From Macrocystis pyrifera (lineage: Eukaryota; Sar; Phaeophyceae; Laminariales; Laminariaceae), in NCBI GenBank assembly GCA_031763025.1, contig JASSKH010000038.1, forward strand, positions 1,033,001 through 1,097,000: a DNA stretch of 64,000 bases, read 5' to 3'. Below are positions 1 to 64,000 of this stretch, piece by piece. The notes under the pieces were generated by a model. That model saw only the letters and a program-made list of their open reading frames with translations, made no database searches and was not told the DNA's origin. The translations under genes were made by a program, and so were the position numbers. Every line of letters begins with the position of its first letter. Positions within the stretch are counted from its first letter, which is position 1.

Positions 1-67
1 ATAAGGTAGCCTCGTATTTCAAGAGGGCTGCGCGTGTTCGAGGAAGAAAAAAGACGACGCAGTACTA

Positions 68-156
68 TTAAACCCAGAGCAGCACGGTGACCGCGGCCAA
101 CGCGAGGAGGCTTGCGATGAAACAAGTCCCACGTGGTAGCCCTAACCCCATCACTT
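68..156 (-). CDS. Possible terminal exon ending in TAA
   Basis: An open stretch reads VMGLGLPRG then a run of hydrophobic helix (FIASLLALAAVTVLLW) and stops at 68-70. If its acceptor is the AG at 157-158, it takes the phase left by the armadillo-like exon at 533-649, and the hydrophobic helix would suit the last helix of an armadillo unit. The acceptor has only a weak pyrimidine tract, and no polyadenylation signal is obvious to the left. It may equally be non-coding. Confidence 0.25.
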
Positions 157-532
157 CTTCATATACCGGGTTTGTGGCACTCGGCCACGTACAACTCTCG
201 CAATCAATGGTAGTCACAAAACAGTATACAGTACACAGCAGATAGACAGGTAGACCAAGTATACAATGGAAGCTTGTACGCACCCCGCAAACAAGGCGCC
301 TGTATGTCTGTTGGCAATCAACAAACTCGATACAACATAAACCGCATGGCAAGTACGTCGAGTAGTTCCTTCGATCAGAATTTCCGCCGGACAAAATAGT
401 CTGGACCAAAACGCACCCCCTTCGCTGCTGTGGCGCGACCGATAGCCAAAAATAATGTAGAGTGGCATAGGCGCGCAGTCTAACAGCCTTGAAACACACC
501 TAGTCCTCCACCGGGTGTTTCCTCCGTCTTGC

Positions 533-649
533 CTGCCGCAACCCTCATAAGAGCTCCCACCATGCCCGCCTCTACCAAGGCGCTTGGTCCTTCGCAACCC
601 AAGACTGCAACTTGGTGCGCCAGGGCGGCGCCGTGTTTCGCTGACCTCC
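533..649 (-). CDS. Armadillo-like exon with GC donor
   Basis: Thirty-nine codons, acceptor after a pyrimidine tract at 650-651, reading AALAHQVAVLGCEGPSALV followed by EAGMVGALMRVAA. The pattern of small and Leu residues ending in 'LVEAGMVGAL' is the classic armadillo H2-H3 signature. The donor is AG|GCAAGA, the same non-canonical GC donor sequence used by two well supported channel exons (14258 and 17754). It lies downstream of the channel, so it is either a C-terminal armadillo segment of the same protein or part of the next gene on this strand. Confidence 0.55.
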
Positions 650-1011
650 CTGATTGTGACAGGCAGTCAGAAATCAGTGTGGGATATGGAATGCTCGAAA
701 GCCGCCGTGCCAAGTTGCGCACGGGGTTGTAGATGTTCTGACCGCTTGTAGCCTCGTTGCTGGAGCAGCGGCCGGAGTGTGGAGGACATCCGGTTCGACC
801 GCCCTCCAGCAGTGTGCTCACCTGACGAGTCAAACGTTTGTTCGCTTGTTGTGGTTTAAAGAGGCACTGGTCAAGCTTTGAGACTTGGTACGCTGTCGAG
901 CTTCTCGTTGTGCTGGCGGAATATACCCAACGCTACATAGGTTTGAAAAAACGAGTATTGTACGTTTTACACATGTGCACGATAATATATTGCGCACTTT
1001 TTGGCATTTAC

Positions 1012-1144
1012 TGATACAGTGTTCGTGCAGCGCCGATGTATGACAGTCCAGCTCTGAAAGGCGTTCATAAAACAACACGACATGCAGGTTTTCATGTTCC
1101 GCATCCGTAAACAAGATGTCTCTTATGCCTATGGTGCCACACAT
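1012..1144 (-). CDS. Candidate helical exon before the C-terminal ARM unit
   Basis: Reads DILFTDAEHENLHVVLFYE then RLSELDCHTSALHEHC, with a donor A|GTAAAT. Starting at the AG at 145-146 of the second kilobase (phase 0) it ends in phase 1, which is exactly what the exon at 533-649 needs. The amphipathic pattern is compatible with an armadillo or HEAT-like helix pair, but no family is recognised. The acceptor is weak. Confidence 0.35.
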
Positions 1145-1222
1145 CTCGCAGCTTTACAGTCGACACTTGGGCCCTTGTCATGGCATACGTCAAGCGGGGA
1201 TACCACATCCAACCCCACGCAC

Positions 1223-2900
1223 CTGTCCCAAGAAGTAATCCCTGATCATTTCAGTTGCCAGAATGGCCAGCGTTTCCGCTGGCGACGTTCCACCCTCGCC
1301 TTCGCTCCAATCTGCACGAGACACGTTTGCCCCACGCCTCTGCCAACGTTTCTCGTGCATACCTCTGGCGCTGCTGCTGGTCCATCGATACCCCTGTGCC
1401 CCCTTCCGCCATTTTCTGTCCATTAGGTCGGCTGTTCGGGAGCTGGACTGCGCACCAGAGCTCCTCGATCCGATTTTCCACCACCAATGTCGTTCCTTGG
1501 ATGGTGAATGGCAGGGGAGGCAGAGCGATTCTCCCAGCGCTAAACGGGCCAGCATTGCGAATCCGCTTTCTTCGCCATCGTTGGTGCCTCGTTTCCACCG
1601 CGTGGCCAGGAGGACCGCAAAATTCCCCCCGCCGCATTTGTAGAACTCAGAACGCGGCACCTGCTGCGAAGTGGTGCCAGTGACACCGGTATGCGTTGAG
1701 GAGGCCCGGCCAAATCCTTCCACGGACGCGCCGGGCGGCCCGTCTACTATGCTCGCGATCTCGCCTGGTGTAAGACCTGAAGAGCTCGATAGTGATCTCC
1801 GACGGACCATCCTATCGTCTGCGGTATATAATTCCGTCTCGTTGGCATCTATGGTCTGCAAGCGGGAGGTATCCACCTGCTTTGCGCAACTGCCACGGCC
1901 GTGTCCTGCTCGACGAGACCCCCCCGCGTAAGTGGAAGCCGATGTCGCGTCTATACTTGGACGGCGGGGCTCCGACCATGGGATTGGCTTTTTACTCTTT
2001 TTCGCTGGGTACGTTGAGGCGGCTAGTGTTCCCCTTTGTTGCAGTAACGGAGATATGTAACCCCCTGGCGTGTGTACCGCCACTGGCCCCGGCACCTCCG
2101 ATCGCTTAGCAGCAACCTTGATCGGCGATCCGTGCGAATAATCAGAGCTGCTTTGTCCGCTTCTTTTAGGTGTTGACACGCTTCTGAGGTAGGGATATTG
2201 ATGAGCTACGCCCACCCCAAAATCTATGGATACGCGCCTGCGTAGGGCAGATGGCGATGCTGCTTCGAGAGCCGAATTTACTTCTGAAACCAGAGGAGGG
2301 TTGGATTTTGGTGATGCTCCTTGGTGATCGCCTGACGTTCCATTTCCAACCATGGGTCCCGATGAGCCAAGGCGAAGGAGGGAACCGAGAAGCACGAGAA
2401 GCTGCTTTACCTCGTGCTCGACCCCAACGTGCTTGAAGCTGATAGCGGAACACGACTGTTCCCCTTGTTTATGTTTGCTCGTGTTGGGGCTGTGCCCATC
2501 AGCTACAAAAGAGACATCCAACTCGCATTCAAAAGCCAGTGCCCGATCTAGCGTGGAGAGCGTTGCAACTAAAAGGTATCCGCCTCCATGCTTACGTAGA
2601 ACCTCGTCGCCTGAGCACTCCAAACGAGTTGTTCCCGACGCTCCAGGTTTCTTAGAAGCCGGTTTGTGCCGAGATTTGGCCAGTTGACACCTAGAATCAA
2701 CCCAAGACTTGCAATTCGTCTCGTTGACCGTTTGATTACCAACGTTGGCAGAACCCCGGTCCTTGGTTTGACACGAATAGTACGAGGCCTCTACCAGCAT
2801 TCTCGCCACTGCCACAGCTGTTTGTCTGTGGTATTTTCGACGGCGGAGGGGCAAGCATTCTCCGTGTGTTACCCTAGGTTTTCGATTTGTAATTCGTGGA
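1223..2900 (-). CDS. Ser/Gly/Arg-rich open reading stretch, probable large exon
   Basis: The longest open frame in the window (about 600 codons, open from about 3013 to a good donor CAG|GTGCGTG at 1222). It is rich in Ser, Gly, Thr and Arg, for example RRRSLSSSSGLTPGEIAS and VSIDFGVGVAHQYPYL, and lacks recognisable domains, as expected of a disordered linker with phosphorylation sites. The right-hand limit is not resolved; 2900 is approximate. In the last 400 bases a second frame is also open and looks equally protein-like (TTLVVENRIEELWCAVQLP), so a small intron or a frame change may be hidden there. It would lie C-terminal to the channel. Confidence 0.5.
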
Positions 2901-3356
2901 GAGGCCTGCGATATCAAACGTCTTCTTTGATATAGTTGTCCCCTTACGATGATTGTTGTGATACCAGAGACACGTGACCAATCAGTTATTTGGTTGGGCA
3001 GAAGCGCGCACAATCGATGATATGAGGCATAAACGTAGGCGCCATATAGCCCTCACTATGTTAAGGCTGACACACTATGGTGCGTAGGCGGTCATCGTAG
3101 CCAAAGCAGCCCCATTGCGCCAACCAATGATTGTGTTTTTTATGCATGCACCTCGATGGTGTTGAGCGTCGTTCCATTTGTTGCAACCCCCTACCTGGTC
3201 TCATTCCAACGTCGTCGTCTCTCCATCGCCGAAGAAGAGAATGTTGCGGTAAGCCACAGGACCCATCTCCATGCCCTCGCCAATGCACCGTGTACTAGCT
3301 CCCCAAGCGGTTTATGTCGGACTCCAGCTCGGGACGCCTGGTAATGGGCAGGGGGG

Positions 3357-3804
3357 CCATGGTCGCCAGTGGCCACGATGCCGTCAGGGTGTTGTTGCTG
3401 TCGTTGTGATTGCTGCCCTCTCCTGCCACGACCCACAAGGCAGGCACTTACGCTACGGAATTCCACTGTACTACAGGCCCTTCACTCTTCACTCAGCTAT
3501 AGTGGTTTGTTTGCTCAGAGATGCACTTTCTAGCGTATTATTGAGTGTCCAAACCTCGGGAAAGCGTGGCAGTTCCCATGCCATGGTCGTCAGTGGCCGC
3601 GATGCCGTCAGGGTTTTGTTGCTGTCGTCGTGATTGCTGCGCTCTCCTGCCACGACCCACAAGGCAGGCACTTACGCTACCGAATTCCACTGTACTACAG
3701 GCCCTTCAATCTTCACTCAGCTATAGTGGTTTGTTTGCTGAGAGATGCACTTTCTAGCGTATTATTGAGTGTCCAAACCTCGGGAAAGCGTGGCAGTTCC
3801 CATG
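3357..3804. repeat. Recent tandem duplication, 224-bp unit x2
   Basis: Copy 1 is 3357-3580 and copy 2 is 3581-3804; they differ at only a handful of positions (for example gccagtggccacg versus gtcagtggccgcg). No coding exon was recognised inside. The near identity points to a recent event. It sits in the gap between candidate C-terminal exons at 4253 and about 2900, which otherwise shows no confident feature. Confidence 0.9.
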
Positions 3805-4252
3805 TCGTCTTGGCGACATACTCTGCGAGGACACGCAGCAGCAGGTCCATGTGACGTGAGGACTCACGGACGCAAGCTACGGTAACGATGGCAATTATTG
3901 TGTCTGGGGCTCCTCACTTGTAGATCTCTGTGCCTCACCCGACATAGCAGCAACCGACTTTGGCAACAAGAACTAAACTGTAAGCAAAGCCCGAATCGAA
4001 CGGTTTGAGTTAGTCCTCTAACGAACACCATTTGGGAAATGCGTACTTCGAAGTGTCGGATCAAACGGTGTTGGGTAACTCCTCAGGGCAAGAGCCCCCC
4101 ATTGACAAAAATATAACCTTAAACATGTAAACTCTATCGTAGCAGGGCTGCACAGTTACGCACAGGGTTACCTGTAGTTACCCGCATCCGTGGGGCCCTA
4201 TCCCGATAACCTACTCATGGGCAACCTAACTTCATCCCGTTCCCAGGCTCAC

Positions 4253-4453
4253 CTGCAGTGGCAAACGCCTCCCCTGATTGGCTTCGGCCGTGTAACCGTT
4301 GTTAAACGGTCGACCGTCAGCCCCGATGACACCCGCCAGCGCTAAGAGAATGTCTCCTTTCAGTAGAGTCCAGATGGTTTCAGGGTTGTTCTCCTTCACC
4401 AGGTGGTACAACCTCCGGAGGTCATCGATGGGGGGGAGGGGAGAGGTTTGTCC
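4253..4453 (-). CDS. C-terminal helical exon (HEAT/ARM-like)
   Basis: Sixty-seven codons, phase 0 at both ends, acceptor TGCCAG|GGA and strong donor CAG|GTGAGC. It reads PPIDDLRRLYHLVKENNP, then TIWTLLKGDILLALAGVIG and ADGRPFNNGYTAEAN. Two amphipathic helices of this kind are typical of ARM/HEAT solenoids or coiled cytosolic tails; the exact family is not recognised. Phase agrees with the candidate exons 5693-5857 and 8796-8978, so it probably belongs to the channel's cytosolic C-terminus. Confidence 0.65.
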
Positions 4454-5029
4454 CTGGCATGCGGAGCAGGAGTGTGCAAGATGCTGTAGATAAGCTACCG
4501 CCGTTAGGAAAAATGGATTACTGGTAGACAACAACGCTCGACAATACGACACAGCACATTTCATACACCATGACTACTGTATTTGCATCCGTTGTCTCAA
4601 CGGGGCATACGCGTTAACGTAGGAGACAGATCATACACCAGCGCACCAAAGACATTACGTTACGACGCAATGAAGCATGAACAAATATGTGCTGCATTGT
4701 TGCACTCGTAATTTTTATAGCTAGAGCAAGATATTGCAACACACCACAATACGCGTCGAATAGCAAGGTTCGCACACAACCGTCGACGTCCCACTTTGTG
4801 GGTCATGGAGGAGCAGTTTTCAACCTGAATTCGGTGTTTCATAAGTGATGGGTAGACGCAACATGAAATCAATCTACTTTAGAGCTCAACAAAACACCCT
4901 GGTTGCATCTGGGGGAATATACGAGCTCAGACCGCGACCAGTTCGAAGTTTGACCAAAGGCGCGATTCACGTCCTCTGAGGACAGTACCTTATGCATGCA
5001 ATTATTTTCAAGCGACTAACCGAGGGGTC

Positions 5030-5672
5030 TGAGTCATGATGTCATATAGCACAAGACCGTGCTCGCTGTGTATACATCTCTTTGGAATGACAAAACGGGG
5101 GTATGAGTCATGAAATGATGGCTCAATACAGCGCCTAAAAGCTTTCCAGCCACTTTCAAGGAAAATACAGGAGAAGCTGAGTAGTGGGACTGGTATGATG
5201 TAACGCCGAAGAGTGCGTTATGCGTGCAACCCTACTGTAATACGCGAAAGCACGGGCAATCTGGGGCATGACATGGCGTAACACAGGAACAACGCTTGAA
5301 TGTATCCCGATCTGTTCATAAGACAGTACAAGGGAAGCTGGTCATGGTATATGACGTAACGCCGAACCGTGCGTTGTGCATGCAGCCCTACTGTAATGCA
5401 CGAAAGCAAGGACAATCCGGAGCATGCATTGCCGTAACACAGGAACAGCCCTTGAACGCATCCCGATCCTTTTACAAGACAGTTCAAGCGAAGCTGAGTC
5501 ATGGTATGATGTAACGCAGGACAGTGCCCTATGAACGTAGCCCTAACAGGTAAACCAAGCAGGGAACCTGTTGTATGATGCTTTTATTATGCGGCACAAA
5601 AATCTGCTAGAATGTATCCCCATATTTCATAAGGTAAACACTCGGGGATGCTAAGCCAGGACATGGTGTATC
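5030..5672. repeat. Degenerate tandem repeat, unit about 158 bp
   Basis: Anchor words such as 'gaagctgag..catggtatgatgtaacgc' recur at 5173, 5333 and 5491, and 'ccctactgtaatgc..gaaagca' at 5230 and 5386. Weaker copies extend left to about 5030 and right to 5672 ('gaatgtatcccc..tttcataag'). Divergence between copies is clearly higher than in the 224-bp duplication, so this array is older. No coding potential was supported. Confidence 0.75.
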
Positions 5673-5692
5673 ACAAGAAGCATAGTTGTTAC

Positions 5693-5857
5693 CTTTACGG
5701 CCGCGCTCGTGGCTTCGCGGTTCCATCGGTCGAGGGTGGCAGTGACGGACTGCAGCTCCTGCGTATTCGGGACTTCTTCGTCGCCGAAAAGTTTGAGACG
5801 TTCTTGCCCCAAGGCCACCACCTTGGCTCGAAGCCGCTCTCCCGGTGATAGCGGGTC
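5693..5857 (-). CDS. C-terminal coiled/helical exon
   Basis: Fifty-five codons, phase 0 at both ends, acceptor CTGAAG|GAC after a T/C-rich tract and donor AAG|GTAACA. The sequence is strongly helical: ERLRAKVVALGQERLKLFG, then NTQELQSVTATLDRWNRE. It resembles a short coiled coil, and C-terminal coiled coils mediate oligomer assembly in polycystin-2 and many TRP channels; that role here is inference. Its right edge ends the degenerate 158-bp repeat block. Confidence 0.65.
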
Positions 5858-6787
5858 CTTCAGGCGTTACGTACACCAGGAAAAACAATGGACAACATAT
5901 ACAGCATGCAGCGACGTGTGTGCGATCAAATCAGAACGAGCGATGACCATTGCGCGTGTATTTATCGTCTCATCGGGTGAACAAAATTCGGAACACAGAA
6001 AGTATATCTTGTACTTTTATGCTTGAAGCATTCTTCTTTGAAAATATGCGACCCCCATGAGGTGATTGCAGGACAACGGCGTCTCGCGAACATCAGCTAA
6101 CTTGTCAATGGTCCAAGACTCACTTTAAGCGGAACCAATGTCGAGCAGAGCACGACACGGAAGCGCAACCCCTGCACTCAGGTGCGTAGAGGTCCATGTG
6201 AGATGTCGAGCTGACTTCTGTACTGCACAGTGAATGGATAGGCCTCACCGAACAAAAACCACGACGAATTATAGGAAGGCCGGCAGACGGGCTTGAATGC
6301 CGGTCAACACTACTTGAGCTGGTTGACTCCTCTGAGACATTTTTGTGGAGCAGGGGAATGCCGCATACTCCCATACCGCGACCACTGTTTGAATGTATCT
6401 CATTCAAAATGCCATACGTACGACTACTCTCGATTAAGCGGGCGACCCTTGGTGGCGTCAGCAACGCGACGCTGACAAACTTCTCCTACATCCCATGAAG
6501 TGGTAGCTGTACCCTCATGATTAGGGCAGACCGTCGCTCTCTTCCTACTTTAAAAATGACTGAACTCCAAATTCAAGTACGTTGTGCCCAAAAACGCAGG
6601 CAGGTCTAAGTCGGCTAAGCGTATACATGTGACGACCAAACAACCGTCGACAGGTACCCGCCTATCGAGCCTAAATAGTTTGGACCGTGCCCGACATGTT
6701 GACCTCGGTAAATATTGAGAAGCTTCGTGTCATATGTTGTTATTTTATACATGTATACCCCTTGTAGTCAGATCAAAGAAGGCTCAC

Positions 6788-6857
6788 CTCAGAACTACCC
6801 TTCCATCGGCGTTGGTCCGGGAGGTGTTTGCTGCCGTCGGGTTTTCCACTAGCTTTG
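6788..6857 (-). CDS. Tentative short exon
   Basis: Bounded by a good acceptor (TTGTCCACAG) and a strong donor (GAG|GTGAGCC). Two frames are open, one reading KLVENPTAANTSRTNADG and one SKASGKPDGSKHLPDQ, and I cannot choose between them. About 90 bases further right another donor-like TCAG|GTGACG follows an open stretch (VRQLCQQRLVGAQLGCPQ), so there may be two exons here. Splice sites support it; the protein sequence does not identify it. Confidence 0.35.
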
Positions 6858-7531
6858 CTGTGGACAACATGCAGAAATGAGCGTTCAAGGGAGTGGAACG
6901 TGTACCTAACTGTGCCTCCGTCACCTGACAGAATCAGCTCTTTGATAGATTGCGGGCATCCGAGCTGCGCACCAACAAGTCGTTGTTGGCAGAGTTGACG
7001 AACCGGCTCCTCCCATTGGTGCTGATGCGCGATCGCTTCGTCAGCAACACAGGTTCCAAACATTCGCGCGTCATATCGTGTTCGTATGTTGCACTATACG
7101 GCCGCTATTCGTTACGAGCGTACGGAAACGAAACGACAAAAAATCAGAATGTTTTAATAGGGTTGGCGAACCTGCATGGCTGTTTGTGTACAATATCCTC
7201 CGATATCGGCAGTTTCGTTGTTCTTGCTGACTTGGACCAAGCCAGGGGCTTACTGTTTAACGTGTTGACATCGTTCGTTGTATATGCATGTTCCACACAA
7301 GCGGATGATTTGAGGGCTCTTCGCGGGTCATGAATCGACCGGCGAAGTGGGTCATGAAGTGAACATATTTTCAAGCTCGAACGGGTCGGGTTGGGTCAGA
7401 TGTTAACACATTCACGGGTCTGGCCGGGTCATCCTGATCCGGCTCGACCGGACTCGACCCACGAGGTTTGACCCGACCCGTGAACAGTGCTGGTTATTGT
7501 GGGCGCTATCCTTTACATTCGGGACATAATA

Positions 7532-7932
7532 CTATAGTATTATTTCATGCTGCCAACGATAATTCAATGTAAGTATTGAATTTTTGATGAGGCCTCTTGC
7601 TCCGCAGCAGGAGAGTCTCGCCCGGGATAAACCCCACGGTAAGTGCGCTGTCAGCGCGGCGCCCATCCCTGGGATTGAATTGATCGTACAGAAAAAAAAT
7701 ACTACCAAACCTGTAGGGTCGGTGGGAAGGTCTGAATGTTTCAAGTGCCTCTTACCCTGTCCTCGCAGGATAGGCTAGGCTTCGACAGATTGATAGCTTC
7801 GTGCCTTCTAACTCTGAGCAAATCCTGGAATCATGTGTTGGATTGGGTCACGAGTTTACTACAGTATTCTTCCACGCTGCCAACGATCATTCGATAAAAG
7901 TATTGGATTGGATGAGGCCTCCTGCGCCGGTC
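7532..7932. repeat. Pair of imperfect 70-bp direct repeats
   Basis: About 7532-7600 and 7863-7932 share 'agtatt.tt.ca.gctgccaacgat.attc' and 'agtattg..tt..gatgaggcctc.tgc'. They flank about 260 bp without recognised content. Just to the left, 7380-7490 is rich in GGGTC/GACCC words in both orientations (for example ttcacgggt and acccgtgaa), which could fold into a hairpin. Confidence 0.5.
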
Positions 7933-8795
7933 TGTGGTTCTCCACACATTTTCTTGTGTTTCTTTGTTCGTGACTAGCAATCTACCGGGCGCTGTGTTGT
8001 CTCACCCAAACTTGTTTTCGTACTGGTATATTTTAGTCGTGCGTGGGCGCGCACGCGGAGAAAACTGTCTCAAAAGCTGGAGACAATAGCAGCTTGCTCG
8101 TGGTCGGTTATTAGTGGTCCCGTTTCCTCTTTGACGGTTGGACCTGAGTGCAAGTGGTCGATCCGATGAACAAAATTGCTCCGTTCTCCGACTTCGACCT
8201 CCCCTCTTCAAGATCTCGTCAACGGTGGTACCTGCCAATGACTTGCTCTCCGAGACGTGGAAAGGGGGTGCATAGTGGTTGGGCATCCCCAACGCTCACC
8301 GGTGCCCCTCAACTTCGCCTCGTTGTCCCCCTTGGTCAATGCTTGCGCTCGCCACAAGGCACCAAGGTGTCACGTATCGATGTACAGTAGATATAACGTG
8401 TAGTCGGTGGTTTTCTCCTTTCATCATGAGAAATTTCAAGCTTAGCAGCCAAACAAGTATTGTATTAATTAAGAAGTGTAAAACGTTGGGTGCAGTCCGT
8501 AAACGCGTGACGCAGTATTGTTTTGCAGTTCCTTCGCGTTGCTGCCGTCCTTATGAAATCTCTGCCGCTGCTTGTTGCTGCGGTTGCTCGCCGCTGGTGT
8601 GGCCGCGAGGAGGAAAGGGTTCTGGGGATGCAACCTACTCTATTAATGATTGAGGAGGGAAAAATAATATACGTACCATCGATTCATAAATGCCTCTTAA
8701 TAGTGATACTTACTGTAATTAGTCAACACAGCGCTAGAATACTTCCAGGTGTTCATATGCACACTCAGTGTGGTACGGGCTCTTGGTCTCCACAC

Positions 8796-8978
8796 CTTCC
8801 ATCGATGTGCATCAACCGTGTAAAGCCTCGCAACGTAAGTATCGCACACCGTGGTCCAGGTAGAATGAACTAGACTTTGTCTGTGTATCCCCTTCAGAAC
8901 ATCCAGCCGTTTGTGGGCACATGTCTTGGGAATTGAGTTGAGTGGAAAACAGTAGCGGCCGTGAAAGCGTGGACGTCT
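8796..8978 (-). CDS. Candidate exon directly after S6
   Basis: Sixty-one codons, phase 0 to phase 0, with a strong acceptor (TTATTTCCATACCAG) and donor AAG|GTGTGG. It fits the phase left by the S6 exon. The peptide (RRPRFHGRYCFPLNSIP, HKRLDVLKGIHRQS, YVARLYTVDAHRWK) is basic and not recognised. A second frame is also open over most of it. Accepted mainly on splice sites and phase. Confidence 0.4.
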
Positions 8979-9454
8979 CTGGTATGGAAATAATTTGGAA
9001 TTCAAGGGACATAGGTTACCTGGTTTGTTTCTGACGAGCGGCTCGCCCCCGCGAACTGTGCCACCGAGCATTCATGTATATTGCTGTCGCCTGCATAGCA
9101 ACGTTCGTGTCAGGGGGAACAACAAATCCTTTATCTCACTACAGCGCACGGGGCAATGGCGTTGTTTCACATTGGGATATTGCGAGTGTGAGTAGGGGGG
9201 AAACCCCCTGGTTTGATCTTGTAAGGGTGCGATAGCTCCGCGGTTTAGTTGGGCAGAAATTTGTTACTTCTCTTATGTGACTGTGATGCTGGGCATGCTT
9301 CACAAATAGCGGGTAGAAGATTAACACATATGGCGGGGGTGAGAGTTTTCCTGTGGGTGTCAGGGAGGAAGTGTGCAAGGTATCGGCGCCACTATCCCCC
9401 TTCCAGCAGCGTCGTGCAATATGTGTCATTCAATGGTGCTGTACAATGACCTAC

Positions 9455-9581
9455 CTGTGCTCTGCACCAGTCGGCTTTGGCCAAGGTCTTCAGCTCCTCG
9501 TACAGGTCGTTGAGCAGCGAAACCAATAGGTTGAGCATCACCACGACCACCAGCAGCGTAAAAAGGGCTGTAAACGCATAC
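9455..9581 (-). CDS. Channel exon: S6 gate helix
   Basis: Encodes YAFTALFTLLVVVVM followed by LNLLVSLLNDLYEELK and AKADWCRAQ. The pattern of a hydrophobic S6 with Asn-Leu-Leu, then Asn-Asp-x-Tyr-Glu and an alanine-tryptophan stretch, is shared by polycystin and TRP channels ('LNM.LAI..DTY'). Acceptor CCAG|G in phase 1, matching the pore exon; donor CAG|GTAGGT in phase 0. S6 lines the pore and forms the lower gate. Confidence 0.9.
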
Positions 9582-12500
9582 CTGGACCATGAATACATTT
9601 GACGAGAAATTTGGTTCCAACGGTCCAAGGCATCGGGGAAAATAGGCGAAAAACCGAAATGGCCATAAATATAGCGGGGTATCAAATATCTTGCGAGCAG
9701 TGCGCGAATGGTTGTACACGTGTGTAGCATTCGGTTCATGGTAGAACTGGGTACTTCCTTTCTCCCAGTCAGATTTACCGCACATCACTAGGTGTGTACG
9801 ATTGGCATAACGTCGTTACATGTTTCTCCCACTCGGAGTTAGTTGCACGCTAATTGTATGAAGGCATCGAAGTCGGTGATATGGAGAGCCGTACTGTGTT
9901 CCGAGCGGGTGGGTGTGAGGCGAACCACAGATGGTGGTGACAGTCGATTTTCCGACTCGTTACAGCGAGTGGATGGAATTGGGCCAGAGGTTACCAAACG
10001 GTCGGTGTTCAATAGGAAATCAACCCCTCACATGAACGTGGGCAGGAATCTCACCGAATAGCGATCTTTCGCGTTGTGCCCACACGCAATGGTGCTATAT
10101 ACCCATTGTTATAAGGAATACCCTGGGCTGGGTAATCGATCGATATTTTACCCCTATAGCTCAGTATAGGTAACACCTTCATTTTCGGCGTCGTCGAGGA
10201 CACGGTTTTGGATCTCACTTCGAACGTTTCTTTTCTAGAACCGCTTGCGCGTGCGTTCCTAAAAGCATATCTCCCTGGTTCCCCAGGTATTGAAACGAAG
10301 CGGGTAGCTCAGCGTACGGCCGTCGTATGCGGTACCGACGCCCCAAACATCCCGCCGTTCAGAGGGGGGAACGTGTTACAAGGATCACCCTGGGCTGGGT
10401 ATTTGCTCGATCTTTGACCCCTACAACTGGTAGGTAACACATTCACATATGGAGTGGGGGTATGCGGCGAGTTCCCGTCGTAGTTGGGCAAATAAATCGT
10501 CAATAAGGCGGGGCAGTGGGGACGTCACGCCCTGGGGTGCGGAGAGGGCCTTCCGGAAGCACGTTTGTAGCGGCGCATCCCAGCCTACTACCCAAGGTGG
10601 CCTGGTGAACGATTGTTTCTCAGACTCGTCGGCACATTATGAGGATATTCCCGAGGACCAGCTTGGAATTTGCGAAGACCTGGCCTAAGTTCGTAGCGAC
10701 GTCGATGCTTGTGGGGAACTGGTACCGTGGAAGCGGGTCGATCTTGCGCAAATCGAGTGTTGTGTACGCTCGCCGAACAGGGCGGCGTTCCGCTTCCGTG
10801 AATGGGTTCAAAGTTGTGGGTCGGCCAAGTCCTCGATGTAGGTGCACCCGTGGTGGGCGTGGGTGTGGACACTGGTAGGGGTGTGGTTGCAGATGCAGGT
10901 CAAGGGGCCAGTCCAGATGTGTAGGGGGCAGGTGATGTCGTTGTAGTGGGCGGAGCCAAGGGTGCGTGTGCGCAGAGGCGTTGGGATGGTTGGGGGTGGT
11001 CCACGTGTATCCACGGCCGGCGTTGGCATGGAAGCGGTGGAGGGATAAGAGAAGGGTGGTCGCGGCGTTCACGGACTGCGCCGAGACGCCTTCCGTAGCA
11101 GCACCGAACGGAGCTATGGCTACCGCCGGGTTGGAACCCGGGGGAGCATACTCTACAGATTGCCAACGACGCCAAGTGTAGTAGAACCCGAGTATCGTGG
11201 GAATGGACTGCAGGAACTACCTGAACTGGCTAGGAAGGCAGCTTCTCTTGTTTCTGAGACTTCCTTTTTTGTTGTTATGATTTCCCCCTTCGTGATGAGA
11301 GAGAAGGAAGCTGTTGAGAGTGATGATAGGGGCTTGACTCGAGGTACCAAGCCCACTCTGCTCTCCTTCTGTTTATCTGCTAGACGGGTAATACATCGAG
11401 GAACAGTCCCTGGACTCTTGTCTAATCCTCTCCTATCGACTATTCTAACCATCGTACTCCAAAGGAAACTTCAGGGCCCCGGAAATACTCCCCGGGTGTT
11501 ACAGGGCGTCGATACTACGGCTATGCCATGTCCATTTTATTGTCCAATACTACTCCATACCACTCTAAGTATTGTATGGTTCGGTCGCAAGCTGGTCATT
11601 ACCTAATGCTCTTACCTTGAACCTCTTACAAACACTCGACAAGTGTTCAACTCCATGTTGTAGTTCACTCCGGGTTGAAGTCGTTTTCAAGTACACCATG
11701 CGCTACGATAGTAGTAGTTGTTCCATTGGCAGAGAAATGTATTACTAGTTTCCCAAACGTTAGCTTTTACCATGGTCCAGCTCAACTCGCGGGAATCTTG
11801 ACCCACAGCGGCAGTCTGGACTGCAGCAGACTACAGCAGACTACAGCAGACTATAGCAGTAGGCGTGGTCGCAGGTGTCATTATTTTTGCCTCCCGACAC
11901 AGGCTTTCACTTTAATCCCGCAGAAGGTTCAGCATTCAACGGCTTGGTCGATAGGCCATGGGTTCTATTAATACCATCGGGGTAGCAACGCATTGGCCAA
12001 AACGCATCTGACCATCAGCCCCCCTGCACAGACGAATTGCCAAGTGTCGCTGACGTTCCCTTTCGTGCGTGACTATCTTTGTTGAAGCGTGCTATGGTAG
12101 GGGTGTAAGCATTAGGGGGTCCTCGCTTGAGGAGATCGGTACATCTCCGAAACAATGGAAAGCGAAGGCTGATACTCAATTCCATGGGCTGCAGTTTAGG
12201 TGTAAAAAGAGCAGTATGAATTTTAGCATGCAGATCGGACCCAAATGAAATGGCTGCGATCTCCTCAGTTCAGTAGTAGCCCCCGATCTCGCCAGCGAGA
12301 AACTGTTTTGCTCAAAACAAAGAAAAAGCGCGGCCCCTACCATAGCATGCGTCTGACAAAAACAACAGCAAACACCTACATATAGGTAACGGACTCGCCC
12401 TTCGCGTCATGCTTACAAGGGTTTATTGACGTCATAATTCGGGTGGGGGTACAGAGGATCTCAGACGAATATTCCCACGAACGTCACAGTAGGTGCTCAC

Positions 12501-15500
12501 GCTACCGTAACACGCGTCCGACGTCGATTTATTGCCTACCTCCGATTAATTGCCTACCTCCACGTCTGATGAAGCTCCTGTTCCCTGATGTCGTCGAAAG
12601 TGAACTCTCCGAGGGTTTCAGGGTACTGAGTGGCCAGTGTGGAGGCTACGCTTTGCATCATAGATTCGAGCTGGCCGAGAAGTGTGTACCTGAACGGGTG
12701 GTGGATGTTAACAGCACAGCGGGAATTAAGGGGGCATCCTACCTATCATAGGGGAATCACCTTTAAGATATTATGTTTCTGCGGCTCCGGACCATTCCCC
12801 CATAGAGTGGCTACCGTCTCTATTTTGCAAGTCTTGACGAAAAAAAAAAACGTTTTTGGTTTCGCGATATGCGCCTCCATGGAAGTAGTGAACATGGCGG
12901 TACAAGCAAGGTCTGCATGACCGGTATCAGCCTGAGGTGCTCCGTCCCGGCATTGTAGGGATGTGAGAGTCTATGGTCAAAATACTATGGCCACGCAAGG
13001 CATCATGTGATCTACCTGGTCGGTGAAAACCCGACGTGCTCCGTCTCGGCAATGTAGGGATGCGAGGGTCTATGGTCATATGACTACGGCCATGCACGAT
13101 AATGAGTACACCGGTTGGCGACGGTTGGCAACGACACTGTAAAACATGCCGCTCACTACGTGAGCTAGACATCCAGGGTGCCGTTTTTTTTTTTTTTGGC
13201 GGTCGCCCACAGCTGGTCGTCTAGTTAGATCAACTCTGCACAAGGGAATTGATCGTATCACGTAGTGTTCAAGGTACGGCACCCAAGAGGTAGTTACATA
13301 GTACTTCCATTGCTGTCTCTGGGAGTGGCCACACCGGAAATTAAACTAACTCATTGAAGCTGTCATCCATATGCAAGTCCGCCTCACAAGCGGTTCTTAG
13401 TAGGATGCAGCTCGCCCTACATGCGACTCGCCGGGCACCTCACGGCGCTTCGCGCTTGGTGCAAGCAATGTCTGTCTGGTCGGTGAAAACCCGACATGCT
13501 CCGTCTCGGCATTGTAGGGATGCGAGGGTGTATGGTCATACGACTACGGCCATGCATGAGATCGAGTACATCTCTCGTATCGAGTACACCCCCCCCTACC
13601 GGAGTTCGGGTCATGGGTGCGTATCTGTCCATAAAGGAAGGACGGCTCGCAATGTCTGTAGCCCTTTGGTGTTGATTCGTGTGCATCTTGACGAGTAATG
13701 GACGTCAACAAGCAGCGTATTCAAGTGCGTGCGTCTCGAACCGTTAATATGAAGGACGACTCCCAACCGTTGAAGCCTTTATGTTTCATCGTCGCTGGAA
13801 CATGATTCTACATACTCCCTCTCGGCCAAATGGGAAAACAAGTCATTCCTCTGGATAGCGATTCCACACCTCCAAGGCTTTACATCGCACCGCCGGTACC
13901 AACATGAGCGATGAAACAGTCGGGGGGGCGTTTGAGAGGGTGGGAGCTAGGATGTTTGAACTTGGTGGGCGATCTAACGTCATCTGACGAGTATAGACCC
14001 GATGTGGTGAACGTTCGCATCAAGTGGCACTGACAGACTGCCGAAATGCTCAAAATCTCCCGATGCGGAGGCTATTCACTGCCAGGTACGTGGCATTGCC
14101 ATGGTATTCGTGAAGAGTGCGCCAAGTCGTACTCGCTGTATATGGTCAGACTCCCACTGTCTACAGAGTTTGGCGTAAGCAACCCCTAAAATTTCCTACT
14201 TTTCTCTTGAACGAAGTCACGAATTATTCTCCAAATACGTGTTTCTCGCTATCTTGCCTCGCGAAAGCCCACGCCACGTAGATGATGCCGAGCAGAGGTA
14301 AGAAGCTCTTCACCAGTTTACCTGTGGAGAGAACGTTCAGGTCGGTCGCACGTGACACAGTTGTTGAGGCAATAGGGTATCCCGTCCACCGCAAGTTCGC
14401 ACCTGCAGAGCCTCGCACACGTGCTTACACCCTCAACACGATTTCATACGATGATACACCACTGGGAGACACCTATCGGGACATGCAGCACGCTTATTAT
14501 TTCTCGTAGCTTAATGATTGAAACTACGGCCGTAGGAGGTGCGATGCAGCACTGTTGGTCGACGCCTATATCGGGACACGCAGCACGCCAATTTCCCTCT
14601 CTCGTGCGATGCTTCAAGCGCCGACTACAGGAGCTTCGGGGAAGGGGATAACACGAAACGTGTCATTCGTCGCCTTCCTTCTGCAATCAAGGGTGTCTCT
14701 GTTCGCCCTTCCAGTACTACCAGGCCACGGATTTGGGGAGCCATCTAGCGCAGAGTCGGTTGCCAATCACCAACACTCGGGTTGACTTCCTTAGGTTCGT
14801 CGGCATGATTGCGTAACGACATGTCTTCATTCGTGTCTGCTTGACTACCGAGAGTCACCGTTGCAAACGTGTCGCGGAAATGATTGCGGCCCCCAAAAGC
14901 CCCGACGTTTGTCTTCAACGGCACGAAGACAGAACGCGGACTGCCCGAGACACTTAGTATATACGCAGCTTCCAGCGTTGTGAACATGATACAGACGGTT
15001 ACATAATCTTGACAACGGGGTTTTATAGCATGCTTAGAGGCTACTCAGCTGCTGCGTTAGGGACCCGGAAATAGCGGCCGAACGAAGAATAAGTGTGCTC
15101 TCATGAACCCGCTACGAGCACTAAAAACGCGCAGCAGTATACGTAGGACGATGCTGCCTTCACCTGTGTCGTTAGACACCTCACAATATATTTCGACAGC
15201 ACAACTGTCCTCTCCTATCTAAGACGATGGAGGAGTGGCTGATGTTGACTACAACCGTCCTTTAATAGTCGCCAGCTTCTCTCTGAAAAGACCCAAAAGT
15301 ATTCAAGCAAACCTGCAACCAAACCCGGGGACGCAATAAGTGTACCACGGGGGGGGCATAAAACAACATGCTGACTATTCCTAAGAAAACAAGACGAGGC
15401 CACATTCATCGCCAGCAAATCTGAGGGGCCTAATTAATTCCATGCTAAATGCGAGTTACCGCGAAGACGGAATCTCAAGCAAGACACGTTGCGAATACCG

Positions 15501-18500
15501 GGCGCCCAGATTGACGACCTCGCGTACCTATCATGAGGGCGATCATCTTGACAAGCAGGAAGAAGTCCTGGAAGACTGCCTGAAGAGGGTTCATGAGCTT
15601 GACCCACACCAGAAGTATCATGGTCGCCACCCACTGTCGCCTTTCCGTCATTAGCTCTGCCGCAGGCCTGCGCAACGCGGTAGTCCCCATTCAATGGTGG
15701 GGGTATCGAAACGTGAGCTGACCACAAACGTTGAGCCCACCGGGAGAAACTCTTAAAATACACAGCATATAGCTGGAGGCCGCAACCTCACAGTTCCATC
15801 AAACAATATCCCGTGTGGTCATCAAGGAGTATATTCTGAGTCATAATGCCATACAACGGTAGGGGAACCAGGTTTGGCTTAACAATTCCTGACCGATTGA
15901 GTTTCTTACGCGAGCAGCTGCCGGCTAGCATGATGCGTTCACTTATTGTAGTATTCTTTAGTTCAAGACTAGTGCATTTAACTATTGGTTCGGTCGCGCG
16001 AACAAACGTCTTTGAAGTATCATGTTTCGGGTCATTGCTATTGATATTGAGCTCTTCGCGTGAGGAGCCCAGATGAAGGCACTAGCTCTACAAGGCATTG
16101 CTATACAGGGAGGGAAATTCCAGTGAAAAGGGGTTGTAATACAAATATGGTAGAATGGCGGGAGCATCCCTCCCCAAGTTGTAGTCGAAAGGAGGGATCA
16201 TTGTGCCCCCTGGTGCTGATTACCGAACCCGCAATGAGGGTGTGCATTGTCTGCTTCGGGTTATGGCGTCTCGCAAACACGTCATAGTAAAACTTGAGGC
16301 AGGCTGGGGCACGCCCGGGCACCTCTCTCTCGCCGATGTGCTTTTCCGACCCCCCTAACTGCGCTTCGCGGTTGGCACAAGCAATACCTGCCCGGTCGGT
16401 GAAAATCGGACTTGCTCAGTCCCGGCATTGTATGGATGCGAGGGTCTCGGCCATACGACGACGACCATTCATGACAATGAGTACCCCCCCCCCCCCCCCC
16501 CTCTGTTTGACGCAAAACGCGGAGCTATACCTCTGTTTGGCCCGTTTCCTTTGTAGCTCTACTCGGATTGCACCTATCCCACAGGATTGTTGATCGGGTT
16601 GCAGGACCAGTTGTTGCTGAAGTCGGCTATGGTAGGGATAGTTTCATTGCCTGAGGCTCCTCGCCTAGGGAAGATTATACTCATCTAAACAACAGAGCTT
16701 GGCAAAGCTTGTAGGGTAAGGCCGCTATCCAATCCTGTGGACTACGTAGGTGCCTTTACGAGTGTTATTTTCCACACAACCATCTGATCCATAGGTGGTG
16801 GGTGGATCCACCTGATCCGACGATATTGGGTAGCTCCATCTGATCCAAAGGTATTGGGTACCTTCACCTGATCCAAAGGTATCGGGTAGCTCAATCTGAT
16901 CCAAATATATCGGGTAACCCCATCCGATCCGAACGTACTAGGTAGCTCCACACTGATCTAAAGATACTGGGCGGCTCCATCTGATCCAAAACTATTGGGT
17001 AGCCCCATCTTATCCAAAAATGTTGGGTACCTCCGTCTCATTCAACGATATTGGCTTCGTAGTCCACAATTTATGAGCTCCATCCGTGAGAAAAGGTTTG
17101 GTCTTTGGTCAATTTCAGCCCCTACCGTGGCGCGCCCCATGAATACACACGAGGCAACGGTATCATGCAAGGAACATCATAAGAAACTTAACGCTGCACC
17201 CCTGCAGAGGGATGCGTTTCGATTCAACTCGTTGTCGCGCGTTGCCTGCATACCCAACCTGAGGGTCAGATTCATTTCCTAACATTGGCCGCGCGTGTTC
17301 GAAGACGACAATGGCAGGTAGAGGGTGCGCCGGGAGGACGGAGTCCACCATTTTTGCCGGAGGGAGATATGTTTGCAACCCAGCACGGATAACGATTCCC
17401 TCTGTTTAAAATCCCCGAAACAAACAACAATCAAGTCAATCCGCGCGATGCTTTGGAACACTCAAGCTATGGCCAGGAGGAAGAATCACAACCCGGCGTT
17501 GGGGACCTTTACCGTTTCACAGTAGCAGTTGGTGTTGTACCCACGAGAATGAAGCCAAGAACAGCAGCAAACTATTTATGTGTCACGACCTTTTTTTTGC
17601 GCAAAAAAGAGTGTTGCTGTGTAAAACATATAGTTTTCACTCTTGTGTACCCCTAATCCAATTAAGGAAGGGAAAGAAACCTGCCCTCCTGGATGCATTA
17701 ATGCCAAACAAATTCCACACCCTATGAAAACGCATGGCATAAGTTTATCTTGCCTAAGATCCACGTAGTGATCGCCTGCTTGAAGATCGAGGCCTGCAAG
17801 GACATTTGCTAAGCCAATGTCCAGGCCAAAAATGGTAGCGTGGCCCACGAGGAGAAGCACGTCGACGATGTTTGCCACCGCCAGGAAATAGTAAGGACCC
17901 TTGCGTCACGATCAGATGGAACACAATTTTGTCGGAAGGCGGCAACGAACCAAGCGAAATGCATTGGATCAGCGTGCGCCTTCGTGACCTCCACAAGGGA
18001 ACTACGTAAAGGATTTGCGATCACAGTTAGCCTTTACTTTTTGTTCGGTATACGCCTGCAGTCGACATAATTGCTCATTGGGTTGTGCGCGTATAATATT
18101 TTTCATGGTCGACTTTATGGAGTTTTCTCTGCGAACACAAATATCTTCCCATTCGGACGCTGAGAAACATTAGGCACCCTCTGAGAAACATCAATTACCC
18201 CCTGGCAAACATCAGGCATCCCCTGAGAAAACATTAGGAACCTTCCGAGAAATATTAGGCACACCCCCTACCGTGCAATACTTCCTTGGAGGCGCTGGTG
18301 AAATGCTTGTCCTCCGCAACGGTCCACCGAACTCTGGTTCATCACAGTGTGATGCGCACTGACGAGAAAGCCGTCGTACTTCCTGCCGCGGTCTATCTCG
18401 GTTCATGTGTCAAATGGCTGTTTTCGTGCTTGCTCTCTTTATTTAGGCTTATTCGGTTCGTCCCGTTCAGTATTCGTCGAGTTATACGAAGTACCAGCCT

Positions 18501-21500
18501 GCAAATATCAACGTTATGTGTGCCAACGCGACACCCGTAGAAGCGCGGGGCGCCGCAATATCTAGGCGATGCAGGACGACGCTGTGCAATCTCACGGCCA
18601 CAGATCCGGCAGAGTAATCGTTGCTATCGTCCGGCTATGACAGAGGTTAGCGCTGTGCGACTCGTACCTGTCGTCTGAGTTCCAGCCCCTCTTTGGCAAG
18701 GTTGACCAGCACCAGAAGTAGAAGAGCAAGGTCGATCTGAAATGTCATCCTTCGTGTGGGGTAAAGCATAGACATACCGCAAAACCAGCATCAAGGTAAG
18801 AGCTAGTGTGTTAAGGGTAGTTGATCAAAGTGCCCGTATGTTGGATGTTTCTCGGGTTCTGTGCGTCTGCTCCAGTGCTCATACTCCCGTTCCTTATGCA
18901 CCCATGGTTTGGGAACAAACTATTGTTCTTGAAATTAAGGCAGGGTCATTGTTAAAGTAGTCCAAGTGGCTTCTTGAGGAAATTTTAGCAATGACCTTAC
19001 TCTCTAATTGTAGTTTCTACGCATGTTCTCCTGAGCGGTGCCCGGAGGCCGGAGAGTTACCAGGCACACATGACCATGGGTACATCCTCACGTGTTAAAG
19101 GTGAGGTCTTATGTCCGGTTTTGTAGACTGCAGTTATTGCCAATAACTTCTTCCAACAACGCCCTAAAGGTCGTGTAGAATTATTGACGTCCCCCCCCCC
19201 CCCCTGTTCGCCTCACGCTTGACTAATGGTACAGGCGTTAATAGAACCAAGCGAGACCGCTGTCATTGAATACAACTCGTGCCACCGCGGCTGTAGGTTT
19301 AGGATCACTTTTAGAGTATCGGATTTCAGCGACTCCAAGCCGGTTGCCACCTGATCGCTATGCAACGAATAAGTGTGTTTGCGTGTTTCCTATATGCATC
19401 TTCATCGACTATTTTCATTGCGCTGCGCCAACGCATTCATGTGGAGTCAATGTTTGAGTGAGGTGCAGAGCCACTGATACGAGTGGCCAAACCTCGGTGA
19501 TGCAAGTGGGGGGACTCCCGCAACGTAGATGTGGTCGTACGCTCTCACCTGTCGCCCAACAAACCACCGCCGTCACTGCCTAGCTCCGACCAAACGGCAT
19601 CTACGTTGTTCCCGACCACCAGCTCGCGTAGAACACCAAACGAGTTGAACGTGCTGAATGTATTGTACGATGGGTGGGTCTTCGGAACGCCTCCCTCAGC
19701 CGGCAGCTCCACGAGAATGCTCACGTACATCAGCTTTCTTGCCGAGAAGCTGTGGAGATCAATTTCAACTGCGAGGGCGCGGGTGGCTTCGTCGATCCAG
19801 CCATCCTTCTGATGTGTTTGGAAAAGATAGACGCGTGTAGGGTGGTATTACGTGAGCCATGAGAAGAGAGCGAACGCTTCGCAGAAATGGGAGAGAACCA
19901 ACTGTGCAATGAAAACGCATGTCATCAGGTTTTGCAAACACTTTCAGCAGGGCGCCCTGACAACGTTCCCGCCCCGACTTTACTCTGTAGACACTACTGG
20001 ATCCGCCCGTGGTACGGATATTGATGGCGGCGCTGATTTCCTTTGATGGAAGTGATGGAAAATGTTATCGTTTCTTGACTTGGGTCAACAGGCAATATCG
20101 GGTGAATTGGCGCGACAAGAACATTTGTTTCTAGACGTTAAACCGACACTGTGTCGTTTCGTGTTTCTCCCATTCAATGCATCTAGCTCTTTGAATGTGT
20201 TGTGCTTGTCGTACCCAGTACGACAGCATATCACTTCATTGTCCACTCTCCTCTCCTTACGAGTACTGCATCACGATCTGTGTTGTAGTCAGCGGCGACA
20301 GAGCTAGCATCTCTCCAGGATGAAGGACCGGCACGGGCACAGGGCGTGCTGAATTGTCGACGGGTAAAACAAAGCGTTCAATGTGAAGAGCACGCACAAC
20401 ACACATACTATTCACGATGCGTACAACTAAGATATATAGCTGGCAACGAGGTCGGTTGGAGGGAGCACAGAAACCCTGCTTCGTGAACTGGTACGGTATG
20501 TGCACGCCATGCAAGGTGTGAGCACATCAAATATAGTTACCTTAGTGATGGAACAAACCTGGCCCCCATATTCTAACGAGGTGCCAACGCACCAAACCAA
20601 CCTGGAGCGCTCCCAGAGTTTCCAAAGCAGCCGAACGGGATTCCTGTGTGATATTCGCCAAAAATGATCCCGGCCCATACATTCCGAACGAACCGCCAAT
20701 GGGATGTGCGTGCGCGTCTGGGACGTACTGATACCTGAAAGAGCAGTCCAACATGGGTTAGGAGCGCAGTCGACATTCATAATGCCCAACGCTTGACGAG
20801 ATACATAGGGTTTGGTACGTGTCTTAGACGGTTTCATACGCGTGCCATACTTTCTACCCACGCCTCCATCCCAACAGGTGTGCGGCATGCTACCGAACCG
20901 AACCGCTCGCTTAGTATTGGTGAGCTGTCGACGTTGCGCTCGGATAGTCGTGTTCTCACTTCTGACTAGGGCCGAACGAATCTGTGTTCATAGCCGCTCC
21001 GTCGCACATCGGCCGCCCTGACCAGTCTTCGCCGCAGTAGTCAGCAAAGCAGAACGTGCCCAAGCCTTCATCAATGTCCGGCCACACCTGGTATTCATCA
21101 TCGCAGAGGAATTCAATGTGCGGCCCCTATTCTTGGCCGTCGCTGACATGTACGGGTAAAAAACAACATAGCACTACTTGAATTGGTAAATCGATGTAGG
21201 GCCGCCGTGTCTTGAAGCGGGTCGCTCTCGACGCCTGTAATGGCAGGCCGACGGGAAGCACACCTGTTTGCTCTTTCAATACCGCAGTAGTAGTCCTTCG
21301 TCTACCACAGTAAACCAACACATATCCCATTTTCAATATTGTTTGCAAGTCCATAGGGCTGTGCATCGGGGTTAGCTTGCAATGTTGCTCGAACTTGGTT
21401 GTTTAGGTATGGAGTTCCTCATGGGAGGAGTCTTCGAAACGTTCGGTACTGCCCCCGCTACCGTCGCACGCGTCAGCCGCACTGCTACAGTAGGAGCAGG

Positions 21501-24500
21501 TGCGACGGTAACGCTTGCACGTTTGAACCCTAGTAGCCATCCTCAGTTGAGGAATCCCTTAACATATTTGCGTCCGACAGGAAGTTTACATACAGTATGA
21601 ATACATTATGTATTCGCTGGATGCTAGGCCCATGGGAGCGTGTACCGGGTGATGCTTGCAATGTTTCCTATCGAGATCGGTTGTTGCGAGAGGCATAAAG
21701 CTCCTGAAGCGAAGAGTCTCAAAACATTATAGGGGCTACTCCTACAGGACAAGCACGCGTCTCACCTACCCCCTTTCGACAAAAGCCAACGACCCCAATA
21801 TCCCTCAACCACTACGCATTACCAGGCCCTTACCTCGCAAGAGGTTCCTGACGTCCTCCACTGGCTCAGTCGTGTAGTACCTAGTACGCGGAGGCCACTC
21901 CACCCCTCAGAATCGACCAAGGTATCTTTGTCATACCAACTGCATGTCACCGCAAGGCACGGGGACGTTTAGTTTTAGTATTGAGCTTCCAGAAGTTTGA
22001 CGAAGACGGAATTTTCAGGCCGTGCTTCCTGTTGCGACTCTCTCACTCTTCACGAAGGGGATGGGCGTTGTGCCTTTTTGGCAACGGTTGTGCTGGAACG
22101 TCACTGCAGAAAGAAATGGTTGTCCCAGGTTCAGCAACTTCAAGACAAGTATAGAATGTCAACTACCAGCCACGGCCCCGTACCACTATGCCATACAATA
22201 TCCCAGACCCAGACTCATCGTACGGCAGGGGTTGCATTCGAGCCAAAATGTTTTCAATCGTCTGGGTTCCTCAAGTGAGCAGCCATTGACATACCGGTTA
22301 TATAGTATGGTACTGTTACTAATACATGTGTTTTAGGCCTAGCGGATAAAATGATTGGTCGGGCTGCACCAACAAACTTCTTCGAAGTAATGTTTTGAGC
22401 GAGAAATTGACCTCGTGTGAGGAACTCAGACGACAATAAGCCACCACCCCCACCGTGTCATTGCTCACCTGGCGTTTGTCTGTCAGTAAATATGACGTCC
22501 AGAACAGGTCCTTGCAGCCATTCCCATATATTTTCCACCGAGTTCACGGTGCCCAATGGAGCTCCTTCCTGACCCCAGAGGTCAGAGCCCCTTTCCAAGG
22601 CCGTTTGCACGGACCTGTGTTGTATTTTCGCCGGGGAGGGGAGTGCGGGCACTGATCGAGCGGAGCTACAGAAACGGTCGAGAGCGATGCGCGGACAACT
22701 AAGGTTGGCTGCAAACTACACCAAACATAGTTGCAGGGTTCACCCTAAACCTGACTCATGTATACACAGAAGCACGCAAACAGTGAACAGGTGGGGCCTC
22801 GGGTAAGAGTGGTAGCGTGTCCCTATTTTGCAAAGCAACGCTGCAGATGGGTATTTAGTTAAGTGGCCAAGATTTTTATTCCGATGGGCTGCGCATCTAC
22901 CAGGTACTGTATATGGTATTTCATTCGTGTGGATCTCTACGTGGGCTGGGTTTGCAACACGTATCGAAGCGTCGTCATGATTTCTTCTCCGAGGATTGCC
23001 AGAAAACGTTTTCATGGTAGTCACGATCACCATAAAAACACCGAGAACCTACAATGTGAGATGGAAACCGTGCGGCCTGTTCCTTCCCGAGTTAAGCACC
23101 GCAGACGCGGTAAAGACGCCCAAGTACACCAAGAAAAGCAGTAGCATACGCACAGCCCTACGCCGATGGCCTCCCTTGATCCACTCCTCGTTCACCGCCT
23201 GCCAGGAGAAGCAGCATTCGTGGCGGTGACTGTGAGGACATGGCATTAATGTGTTGACCATCGACTAACCACCATGGCAGGGGAGTCTCCACGGTTATAG
23301 TACACAAAGCGCTCAATATTACCGTCCTTGTCGTCTCTGTTTCGACAAAAAGTTTGTTCGAGGCGTTGACCCCAACTGAGCCAGTCTTCTGCAATGTATT
23401 GGCGCATGATCAAGCCAAACGTGTCAGTATGGCACGACAGCCGGACGCAATAAAGTGACCAAGGATAACTGACTCCTAAAGTAACCCTACCCCTTGCCCA
23501 AAACCTAGCCCCACCCTCAGCGGTTGTCCTCCGTCCATTCGTTCCACTTTTGTTTATGTGGGTCCCCCTACGAACAAGGTGTTGGTGGTCTCATCAACGT
23601 GTATGATAACAGCAACCGTATGTAACGAGGCCCCTATTGACGATAAAAATGGCTATGCGACAGCCCCAACATCCACCTCATGTCACCGTTTTCAGTCTTA
23701 TCAGTGTTTACGGGCTGTTTCCGGAGCAACGCCCTCATTTCAAAACAAGATTCTGTACGTCAATGAGCCGAACCAAATTAGCCGGTTGTGGACAATCTGC
23801 ATTTTGTCACCGAACTTGCGGTCAAGGAGAGACCCTTCCAGAAACATTGGAATATTTCGTGGTTAGACTACGTATTTTTAGATCGCTAGAGACGTTGGCC
23901 AAACGGTCAACAAAACGGCTTTCGACAAGCTTCAGAATATATCTTCGTTATACTACATACCACATTCAATACGGCTACAGAACGTCACACAAGTACCACA
24001 ATAGCAGGACGTGTCCCTGAAGCGCATTAGATGAGGTTTTACCACAAACAGAGTAAATCGCATACCTCCTGGACTCGGGCGGACGAGAACAGGCGTGATC
24101 CGGCCTGAAACCTCTGCTTGCTCTGGTGGTAGACTAGCCGTTCCATCGCCTGGTCGACAGGAGACGTCGACGAAAATTGGCTAGATACAGCAACAAGCAT
24201 ATAGAGGTCCAATCGCATTTCGCAAAAAAACAACATCTTCGCGCCGCGAGAACAGAGTGGGATCGAGCCCATTTTAAGTCGCTGCATACGCCGATTTTAG
24301 GCGTAGGTATCTACATCCGCCACCGTCGTGCCGCCGACGATGTGCAACACGTGCCCGATATGACATATTCGCGCCTGCGTGCATTCCGGTTTGATTTTTA
24401 TTGGAGACTATCCTACAAATGCACCACGTGGTTGGTGCCGACCAGTTTGTGTCATTAAGCCGTGAGCTAGCTTGTAATGATCTGACGACACGACCGCTAT

Positions 24501-27500
24501 CGCTTCCAACCGATCATGATTCTTAGTTGTTGGTCCTGAGTGACAGAGAAAGACTGAGTCAGTCACCGGTCACTACTGGCATCCATGCGGTCTTCACTGG
24601 GCTCAAATACTGGAAACTCAGAAGCTCGAGGGCTACAACAGGTGCAAACATGCGCTCCCTTCTTTGGGACCCAAGTAAGTATGAATAGCATGGTGCCACC
24701 CGGTCAACTTTGCGTGTCTGTATGCACCAGTGCCTGTCTTTCGTACTATCTGTCCCCCCGGCCCCCTTTTTGTCCTTTTTCTTACTTTTTTATTTTTTAT
24801 TTTTTCTCCTCTTTCCTTTTTTTCCCGTACCCCACTTTGTGTCTCTGTCTGTATCTTTCGTTTTGCTTTTTGGTACAGGCATCTGCTTTTCCTTTTCTTG
24901 GTTTGCTTCGACCTCTTCCTTTTCGATCTTTGTCTACGAGTATTAGTTTACTTTTTGTTTCTCTGGTGTTCTTAATAGCGTAGTAAGTAGGTTTGTGTTT
25001 TTGGTTCTGATCTTTGTTCTACACCCCTCGCGTAGCTTGCGAGCCTACAATCTGCGAAAATCTGCGCACTCTCTTGTGTATTTCCTTTCTTGTTTTATTG
25101 CGTTCTTGCTTGAATTGATTGCTTTTCTTCCATTTTTGCTTTTTGCTTTTTCGACTTCGCTTTCGATTTTTCGACGTCGGGTTGTTTTTTTTATCCTTTC
25201 TATTCCTTTCTGGGTAGTATGCGGTCTTCTCAGTTTATATGGCGACTTGTACAGCGTACCGCATATACCTCATACGTACGTGCGCGGACCTCACTTTTTT
25301 GTTTTTGTCTGAGGTGTAGATATACTTCAGTATCATGTGTATTCTTCTTTGCTTGCTTTTAATTTCTACCGAGGTATTCTTCCACTCCAGAGTTATTGGG
25401 GCCTGCCCTGCGACCACAGAATGCATTGTATTGTGGCGATGAGTTAATGTGAGAACAACAACATAGTAACTGTTACAACTTGTTCATTTTGCCCTATACT
25501 CAGAGGACCCCGTCTGCCTCCCTGTGCAAACCACGAAGGAGTCGAAGCGACGTCACTACTCGAAACCCCTAAGACTACGCGCCGTACGCGTTTGCTTCTG
25601 ACGGCGACATCATCCAACCTGTGCCGAACTGCTGTTGAACGTATCCGCCGTGCCATAGAGTCCCCTTATCACCCTCCCTGGCAAAGAACGTGTAGAGGCC
25701 CACATCCGATTGGCCGATGACACCCTGCAGTAGCGTTCACCGCAGTGTAATAACAGTAGATAGATGATGGGTAGAGCGTCTGAAATGACAAGGATTCGAT
25801 AGCACAGCCCGGTAAGACCATGGCGGTAGTGAAAATGCTGCAAGGCGACCCATATCTAGATATGCGACTGATGCGGGTCATAGTTGACATTTTTCCGGAA
25901 ATCCCTGGCTGAATATGAACCGACGAACTACGTGAAGGCACGCACAGCCAATGTTTCTATGTCATACGCCGAGGATACGATTTATTCCTATCGTAGCGGG
26001 AACACCGTGTAGTAGTATGTAACAACATCTTGATTAGCAGACAGTTTAGAACGCCACGTTGATATAAGTCAAGCGTTCAAAGCGCAGCGATGGTATCGTT
26101 ATCTTCGTGAGATCCATGGCGATGGTGCGCGGAAAAACCTCCCCTTTCGACTTGACAGCCAGTGCTCATTGTCGTGGTTGCCGGTGATGAAACTCGCCTT
26201 CGCAGCCTCTGTCCATCTCGGAGAAATATACTCCCTATTCATTTTAGTCGTTTCGGTAGCAGTCACCGTAGTCACGTTGCCGGCTACGATGGCAGTGTCA
26301 ACGCCCTATTCCGGATCGAGTGACATCACCGTTGCTCCACACGTGAGTCCCCTTATGATGAGACCTACCCCGCAATTATACGTTTTCAGCCGATAAGTAA
26401 CTGGCATCATAAAAGAAAAAACAACCTCACCCTCCAACGCACGGAATCACGCCCTGCCCGCCACCGCTGCTTACTTGTACTCCAATGTGGCTTGCACGCC
26501 TTGCATAATGTCGTCTCTCCGTTCCTCGAAATACTTGCGGAAGTCCAACGGCTTGGAGGCGCATTTGTCGAGGTTGTGGAGGTCAGCTCCGTTTCGTAGC
26601 AGCTGCTGCACCACCTGGAAAACGGTTGAGAGCGGCACGGACCCAAGAAAGTCTCCGACATATTGACGCCATCATTGATGCCGTGAGTGTGTGCACTTGA
26701 AATTTTTTCACGCACGTATAGCCAAAATTCTATTTTGCGAACTACAGCAACCGCTGTAGTATCTTCCCTCTCAATCAATGGGCGAACAGAGATTTCAAGG
26801 CATGCATGTGCAACTGCAAATATAGATCACAAGGGGTATGCGATTGTATTTGGATGTACGACGACCATAGGTGGGACGGGAATGGGAGCCCCCGTACTTG
26901 AGACAGCTACCTCTTTCATAAATGTCAGACAAGATGCTATCGATGAGTTCGTGTGGTATTTCGGCTGACCTACAGGTGATAAAAAGCGGCGATACGATAT
27001 CTCTATATAGCCAATGCGGGTGTAGTTCACGTTCAAGGCCTAGATATCTGCAGTGCTTAGCAATGTGTCACGTTGCAGCTTGTTGTAGACCCTGGTGTGC
27101 TGCTATGTGATACAATGGATAGGGTGGTTTTATCAGAAGATATACCCTACTAGACTATTACCTATTACGGAGGTCCGTAGCTAACGGGACCAAATTTTGT
27201 TAGTAAAAATAGGTAAATATATAGGTTTTTATGTATACCATAGGTCCTGTTAACTATGGACCCCCGTAATACTAACGTATCAATGTTAGCGTTGACTGAA
27301 TACTCTAGTACCAGGTGACCCCGAACAACCCACGGCTGTAACACCAAGAGTGCCGCCTTCCTTTCAGTAGAACCGTTGACCACCCTCTGGTCCTTGCACG
27401 TACCTCTTCTACTTTTTCTCTGACAAGACATTGGTCTGCGACAGAGTCTGAGCGCTCTGACTGGGCAATGGTTCGACACGCATAGTGAAGCGCAGTCCAC

Positions 27501-30500
27501 CCTCTTGCATCTTCCGCAGTTACCATAGCACCCTGGACGGGCGGCAGCGTGAACATGCACGTATCGTATGGTACGTGTTGGGAGCGTTTTGGCTGCTCAT
27601 GTGTATGAATACCGCGTCGATGAGTTAGGTAAACTCGTTTGGCTCTACCCACAAGCAAGGATGACATGCGTACTACTGGTGTGCATTCGCTCAGGCATTG
27701 CCGTGGTTCGATGTATCCGCCTACCTTACCCTGAACCTGCGAAAGCGAGATTGGAACAAAAACGTATATATATACAAGGCTTTCCTTCGGAGTGGGTATT
27801 CCGTCGTTTCGTGTACATATAACTGCAATTAATTGGCGACATCGCCCAAAGCCAACCAAACTATTAATAAATGTATTTGTGTAAGAAACGGTGAAGGATG
27901 TAATAATCGCGTTTATTTATGAATGTAATGTGAAACGTAAGATCGGGTGACGCAAGAGTAAGAATGACATTCGTCTAATAATAAGAATAACATATTTCAT
28001 CAGTGTGGGGAGAGAGTGGAGTAGTGCTTGGCATGTGGATGATATACAACATACAGGCTGTTGTTTTTTTTAAAGGAAGGTTTGGGACAGGAGAGAAAGC
28101 AGCAGTGTGTCGGCAACGACAACGGTTTTGGAAATGTTGTATAGTTGCTGGGCGGCCGCGATTTCGATGTAGTCAGCATAGGAGTTTGGATGAGACATGA
28201 TACGTAAATAGTCTTCCAGGATGCTGTAGTAACGAGGCGGGAGGCCCAGAATGTGGATATGTTCGCTGTTGAACCCGTTGGATATGTGCAGGAAGAAATA
28301 ATCGTGATTTTGGGAAATGTAGGAAACAATTTGTTTCCTTTCGTTCGTCCTGGATGGCGACAATCTGCTTGGCGTACTGCTTCGGAATTCCGCGAAGCCC
28401 TGGAGCAGGCGAAATGGAAGGGAGTATTTTTGCGCTTGATGATGATGTCTCCGTCTTTGATGGTGGAGTCCGTCAGGCGGCAGTTGTAGCACTTGCCACG
28501 GACCTGGTCGAAGTAAACATATAGGGTGCGCGGGGCGGGAGTGGCGTGCGGGAAAGGGAATGGCGGGGGAGGGGGGGAAGGGGGGGGGGGGGGGGCAGAG
28601 TTCATTATTTGTACCACTCTACAGCGGCACAACAGCAGTACGTAATCGCTTGCTATACGACGGCAGCAGCAGCAGCAGCAGAAGCAGCAAGTACGTAATT
28701 TCCTTGACGATACAGAAATATGTACACACACAAGTGTAGTACAGTACACACACAAATCACGTGCAGCATGATGTACTGCAACAACGCAGCAGCAGCAAAA
28801 CAAATCATTGACGACACAGAAATATGTACACACGCTAAAGTTTAAGTGTAACAGACACACAAATCATGTCCAGCATGATGTACGGCAATAACGCAGCAGC
28901 GCCACAAAACGACCAGGAAACACAATTATTCGAGTACATACAAACATTCAGTGAATATTGCGGCAGCACTAAAAGCAGAGCAGCAGCAGCAGCAGTAGCA
29001 GCAGAAGCAGCACCGGATCGGCACAGCGTTGGCAGCAGCAGCATAGCAACGATATTAAAAGAAGGGAGAAAAAAAGTATGTACCCCGAGGCCGTCCGAAA
29101 AGTATTTTTGGTACCTCACTATAGACCCACCTCCGCATGCTGTACGGCAACGACGCAGCAGCAGCAGCATAGCAACAATACGAAATACGAGAAAAAGTAG
29201 TACGTACGCAAAATGCAGGAGCAAAACGACCAAAATATTTTTTTTTTACGAATAAAAAAAACCATTTGGGTACAAAAACGGCCAATAAAAACAATAATCC
29301 GCGTTGGCAGCAGCACAGCAACGATATGAAAATAAGGAAGAAAAAAAGTATGTACCCTGGTATGAAGCAATCGCCAAACCTACGGAATTTCATTGACGAT
29401 ACCGAAATATGTACAAACACAAGTGCAGCATGATGTACGGCAACAACGCAGCAGCACCACAGCAGCAGCATAGCAACGATATATATAAAGATAACCAAGC
29501 CAAAAACGAGAAATTGCAGTACGTACGCAAAATGCAGGAGCAAAACGACAAAAATATTTTTTCACGCATCAAAAGGAACCATTTGGGTACAAAAACGACC
29601 AAGAAAAGCAGTAATCCGAGTACACATACGAACATTCAGTGGATATTGCGGCAGCATTAGCAGCAGCAGCAGCAGAAGCAGCTACAGCATTAGCAGCAGC
29701 AGAAGCTGCAACGAATCGCCGCAGCGTTGGCAGCAGCAGCAGCAGCATAGCAACGATATGAAAATAAGGAAGAAAAAAAGCATGTACCCTGGTATGCCGC
29801 CATCGCAAAACCTACGGAATTGACGATCCGAAAATATGTACGCTTCCAGCATGATGCACGGCAACAACGCAGCAGCACTACATACAGCAGCAGCATGTGC
29901 ACAGGAGCAGCAGGTGCACAGCACGGCAACAACGCAGCAGCACTACAGCAGCAACGAGTGCACAGGAGAAGCAGGTGCACAGCAGCAGCAGCAGCACTCA
30001 TGGCGTGGCGCTGACAGCAGCAGCAGCGGCAGCCGAAAACGAGCAAATGAGTACGTGGGGTCACATGTACACACATAAATCGTGTGCTTCACGTCCCGCA
30101 AACAGTTGTGCATGTGCGCGTTCGCGTGCACTGTGTGTAAGAGGAGCCGACCCAACGCACGAAGGGGAAAGAACGAGCATGGATGAGTAAAAAAAAAAAA
30201 ACGCTTTGACGTAGGTTTGTATGCAAAACGGCAATTGAAAACCCCGAAAAAACGTACTGGCAACATGCAGCATGCACAATAGACATAAGACACTCACCAC
30301 TGTCAGCAGTTTCGAGGGAGTGTGAGACAGTCCCTTCCTTGATCGGGCGAGCACAGAACTCGCAGTTTTTTGCCCTGTCAGGATGATCCCGCCACCTGCG
30401 CACGTGAGATCCTTGCAGGTGGCGAAGGCCACGTTTTTGCCACCAGGCGCGGAGTTCTTGACCAAGTGCTGGTCCGTGCACTGGTCGCAAACAACAGCCG

Positions 30501-33500
30501 GCACCAGGTCGGTCTTTGTCGTTGCCACTCTCTTGCCAGAGGGCGAGGACCACGCGCCTCTCGACGAGGGGGAGGTGAGCTTAGGGGGCGTGGAGAAGGG
30601 AGAGGCGGGGGTTGCAGCACCAGCAGATTCGCCACCGACAGCAGCAGCTTGGCCGCCGACAGCTGCACCTATCTATGCCGTTCGTCGAAGGCGAGACGCC
30701 TCTTTTAGGCGCCGTGCGAAGAGCTGTCTATTGGTTGGCAGTTTGTGGAAGAAGGAGGAAGAAAAGGTTGTTTGGCTGTTTGGCGAAGAAGAAAGAAGAA
30801 AGGTTGTTTGGCATTTCGGCTGTTTCAAAGAAGAAGGGCTGTTTGCGAAGAGCTGTCTATCTCAAGTCGGTCTGTCTGCCAAGAGCTAGCAAGTGACAAC
30901 GACCTCAAAAATCGTAATTATAGTTGTATTTATATGCAGTCCAGAATATTCAGTAGGCGTGTCGGGTGGATTCAGCCCACGCCCGTGGAAATGGTCCCTG
31001 CAATACTACATGAACCAAAGCGGAATTTCGGGAGCTTTGTCCATGGAGTGGCTTCGGTTTATTTCCGGAGAGGAGCTATTGTCTCCACCTGGTGAAACAT
31101 CGGCACATGAAACGCAGTCTAATCCCCTCATCTATGAACATTTAGAACAGAGTATCATCATATACATAGCCACACGGTATGACCTCAACCTTGTAATGTC
31201 GTGCCACAAGTTGGCACATTGTATACCACCAACATCGGCGCTTGCGACGGGCCGAAAGTTCGAGGACTCTATCGAAAGGCACCCGCACCTGATTTTCTTT
31301 GAGAAGCACGCTCAGTATCTTGATACGCAGGTTCAGGCTGGCGACGTGGATAGGGGTGACTAACTCCTCGTTTCTAGACCCTGGCGTCCAAGGAGTACCC
31401 AGAGAGAAGGGGGCCACACAAAAGGACGAATACAGCAACATATTTGTCGGTACACTCGCATGAGTTGACGGCACTTACCTATTGCCAGTGTTCAGGTGGG
31501 TTTAAGGCGTACCACAGTCAAAACGTTCCTCAGATGCCCCCAATACCTGGGATTAAAGTGCCGTCTTTCTTAGAGAAAATACAGCTTGTTGTACTGCGAG
31601 ATTCTGCGAGAGCTCGCAGTATTTCGAAATTCTGTGTTTTTGATGATACTGCCATACTCGGCAGTATTTCAGGGTCCAATACTGTGGAATTCTGCTGTAT
31701 TTCAAGCATACCAGGGTTCTGTACTGCCGGTACTGTCCATTGGTAGTCCATCGGTACTGCGAGTAGTGCGAGTACTTGGGATACACAAATAGTCTCAACA
31801 TGCGCAGTGTACTCGGAGTATGAAGTATAGTTAGACCATCATGTGTCCCGTTTCGATAATTTCATCTCTTTTTTACTCCTAGAAACTTTGACGGATGGTC
31901 CCACGAGTGGGAGTTCGAGCAAACTACTATGAGGCAGAGGGCAACTGGAGTACTTGGAGTGCTGGCAATGATTCTTGAGTATATTCTTCAAGTACTCGCA
32001 TACTTACGGGCTCAACGCTCCTGACAATCTGAGTACTTCAAGTATTCAAGAGGTTTGTTCTGAGAGTGCTGCTTGTACTCGGGATTCTGTACTGTTCATG
32101 CTTCCAGTACTCGCTGTACTTGCGCGTCCGGTACCCCTCATACTTTCAGTATTCGCAGTATTTAGACCACAAGTACTGCAATACTCTCAGCACTCGGAGT
32201 ATTAAATGTACTCGATGCTTCAAGTATAAAATTTACCCGGTACATGAATGTGAAGTGTACTGGGAGCATCTGTGCAGTGTTTCTACCATCTCATGCCATA
32301 TGAGTATCGTTTTATAGACCTTGCTGAACATTTTGGAAGCACCTACCTGGTATATAGATTATTGATGCCATATGGCGGTCACCATGGATTCGCCCGAGCA
32401 TGGCGGTAGATTCGGCAAAAAGAACCCAGGGGATAGGGGATGGTTCTGGGCGTTTGAGCGTTCGCCGTTGCCGACGGGGGTTGAACTAAGAAAATTTCAA
32501 GCTGAAAGCAGACTAATACGTTTTCACCTGAGTTGGCGTTGTATTGGATCAGAGTTTTGACCGTGTGCACGTGGCCGTACTGGCAGGCGATGTGGAGCGG
32601 TGAGTTCCCCATTGCATCGCGGATGTTCACCTGTCATTTAAATGCAGCAGAAGCCGATCGGATTAACTGGTTGAAACAAAGGGAAATACTATCGGGCTGC
32701 TGGAAGGTTGGTGTCGGAACACGAGGCTACTTGTGTGCTTGGTTTGTCGGCACTGGTGACTACCCCAAGCCGGAGGTGCTTACCCCGCTGTGATCTTCGT
32801 ACGAAGTGAAGCGCGTTGCTCATCAAAGCTTCAGAAACAAAGAGGTTTGCAGATTCGCCCTCCTCTTCTTGCATTTGCGGTCAATATTTGAGGTCTGCCG
32901 TGGTTCTGTGGTCGCCGACAATGCCAGGGAGCGTCTGCCTTTGGTAAAATAACTTAACGTGGTATGTATGCATGCCAGCAACTGATATGGGGATAAAAAC
33001 CTTCCCTGTCTGAATTCTGTGTTGCATCGTGCATGAAACCAACATAGCCCCACATCATGGGCTTGCACGAAACGGTGGAGATTTGCACAAGTAACATCGC
33101 GATAAGTTCACTGATATCTCTGCATGAATATACTAGGGTTGCGTTTTGTCGACTCTGTGCCTCACCCGCCTTTGAACGCACGTCATCTAGAAATACCTGC
33201 AGTCTCAAAATTTTATACTATCACCCCACTGCTGAGCCCTTACTACTGCGCATGCCATGGTCATGTGGTGACTGCAACTTATTGCGCGTTGGAGCCTATT
33301 TGTACCCGCACTTTCTACATTTAGGAGCCATGCTTGGTACTGGGTTTCTTGATAAGGCAGACGCGCACCGTTGCTCGCTGTGGTACGGACACACAGAGTT
33401 GCGACTACGAGCAGCTGGGCGAAGCGCAGCCATTGACTTGTACGGCCCCTGTACCAACGTTTTAGATTTTGTCACCTGTGCTTTTGCCGCTAGCAAGGCC

Positions 33501-35190
33501 TGCACGACTCCGAGCCTTTCCTCCATATCCGCGACTGCGTGGTGTAATGCGGCTTTGCCAGTGAAGTCGCGCTGATCCAGCATAGCCTGCGCCGCAAAGG
33601 ACACATTGGCAGTACCATCGCTACCTCAACGCGCGGTTTCGATACACTCGGCGTCATGATAATATGGCGAAACCTTGCTCACTCGTTGTTTTATGTACGC
33701 CTATAGTGTAGCAGTATTTACCAATGTATTATGATGCCGAGACTCTCCTCATTCGCTGAGATGTAGCTCGTGTAATCGCGTCGATGAAGCTCACAGTCGA
33801 CAGGCCGGAATGCATTCCGTTTATCCAGTCCACACAAAACAATTGACGGTTGCGATGTACACAATTAGCGCGTTCGTTTTTTTTGCTGACTGCCGTCGGC
33901 TCGACTTTCTACTAGATACCTTCCCGGGCGTTACCTCACCAAACCACCGTTCTCAAACTGATACGAGAAGAGCTGGTCTGCAATCGTACATATGCGAAAC
34001 CGTGGTCGAAACCCTCCGAATAAAAAGCAGTAACATTGGGTTCCTACCTGTAAATCAGAGACAACGTCAGGAACGCCGCTCCCCTCGCCCATTCCCACTC
34101 CATCCGCACCACTGCATTGACCGGAAGAAGAGCGTCCCCACCGATTACCACCCTTTCGATCATTCAGCCGGCTTCTCACTAGCGCGCTGTGATGAGCCAA
34201 AATAAGGTGAGTGATGCTGTCGTGCTTGCGGATGACACTGTGCAGCAGCGCAGTTCTTCCCCGGGCATCGGTCAACGCGATATCCACTTTCGCCGCGAGA
34301 AGTCTTTCCACCAGCGTCTGGTCGATACATGGTAGAAAGTCCGACGTCCGAAGAGGATTTCCCAGAAGAGTCATATTACCGTATACCGGTGTTCCGGTAT
34401 GGGAAGGGAGGGACGTTTGGACACCCAAGCTTGACTGATGGGGGTACTTAACTGAGGAACTAGACAAAACACTAGCAGCACTGTGGTAATAGTTCAGTAG
34501 GGAGTAAACACATATCAGACATGTACAAAGCTCACTCGCATCGGTTCGACACAAGATCAGGAATGTAACGTAATGCGGGTGCTGTTCGTGCCTGTCTGAC
34601 ATAGAAGTAGAAGGCAATTATTTCGACCGCCGTGCCTTCAGGCAGCAGGCGAAACCATTCTGCGCCGTCTCAAGCGATGCGAATGTGTTGTGCAGAGCAC
34701 AGCTGGAGGGGCCACAATGCCTTGAACAAGGAGGAAAAAATCAATTGCTATTCTATACAGCTGTGCATCGGTACGACGTAAGGCACCATCTGGATATTGG
34801 TCGGAATATTAGTTAGTCGCTTACCGGAGGTACCGATTATCCGGCGGGTTGGTTTTCCATACTTCTAGGAAGAATTACGCTATGCAGGACACGTTTTTCC
34901 GTGTTTGGGCGGGGCTCGCTTGGCGGAAGATGATTTGCCTCCCGTCGCCGGCTTGACATAAGTCGGCAAGCCCACTGGTCATCGTTGGCGACGCCAGCCG
35001 ACATGCCGACTAAATCCAGTTAGTTGGCTTACCGATTTGTCGAATATTTGCTGGTCCTGGAATCCTGCCGGCTCGCCGCTCTACTGAACTGGAGCTACTG
35101 CAACCGTACCCGTCCGCTGAATCACCTCGTCGTTGTCTATCACAGCCGTCATCAAGCTGGTTCGGCTGTCTCGTGGGTCTTGAGTGTTGG
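9455..35190 (-). CDS. Ankyrin-repeat polycystin/TRP-type cation channel, phase-continuous core (21 exons)
   Basis: Multi-exon coding unit joined from 35110-35190, 34048-34451, 33476-33586, 32528-32630, 31289-31380, 27404-27532, 26475-26614, 25619-25724, 24066-24149, 23053-23198, 22469-22614, 22184-22269, 20960-21126, 20602-20734, 19549-19808, 18668-18749, 17754-17899, 15528-15667, 14258-14321, 12558-12689 and 9455-9581. All joins keep frame. The product has about six ankyrin repeats, S1, a polycystin TOP domain (marks YGPGSF, GWIDEATRA, ELPAEGG), S2 to S5, a pore loop with filter TLGEF, and S6 with LLVSLLNDLYEEL. Polycystin-2 family channels conduct Na+, K+ and Ca2+ in ciliary, ER or plasma membranes; selectivity here is unknown. 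Ankyrin arrays are typical of other TRP classes, so the combination is unusual. S4 carries only one or two basic residues, so strong voltage gating is unlikely. Confidence 0.8.
9582..12557 (-). other. Large intron between pore and S6 exons; no gene seen
   Basis: Nearly 3 kb with pyrimidine-rich stretches, a (actacagcag)-type short microsatellite at about 11820-11860 and part of an inverted-repeat element (12078-12359). An open minus stretch near 10640-10830 (YTTLDLRKIDPLPRYQF) was considered as an exon, but the flanking pore and S6 exons already join in phase without it. Confidence 0.5.
12078..12359. mobile_element. Inverted-repeat (MITE-like) element
   Basis: Terminal arms of about 26 bp: 'gaagcgtgctatggtagggg' at 12084-12103 is matched in reverse complement by 'cccctaccatagcatgcgtc' at 12334-12353, and similarity continues outward to TTTGT/ACAAA. 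It has no coding capacity, so a non-autonomous DNA element is likely. A partial relative starts near 16616 ('ggctatggtaggga..', '..cctcgcct.g'). It lies in the intron between the pore and S6 exons. Confidence 0.65.
12558..12689 (-). CDS. Channel exon: pore loop and selectivity filter
   Basis: Encodes YTLLGQLESMMQSVASTL followed by ATQYPETLGEFTFDDI and EQELHQTW. In polycystin-2 channels the pore helix ends in 'LGDFDF'; here TLGEFTF occupies the same place, with an acidic Glu in the filter. Acceptor TTCAG|G (phase 1) and donor AG|GTAGGC (phase 2) fit both neighbours. The acidic filter suggests a cation pathway, possibly Ca2+-permeable; that is inference. Confidence 0.88.
12930..13115. repeat. 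Dispersed repeat family, tandem pair (copies 1 and 2)
   Basis: Two adjacent related units carrying 'gctccgtc.cggca.tgtagggatg' and 'gagggtctatggtcatatga' with 'ggtcggtgaaaacccgac' between. The same block recurs at about 13400-13575 and 16295-16490 in the same orientation. No known family recognised; a SINE- or MITE-like element is possible. Confidence 0.7.
13400..13575. repeat. Dispersed repeat family, copy 3
   Basis: Contains 'ggtcggtgaaaacccgacat', 'gtctcggcattgtagggatg' and 'tatggtcatacgactacggc', shared with 12930-13115 and 16295-16490. Upstream it also shares a Gly/Cys-rich segment ('gggcacctc..gcgcttcgcg.ttgg..caagcaat') with the copy at 16.3 kb, so the full element is about 170 bp or more. 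Lies in the intron between S5 and pore exons. Confidence 0.7.
14258..14321 (-). CDS. Channel exon: S5 helix, GC donor
   Basis: Encodes KLVKSFLPLLGIIYVAWAFA, a single hydrophobic S5 helix. Acceptor CCACAG|GT (two bases completing a Gly codon) fits the S4 exon; the exon ends AG|GCAAGA, a GC donor, and this phase is the only one that joins the pore exon in frame. No GT donor in the same phase is available nearby. At 64 bases it is the shortest channel exon. Confidence 0.85.
15528..15667 (-). CDS. Channel exon: S4 and S4-S5 linker
   Basis: Encodes ELMTERRQWVATMILLVWV then KLMNPLQAVFQDFFLLVKMI and ALMI. 'LLVWVKLM' corresponds to the polycystin 'LLWLKLLKY' element at S4. The helix has few basic residues, arguing against a strong voltage sensor. 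Acceptor GCGCAG|G (phase 1) fits the S3 exon's GC donor; donor ATAG|GTACGC (phase 1) fits S5. Confidence 0.85.
16295..16502. repeat. Dispersed repeat family, copy 4, ending in a poly-C tract
   Basis: Shares 'cggtcggtgaaaatcggac', 'cccggcattgtatggatgcg' and 'gaccattcatgacaatgagtac' with the copies at 12.9-13.6 kb, then runs into about 17 C residues (16486-16502). Copy 3 also ends near a short C run (13587-13594). A C-rich 3' end may therefore be part of the element. Lies in the intron between S3 and S4 exons. Confidence 0.65.
16783..17066. repeat. Minisatellite, about 31-bp unit, about 9-10 copies
   Basis: The unit 'catctgatccaaaggtattgggtagctc' recurs in imperfect copies from 'catctgatccataggtgg' to 'gtctcattcaacgatattgg'. 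Divergence is spread across copies, so the array is not young. An apparent open frame through it (SYPIPLDQVKVPNTFGSD) is a by-product of a unit length close to a multiple of three. Intronic, between S3 and S4 exons. Confidence 0.85.
17754..17899 (-). CDS. Channel exon: S3 region, GC donor
   Basis: Encodes GPYYFLAVANIVDVLLLVGH then LANVLAGLDLQAGDHYVDL. In polycystins S3 reads 'YF..WN.LD..' and is followed by a short loop 'YVDL', both visible here (ANIVDV, HYVDL). The exon ends AG|GCAAGA in phase 2; no in-frame GT donor is present, and this GC donor joins the S4 exon in frame. Acceptor CGCAAG|GGT in phase 0. Confidence 0.85.
18161..18266. repeat. Short minisatellite, about 27-bp unit x4-5
   Basis: Copies of 'tgagaaacattaggcaccc' with variants ('tggcaaacatcaggcatcccc', 'cgagaaatattaggcacacc') lie back to back in the intron between S2 and S3 exons. 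Confidence 0.8.
18668..18749 (-). CDS. Channel exon: S2 helix
   Basis: Encodes MTFQIDLALLLLVLVNLAK then EGLELRRQ. A hydrophobic helix followed by 'KEGLELRR' matches the polycystin S2 pattern ('..LLFVLYYLVKE..E'). Acceptor CACGAAG|G after a pyrimidine tract keeps phase with the TOP exon; donor CAG|GTACGA in phase 0. Confidence 0.85.
19182..19206. repeat. Poly-C tract (about 14 C)
   Basis: A run of about 14 C residues at about 19191-19204 in the intron between TOP and S2 exons. Similar runs occur near 16486 and 45159. Confidence 0.8.
19549..19808 (-). CDS. Channel exon: C-terminal half of the TOP domain
   Basis: Encodes KDGWIDEATRALAVEIDLHS, then SARKLMYVSILVELPAEGG and a Gly-rich tail. Polycystin TOP domains carry 'WID..TRAVFIEF..YN..VNLF' followed by 'LLEFPATGG'; both blocks are recognisable here, which identifies the family with high confidence. 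Acceptor CATCAG in phase 0, donor ACAG|GTGAGA in phase 2. The TOP domain is extracellular or lumenal, interlocks the tetramer and covers the pore. Confidence 0.92.
20170..20410 (+). mobile_element. 5'-truncated LINE 3' end fragment
   Basis: Shares an extended block with the 3' end of the LINE at 55.1-55.3 kb: 'gtgcttgtcgtac.cagta', 'atctct..aggat', 'ggcacgggcac.gg.cgtgct' and 'tgtcgacgg', then 'atgtgaag' and an A/C-rich tail (cgcacaacacac). Only the 3' tail is present, as usual for 5'-truncated LINE copies. Plus strand, in the intron between two TOP exons of the minus-strand channel. Confidence 0.7.
20602..20734 (-). CDS. Channel exon: central TOP domain
   Basis: Encodes YQYVPDAHAHPIGGSFGMYG then PGSFLANITQESRSAAL and ETLGALQ. 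Polycystin TOP domains have 'YGGGGYV..L..T..EA...L..L' at this point, aligned with YGPGSFLANITQESRSAA. Asn-Ile-Thr is a potential N-glycosylation site. Acceptor TTTCAG|G (phase 1), donor CAG|GTTGGT (phase 0). Confidence 0.9.
20960..21126 (-). CDS. Channel exon: TOP domain, acidic Cys-containing part
   Basis: Encodes GPHIEFLCDDEYQVWPDIDE then GLGTFCFADYCGEDWSGR and MCDGAAMNTDSFGPSQ. Four Cys residues and many acidic residues suit an extracellular disulfide-stabilised loop, as found in the polycystin TOP domain. Acceptor ATAG|GGG in phase 0, donor AGAA|GTGAGA in phase 2, both fitting neighbours. Confidence 0.82.
22184..22269 (-). CDS. Channel exon: N-terminal TOP domain, short
   Basis: Encodes TQTIENILARMQPLPYDESG then SGILYGIV. 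It occupies the place where polycystins have the 'NxxxGxxRLRQ' element. Chosen boundaries (CTTGAG|GA and GTG|GTACGG) are the only ones in this stretch that satisfy both neighbouring phases; an alternative donor TG|GTAGTT would break phase. Confidence 0.6.
22469..22614 (-). CDS. Channel exon: start of TOP domain
   Basis: Encodes SVQTALERGSDLWGQEGAP then NSVENIWEWLQGPVLDVIF. The 'VENIWEWLQGPVLDVIF' block matches the polycystin element 'I.S..DFW.WL.GPLL..LY' just after S1. Acceptor ACACAG|G (phase 1), donor CCAG|GTGAGC (phase 1). Confidence 0.9.
23053..23198 (-). CDS. Channel exon: S1 helix
   Basis: Encodes AVNEEWIKGGHRRRAVRMLL then LFLVYLGVFTASAVLNSGR. A Trp-containing basic segment running into a hydrophobic helix ending in 'FT' is how ankyrin-type TRP channels enter S1 ('LLNEKWDRFVKR..'). 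Acceptor TGGCAG in phase 0; donor ATT|GTAGGT in phase 2 joins the TOP exon in frame. Confidence 0.88.
24066..24149 (-). CDS. Channel exon: pre-S1 linker
   Basis: Twenty-eight codons, phase 0 to 0: AMERLVYHQSKQRFQAGS then RLFSSARVQE. Acceptor CGACCAG, donor GAG|GTATGC. The end 'RVQE' joined to 'AVNEEW' recreates the 'VQ.LL..KW' junction common before S1 of ankyrin TRP channels. Confidence 0.75.
24590..25480 (+). mobile_element. Possible LINE 3'-UTR copy with T-rich low-complexity tract
   Basis: A long T/C-rich tract (24760-25240) resembles that downstream of the LINE open frame (54.54-55.12 kb). It ends with 'gcgaccacagaa' and 'gtgagaacaacaaca', matching 'gtgaccacagaa' and 'gtgaagaaaacaacaac' at 55.2-55.3 kb. 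The middle cannot be aligned by eye because of low complexity. Open frames in the T-rich tract (Phe/Ser/Leu-rich) are not genes. Confidence 0.4.
25619..25724 (-). CDS. Channel exon: linker between ankyrins and S1
   Basis: Acceptor CTACTGCAG|G and donor CAG|GTTGGA. Phase from both neighbours selects the frame VSSANRMWASTRSLPGRV, then GLYGTADTFNSSSAQ. A second open frame (GVIGQSDVGLYTFFARE) looks more protein-like but would break phase on both sides. The exon itself is likely; the frame choice is less sure. Confidence 0.6.
26475..26614 (-). CDS. Channel exon: last ankyrin repeat
   Basis: Encodes VVQQLLRNGADLHNLDKCAS, then KPLDFRKYFEERRDDIMQG. 'LLRNGADLHNLDKCASKPLD' is a clear ankyrin 'LL..GAD.N..D..G.TPLD' match. 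Acceptor TTTTCCAG, donor AA|GTAAGC (phase 2). Confidence 0.85.
27163..27271. mobile_element. Small inverted-repeat element (MITE-like)
   Basis: The ends 'tattacggaggtccgtagct' and 'actatggacccccgtaata' form about 28-bp imperfect inverted repeats around an A/T-rich centre of about 50 bp. It is intronic, between two ankyrin exons. Target-site duplications are not obvious. Confidence 0.6.
27404..27532 (-). CDS. Channel exon: ankyrin repeat
   Basis: Forty-three codons, phase 0 to 0: VTAEDARGWTALHYACRTIA, then SDSVADQCLVREKVEE. 'DARGWTALHYAC' is a textbook ankyrin start. Acceptor CGTCCAG, donor GAG|GTACGT. Confidence 0.88.
28072..28640 (-). pseudogene. PARP-type zinc-finger-like gene fragment, frames disrupted
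   Basis: One frame reads LYVYFDQVRGKCYNCRLTD then IKDGDIIIKRKNTPFHFAC: Cys-x2-Cys, then Ile-x-x-Gly, then His-Phe-x-Cys, the layout of PARP-like zinc fingers. After the finger the protein-like sequence passes to other frames (YAKQIVAIQDERKE; then ILGLPPRYYSILEDYLRI and NSYADYIEIAAAQQLYN), so at least two frame changes are present or small introns are missed. Upstream is a Pro-rich start MNSAPPPPPSPPPPP encoded by a long G/C homopolymer. It sits, with 30298-30670, inside the channel intron 27533-31288, on the same strand. Confidence 0.5.
28720..30070. repeat. CAG-rich tandem array with about 350-450-bp higher-order unit
   Basis: A block of 'aaatatgtac..agcatgatgtacggcaacaacgcagcagca' followed by 'aca.acgaacattcagtg' and 'gcgttggcagcagcag', then 'catagcaacgatatgaaaat' and 'aagtatgtaccctggtatg', recurs at least three times. 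CAG/GCA runs of varying length lie between. Long Ala/Leu/Cys-rich open frames through it are repeat artefacts. It separates the two zinc-finger fragments. Confidence 0.8.
30298..30670 (-). CDS. Cys-rich zinc-binding protein, 5' exon (nested gene)
   Basis: A Ser/Pro-rich lead (PASPFSTPPKLTSPSSRG) is followed by LVPAVVCDQCTDQHLVKN and AFATCKDLTCAGGGIILTGQ: paired Cys-x2-Cys and Cys-x4-Cys sites. After a run of six A the next frame reads KNCEFCARPIKEGT, again Cys-x2-Cys with Ile-x-x-Gly as in PARP-like fingers, up to a strong donor GTG|GTGAGT at 30297. Either a single-base change in the A run has broken the gene or the sequence is one base off. The right-hand limit is approximate. Likely the same gene as 28072-28640. 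Confidence 0.5.
31289..31380 (-). CDS. Channel exon: ankyrin repeat
   Basis: Encodes SRNEELVTPIHVASLNLRI then KILSVLLKENQ. 'TPIHVASLNLRIKILSVLL' fits the ankyrin 'TPLH.A...G...IV..LL' pattern. Acceptor CGCCAG|GG (two bases), donor CAG|GTGCGG (phase 0). Confidence 0.85.
31530..32240. repeat. AGTAC/GTACT-rich degenerate repeat tract
   Basis: Words such as 'gagtactt', 'agtattc', 'gtactgc' and 'cagtatt' recur every 10 to 20 bases in both orientations, densest at 31580-31800 and 31940-32240. Apparent long frames (QYSQYRW, LYCEILREL) come from this periodicity. Intronic between ankyrin exons 31289-31380 and 32528-32630. Confidence 0.7.
32528..32630 (-). CDS. Channel exon: ankyrin repeat
   Basis: Encodes VNIRDAMGNSPLHIACQYGH then VHTVKTLIQYNANS. 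'D..GNSPLHIACQYGHV..VK.LI' is an almost consensus ankyrin repeat. Acceptor TGACAG in phase 0, donor TCAG|GTGAAA in phase 1. Confidence 0.92.
33476..33586 (-). CDS. Channel exon: ankyrin repeat
   Basis: Thirty-seven codons, phase 0 to 0: LDQRDFTGKAALHHAVADM then RLGVVQALLAAKAQ. 'D..GKAALHHAV....LGVVQALLAA' fits the ankyrin consensus. Acceptor GGCGCAG, donor CAG|GTGACA. Confidence 0.9.
34048..34451 (-). CDS. Channel exon: ankyrin repeat plus Ser/Gly loop
   Basis: A 134-codon exon. It reads TLVERLLAAKVDIALTDARG then RTALLHSVIRKHDSITHLIL, a clear ankyrin pair of helices with the D-x-x-G-R-T-A-L turn. A Gly/Ser-rich loop (GRSSSGQCSGADGVGMGEG) follows. Acceptor GTTCCTCAG|TT with a strong pyrimidine tract; donor CAG|GTAGGA in phase 0. 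Confidence 0.9.
35110..35190 (-). CDS. Channel exon: first recognisable ankyrin repeat
   Basis: Encodes NTQDPRDSRTSLMTAVID then NDEVIQR. 'D.RDSRTSLMTAV.DND.V' matches an ankyrin start. Acceptor GACACAG|CC, donor ACGG|GTACGG; the phase-1 end fits 34048-34451. Confidence 0.75.
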
Positions 35191-35968
35191 CTGTGTCACA
35201 CAGGTCCAAAACGAATAAATGGCTGACTCCCGTGGAGTCCTTCCAACAGAACCAAAGGCGAGAGCGACGATGAGATACAGTTAATAGCCTCCGTGGGATG
35301 TGCATGTGTTGCCCGATTATACCCGTTGAGAAGCCTGAACTGTTGAGCTCGGCAAGGCGCCGTGGAATGTTGCTCACGACGACAACATATCCAGATCAAT
35401 CCATGCTTTACGCAGTACAGAGTCATTTGGATTAATACTATCGGCTCTTTGTTCATCGTGATTTTACACAATTAACGCATTCTGGACACGTCCGGGCAAC
35501 ACAGTGCAATATACGATAGTGGTTGTGGAGCACAAAGCTTACGGATATTTCACCTGGATAACGGCAAGCGTGGTCGAGATGTATCCCTTGGGGTCGGGGC
35601 TTTCTCTTTCAGTTAGACTCGCTGTCATCTCGAGAGTCACCTGGCAGTCAACACCAGGAAACGATAACGTTTACTCCGTTCAGTCGTTGTTCTGATAGTT
35701 CCTGCGCGCAAACGATGAACATAGTTAGACCTTTTCTGCCATTGCGTATGATTGCTGCCAACCGGGGGGGGCACGCCATACGAACCAGTCTCAACTGGTC
35801 TCAACATCCAACATATCATTCACGACAAACCGGATTTTTCTGGCGGAAGTTGGCGCTCCACCAGTGAGTTCCGCACACAACGGCGAGGACGATATATCCT
35901 CTCACGACTGGCAGTAGTCGAACGAGGTTTTTTCGCACGTCCTGCAGCATACATCTCCCGGCCAGAAC

Positions 35969-36054
35969 CTCGACAATTGTTTTGGTGCCATCGTACACTT
36001 CCCGTTCCGCATTTTAACGAATCCATAAGCCCAGCCCATCAGTCGTTGGGCCAC
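35969..36054 (-). CDS. Tentative exon upstream of the ankyrins
   Basis: Reads VAQRLMGWAYGFVKMRNGK then TMAPKQLS, between CCTGAG and TCGAG|GTTCTG. A different frame to the left is open with a better donor (TIVEVLAGRCMLQDVRKNL, NLVRLLPV|GTGAGA). One of the two is probably a real ARM/ANK exon; I cannot decide which. Confidence 0.35.
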
Positions 36055-36457
36055 CTCAGGTGTTTCAGCTCGTATAGTCAACACTCTCACCAAGACGTTT
36101 TAGCCCTAGTTCAATGCCCGTAAGTAAATAGAGAATTGACGTCGATTGTTCGCGCCTCGTTGCCCTCCTGTGTGATGCGCACCGTTGCTGCGCGGGGCCT
36201 ATCGGTGACACCACATTGTATGTATATTGGGTTGCTTGTTTCGGTAGGAGCTACCAGTTCAAACTAGTCCGAGATACTAGGTTCACATTCGCCATCCCGA
36301 CCCACGAAACGTTAATCGCAGAGCTGTCGATGAGACGTTTACCAAGCATCGGCTACGCTAAGTGTTGACCTTATAGCGTTATACCGCCGAAGCCTCAGTT
36401 ATGCCCATACTCTCACCGATGTATCACGATAGGCTAAGCAGTGTGCCTTTGACAAAC

Positions 36458-36628
36458 CTTCTTGTATGGCCGAGACGTCATGATAACAGCACCGATGGAG
36501 TTTCGTCCAACGCCCACCGCCGCCACGTCTGCCATCAACGCCACTCGTAGGTCGCGGTTTCTCGGCTGAGACAAGACCCTCCTCGCCTCAAACACGAGTG
36601 CTTGTTGATGAAAACTGCTCTGGTAGAT
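36458..36628 (-). CDS. Linker/helical exon
   Basis: Up to 57 codons: HQQALVFEARRVLSQPRNR then LRVALMADVAAVGVGRNSIG. Acceptor ACACTCAG (or an AG eleven bases further in, which gives better phase with 37188-37402); donor AAG|GTTTGT. The alternation of Leu, Val and Ala suggests an ARM-like helix pair. Confidence 0.55.
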
Positions 36629-37187
36629 CTGAGTGTACATCGGATGGTGTTGAGGGCACACCAGCGATGTTTGCGTTGGCGGTGGTGGTTACATGAGCTA
36701 ACCGAATATACTGACATGGCTGTTCTGTAGCTGTACTTGGGTTTTGTGGAGGTAAAGCTACATGCGTATCCCTACTTCCGTGCGAATTTCTTTGGCAATC
36801 ATTGGCTTCGGGAACGGGTGAATTGATGACTGGATTCCAAACTGTTGACGTTTGTACGTATCAAACCCCATTCCGTCCAGTGCCCTTTTCAGGCGAGTGA
36901 GGGTTTCAGCCACCTCGTCAACTGCCCCACCTCCTTTCAGAAAAGATGGAGAAGCTCTGCATCATCATTCTCTGGAGTGAGTGCACAGGGAGTCACAAAC
37001 GTCTGTAGTTAACGTATGAGCTCTCACAATGTCTTCTGCTCGAACCACGGGGTTTCTCAACCCCGACAAGTCAGCACAAACCAGCCACGATTATGAAGCT
37101 CTTTACAGCAATTCGCAATTACAGCAACAACGTTTAACTTGAGCGCTAGCACCTTGCATTTCTGAACATCACCACTAATGACCGTAC

Positions 37188-37402
37188 CTCCAAGACATCT
37201 TCCCCAGCTTCGTCAGCAAGCGCACCGAGTAGCTTGAGTCCTGGGGGGGCATTGCGCTTGTTTCCCTCGTTTCCGGCCGCACTCGCCATCCCAGCTCCAA
37301 CCGTTTGTGAAGGTCCCTTTCGAGAGCTACTACTGCATCCGCCACGAGTTTCATCTCCGCCAGATAAGCGAGCCGACGCACCCGAGGTGCGAATACTCCG
37401 AC
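37188..37402 (-). CDS. Helical exon
   Basis: Acceptor CCCCAGCAG and donor GAG|GTACGG. The best frame reads VRRLAYLAEMKLVADAVVAL then ERDLHKRLELGWRVRPE and YSVRLLTKLGKMSW, strongly amphipathic. A longer frame across 37188-37860 is also open but is Ser/Gly-rich and less protein-like; it may be partly a shadow. No family assigned. Confidence 0.55.
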
Positions 37403-38039
37403 CTGCTGGGGACCTAGCGTTTCTAATTTGATATTTGTCGGCAGTAGCGTTACTCGTTGCTTTGTGAGTCGTCATGTACGCCAAATAAGGGGCGCCAAAT
37501 CCCTCTTGCTTAGACGCTCGGTTTCCGTCTTGAGGGTAAAGGAAGCCTGAGTTCAGACCCCCTCTCGTGGTTGGACCCACCTTCGAGGGAAGTCTATTCG
37601 ACGCGGTCCCCGTTGTAGCACCGTTTCCTCGACGCACTAACCGAAGTGTGAGGACAGCCCCGAATCGATCGGTAGCCTCCACCATGTTACTCGTGGCTGG
37701 ATAGACATATCCAGAGTTCGGGTGAGATGATATGCCATTCAGAGTGAGTGGAAGACATCGCAACGCGCACAGAGAGGGGTGCACCGATTTTCGTGATATA
37801 GAGGCAGTCTGCTGTAACGTAGCTTCTCGCGGGTATGCGCGAGTACTTTGTGCTGACAAACGGTGGAGCCTACACGGCCCATGAAAATGACGCGCGTAGC
37901 AGGTAGAACAGCAGATCGAATGATGTAGACACTACCGCGTTCGAAGGAAGCGATTATACTGGCACTTAACCCCAGAGGTGCACTTATCCCATGTTACCAT
38001 ATACGTGACACACGAAACGTTTCGGCGGCGCTAGCTTAC

Positions 38040-38118
38040 CTATTCCAGCCGACCAGTTCATCTCTGCGATCATGATGCCCTCAATGTTGCGATTGTGTTG
38101 GTGTAGGAGATATTCGAT
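38040..38118 (-). CDS. Short exon
   Basis: Encodes IEYLLHQHNRNIEGIMIAE then MNWSAGI. A perfect donor (AATAG|GTAAGC) and a T/C-rich acceptor region (CCTTTCGAGCAG) support it, and it starts in the phase left by 38634-39005. Function not recognised. Confidence 0.6.
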
Positions 38119-38633
38119 CTGCTCGAAAGGTTTGATGGTCAAAACAGGAACGTTCGACGTGACGCGAATAATAGGGTGAGCTCACTCGCCTACCTATACG
38201 TCGATGTATGGGACATTTACGTACACAATGTCGCATGTAAGCCGTCCGTAGTCTTGCAGAATATATATGAAAGGCTTGCGTTGAAACGTCATCCTTGGCT
38301 GCCGTTCTGTATGGCTTTTGGTATAATCTTGCGCGATGTGTACATGTATCGCGCTTTCGTAAGGCCGGACACCCGGTACCCAAGTTGCGCCTGTACGTTA
38401 CTATGATTGAAGCTCCCGCGAAAATTGAGGGCGTATATACCTTTGTGACGTCTGTTTGTCAACACTACACCCCGCATCGGACTGAACGGAGTTCCTTAGT
38501 GGGCGCAGCTTTGAGTTCTTCTGGTGTGGGGATGCCGTCCAGAGTTTTTTTTTCCGGCGGCTGGATGCTTACGCTTGAATGTGGATAAGGGACCAGTAAT
38601 ACGCACGGTGTACGCTCTGCCCCATGACCGTAC

Positions 38634-39005
38634 CTTGTTGAGCGTGTGCTTGCGCTCTTGCCACTGCGACACACCCGCGCTCGTGTCTCCGAACGCTCCC
38701 CACTCGGAACGCATCTGCGATCGATCAGCTGGGCCACTGGTATCCTCTTCGTCATGAGAGTTTCGTCCGTGCTGGTTCATGGCTGAAGAGGCGAGCGCGT
38801 GTAGTTTAAGCGTCCGCAGGTTTCGTAGAAACTTGCTAGCTGTTTCTAGAGACGCGTTGAACGGAGCCCTGAGCAGGTCTTCTCTTGTGGCCTGCGAGAC
38901 ACCCAGCCATTTGAAGGTGGTTCCGTTGCCATGGGGGAACGATACCGTGGGGAGAAGAGTTTGTTCTATCTCTTCATTAGCTGCGTGTCTGATAAGGCAT
39001 GCGTA
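38634..39005 (-). CDS. Exon, unknown domain
   Basis: A 124-codon exon, phase 0 to 0, acceptor CTACCATAG, donor AAG|GTACGG. It reads LIRHAANEEIEQTLLPTVSF, then DLLRAPFNASLETASKFLRN and GVSQWQERKHTLNK. The start could be the end of an armadillo helix; the rest is polar. It follows the exon 39301-39612 in phase. Confidence 0.65.
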
Positions 39006-39300
39006 CTATGGTAGGGGGCCCAAGAGCGTCTGAGTGGCTATGAGTGCGCTTCTGAACTGAAAAACTGTTAACAGCATCCACATTTCGATAGAATCATGAT
39101 ACAACCTCGTAGCTTTGTTTTTGTATAGCTTCCAGTTATCCGTACCATGCTTCTCGATGCCGGGTTCAACATGCGGTGTAGGAATGGGGAGTACGATACG
39201 AAGTAGCCGTATACGGAAGGATGGCTCTCATTTGTGTTTTTCAAAAGTCGAACTACAACTTCTGCGAAGGAAAGTTCAAGCCGATTGTCAATGGTTGCAC

Positions 39301-39612
39301 CTTCAGAAGCCTGGCCCCAGCGGCGATCAGTTGCCTCTTGTTTTCATCCCATCCGAGCTTATCTACGCCGCCGGCCCTACCACCACGATGAATGGGCTGC
39401 ACGTCACCGGTGTTTGGCTCGTCTCGAGATCGGACGTAGGGCGATTCGGCGAGTTGGTTCGATCCGTATTTGCTGTTGTCGTCTAGTCTTCTGCCATTCG
39501 TAGCTAGCCATGCGTTCTGTCCTGCGATATTCTTATTTCTGAGCTTGTCGTTGATATCGTTCGTCGTAGGGAAACTTTGACTTCCACCAGAGCCAACGCT
39601 AGCCTCCGATGC
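39301..39612 (-). CDS. Exon, polar linker
   Basis: A 104-codon exon ending AAG|GTGCAA. It reads TNDINDKLRNKNIAGQNAW, then VDKLGWDENKRQLIAAGARL. Acceptor GGTTTCAG. Phase fits 38634-39005 downstream but not 39960-40152 upstream, so an exon may be missing between them. Polar, probably linker ending in an ARM-like helix. Confidence 0.6.
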
Positions 39613-39959
39613 CTGAAACCACCGATGACGGCAATGAGAGAGAGAGGGGGAAAGGACGGGGGAAATATCCTTGTGGCATTGATGTTGGCTCGATCATTCG
39701 ACCACCGCGGGAGCAGCATACTCATCAAGCCAAGCGAACCATACCAAGGCCGACGGGGTCACCGTTTGGGCTCACGGGTTCTGTCTGACAGGCGCGGCTG
39801 CTGGGACTGATCTACAGTAATGCATTTGCAATCCCATTTGTTGTCTTTTTCATATTTTCTTTGAATGTCTAGCTCAATACTTTGTTTCATCGGTAGCGCG
39901 CGAAAGACTTCTCCAAGGAGGTTTTATATCTGAGGCCGTGATCTCCTCGTTGTAGCAAC

Positions 39960-40152
39960 CTGAGAGACAATAGATAGGGGTCTGCTCGACCACACTCATT
40001 CCTCTGACACGGGCCGCACCGAAGGATAGGCCGAGCCGAGGGGCAATGGGGACATTCAGTGCTTTGTAAGAAAAATGCGCTGTGAGCTTCCACCGTTGAT
40101 CCCACAGACGGTACCGGTACATAATACTCATTCCGACCGATGACTAGCTTAC
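39960..40152 (-). CDS. Cys-rich exon with paired CxxC sites
   Basis: The frame set by its upstream neighbour (40714-40791) reads LVIGRNEYYVPVPSVGSTV, then STECPHCPSARPILRCGPC and QRNECGRADP. Spacing Cys-x2-Cys-x8-Cys-x2-Cys-x4-Cys suggests a metal-binding knuckle. Acceptor AAACAG|GT, donor CTCAG|GTTGCT. A second open frame (IAPRLGLSFGAARVRGMS) exists, so frame choice rests on phase. Confidence 0.5.
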
Positions 40153-40713
40153 CTGTTTGGCCCATGATTGTTGAAGAGTGGATGTGGACGGCCAGGAGAG
40201 AGGGTCTTGCCTCCCCCTTTTCGGTTTACCACCTGGCCTTCGACGTGTCTCATAAGTGGGTCCTTGCATAGGATCAATGCAGAAATATCAAAAGGGGGGC
40301 GCCACTATGAAACGAAATGGGAGAACCATAGAACGTGACGAGAGGTTGGCAGGGCTTTGGCAACGTAGCATCGTGCCTCTTGATATTCGGCCGAAATTTA
40401 AGAACCAGCTTCGGCAGCGGTGCTATAGTTGCATTGCTTGTTACATCAGGGCCCGCGACGTTGACCACAATGAGTGCTCGGGCGACTACATGTCACGTTT
40501 GTTGTATACCAGCAACGGAATGTGACCACGATTCGCCACTGGAGTGTCTATATATTGCTTCACGCTTCATGTACACCGCATCTACCGGAGGACTCTGTCT
40601 TTTATGCGCTTGAATAAAAAGGGGAATCGGTTCGTGTTGCGGAGTACACGGACGAGAATGTTTTGAAGCGTGAAGCTCGCTGCTATGCCCGCAGCACCCT
40701 ACAGCGTCCTCAC

Positions 40714-40791
40714 CATCTGAAAGAAAGAGCTCCGCCGCTTCGCACATTCCATCCAAATTGACGCATGAAATCCACTTCATGCAGTCAAGAA
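40714..40791 (-). CDS. Short armadillo-like exon
   Basis: Reads VLDCMKWISCVNLDGMCEA then AELFLSD, ending at a strong donor GATG|GTGAGG. Helical with small and Leu residues as in armadillo units. Upstream phase is unresolved; downstream phase fits the Cys-rich exon. Confidence 0.5.
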
Positions 40792-41510
40792 CTCCCCAAG
40801 TCGTCGGATGAGGAACATTCATCCTCGATTGAAACCTGCCGTAGCAAGAAAAATGGCGCCAATTCGAGAGGTTTCAAGCTAACCACTCCAGTTCGGCTCG
40901 TGGGTAGAAGTACTCTAGCTCGTGGTAAGTTGACGGCTTTGAAGAGTGTGTACCATGTCGTGTCCACGACGGTATTCACGGAAAGAGAAAATAGTAGCAG
41001 ATTAACCCCGTTATTGATGTCTACTATCCTGCAACAGCGACCACGTAGATATCAGGTACTACCTGGTATCATTTGTTTTGGCGATAGTCAGTCTGATCAC
41101 GACCTAAGATCAGCGGTTACCAAGCGCTGTTGTCTGGCTGGCACTTTCCATAATATGCGTTGCAAGTAGTCGTCGGGCCAGGAAAACGTCCAAGGACCCT
41201 TCATTGCCCTTACCATGTTTTTCTCGTGCCTGGCATTCCGTTGCATCGGAAGAAAATATAACCGGCTCGTATACAAAACGAGACAACGGTGGTCGGGCTT
41301 ATCTTGACGAACGATACTTTGAGTCCGGTCTTTGTTCGGGCGCATCATCGCCTCTTTCGGCCTTCATATGTTGGTTCTTGTATATGAGGTGGTCGGTCAA
41401 GCTGTCGGACTGCATTTTCCTACGACTGATAGCATATATGTTAATGACTATTGTGCACTTGTGCACACGTTTACTCTGTACCATAGGAGGCAACCGCTGT
41501 AGTCCCAGAC

Positions 41511-41668
41511 CTTCTCAAGGCCAGCGTAGCTTCTCCTCGAACCGATTTCTGCCAGTGAAATGACGCCAAAAATAGCAAGGCCCTTTCCACAGCCTCCTTT
41601 CTGGCAGGCCTCATGGCTGGACAGGTTGAGTTTAACGCTAGACTGGAAAGAGCCGCGATGCACTGCCG
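41511..41668 (-). CDS. Armadillo-repeat exon
   Basis: Encodes RQCIAALSSLALNSTCPAM, then RKEAVERALLFLASFHWQK and SVRGEATLALR. Two armadillo helix sets ('AIAALSSLA', 'AVERALLFLA', 'VRGEATLAL') are visible. Acceptor ATTGCAG, donor GAAG|GTCTGG. Confidence 0.75.
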
Positions 41669-43395
41669 CTGCAATGTGCTAGATGATATATTTCTTGTGG
41701 TTTCCCAAGACGGTCTGCGTCAAAACGAGAAACGGCCTCGCAGCACGGTCAGCACTTGGCAATATTTCGTTTACTTCCAGGGTCGCGGGGGTACAATGAT
41801 TGCCACGATCGTGGGCAGATGTGTGTTTCAAACCGTATTGTGTGTGCTGTGGTACTACACGTCCTGCTGCAGACGAGTATAACAATGGGATCTCGAGGGG
41901 AGGCGCTGTTACAAGCCTCATGGGTTAGGAGTGCCGCATGCGACCCTGGGAAAAACGTTTCCTCTACACATTCCATTTGTGTAGCAGCGTTGTCTAGATT
42001 CGGAGTCCTTTGTCTCAATCACTAATAGTTCAGCTAAGTTAGGGCTCAGCTGTGTGGTTAGTTCATGCTGAGGGTGGGGAAACTATGAAGTTTTCGTCTT
42101 GCAACGCTTACGGTGGTACACACTTTCCTTATGACTGCAAGTTATCACCCGTCGCGACTCGCTAACCGAGCCACGGTAGGAGTTTCATGTTCGAGCTCAA
42201 ACCGTTGGCACTGACGGGGGTCCCCATCCAAGGCAACCATTGTAACTTCCAAACTATCCAAGATGTCATAGATACGTTGATCCGAGTTTTTGTTTTGACT
42301 ATCCTTTTTTATCTTTGCCCTTTTTTTTTCTCTCTCTCTTCGAAATCGTCGTAAATCAGACCCAGGGTGACATAGCACTCTTCCCCCTTTTTGCAATTTA
42401 TTTTTGTGACAACATTATGGCCTCATCGACTCGCGTCACATGATTTATTAGTACTTCAAATGTAGTTCGCTAGATACCTTTTGCAGCCAGAGGGATTGTG
42501 TATCAGGTATATTCTAGTCTACAATTAGTTTCAAAGCCGGTTGTGGGGTTTGCTGTGCAGCTCCTGGCGTGAGGAGCTTTAGACGCCAAACGTAGGTGCT
42601 CCTGCACCGGTACCGTAGGACGCGTTTTTTTTCGTGTTTCAGTCGTGTTTCCGTCGGAAATGCTAACCTCTAACTAGGTATCAAGTTTCTAACGTTCCTC
42701 ACCCGTTGTCGATGGCAGGATCCCCACCAGCCCCCCCCTTTGCCCACGCAGGTGGTGCATGATCGAGGTGGAGGGTGTTCGTGACGTACGTATGCAGCTG
42801 CGACGTCAGGCTCTCGATGACATCACGACTGGCGGCGACAGCAAGAGCGACGGTCGGGGGCAGTACGTTGTGCGTTTAATCTTTCGATTACACCGCAAAC
42901 GTCACCGTAGTCAAATTGCGATTGTACGTCTTAGTAGATGGCCGAAGACACTGCTGCTTCGTGAAGGTTTGAGTCCGGAAAAGTTGCACAGTTGATCTGC
43001 ACTTTTGCGTGAAGCGCGGCAATGCTTAAAATGTGATTACACTTTGAGACACGAAACTGATACCGCACGTACAGCATACACGCACATATGGGGTCGAGGC
43101 CTGAATGAAACTGCCTAGGGGAAGCGCCAGGATCCCTGCTGCTTCGTGGTTGGCCACGCTAGCTTTTGCAGAGACCCTGTGCAAATGAACTAAACAGCCA
43201 GAACAATGGCTGCGCAACTAAATGTACTGATTTCATTGTCTTCTTTTGTCATGGATACGGAACGACAGCCGCCTTCGACACAACACAATATTCAAAAATG
43301 ATAAAATCAAGCCGATACGCTTTCGATGTGCGACACAACGCAATTTTGAATACGATACCCAACAATAGATCCCATGCAACGCCGAAGTTTCTCAC

Positions 43396-43508
43396 GCGAG
43401 GATATCTTTCACTGCGGTAACCGACTGGCTCGCCAAGATCTCCAAGCACTGCGACGCCAATCGTGCCAGCTCGGCAACATCTCCATTCAGCGCGAGAGCC
43501 ACACAGCC
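43396..43508 (-). CDS. Armadillo-repeat exon
   Basis: Encodes GCVALALNGDVAELARLASQ then CLEILASQSVTAVKDIL. Alternating small and Leu residues with 'ARLASQCLEILA' fit armadillo H2-H3. Acceptor GAGTCAG in phase 0 fits the IQ exon; donor CGC|GTGAGA. Confidence 0.7.
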
Positions 43509-44543
43509 CTGACTCCTCGGATCCGGCTCTGTTCCTCCAGCCTGCCTCTCTCTTCGTCCCCTGTGGCAAGTATTGGCTGGTGTGTCGGTGCCTGGTGGTT
43601 GCAAGAAATCGCCCAAGTCCGGCTTCGAGAGACCGGTGTCGACGCCTGAGCGGGTAGGAGGGAAGAGCCCCTCACTACCACCAAAGTTGTTTGGGTTTTC
43701 GAGAGTTCTCGGTAGTTGCTGTTGTTGTCGTTGTTTCTTCTTCTGCCGTGATGTTGCTCTGCACGTGACGTACGAACACCGTAATCGTATAGAGGGGCTG
43801 CTTGTGGAATACGGAGAGAAATGGCTCTATCCTTATTCGTACCAACGCCATGTTTATCGATGCAGGAGACAACGAGCATCCTTACGAAGCATACCGTCCC
43901 GAACAACTACTACTGGCACACACGCAATAAAACAACCAGACTGAGATGGGCAGAGCGCGAGGTGACTTTACTGTAGCGGGAACGTCTTCCCACGCATGAA
44001 ATTCGAACTTGGCTTACGTTTCCGCTTCTCAGGGTCATTTTTATCAGAGAGCGTTTTCCCCCATATTTTCCATGCATCTCTCGCGCAATTTTTCAATCTG
44101 CCAGATTTTCCTGATTTTTTTCCAAATATGTGAAATTCACTTTCCTGATTTTTTTGCCTCTGGAGAATTTCACGAATACTGACAGAACGCCTCCGTATCT
44201 TGATACATATCTCCATTATTTCCAAAGTTTGGAAATTCTGGATATATGCTCTCCGATAAGAATGAGCCTTAGTATGTGACATGTGCTGTGCATTAGTTCT
44301 GTGTACCACTGTACCAGATTCGAATTTCTCCCATCCACGGCGCCGAGACATAAGCCCCCCTTTGATGCTGGCTGAAGTAATACGTCGGCCGACCGACCGA
44401 GATTGACCGATGGCACACACGTTGCAGACAGTTACCACGCGAACATTCATTTGCGTGAATTGCTGTAAGTAGCGACATCTATGGTATCTAGCTTTGCGTC
44501 CCGATACGACCAGCCTTCAATCGGTTCAACAGAGGAACGCCAC

Positions 44544-44765
44544 TTGCCGTTTTCTCCCCCGGAATTCCTTGAGTCGTTTTTGGATAAGCCGAGCAGCTCG
44601 CTGTCGGATTGGCCGCACTAGACAAGTAAGCTGGAGGATGACAGCAGAGCGATCTCTTTCGCCCATAGCCTTCGAGAAGTGCTGAAGGAGACATGCGTCA
44701 AAATAGCAACGAACGGCCGACGAACACGGTGGGGAGTCGATCTCAGAGTGTCTTCCTGCGTAACG
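44544..44765 (-). CDS. IQ-motif exon (calmodulin-binding)
   Basis: Seventy-four codons, phase 0 to 0, with one of the best acceptors in the window (TACCTGTCTCAATCAG) and donor CAA|GTGGCG. It ends RPIRQRAARLIQKRLKEFRG then RKRQ, a good IQ motif (A-x-x-I-Q-x3-R-x4-R-x-R-K). Earlier residues (DACLLQHFSKAMG, AVILQLTCLV) are helical. IQ motifs bind calmodulin or related light chains, often without Ca2+. Neighbours on both sides in phase are armadillo exons. Confidence 0.78.
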
Positions 44766-45154
44766 CTGATTGAGACAGGTAGAAAATATTATACCTGGTA
44801 GATGATGGTTCGTGACGGGCCCTCCGCGTGCATTGTAGCGACTTTGTTGGAGCTTCCAGACTCGTATCATAGGGGCAAACGGAGTTTCCCCGTACTCTAC
44901 ACTGTTGATTGGTAAAATGAGCCATTGCGCTTACGTCTCGCTATATAACACATGCATATCTCGCTCCATCGACATGTACACGTGTGTGGGCTGTCCCTTC
45001 CACGCAACGAATATGACTGCGCCAGCCCCCTCACGCGCACGCCTTCGATATACCCCAAATAGATATGTCATCGTAATGTATATCCCTCGATAGAGCCCAT
45101 GCGCATATGCGTGTGGGCCGTCCCTTCCAAGGAATGAACATGATTGTGCTAGCT

Positions 45155-45175
45155 TCCCCCCCCCCCCCCCCCCTC
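45155..45175. repeat. Poly-C tract (about 16 C)
   Basis: Run of C residues in an intron. The flanking words 'catatgcgtgtgggccgtcccttccaa..aa.gaa.atga' also occur about 130 bases to the left ('tgtgtgggctgtcccttccacgcaacgaatatga'), so it is part of a small imperfect direct repeat (about 44980-45090 and 45105-45215). Confidence 0.7.
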
Positions 45176-45488
45176 ACGCGCACCCCTGCGATGTACCCCA
45201 GAGAGTTATGCTACCGTGGTTTGTCGGCTTTAACATTTCTGAACTGGCGGGGCTCCCCCTTAACTGAGGAAACAATCCTGAATAATACTTCAAAACTACG
45301 ATGGTTGCGCTTCATTATTTCATTCACACTGTACCAAGCGTGCCTACGGGAGCGTGTTCTCGAAGACAGGGAGTTTAGGGGTAAACTAGCAAGAACATTC
45401 CTGATGCGGGGAGTAAAACAAAACATAAGGTGCACCCATTCTAGAGTAACGCAGCACGCATTCAAGCCATGCCGATAAAAAGCGTCAC

Positions 45489-45617
45489 CTCCCCGTTATG
45501 TCGAATGAGGTGGAGGAGAGCTCGAGTGCACGAGTACTGCACGTGAAAGTCCCTGATCCTCATCATGTCCAGGATCATGGAAAGCCCTCCGCCTGACAGA
45601 ATGCTCGCGGCCGACGT
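45489..45617 (-). CDS. Armadillo-repeat exon
   Basis: Forty-three codons, phase 0 to 0: TSAASILSGGGLSMILDMMR then DFHVQYSCTRALLHLIRHNG. 'GGGLSMILDMMR.....VQYSCTRALLHL' is an almost perfect armadillo unit, one repeat per exon. Acceptor GGTGCAG, donor GAG|GTGACG. Confidence 0.88.
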
Positions 45618-47779
45618 CTGCACCGTTCGGTTTCAGCGAATCGAAAAAAAAAACGCGAGTCACGACGAGACGACACGATCGTAGCCGAGACGTGGTGTAC
45701 AATACTCGACAGGATGTGACAAGTTGGCAGCTTTGAGAGCTGACTGAAGCTTTGAACGAAACATAAGAAGCATGTTTTCGTGTACTAAAGCCAGGGCAGG
45801 ACGCACCCCGTGGCTCGCGCAATGAATGAGCCTCGAGCCTTGCTCTAACTAAGAGTATCATAAATGGTAGGGTCTTGAGTACTGTGTATGCCGAAACGAA
45901 CTGCGTGAATAAGGAGAGGCCACTGCTGTGGCTGAGGGCTGTACGACTAGGCGAGATGTTCTCTAGGATAACAGCCGAAACTCGTGTTTGTTCAGCTATG
46001 CCCAGTGTGGATTGTCTGATACCTGGTAGGCTTTGATCGGAGTGATCACACACTCTTGGAGAATATCCAAGCATCATCGGAAGCTTTGAAGTGATTATTA
46101 GCGGGTATGCGTCTGCCGTGCGGTCAACGGTGTTTTTCTTGCCGTTGGCGGCTTTGGACGGCATATTTGGTCTACGATAGACTGCTGTACATACAGTGGC
46201 AAGGGCAATCTCGTGCTGCAGCATTCGATGCCCATCGCGTGAGCGAGTTTACTGCGGGTCACATTCGGTGTTGATATTATCAACGATTAAAGATTCGACC
46301 GCAAATGCTGTGGGGAGAATGCTCCTGAGGAGTTTGGACGCCAATCGACTGGGATCCTTTCGAGACACTCAGTGTTTGTCGCCATATTATCGGTAGTCAT
46401 CAGCGGTGGCTGTATTGCAGTAGTAGGACGTGAGACCGCGTCGTGGACATGCTCCGAACAAGATACTGATGATGACTGGCCATACCAGACGCTTATGCTG
46501 CTGTTAAAAAGAGGCACATGAAGGTTGTTGGGTTCTGGCACACAAGCAGGAAAACATTGGAGTGGAAGAGCAAAAGACTTTGCAGTATACTGTATACTCT
46601 GACAGGAACACGTTCTCAATTTGTTGCGTTCCCTCAGTGTTCGGATTGGGTCTCATGTATAGGTTGCCTCTTTAGTAAACTCCTGCTTGGAGAAGCCAGA
46701 GGGAGCATTATTACTTGATGTGGTCCTAAGAAGTAGGCGTAAATATTGCACATAACTGAGGTCCACAGCGAAAGCGAAACAGTTCAGTTTAAGTTAGACA
46801 TCATCTCGCCTTGTGCATAGCACATGCCGCTAGTCCCTCCCCGGCCTCTCTCAGCTGTGGACCGTGGATAGGTCGAAGAAGCTGTTGCCCAACAGTTGAG
46901 TATGGGCCTTGCAAAAACAGCGGTTGTACCACCTGACAAAACAAGCCAGTCGCTTCACGTCATGCCGGGTGCAGATCGAGCCTCTCGGACGATTCAAGGC
47001 GCTTCAAGGGTAATCGTCTACAGTGGTAGTAGCGCAATGTGAGCATTCCCTGGAGGCGGAGCTGAAAGACGATGACGTCAACAGGAAACCTTGAATCCGG
47101 GAGCGCTGAAAGGCTTCTCCGCTTTTGTCTTAATATCCTTCGCAAATATCTCTAAGTTTCTAAATGCCGTGTCTCAAACGTGTAGCTCGCATACCCATGC
47201 GCAAAGGACTTTGCGATTGATTTAGCACCCGTTGTCCGAACGTTAGACATCTTGACCCTATCCCTCGTCATCCCTCGTTATCCAACGCCCCCCTCGCCGC
47301 TCACCCATGGCTCCTATCGCTTGCGCCCTTACTACCTATGGAACCCAAGACATTTGCTAAAATCAAATTTTAATCGGGTCGAAGAAACTACCTCCAACAT
47401 GGATTCGTACATCAATACAGGAACCCTCGTCTTGCATTCGAATCGGGATAGCACGCCCTCCATGCGGTAGATGGAAGGCTTGTGAGCGAGACGAAAACGG
47501 GAACCACTCTCCTGTTGCACTCTCTGAGCCCAAAATGTTTCTTGCTCGTGGAAATGAGGAGCTACCCAATATGTTCGGATGCCATGTGTGTATACTGTGT
47601 TTTACGATACGTTTCGTAAGATTCGTAGCCTACGGCATCGTGCGTCAGAGTTGTGTTGCGTTTGAGTTCGGTCAAAGTCGATTGCGGGGAGAGAGCTTCC
47701 TCCAGTAAAAACTATCGGAAACACTCTGTCGTAGCACGTGTCCTGTGTGATCGAAAGATACGTGCAAGTTTGGTCTTAC

Positions 47780-47882
47780 CTCCATGCTTGCCCGTGCGAT
47801 AGATAGATGGATCGTAAGCGCGTCGCTCCCGAAGTTCTTGAGGGCCAGTTCCGCCTGGGTTCGCTCGTGTATGTTTTTTGAC
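47780..47882 (-). CDS. Armadillo-like exon
   Basis: Encodes SKNIHERTQAELALKNFGS then DALTIHLSIARASME. 'TQAELALKNF' matches the armadillo 'VQ..ALRALGNL' helix. Acceptor TGCGTAG|G, strong donor GAG|GTAAGA in phase 0, fitting 45489-45617. Confidence 0.7.
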
Positions 47883-49444
47883 CTACGCAGTGGACGCGAG
47901 GGGTATGGACTATTCACATGAAAACGTTGGCTTTAGCCCGCTGAAAATGGGCACGAGAAATGTGGAATCCTCACGTGAAATGTTGGTCGTTTTTTTTGCC
48001 GTCGTGCGGTAGCCAATTATATTTTTATTACAGGGGGAAAGACTCGTGGAAACATCACTTTGGCCGCAAGGCTGTACCGTTGATGATTTTACAAGCTGGA
48101 GGGGTGGCGCCGAGTGTGTAACTATCACGCGGGACCATTTAAAGTAGTTCGATGTCTTTGCTTGCAACGATGCATCACTGATTAATTGTCGTAAAGGGGA
48201 AGGAGCGGGGAGGCGTACTCATTTGTTGCTCGCCTTAGTCAGTTGACCATTGACCACGCATCTCTTTCGAGACGGAGCACCGTTCCTATTCCTATTAGAG
48301 ACACCTCCAACAATTGAGTGCTCATTACGTTGTTTCCTGATACTACATGTAAACGTTTTACTAAACGTATCCCCTTCCTATTTGGCCGCCTGTGGCCACC
48401 ATCTATCTCCTAGGAAGGCGATGTCGCTTGGGCGAGGGGGGCGGGATATCATCGGTAAGGTTAAGGTAACAAACATACACCAGGTAGTAGGTGGCATCGG
48501 CATCCTAGAACACCAAGCATATTTTCAAGATGAACCAAGAAAATGGCACTGCTCGTTTCCACCGCAAGGGGCGCAACAGCACCACGCAGCAGTATGAGGT
48601 ACCTCTCTCGAGGGACTAGCGCTGATCAGCATTTGAAACTGTCGCCCAACTGTTTAGGCTGACGCGAGAGTAGTTGCCGTAACAACTACAGTAGAACCGG
48701 AGACTCTCAGTCGGATAATACATCATCGGCCACAGATACTCTATGTCCAGGATCCCCGACGATAGAGGCAACACTGTTTGACCAAACCTGTCACCGGGAC
48801 TGCCGGGGTTCCTAAACTAAGTAACTAGCCAACCCTTGTATCGTTGGTCTCCCTTTTGGTTCACGAAAAACTTCGAACAATACCTGCTTAAGGCCGAAGG
48901 AAAGCGTCTCTTTTTGCTCTAGATCAGTTTTGTTTCGGGCGACAGGTGCTGCCTTTATCGTAGCTTGCGTCTCTCTATGTGTATATGTATGTACAGATGT
49001 ACGAAAAATTCCCCACTCGTGGAAAGCTGCGCGCAAGCTCGGAAAATTGTTTTGAATTATTTATCCACATATGAACGCACACACACACCTTGAATTCTGA
49101 TTTTTGTCTTCCTCATGTACGGAATGCACGTCCTTGATGAGGACATATAAAACCCGTAGTACGATCGATGAAAGTGTCACACACAGCTTGCGAAGACGAG
49201 TCTCGACAAAATGCTCGATCGCACAGCTGTTGTTTTTCAAATATGTAACTGTAATATATGTGCGGCTTCGACCGACTTAACAGCAAGGCATGCCCTATCC
49301 CTCCTATACTCCAGGCGGCCGTGAAAACACGTATATAGTGTTTACTCTAGTGCCAAAGGCAGCCAACATGAATTCGAAGTGATCTGTTCCCGAAATGTGG
49401 GAGTAGCTCTAAAGTATTACGCCAACAATCCAACGATCCCTCAC

Positions 49445-49576
49445 CTTTGGAATTGAAGTAAGAGAAGGAGCCCTCCGGCTTGTTTTGAGGACAAGTCTTT
49501 GGCTCGGATTGATGCTCAGCTCAGCCATCAGACCTGCCACCGCCCTTTTTGCCGTGGCTGAACACTTCTCGGCAGC
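49445..49576 (-). CDS. Armadillo-like exon
   Basis: Forty-four codons, phase 0: AAEKCSATAKRAVAGLMAEL then INPSQRLVLKTSRRAPSL. Acceptor CACACAG, strong donor AAG|GTGAGG. The helical 'AKRAVAGLMAELSIN' suits an armadillo H3. Phase to both neighbours is unresolved, so small exons are likely missing on each side. Confidence 0.65.
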
Positions 49577-50786
49577 CTGTGTGCATATGATGGGGACTTA
49601 CAGATTAGATAAGGGGGGCATGCTCAACATCAAACGATGGACCCCGTTCGCAAGCGTGGTTTGTAATCAGTCGATGTAGTTTCGGCTACTGCGTGCGTAT
49701 GACCACGCAGTGTAGATAACATGGGTATACTTAGCTTCTGGAGTTGGACCACACAAACAAGAGTATCCAAATAGTTCCATGTTGTTACTAGGTAGATCAG
49801 ATAATCTGCAGCGATGGTCTTCTGCCAGAGTGCACTCGACCCATTACGTAGGAGCCGCGTGGGGGGGTCTGCTAACGCACAGGCGTGCTACATACTGTAG
49901 CATCACCATAATGCCAATGGTGAATGTTACTCTAGTAATTTTCGATTTTTTTGGAGAGGAAACAATGGCAGCATAAAATAACGCTTCATCACTACGCCGC
50001 CAGCTCTTATGTGAGTGCTGCGATGGAGTGCCTGGTTTGAAGTAAATTGATCAACCCCATATGTGTAGGATCCTTTAGATGGTACCAGCGTATTGCTAAT
50101 GGTTGGGTCCTACTGCTTTACCGTCTGGAATAAGATGTTTTGTATTTGCAATACCGGTACGCAGGCTATAGTATTCGATACGGCTTGATTCTGCTTACTC
50201 CGTTACCTTCCGGAATACAATTTTTATATTAATTAGCAATACCGGTCCGCAGGCTCGCGTTTCATATAGCCTAAACAGACGCGGATGTACGCATGTGACA
50301 TGTCCGTATGCTCATATGTCAGGTTTCACGGGGTGTTTGTGTGACTCAAGTCGGGAGTTACAAACGCACCCTTGCCAGTAAATTACAACCGGCTTCAAGC
50401 CACCTGCCCCCCTCCCCCTCTTTCACTCGTTTTGCTTGCTTTCTTGAGCAAGCCTCGCACCAACAACAAAGAAAACGTCGATCGAAATGGGTCTTAGTTT
50501 GGCCAATCACAGACACCTGTGTCACATTTCTTCTGCTAATCATCATCACGTGGCAATCTTGCCATCACCTTATCACAGTGCGACCACGAATGCGCATCGC
50601 ACGATGCATCTACAATATCAGGTGTTTGTATATTTGCTACTGGCTGGTCGTACAGGTAACTCGACAAGCGGTTCGATCTTTCAACGTGTATTCGTTTTCG
50701 GGGTACGAAGCAAACGTCCAACGGGCAAGACGGTTCTCAGAATGCACTCTAGCCTGTAGGAGCGGATGCTGGGTGCACTGATTCAC

Positions 50787-50899
50787 TGTAGCGTCCGCAT
50801 GCTCGCCTGGAGAAGTATCGGGACTCCTCCGTGTATAACAATCGCTTCTCGATACAAATTGTTCGCGCTTGCAAGGCCTTCCAGCACACAAAGGGCCAC
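50787..50899 (-). CDS. Armadillo-repeat exon
   Basis: Encodes VALCVLEGLASANNLYREAI then VIHGGVPILLQASMRTL. 'ALCVLEGLAS.N...REAIV.HGGVPILL' is a textbook armadillo repeat. Acceptor TTGTCCAG in phase 0 fits 51275-51356; donor CTACA|GTGAAT. Confidence 0.88.
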
Positions 50900-51274
50900 C
50901 TGGACAAATAACGGTGGTATTTGACGCGATGTTAGCGACCCCCCAATTGTCACTGCGCCAGGTTGCATTGACAATAATACCGGTAGTATCGTGCCTTTCC
51001 TCGATGTTTGATCATGCACATCGGTGAGGTGCGGTAATGCTAAAAAATAGCAGCATGCTTGACATCGACAAGCCCACCGTGCTACGACGGGTCCAAGGGC
51101 ACAGGACCGCGCGATACCCATTGAAGCGAGACAGACCCAGCACTACCGCTGCCTTCGTCGAGTGTCACTTAATACCTATACAAGAAGCTCCTGGAAAAAC
51201 GAGAGGTTGTCTGTGGGAGCCCAACCACGCACGATTGACAGGTACCTCGAGCGATCTTCCGGCATACAGGGTAC

Positions 51275-51356
51275 CTCTTGCTCCATTAATGCTGACTCTC
51301 GTTCGGTGTTGTTCCCCCCGAATCGCGCCATGGCCAGGAGAGGTGGAACGCAACCA
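51275..51356 (-). CDS. Armadillo-like exon
   Basis: Reads GCVPPLLAMARFGGNNTERE then SALMEQE before a donor GAG|GTACCC. 'CVPPLLAMARFGGN..ERESAL' is armadillo-like and runs naturally into the next exon (VALCVLEGLA). The right edge is chosen by phase; an acceptor 10 or 30 bases further right is possible. Confidence 0.65.
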
Positions 51357-51834
51357 CTTTTTGAACGTTGGCTCACGTCGAAGTCACCGTCGATCTCACC
51401 CCCCGGCTACCGGCGGGCCGATGTCATAATTTAGAGGTGGCGCGTGTTGAACGGAGAACAACGTGGGGGAGGTGTGTTATCATAGAGGGCTTTTTAGGTT
51501 GCAGGGGTTTCGTTTCTGCTCAGTCTGAATAGGGAGTAGATTTGGTATAACCCTCGTTTATGAAGGAATCAAGACAACAAGAACCAAGCTGCGGCATTGT
51601 CGGGCTGCTAGTGTATGTTTAAGTGTGCCGTATGACTCACAGAACAGCCGGAACAAAACTGTGGAGCTACTGTACGTGCGCTGTGATTCACGCAATGCTA
51701 AAAACACGTGCACAACGGCAAGAAATGGATAGATGAATGACTACGTGCGCCTGATTATGTGGAACGGTTGAACGCGCTTGGTACAGCGTTGATCATGCTC
51801 CTCCCCGACTAACGTGTGCGAGGAGAATGCTTAC

Positions 51835-52030
51835 ATCGGAGCCCCACTCTTCCGACGGCTGTTGAACGATCGATCTTCGGACGGGGCGCACGGAATTGAC
51901 ACCTGCGGTTTTCCCACAGCGTCCGTCGTCGAGGATGGTTTTGCGAGGGAGTATAGTCGTGGAAGGTTAAACGGCGCTGCCAGTGGACACGTCTGTTTAA
52001 TGGAGGATTCGATACATTCTAGGTGGATAA
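51835..52030 (-). CDS. Exon upstream of armadillo units
   Basis: Acceptor CTGGCAG|TT and strong donor AT|GTAAGC. It reads IHLECIESSIKQTCPLAAPF, then KPSSTTDAVGKPQVSIP and FNSRRKSGAP. Phase agrees with 55904-56043 before and 51275-51356 after. A plus-strand open frame also covers it (FRRLLNDRSSDGAHGID), but lacks splice support. Confidence 0.55.
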
Positions 52031-52655
52031 CTGCCAGACACGGTTTGATCATGTGTCGTGCACAGCATCGGGGACATCCACGACTGTTTCCCGAGCGAAA
52101 GGTTGACTCAACCTTCGTTTAGCTCCTTGGTTGGTGAATATCGCTCCACTTGTGCAAAAAAAAAAAGGACACGAATATTTGACCCCTTGCCTGACCACCC
52201 CTAGCACTAAGCCCAGTACATAAAGGCCAAAAGAGACCTTGACAAGCCCAAGCAGACCGGTCTGCTAGATTTTTATCATGCATACCAGAATATTGTGTCG
52301 TGGTATGAAACAGTGGGCAGTAGGCAAAACGAACGGAATTTTCGGGGTGTCAAGGTTTGTTTTGCCGCAACTGCATCACCATCCTTCAATTTGTTCGGAT
52401 TCTGCTCGCCCGTAGGTTGCTCGGCCAATTTTTTCACGCTACCTCCGACACCATCAGATCTCTAGAATTCAGAACAGCGATATTTTCTGAAGCTAACATG
52501 ACGAATCTCGATAAAAAATAAACGCATCGTCGTAGTTGGGGGGGGACGTGTCCAATAAAAATACGCTTTGAGTTTTGATGCATTTATTGTATAATACTAT
52601 ATCATGCACCAAACAGCACACATCATACCCTAAAATATCGACAACCTTTCCCCCC

Positions 52656-55330
52656 CTACCAGATGGTCTCCCGGCCGAACTCCTGCAAATCGACCACCCC
52701 GCATTCGCCCCGTGCTTTCACAACATCCTTGTCAGTGGTTGGGTAACAGGAGAAGTCCCCCACCAGTGGGAAGATGCAACCATCAAGGTCTTCACAAAAA
52801 GAAGGACCGAACTGAGTGCAACAACTACAGAGGGATTTCGTTTGTTGCCCACGCAGGCAAAGTTTTGTTGAAAATCGTCGCGTCCCGCCTCAGCAACTAC
52901 TGCGAGACCGAGGAATTACTCCCGGAGGAACAGTGCGGCTGCCGCCCCGCACGATCAACGATTGATATGTTGTTCGTCGTGCGCCGGTTGCAAGAGCTTG
53001 GACGACAGAGGAAAATTCGCCTGTACTTGTGCTTCATCGATCTGCAGAAGGCATTCGACTCTGTCGACCGAGAGCTGTTATGGGAGGTGCTCACACGTTT
53101 TAGCGTACCAACTAAAATGCTGAGAATTATCCGTAATTTCCACGATGGCATGCGGGCCTGCGTGCGTACGGATGACGCCGAGCACTCGGAATGGTTTGAA
53201 GTCACGCAGAGGCCGCGGCGAGGTAGTGTGCTATCACCGTTACTGTTCAATATATTCTTCGCTGCTGCGTTACACGTCGTACTAGTAAGCTTTAGTCATG
53301 ACGAAGCCATGGTAAGGGATTTGGTCCAACTCAATGATGCTAGAGTAGTCGGAACGGAGCAGCAGGAGCCGTTGGCGTGCGCGCGAAGGGCTGTATGGGG
53401 CGTGTTGTACGCCGATTACGCAGGGATTGTCTCGAAGTCGGCTGAAGGGCTCGCGAAAAAGATGACAGTCATCGTGACTGTCTTCGAAGCAGCAGGCCTT
53501 ACGGTATCGGAAACGAAGACAGAGGCAATGCTACTACAAACGCCAGACCAGAAATCCCTCGCACCACCGCTCGTCATCGAAGCAGCAGCCCAGAGGTATA
53601 AGCAGACGGCCCAGTTCTTATACATAGGCGGCATCATCCACCAAAACGCTGACCGCTCGCTCGAAATCGACCGACGGATCCGTCTCATGCGAGCATGCCT
53701 CAAACGGTTTAGCCCGGAGCTGTATGATAGGACGACCGCCCTCCTTAGCCTGAAAGTCTGAATGCTGAAGGCGGAGGTGATTGAGACCCTGCTGTACGGG
53801 TGTGTGACGTGGATCCTCAGAGCGGAACACTTTGCCAAGCTTCGAACGGCTCACCACCAAGTCCTGTTGCGAGTCATTGGCTTCCAGCGCCGACTTCGTA
53901 CTGATCATACCACCCTCTCGTACGCGAAGGCTCTCAAGATGACACGTTGCAAGAGCATCGAAACGACCATCCGCAAACGGCGTCTCTTCTTCGCGGGGGG
54001 GGTGGCACGGCCATGCAAGGATCGATTACCCAGTTGGGCAATGTTCGGGATGATGGCTGGTGGGGAGAACCCAAGACCTGGCGGACAGTTTAAGACTTGG
54101 CATAGATGCATAGACGAAGACCTTAGGGAGTTCCGAGCCACCGAAGGGTCAACGGAGCTTGCCCCCTTGGTGTTAGGAGTTGAGGCCGCGTTGTGGCCCA
54201 CTGCAGCCAAAAAGGCCGGGAAATGGTACTGGGGGATCCTCGAAGCAGCCGAAAGGTTCATGGTGAGGTGGCACGAGGCTGAGACTGAGCTGAGCAGGCA
54301 GCGCCGCGCATCCGCCGTGGGTGGTGTCTAAGGGGATGGGGGGAGGGGGGGGAACAAGAGGGGTAGCAGAAAACCCGACCAAGGGAATGCGGAGAGGGGA
54401 GGGAACAGGAGTAGAAGGGAAACTGCAGTGGACGAAAGTAGGAAGGAGATGGCAGATAGGGTAGCAAGGTACCGGGCAGACTAGGAAGTAGAACATGCCT
54501 ATACTACTCGTACCAACAACTGGTGCAGCTGGTTCGAACATGGTCTTCCTTTGTCTTTCTTTTGTTTTTGTTTATTTTTATTTCATTTTTTTTTTCTTCT
54601 TTTTGCGCTGACCCTATGTGATTTTCATTTCATTTCTTTCTCTTCATTTCTCCGATCGATAAGCCTTAGCGAAGGAGTCGTGTGGCGTGGGTGGATGACG
54701 AGCCTGCTTTGCTTGTTTCGTATTGTCTGACGCCGAGGGGCCGGGCATAGTTAGACGAACGCTGGACGAAGGCGGCAGGCAGGGTATCAAGGTACCAGGC
54801 GGACCAGCAGGGAGACCCTGGCTGTGCTACTCGTACCTTGAACTGCTGCCGCTACCTGGAGGATGCTCTGTGCTTTGTTTGGTTTGCCTGTTATTTTCCC
54901 TGTGTTCTTAGTCTTAACTCTGTTGACGGCTAGTGGTGTTTTTCTTCTTTTTCCTTTTTTTTCCAGTTCGTTCTTTTCAAGTGTCTGCCAGATCCCCTGC
55001 GGGGGGGGGCACGGTGGTTTGTTTCTTGCGTTTTTTATTTGTTTTCTTGTTTCTTTTTCTCTTTCGAATTGTCTTTTTTGTTTTTGTTTTTTTTTCTCTC
55101 TGTTTCGTTTCGTTCCTCTAGGTCATGGAATGTGTATGTCGTGCTTGTCGTACGCAGTATGATGACATGTCACTGCATTGCATACGTGGTAACGTAGTAT
55201 CTCTGTGGCGTAGCTTTGTGACCACAGAACTTGTATCTCTAGGATTGTAGAATCGGCACGGGCACTGGTCGTGCTGGATGTCGACGGTAGAAGGAACGGT
55301 TTTATGTGAAGAAAACAACAACTACCCGTC
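52656..55330 (+). mobile_element. 5'-truncated non-LTR retrotransposon (LINE), degenerate
   Basis: The insert begins inside the reverse transcriptase: [19 protein letters not shown], then after a +1-type frame change near 52797, [58 protein letters not shown] and [14 protein letters not shown]. The catalytic YADD is YADY here, and an in-frame stop at 53759-53761 splits the frame before the C-terminal part (LLYGCVTW, SYAKALKMTRCKS), which ends at 54331. The 5' endonuclease is absent. The 3' UTR holds G-rich and T-rich tracts and an internal duplication (54448-54540 and 54768-54860), ending in an AACAACAAC-type tail. It is opposite in strand to the host gene and lies in the intron 52031-55903. 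The copy is inactive. Confidence 0.9.
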
Positions 55331-55903
55331 CTAGGGAGCGCATGTGCTAAGGATCGACTTCAAACCCTGAATACTCGAACTAAAGCCGATGCTAAGGGGA
55401 AAAGTATCGAAACATTCTGAAAGGTTAGCTTTCACGCCATTTCAGCTGCTGCGTCTCGCGCATAAGTTGCAATGAAATTCTGTTGACATGAAGAATTAAT
55501 CGATTCAGCGAAAAACCCTCTTTACAGTCGGTACTGCATGCAGGGTCTGGATTCGAAGCTTGTACGACGGAGCAATATTTTGCCGAAGGTTCACGAAATT
55601 ATTCAAGGTCATCCGACAATCCAATCTCGCCAATAGATGAGCAAATGGTTGAACCCTTGGCAAACTTTTGCGCGGTTGAAAACCAGAATATGCCGGGCAC
55701 TCACTGTATGAATTACCAACCGCAATAGAAATCTCTCGCGAATAGTGTATAATACAATTAACAACCTAAATTACAGCTTCAAGTTCTCCACGAGATACCG
55801 CGGCTGAAATGGTGTAATAGCGAATATTTCCGATTTTTTCAGATACTGTTTCCATTAGCATTAGCCTTAGCAACTATCAGGCAGCGTGTAGAGGGTCACT
55901 TAC

Positions 55904-56043
55904 CATCGCCAGTTGTCACGGTTTCCGGAAAAACGATCGACTTGCTGCAGAAAGCATCCTTCGTCAAGGCTCTCACGAGCTCGGCAGCGGCTAAACGAAT
56001 GCCGTGATCGGTGCTCGCAAGGCAAGCAACTATCTGTCGAGGT
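55904..56043 (-). CDS. Armadillo-repeat exon
   Basis: Encodes RQIVACLASTDHGIRLAAAE then LVRALTKDAFCSKSIVFPE. 'IVACLASTDHGIRLAAAELVRALT' is a clear armadillo unit. Acceptor TTGTTGCACAG, perfect donor GATG|GTAAGT. Phase fits 51835-52030 across the LINE-bearing intron. A 178-bp tandem duplication starts 44 bases upstream of it. Confidence 0.85.
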
Positions 56044-56087
56044 CTGTGCAACAAACGGAACGTGCAATCGTTGGGCCATTCGGACAG

Positions 56088-56443
56088 GGGAGTTATGTGT
56101 GATTCGTGTAGGCCCGCGAATATTCGGGGCCCAAGCGTAACGTGGATACTGCGCTTCCCGCACGACCGAAAGCCTATAAGGGGTTGGGTGAGCGTGCCGG
56201 TAGTCAGTGCGTGGGTTTGACAGCGTTCGTGCTAGGTCCCTCCGAGAAGGATCCACAAGTGAGTCGGGAGTTATGTGTGATTCGTGTAGGCCCGCGAATA
56301 TTCGGGGCCCAAGCGTAACGTGGATACTGCGCTTCCCGCACGACCGAAAGCCTATAAGGGGTTGGGTGAGCGTGCCGGTAGTCAGTGCGTGGGTTTGACA
56401 GCGTTCGTGCTAGGTCCCTCCGAGAAGGATCCACAAGTGAGTC
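56088..56443. repeat. Tandem duplication, 178-bp unit x2, essentially identical
   Basis: Unit 1 is 56088-56265 and unit 2 is 56266-56443; by eye they are identical ('gggagttatgtgtgattcgt' to 'ccacaagtgagtc'). It lies in the intron just upstream (in gene sense) of the armadillo exon 55904-56043. Open frames inside repeat in both units and are not exons. Confidence 0.95.
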
Positions 56444-57056
56444 ATGACATGATAGAGGGGGTAGGTCTGGGCCAACATCGTTATGGCTGACGGGGCTTCC
56501 TCATGAACCGCGCAACTACCGACCTCTTTATTTTCGACCCTATTTTTATTTTCAGCGGTTTGGTTCTTTTTTTGTGGGGCGCTTATCATGCCTCTTGAGG
56601 GCAGTCAATTCTTTGGCGAGGTATCCGGCTCCTCAGCACAAGAGTCTACGCAAAAAGTGGTATGTCCCCTTGCCATAGACTAACCCGAGTTTTAATTTAC
56701 GTTGGACCCAAGGAAACCCTGAGCATTGTCGGAAGATAAATGAAAAGTTGTAACGAGCGAATGGAGTTGCTATTCGTGCACCACCGCCTAACGCATAGGG
56801 TATGCCTTTAGGTATCGTTGCTTAGCCGGGTGAAGCCGGGGACCATGTAAAAAACTCGAAAATAGTCGTTATTACTCAAAAACATCCGTTTTTGATTTTT
56901 ACGATACTTCACCAATGCACGCAAGTTGACGACATCCACAAATATCCACCAAGGCGAGTGCAGGGCGAGAGCCACCGAATCGCAGATTGTGGAGATCCTC
57001 GCGAAAAAGTCTCCTTCAGATGTTGTCTCTCACCTCGAGCCCCTTGCTAGGCCTAC

Positions 57057-57212
57057 CACGATCGAGAGGTCATTTCTTGTGACCATTGTGTGTAGCAGCG
57101 TGAGGCAAGCATTCTTGACCCACAGGCTAGGTCTTCCAAGGAAGCAGGCAACGGCGGGGACCACTCCTTCCAGTACTCTAGAGTTAACACTCTGTCGTGA
57201 AGCAGACAGGAC
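57057..57212 (-). CDS. Armadillo-repeat exon
   Basis: Fifty-two codons, phase 0 to 0: RQSVNSRVLEGVVPAVACFL then LWVKNACLTLLHTMVTRNDL. 'VLEGVVPAVACFLGRPSLWVKNACLTLLH' is an excellent armadillo match. Acceptor CCCCGCAG, donor GTG|GTAGGC. Confidence 0.9.
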
Positions 57213-57531
57213 CTGCGGGGTGACGAGCAGAACACGTGTTGGTACGAGCGCGCGCCTCTCCGTCTGATGTGGCGTTGTATACCGATGTGCTCACACATAG
57301 ACCGTGAACAACTTAGGTTGCTGGGGCGAGACAGAGGAGATAATTGTCGACTCCAAACATATGGCAACGACCATTGGTCAGGGTCAATGAATCGGTGGAA
57401 ATCTCTGGCACGTACTCACGCTATGATGAACATAGCCCGCAAGATAACGAGGTGTCGTTCCTGAAGACATGCTCGGATCAGAGGTACACTTGTCTCTGTG
57501 GATGACAACGGCCCTAGAGTGGGAACGTTAC

Positions 57532-57653
57532 CTTGCCGATCGCCAGCAGGGACATATGCAGCACCGCGTCTCCCGGCCCGCACCGCACCAAGCGGCAACA
57601 CAGCAACAGAATGTCGTTCAAGCGCTCTGTTCGTCTCTGTTCGCTTTTTCCCC
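57532..57653 (-). CDS. Armadillo-like exon
   Basis: Encodes RRTERLNDILLLCCRLVRCG then PGDAVLHMSLLAIGK. Helical Leu/Cys-rich pattern of an armadillo unit. Acceptor ATGTGCAG|GG, donor AAG|GTAACG; phase fits both 58072-58255 and 57057-57212. Confidence 0.78.
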
Positions 57654-58071
57654 CTGCACATTATAGCAAACATGATGGATATAGGTAATATCCTCAAATA
57701 TCGGAGCCCATTCGGCGATCATTAAACCCGTGGTACGCGAGACGGGGGCTAAGTTAAGAAGCCGCTCACACTGGGTCCCATTGCGTTTGTTCCTGGGTAC
57801 TATAATCGATGGCGTTTTGTTATACGCTGTCTTTTTCACTAGTCTTCCTTGAGCTACAAGATTGGCGCTGCTGTTACAAATTCGGAGAGCATTCTTCCTG
57901 TACGGAAGGGTCTACAGTGCACTACCAGGCGAAGTGTGTTTTACAAATTCCAGCTGTGCAGGAACTATCGACAACCCCAGGCATACGCAGGGACTATCGA
58001 CACCCCCGGCGACACGGCCAGCTAGCAGTGTGAAGTGAGTGAGTATAGGCTAAAGCTTATCATCCTCTCAC

Positions 58072-58255
58072 CGTGCATATCGGCAGAACGATTCACAGGC
58101 GCTGGCATTCCGTTCAAGCTTCCCCAGCGATTCTTGCGAAGTTCACTTGATACTTCTTTCTTCGACCGAGAATGCCGTGTATCCTCGTTTTCCGGCGTGA
58201 AACCTTCAGGAAAGTCGAGCAGCGATAAAACTGCCCGGAAGAGCATTTGTACAAC
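58072..58255 (-). CDS. Most upstream recognised exon
   Basis: Acceptor TGACATTCAG and donor CACG|GTGAGA. It reads VVQMLFRAVLSLLDFPEGF, then a polar stretch (HSRSKKEVSSELRKN, MPAPVNRSADMHG). The start fits an armadillo helix, the rest a loop. No initiator Met context is convincing, so the true 5' end is probably further right. Confidence 0.6.
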
Positions 58256-58306
58256 CTGAATGTCAAGCGAAGGGGCGGTACAGAAGACAAAATGGGGATA
58301 GCGACC

Positions 58307-58520
58307 TCTGTTCGTTTAGTCAGTTTATATGACAGTTACGTACCGGTCGGTACCATTGCCTATTGTGGATTATGTTACTCTATACATCTGAGGTTGTAAG
58401 TGGTGACGCACAACGCTCACTTCTTCTCTGCCCCTACTCTGTGGGAGGCCAATAATACACGTCCTTAAGCATCCATCCATAGACTGCAATGCAGTCTGGG
58501 CTACCGTTGCCTGAGGCTAC
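58307..58520 (+). repeat. Dispersed repeat, left copy of a pair
   Basis: About 210 bp shared, at roughly 85% by eye, with 63486-63693 in the same orientation: 'acagttacgtaccgg.tggt', 'catctgaggttgtaagtggt', 'catccatccatagactgc' and 'gtctgggctaccgttgcctg'. The pair encloses about 5 kb. No family recognised. Confidence 0.75.
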
Positions 58521-59040
58521 GAAAATTCTAGAAATGTGTGCTGGTCCACGGCCTCACGAGAGATGACATTGGAGACTTTCGAGCTCATCGTCAAGTATTG
58601 GAAAGTATTTCGTTTTTGAGCGGCGGCTTCGATTGCGCCGCTTTTAGAGAAGAAGCCGAATACAGAACGCGAGAGAAGTCCGATGGGAAGCAACAACAGC
58701 TAATTATCGCTGGTACATCAGGGAGGGATGCTATATCACCATCGTCGGAACGTTCCAATGGTGGATGCGGAAGCCGCGTGGAGGATCTCGAAGACGATGC
58801 CGTAGAGACGACGTCACAGCTACTGCTGTAAAGTTGCAGTAGCAACCAGCCCTAAGGTGGAAAGAGAACGGTGGGTAGAGAGCAGCAGCTTATGTTCTAC
58901 GTATGGTAGGAATTTAACCATAAGCACCTTTGCCGTGTGAAGCGGATAGGGGGGAAGGTTACAACAGCACCAGCTGAAGGGTCTACGGCAAGAGTACAAC
59001 CGTGGGCACCCCCGCTGTTTGTGAAGGATGGGGGAATTAT
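58521..59040. other. Unassigned region with a plus-strand 97-codon open frame
   Basis: A plus-strand ATG frame (58538-58831) reads GGFDCAAFREEAEYRTREK and RVEDLEDDAVETTSQLLL; the minus strand is also open and Ser-rich. Neither has splice or domain support. A short minus stretch (58600-58680) with acceptor TTCTCTAAAAG and a GTGAGG donor could be a further upstream exon, but its phase does not fit 58072-58255. Confidence 0.3.
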
Positions 59041-59465
59041 AGGTCGTAAGGGGTTTATTTCCCGTATGCAGGAGGTGAAGTCGTACGGGATTTATTTCCC
59101 GTATGCAGGAGTTTAAGACATGAGGGATTTATTTTCCGTGTGCAGAAGCTTAACCCCTTTAGTACCGCAGTCCCGATTTGGGGACAAACCAGTCTAATTC
59201 CAAGTGGTTTGTCCCCTAAACGGGACTACGGTACTAAAAGGGTTAAGTCGTGCGGGATTTATTTCCCGTATGCAGTAGTTTAAGACATGAGGGATTTATT
59301 TTCCGTGTGCAGAAGGTTAAGTCGTGCGGGATTTATTTCCCGTATGCAGGAGGCCAAGTCGTGCGGGATTTAGTCCCTGTATGCAGGATTATAAGTCGTG
59401 CGGAATATACGTCCCGTGTACAGGAGACTAAAAGTCGTGCGGGATTCATTTCCCGTATGCAGGAG
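59041..59465. repeat. Minisatellite, about 33-34-bp unit
   Basis: The unit 'aagtcgtgcgggatttattt' + 'cccgtatgcaggagg' recurs about ten times with small changes. The array is interrupted at 59150-59246 by a TTAA-flanked palindromic element. An open plus frame through the array (RDLFPVCSS-type peptide repeat) is an artefact of the unit. Confidence 0.9.
59150..59246. mobile_element. PiggyBac-type MITE (TTAA target duplication)
   Basis: An 89-bp near-perfect palindrome (59154-59242) starts 'ccccttt.agtaccg.agtc' and ends with its reverse complement ('gactacggtactaaaaggg'), with arms of about 37 bp. It is flanked on both sides by TTAA (59150-59153 and 59243-59246), and removing it with one TTAA restores the surrounding minisatellite phrase 'cagaag.ttaagtcgtgcgg'. 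TTAA duplication and CCC-starting ends are the mark of the piggyBac superfamily. It has no coding capacity. Confidence 0.85.
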
Positions 59466-59565
59466 GCTGCAGATATGGACATCGCAACGCGAGGAACATT
59501 CTGCTCAATTCGCGAGAGGCCGCACAGCCGCCATGCTGTGAGGGTCCACCTCATGATTTGGTAAC

Positions 59566-61920
59566 GGGTGGAAGCTTCCACTCGTCTTCCAAACCTTCCT
59601 TTTGGAAGTCAAAAACTTCCAACACTTTCCTTTTGACCTCCAGATGGAAGTTTCTAACTACCAAATGGAATTTATAGAAGTCGAAATCGAACTTGTGGAA
59701 GTCAAAATGGAAGCCGGGTGGAAGCTTGCAAATTGGCTTTCAAAACTTCCAAAACTCCCCTTTCGACTACCTTAACGTCCAGATGGAAGTCGAAAACTTC
59801 CATTAAGAAGTCAAAATGGAGGTTTTGCAAGTTGAATGGAAAATGGAAGTCGCGTGGTATGCTCATACCCGACTTTCAAAATTTCCGTTTCGATTTCCGA
59901 AACTTCCATTTTCACTTCCAAATGGAAGTTTTGGACTTTCAAATGGAAGTGCCGGGCTTTCAAATGGAAGTGTTGTACTTCCAAATGAAAGGTTTTGACT
60001 TCCGAATAGAAGTTGTGGAAGGCAAATGGAAGTTGCGGAAGTCAAAATGGAAGTTTTCTAAGTCAAAATGGAAGCACCCAGTGGGAATCAGCCCGGAATT
60101 TTTGCCGATCTCTCTGGCGCATGCACTGGGCGTCCAAATTCGCAATATATAGCATGTAGTTAAGGGTTTGTTTTCAGTGTCGCCATCGCCGACCAGGATT
60201 AGATAGAACTGTTTTTGCGGCTTCTACCGTTGCTGCTGTGTACATGACGGTATCTCTCCCAAAGTCATGTCATTATCATGGGTGCTGGCGGAGTATCAAA
60301 GTTGTGGCAATATATCACACCACCCATCGGCCTCTGCGATAGCTCCATTTCTCTTACATACAACCTGGTATACCGAAACGTAGGATTACGAGTTCCGCAA
60401 AACTACATTCACATGGCCACGTTTGTGCATGAAATAGGGGAGTACCTGGAAGTGAGTGAAATATGACTGGAAGATTTGTAAGTGAAATGGAAGTTAAACA
60501 GCATGCTTGGTTTACATCCACTCCAAACGGGCGCTGATGAACGTTTACGTGTAAACTGAAGTAAAATATAAGTTTTGGAAGTTGAATGGAGGTCGATGGA
60601 AGCAAGTGGAAGTAGGTGGAGGTTAAGCTTGAACTTGGTAGTGGGTATATACTTCTACGCACGAACCTGGAAGCTTACGTGGAAACTAAGGTTAAAAGGA
60701 ACTTGTAGAACTTGAAAGGCAGTCATGAAAGTTGAATGGAAGTAGGTGCAAGTTCTTGGAAATAGGCGTAGGTTTTGCTTGCAAATGGGAGTGAATAGAA
60801 GGATCTGCGGTCGTACATGGAAGTTTTCCATAGTAATACAAGTCAAGTATATGCTCTAGAAATAGAACGGAAGTGAATGTAGTACGTGGAATTAGGCCAA
60901 AGTCCCACTTGCATATAGGAGTGGATAGAAGCGTCTGCAGACGTAGATGAGAGTTTTCCATGGTAATAGAAGGCAAACACATTTATTGGGAGTTTATTAG
61001 AAGTGGGTGCAAGTACGTGGAAATACGTCAAAGTATGTTGAAGGTATTCGCGTATGTAGGGGTTACATGTATGTTTGGAAGTTGGATAATTGGAAGCAGA
61101 TGTAAGTGAGTGGGATTAGGTAGAAGGTAAGCTTGAATATGGGAATGGGTGGAAGCGTCTGCGGACGAAAGTGGAAGTTTCTATTGACATGGAAGTTAAA
61201 TGGAAGATAAATAAGTAAACTGTAGCCATTGGAAGTTTGATGGAAGTGCGTGGTAAGTACGTACAAACAGGTAGGAGTCGCACTTGAATATGGGAGTGGT
61301 CAGAAGATTGTGCGTATTCAGATGCAAGTTTTGTCGAAATAGTTCAATGGAAGCGGATGCAAGTAAGTGGAAGTAAGTGGACGTTACGGTTGAGTATGGA
61401 AGTGGACAGAAGATTGTGCGGACGCCGATGGAAGCTTTTTTGAAGGTAGAAGTCCAACGGAACTTCTAGACGTGAAGTGGAAGTGGGTGACAGTAGGTGG
61501 AAGTATATCAATGTGTATGGAAACTTGGTGGAAATTGGAAAAAGGTTCCACCGGGCATGACCGTGAAAGCTTCCACTTTGCTTCCACTTGCTTCAACTTT
61601 GGAAACTTCCACTGGATTGCGCTAGCTTCCAAAAATGAAAACTTTCACGGACTAAATAGAAGTTTCCACTCGACTTCCAAAACTTCCACAACTTCCATTT
61701 GGAAGTCAAAAACTTCCAAAGCTTGCATTTGGAAGTCAAAAACGTCCATTTTGACAAGCTTGCATTTGGAAGTCAAAAACCTCCATTTTGACTTCCACAA
61801 CTTCCATTTAGAAGTCACAAACTTTCATTTGGAAGTTATATACTTCCACTTGGAAGTCAAAAGGGAAGTTTTGGAAGTTTTTGACTTCCAAATGGAAGTT
61901 TTGGAAGCTTCCATTCATTT
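59566..61920. repeat. GGAAGT/ACTTCC degenerate satellite
   Basis: Nearly every 8 to 20 bases carries 'ggaagt' or its complement, in phrases such as 'aagtcaaaatggaagttttgg' and 'acttccaaatggaagt'. The outer parts (59566-60075 and 61560-61918) contain both orientations and can fold; the middle (60440-61500) is mostly 'tggaagt.a.tggaagta.g' in one orientation. Long open frames here (KSKTSIWKSKTS-type) are satellite artefacts. Confidence 0.85.
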
Positions 61921-62099
61921 ACCAAACATTGAGGACCACCGTGCTGTACGTACCCCACCAAGAGGGGATAGGGGATGGGCAAGCCGCGTGACGTACAAGT
62001 CGCGTGCCCTCTGCTGCGAGAAGTTTAGTGGCGGAGGTGGGCGCATGGGAATCGGGTACTGTCTGCAGCAGTACCAACAACGACGGGAATAGCGTCTGA

Positions 62100-63480
62100 A
62101 CAGCAACAAATACTACATGACAGCAGTAGCAACGACAGCGGCAAGGTCGTGAAGTGGACAGACAGGTATCTCGTCAGCTGGAGCTTTTCAGTGCTCCGGC
62201 TATTTCGCGGGCGAGAGGTTACGCCTAGACTTTCTGGTGGGTGTTCGTATGAGTAGTTTTCTCTTACGATTGGAAACAGCCGTCGGTCGAAATGTGTTAT
62301 TGATCGTACAAATGGAGATATGTCTTTTTCGACTGGAATTGGATTCGTTCCGGGAACGTCGCATGTGATAGATGCCGTTTGCGACGTTTGGGGATTGCTA
62401 CATTATATGGTAGCTATCGTTTCTCCCGGGTAGGTGTGGTGGATGATACGCAGGATGTGCGTGGTTCATCACTGGTTACGGATCTCTGAATGATACCTGA
62501 CATGGGTTATATAACTTGTCCCGGGAAAGTCGTGAATGGTACGAAGGTAGAATATCGTCTATAGGCTCGTCCTGGATGGTACACATAGCCTTTGTTTTTC
62601 GTTTGGTAGTTTTGAAGTGTATTTTCATGTTCAGGTCAAACAGTCTTTGTAAATCCGAAAAACGTATGCCTGGGAGTGTTTTTCTGGTATAGACAGGACC
62701 AGAAGGGGACTGGTGGAACTGATATTTATATTTTTAACGGATTGGCGAAGAAATGGTACGTGGGTACACCTTGAGAGGTGTATTACTGATAAGTGGCACC
62801 GGTGATGGCTATTGATTTTATTCCTAAATGCTGAAATATTTGTTTGTGGTTATTCACTGGTTGCAGAATAAGGGGGGTGGTTGCACACTGATTCATTATT
62901 GGTTATTCTACCAACAGTATCGTTGAGCGAACTTGAATTTGCTCGCAAAGGAGAAAAATGGAGTATTTGACGATCTGCGGATGGTCGAATAACTGGAGGG
63001 CTTGGGCTGTTCGTGTTGAAAGTTGCGGCATTTCAATGTTCCGTGATTCGTTTATTTGGATCTAGTATACGAAAGCCAAACGAGAGAACTTTCATTTTCG
63101 GTGTTGTGATGTATCACAAGCGACTTTTATTTCGGGGAATTTTAGTCCCAGATTAATTCTGTGTGAAAAAGGATGTATGCTATCCCGCGTTTACAGTTAA
63201 GATCTGTGTATCTATGGCGGTGGTCGCAAGGGACAAAGGAAGGTCCTTGGCCGAGGAACCTCGCGATCTCTGGCATGATATTGTTCCGCTTAGTTTTTAA
63301 ATTTTTGGCGAGGCTACTGAAGTCATTTCCAGTGATTGCAATGGTTTGTGTGGGATTGAGGAAGAGGTTTTTTACTTGTCGTCGGGATGAGTTTCCTTTT
63401 GCCATTACTGTGGTTAATATAGGCCAAGGAGTTACGCTCGGGTTATTTCGGTTCGTCACTGCTATGTAAAGAGCGAGGGA
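62100..63480. other. A/T-richer region, no confident gene
   Basis: About 1.4 kb with visibly more A/T than its surroundings. A minus-strand open stretch at 63142-63459 reads KNLKTKRNNIMPEIARFLG then QGPSFVPCDHRHRYTD, faintly like the segment upstream of LINE reverse transcriptases ('LLSKG..FVP'). No reverse transcriptase motifs follow in any frame that I can see. Confidence 0.3.
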
Positions 63481-63485
63481 GGATG

Positions 63486-63693
63486 TTCGTTTGGTCTCTT
63501 TGGATAACAGTTACGTACCGGTTGGTACCATTGCCTATTGTAGATTTGTGACTCTTGACATCTGAGGTTGTAAGTGGTGACGCACAAGGCTCACCTCTTC
63601 GACTCTGTGGAGGCTAATAACACATGACCAGAAACATCCATCCATAGACTGCCATGCAGTCTGGGCTACCGTTGCCTGGAGGTGCGAACAACC
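63486..63693 (+). repeat. Dispersed repeat, right copy of a pair
   Basis: Matches 58307-58520 in the same orientation over about 210 bp (see that entry), with small insertions and deletions. Confidence 0.75.
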
Positions 63694-63836
63694 TCAGCAC
63701 CTGCAGTAAATATATCTGCGATGCATCATGCTGGGCGGATACAGATTATGCTGAACCAACAAAAACGAAAATCTACGTACGCACGCTGTCATATTCTTAG
63801 TTCGTAAAACTGAGTCTCAGCTGCGGTAATAGCAAA

Positions 63837-63837
<1 letters not shown>

Positions 63838-63870
<33 letters not shown>

Positions 63871-63872
63871 CG
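63838..63872. repeat. (TGTC)n microsatellite
   Basis: About eight uninterrupted TGTC/TCTG units. No gene feature adjoins it before the window ends. Confidence 0.95.
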
Positions 63873-64000
63873 CATGGCTTTTATGTTTGAACATTTTCCA
63901 ATGGTCGACATATTAGATCGTTACAGATGATATTCGTACGACGTGTTCGACCCTTGCGGACCTTATATACCGAAACATACTTTACCACGGGACAAATTTA

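Follow-up and report, generated by a model that had tools for sequence, protein, structure and literature searches.

A predicted polycystin-2-like channel gene with an N-terminal ankyrin array in the giant kelp Macrocystis pyrifera

Ankyrin and channel exons

The window analysed is a 64,000-nucleotide stretch of the giant kelp genome (assembly GCA_031763025.1, contig JASSKH010000038.1, positions 1,033,001 to 1,097,000). All exons described here lie on its minus strand and are given in window coordinates. The ankyrin array comprises eight exons. The first, 35126–35165, is indicated by the gene model and by Pfam on the joined chain; the second, 34180–34317, has a weak donor (−0.4); the third, 33476–33586, is indicated by the splice frame and by Pfam on the joined chain. 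The sixth and seventh (28378–28503 and 27404–27532) come from the gene model and the joined chain, and the fourth, fifth and final ones (32528–32630, 31289–31380 and 26498–26614) from the joined chain and a per-ORF consensus test. This unselected test ran an ankyrin consensus over the 1,778 ORFs of at least 25 codons on both strands and over six shuffled windows. Four ORFs, all on the minus strand, scored 8 bits or more; three are ankyrin exons and the fourth, at 59.7 kb, is repeat sequence. No ORF of the shuffled windows reached 8 bits.

A gap of 2,348 bases separates the last ankyrin exon from a linker exon (24066–24149, strong acceptor, 5.3), which is followed by the exon for pre-S1 and S1 (23100–23198, phase 0-0, strong acceptor, 5.2). 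The TOP domain starts in 22469–22568, where the alignment with polycystin-2 scores only 3.7 bits. A probable TOP exon at 20960–21087 was read by eye and has no match as a single exon. Two further TOP exons lie at 20602–20734, matched by Pfam and PDB on the joined chain, and at 19669–19808, which has weak splice sites and alone gives Polycystin_dom at 1.1e-4, just under the cut-off. Alignment with polycystin-2 places S2 in 18668–18749 (acceptor weak, −2.3), S3 in 17721–17899 (acceptor weak, −1.5), S4 in 15528–15667, S5 in 14239–14321 (donor weak, −1.6), the pore helix and LGEF filter in 12558–12670, and S6 in 9455–9581, which alone gives Ion_trans at E 0.05. Weak scores are also seen at a TOP acceptor (−1.1) and a TOP donor (−1.3).

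Splice joining of the eleven predicted exons between 35165 and 22469 gives one open frame that runs from the ankyrin repeats through S1 to the start of TOP. The eight predicted exons between 20734 and 9455 join without stops from TOP to S6, and the gaps between exons within the two blocks are 225–2,976 bases. Pfam finds Ank_2 (6.7e-26), Polycystin_dom (1.7e-9) and PKD_channel (3.6e-7) in the joined chain; taken separately, the chains give 5.5e-31, 3.1e-10 and 1e-7. Against PDB, polycystin-2 takes the top 13 of the 33 matches of the channel chain (best 1.9e-13, the alignment spanning query residues 142–463), and polycystins account for 17 of the 33. The visible parts are the ankyrin repeats, S1, most of the TOP domain, S2–S6 and a pore loop whose filter, LGEF, is acidic. 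The initial annotation had listed ankyrin exons, a polycystin domain, S1–S6 and a pore in this order on the minus strand, and Pfam, PDB and the splice frame bear this out. It had also described TOP plus pore as complete. The pore and most of TOP are present; the Polycystin_dom match covers the C-terminal half of the profile, and the N-terminal half is short of one exon, which was not found between 22469 and 21087.

At the level of sequence, an ankyrin-polycystin channel at this locus is well supported. The TOP (polycystin) domain lies between S1 and S2 and the PKD_channel region covers S2–S6 with its pore loop, as in Polycystin-2/TRPP; the N-terminal ankyrin array is joined to the channel, as in ankyrin-TRP channels, through a splice frame predicted across 11 exons. 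Judged from the sequence, the single-copy minus-strand gene, which spans 35.2 to 9.4 kb or more, probably encodes a polycystin-2-like cation channel with an N-terminal cytosolic ankyrin array.

The splice sites were picked among alternatives so as to keep the frame, and were scored by a small self-trained model. An anchored gene model closed the gene at a TOP exon (stop at 19545) and reopened it at an ATG ahead of S2. An unanchored finder, whose training set was 62 loci (30 kinase, 30 helicase and 2 channel), predicted 47 exons on the minus strand (score 164.0) and 27 on the plus strand (score 76.7); it was noisy and overlooked many of the chosen exons. Individual channel exons fall under the Pfam cut-offs. 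Single-exon family searches of the kelp genome did not return the window among the matches to PKD_channel (2), Ion_trans (53) or Polycystin_dom (1), and its exons are absent from the 53 Arm matches and from the Ank_2 matches listed (at least 167). Both PKD_channel loci on C219 have no Ank_2 or Arm match in their vicinity among the matches listed. Three of the four matches of the channel query in its own genome are the window itself and the fourth has E 4.15, so that the genome offers no channel paralogue usable as an exon guide.

The flanking blocks and the link region

Upstream, between 57.7 and 43.4 kb, lie exons with a weak resemblance to armadillo (ARM) repeats that appears once they are joined. 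They are 57653–57532 (phase 1 to 0), 57212–57034 (0 to 2), 55920–56043 (2 to 0, with a PDB match when joined), 50787–50899 (no good donor), and the three phase 0-0 exons 49445–49576 (acceptor weak, −0.3), 47780–47854 (PDB matches of the joined chain) and 45489–45617 (PDB matches including Vac8, E 0.26). The three exons from 57653 to 55920, when joined, match designed armadillo proteins in PDB (best E 1.2e-8), and the PDB matches of the joined chains are mostly armadillo proteins (designed ARM proteins, Vac8 and importin alpha); the chain pieces were selected by eye, and single stretches of the best match displayed score 3–10 bits. The reversed chain, as a control, gave one match at E=0.97. The joined chain reaches Pfam Arm at E=0.019, under the cut-off, and Pfam found no family in the frames of 37–47 and 49–59 kb. 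In a per-ORF ARM test the best score was 8.2 bits, from an ORF outside the ARM exons, versus 8.0 in shuffles. Two ARM chains had a single NCBIfam match, non-armadillo, at E 0.26. A search for paralogues of the block in the kelp genome returned the window in nine of ten matches, the tenth having E 3.37, and inspection by eye of the 10 kb upstream revealed no clear further ARM exon.

A helical exon at 44544–44681 carries a loose IQ-like motif, which the initial annotation had counted as an IQ motif. Pfam IQ has no match on the joined chain, and the strict pattern is absent from the minus-strand ORFs of the window. The window ORFs hold 13 instances of the loose pattern, 8 on the minus and 5 on the plus strand, two of them in the ORF at 44544–44681; its frequency is at chance level. 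In sum, HMM searches on the joined exons returned Ank_2, Polycystin_dom and PKD_channel, while Arm stayed under its cut-off and IQ was absent.

The link region (44.5–35.2 kb) holds four domain-free or unassigned exon candidates. That at 43396–43560 (score 11.2) has no support from profile or structure searches, and 42703–42828 scores 9.3; both are domain-free, as is 38634–38891 (phase 0-0), whose score of 14.8 compares with 12.0 for the best plus-strand candidate. The fourth, 37188–37402 (phase 0-2, score 11.9), has an alternative frame of 261 codons, in which the ATG at 37289, together with the good donor at 37188, could mark a first exon.

At the low end, the initial annotation had carried the gene down to position 533. 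Animal PKD2 carries a C-terminal EF-hand and coiled coil. Pfam found no match, EF-hand included, in candidate tail pieces from 5.8 to 1.2 kb, whose exons are uncertain. The minus-strand exons claimed over 57 kb are largely real; the pieces searched from 5.8 kb down give no domain support for membership of 9.4–0.5 kb. A 620-codon frame at 3.05–1.19 kb is perhaps part of a third gene. Farther on, an ARM-like block from 0.65 to −3.2 kb looks plausible by eye; Pfam and PDB give it no support (best E 0.83).

Gene limits and alternative readings

The ARM-like block may form the N terminus of the channel protein or belong to an adjacent gene, a separate gene being slightly favoured. If the ankyrin-polycystin gene extended through the link, a single transcript would encode an armadillo array, a linker, an ankyrin array and a polycystin channel with TOP, and the channel would bear two solenoid arms stacked on each other. 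This reading is possible but less likely than not. The exons share strand and order, the four link candidates lie outside the training set and one outscores every plus-strand candidate, and the phases fit from 38634 (0) to 37402 (0) and from 37188 (2) to 35165 (2), although the model itself imposes part of this agreement and, in the best one-gene path, another frame is taken at 37.2 kb along with small extra exons. The 31 gaps among the chosen exons have a median of 990 bases; the largest are 5,020 (55.9–50.9 kb) and 3,811 (42.7–38.9 kb, within the link). The alternative, which has about an even chance and is compatible with the ankyrin-polycystin channel, divides the region among two or three neighbours: an ARM gene from 57.7 to about 42.7 kb, then the ankyrin-polycystin gene, and possibly a third one at 3.05–1.19 kb, where the long frame lies. 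The giant kelp genome has 25,919 genes in 537 Mb, about one per 21 kb, and 57 kb therefore averages two or three genes. With a free boundary, one- and two-gene models of 49.7–32.4 kb score 272.4 versus 273.0 and 314.1 versus 325.8 under two exon-cost settings, and become equal if a boundary costs 3 units. The anchored model closes a gene within the ARM block, at a stop (50783), and the ARM assignment is itself weak. A first exon between 35 and 41 kb, which would separate the blocks, has its candidate at ATG 37289, but exon-like stretches run on across the link, where no clear terminal exon was found. Of the ARM-IQ-ANK-channel protein originally proposed, the ankyrin and polycystin parts are joined by a predicted frame; the ARM units have their PDB matches but stay under the Pfam cut-off and score at shuffle level per ORF, and for them as for the IQ motif a place in the same protein is doubtful.

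The 2.3 kb gap ahead of the linker exon could also divide the ankyrin array and the channel into separate genes. This is improbable: every join between 26498 and 22568 is open and in phase 0, and the strong acceptors of the S1 and linker exons imply that coding exons probably lie upstream of them. Decay into a pseudogene, to which weak codon bias and a copy number of one could point, is very improbable, since the filter and S6 motifs are retained and the 28 chosen exons hold 1,083 codons with zero stops and a GC3 of 0.63 versus a window GC of 0.50, figures that include the 57.6 kb exon in the wrong phase. The absence of stops is partly selection, because the exons were picked for being open.

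Comparison with known channels

As an ankyrin-polycystin channel, the protein would assemble as four subunits through its TOP and pore domains, as polycystin-2 does, and might conduct Na+, K+ or Ca2+. Its ankyrin arms would lie in the cytosol and, serving as a tether or as a docking site for partners, would pull on the pore or position it, a role proposed for the ankyrin arms of TRPA/TRPN channels. Should the ARM block belong to the same transcript, the product could perhaps act as a scaffolded mechanosensor in kelp cells or in flagellate gametes.

Polycystin-2 (TRPP2, PKD2) shares with the kelp channel S1, the TOP domain, S2–S6 and the acidic filter, and supplies its best PDB relatives. The S6 motif LN..L...ND.Y.E.K is common to both. 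The kelp filter is LGEF where the polycystin-2 alignment has LGD; in S4, kelp WVKL corresponds to WIKL, with one lysine kept and the next K of polycystin-2 replaced by N. Unlike polycystin-2, the kelp channel has an ankyrin array ahead of S1, and its sequence is divergent.

Brown algae have an expanded set of TRP channels, and of TRP channels in general few from outside animals are characterised (PMC11085791). Chlamydomonas TRP1 (crTRP1) is an algal TRP channel bearing an ankyrin domain; the accessible part of its description likens its domain composition to TRPC and leaves TOP unmentioned, whereas the kelp channel has TOP (PMC6744473). A TRP review gives TRPC as without TOP and TOP as resembling a TRPML domain. 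Oomycete PKDRR channels are stramenopile polycystins whose extra domains, RyR repeats, lie towards the C terminus, in contrast to the N-terminal ankyrin array of kelp (PMC4820453, PMC7399828). An ankyrin-polycystin fusion was not found described in the full-text literature searched, where most subscription journals are missing. In viral and prokaryote collections a peptide pattern occurs in 3 and 16 stretches, none encoding a relative.

In animals, an ankyrin arm and a TOP domain are hallmarks of two different groups of TRP channels. TRPA1 and TRPN/NOMPC resemble the kelp protein in having an N-terminal ankyrin array followed by a six-helix channel, and the kelp ankyrin chain has both NOMPC and TRPA1 in its PDB matches. 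The kelp core, however, is polycystin-type with TOP rather than a TRPA/TRPN-type core without it, and TRPA1 matches the channel chain at E 5.5 only. A channel with both an ankyrin arm and TOP, if true, means that cytosolic and extracellular gating modules are combinable, and would be a natural test of an ankyrin arm gating a polycystin pore.

Ankyrin repeats and a polycystin channel on the minus strand

The minus-strand frames of 7–47 and 49–59 kb, cut into blocks of 10 kb with X standing for each stop, were compared with Pfam (E up to 1). Polycystin_dom was detected at about 19.7 kb (E = 1.1e-4), ankyrin families at 27–35 kb (top match Ank, 2.4e-6) and Ion_trans at about 9.5 kb (0.05), and the frames at 37–47 and 49–59 kb gave zero matches. 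A small codon and splice model, whose training material was 62 loci from this genome plus the predictions it made itself, scored 164.0 unaided on the minus strand (47 exons) versus 76.7 on the plus strand (27 exons); such a plus-strand score indicates that the unaided model is noisy. It recovered part of the channel gene only, and the codon bias of that gene is weak. The exon chain comes from the model anchored on peptides recognised by eye, then refined from splice-site lists. The anchored model cut the chain at two stops, 50783 in the armadillo-like (ARM) block and 19545 in an exon of TOP, the domain between S1 and S2, and other donors were chosen by hand there. Because splice sites were picked among alternatives, an open frame across exons is support and not proof.

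The eight ankyrin exons match Ank_2 at 5.5e-31 (exon 7 shortened in the query, three X before it). Their chain matches 279 PDB sequences below 1e-10, and the best 60 of the 279 are headed by ankyrins, NOMPC and TRPA1 included. Eleven exons at 35165–22469 (the eight, a linker, S1 and the TOP start) have no stop at any join, which supports the proposal of the initial annotation that ankyrin exons precede the channel on one strand.

The joined channel exons match Polycystin_dom (3.1e-10) and PKD_channel (1e-7). Against PDB at E up to 10 they match 33 sequences, 17 of them polycystins: the top 13 are all polycystin-2 (best 9dwt, 1.9e-13), followed by three polycystin-2-like 1 and one polycystin-1-like. 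Mucolipin-2 (0.048), TRPC3 and TRPA1 stand far down the list. The predicted minus-strand polycystin channel with TOP and pore is thus upheld. Its TOP, annotated as complete, has the domain match, but the chain still lacks one TOP exon, which should lie in the interval 22469–21087. Eight exons at 20734–9455 form a single frame without break at predicted splice sites, and the full joined chain, with X placed at two TOP joins, matches both ankyrin and polycystin domains. The predicted frames show the order ankyrin, S1, TOP, S2–S6 on a single strand, in compatible phase.

The armadillo-like block

With the exons at 57.7–43.4 kb joined, a PDB search (E up to 10) yields 31 sequences, headed by OR497 (4.4e-8; runner-up 1.8e-5). 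Judging by their names, 28 of them are designed armadillo proteins; the other three, OR497 included, are designed "OR" proteins that we take to be armadillo-like. The phase-checked chain at 57.7–55.9 kb has 71 matches. Designed ARM proteins (1.2e-8) head the best 60 of these, and importin alpha and three methyltransferases rank further down. The phase-checked chain at 49.6–44.5 kb has seven: three OR (best 1.2e-12), three Vac8 (0.26–0.39) and a viral protease (1.9). These E-values are inflated, since the targets contain many repeats; in the one alignment displayed for each phase-checked chain, single stretches score 3.0–9.9 bits with their own E at least 6.5. The reversed chain, as control, gave one match (0.97).

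The armadillo exons of the initial annotation are matched in PDB, but Pfam Arm reaches 0.019 on the joined chain, under its cut-off, and single ORFs remain at shuffle level. Against an ARM consensus, the top ORF scored 8.2 bits and is not an ARM-block exon (shuffles' best, 8.0); two ARM-block exons came second and third (7.3 and 4.5). We think, with caution as the pieces were picked by eye, that the block may be a divergent ARM array. The annotated IQ motif is not sustained: Pfam IQ has zero matches in the joined chains, and a loose IQ pattern occurs 13 times in window ORFs on both strands. A further ARM-like stretch at about 0.53–0.65 kb was rejected, neither Pfam nor PDB supporting it.

The largest gap of the block holds, by eye, plus-strand reverse-transcriptase-like retrotransposon frames (52634–54328; 375 and 189 codons), and a similar frame lies downstream in locus L079. 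Short-repeat frames rich in Phe/His occur on both strands at 59500–62100, and long minus-strand frames of low complexity, rich in Cys/Leu/Ala, at 28000–30300.

Extent of the gene

Between the ARM block and the ankyrin array (44.5–35.2 kb), the exon candidates that played no part in training score 14.8, 11.9, 11.2 and 9.3. The top plus-strand candidates reach 12.0 and 10.0, the latter the reverse-transcriptase frame. Coding-like signal therefore extends across the link. No credible domain was found there (best Pfam E 0.25; zero PDB matches). With the gene boundary left free the model gained 0.6 or 11.7 score units, and nothing at a boundary cost of 3. The best one-gene path takes another frame at 37.2 kb and adds small exons. 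That frame is open for 261 codons at 37931–37149 (0.03 expected per strand under a first-order model); its ATG lies at 37289, the donor at 37188 scores 3.9, and it might be a first exon. Parts of the window with no apparent gene likewise contain frames of 250 and 287 codons. The giant kelp genome comprises 537 Mb in 223 contigs (188 contigs proper plus 35 scaffolds; N50 13,669,674) with 25,919 genes, about one per 21 kb (PMC10498591). A single gene joining ARM, ankyrin and channel exons, as initially annotated, seems to us possible yet somewhat doubtful.

At the low end, a minus-strand Ser/Gly-rich frame of 620 codons (3052–1193) far exceeds the simulated maximum of 288 (60 simulations) and has zero Pfam matches; it may be either the tail of the channel gene or a separate gene.

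Comparison with known channels

On another contig of this genome, C219, mutually similar PKD_channel exons at 15181291 (L001) and 15920088 (L002) mark other kelp polycystin-like genes, and dense Pfam Arm matches over 34 kb (2995173–3029627, plus strand) possibly represent a giant armadillo-repeat gene. The literature searched, consulted in part, covered oomycete calcium, Ectocarpus gametes, crTRP1, a TRP review, diatom and brown algal channel counts, excitability and the kelp genome. The Ectocarpus gamete portion includes polycystin/REJ-like proteins, and no ankyrin–polycystin fusion is described in the portions covered; an example, described or undescribed, may well exist elsewhere, UniProt and eukaryote proteomes included.

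By analogy with the polycystin and TRP families, TOP and pore would hold a tetramer together, the channel would pass cations and the ankyrin arms would couple to partners in the cytosol. As to where the channel acts, our guess, after Chlamydomonas PKD2, which is flagellar (PMC6744473), is either the plasma membrane or the flagella that gametes or spores carry.

NOMPC and TRPA1 are among the PDB matches of the kelp ankyrin chain. The closer comparison is with polycystin-2. In the PDB alignment the kelp pore LGEF faces its LGD filter, so the acidic filter is kept; in S4 the kelp WVKLMN faces WIKLFK, so one of two lysines is not.
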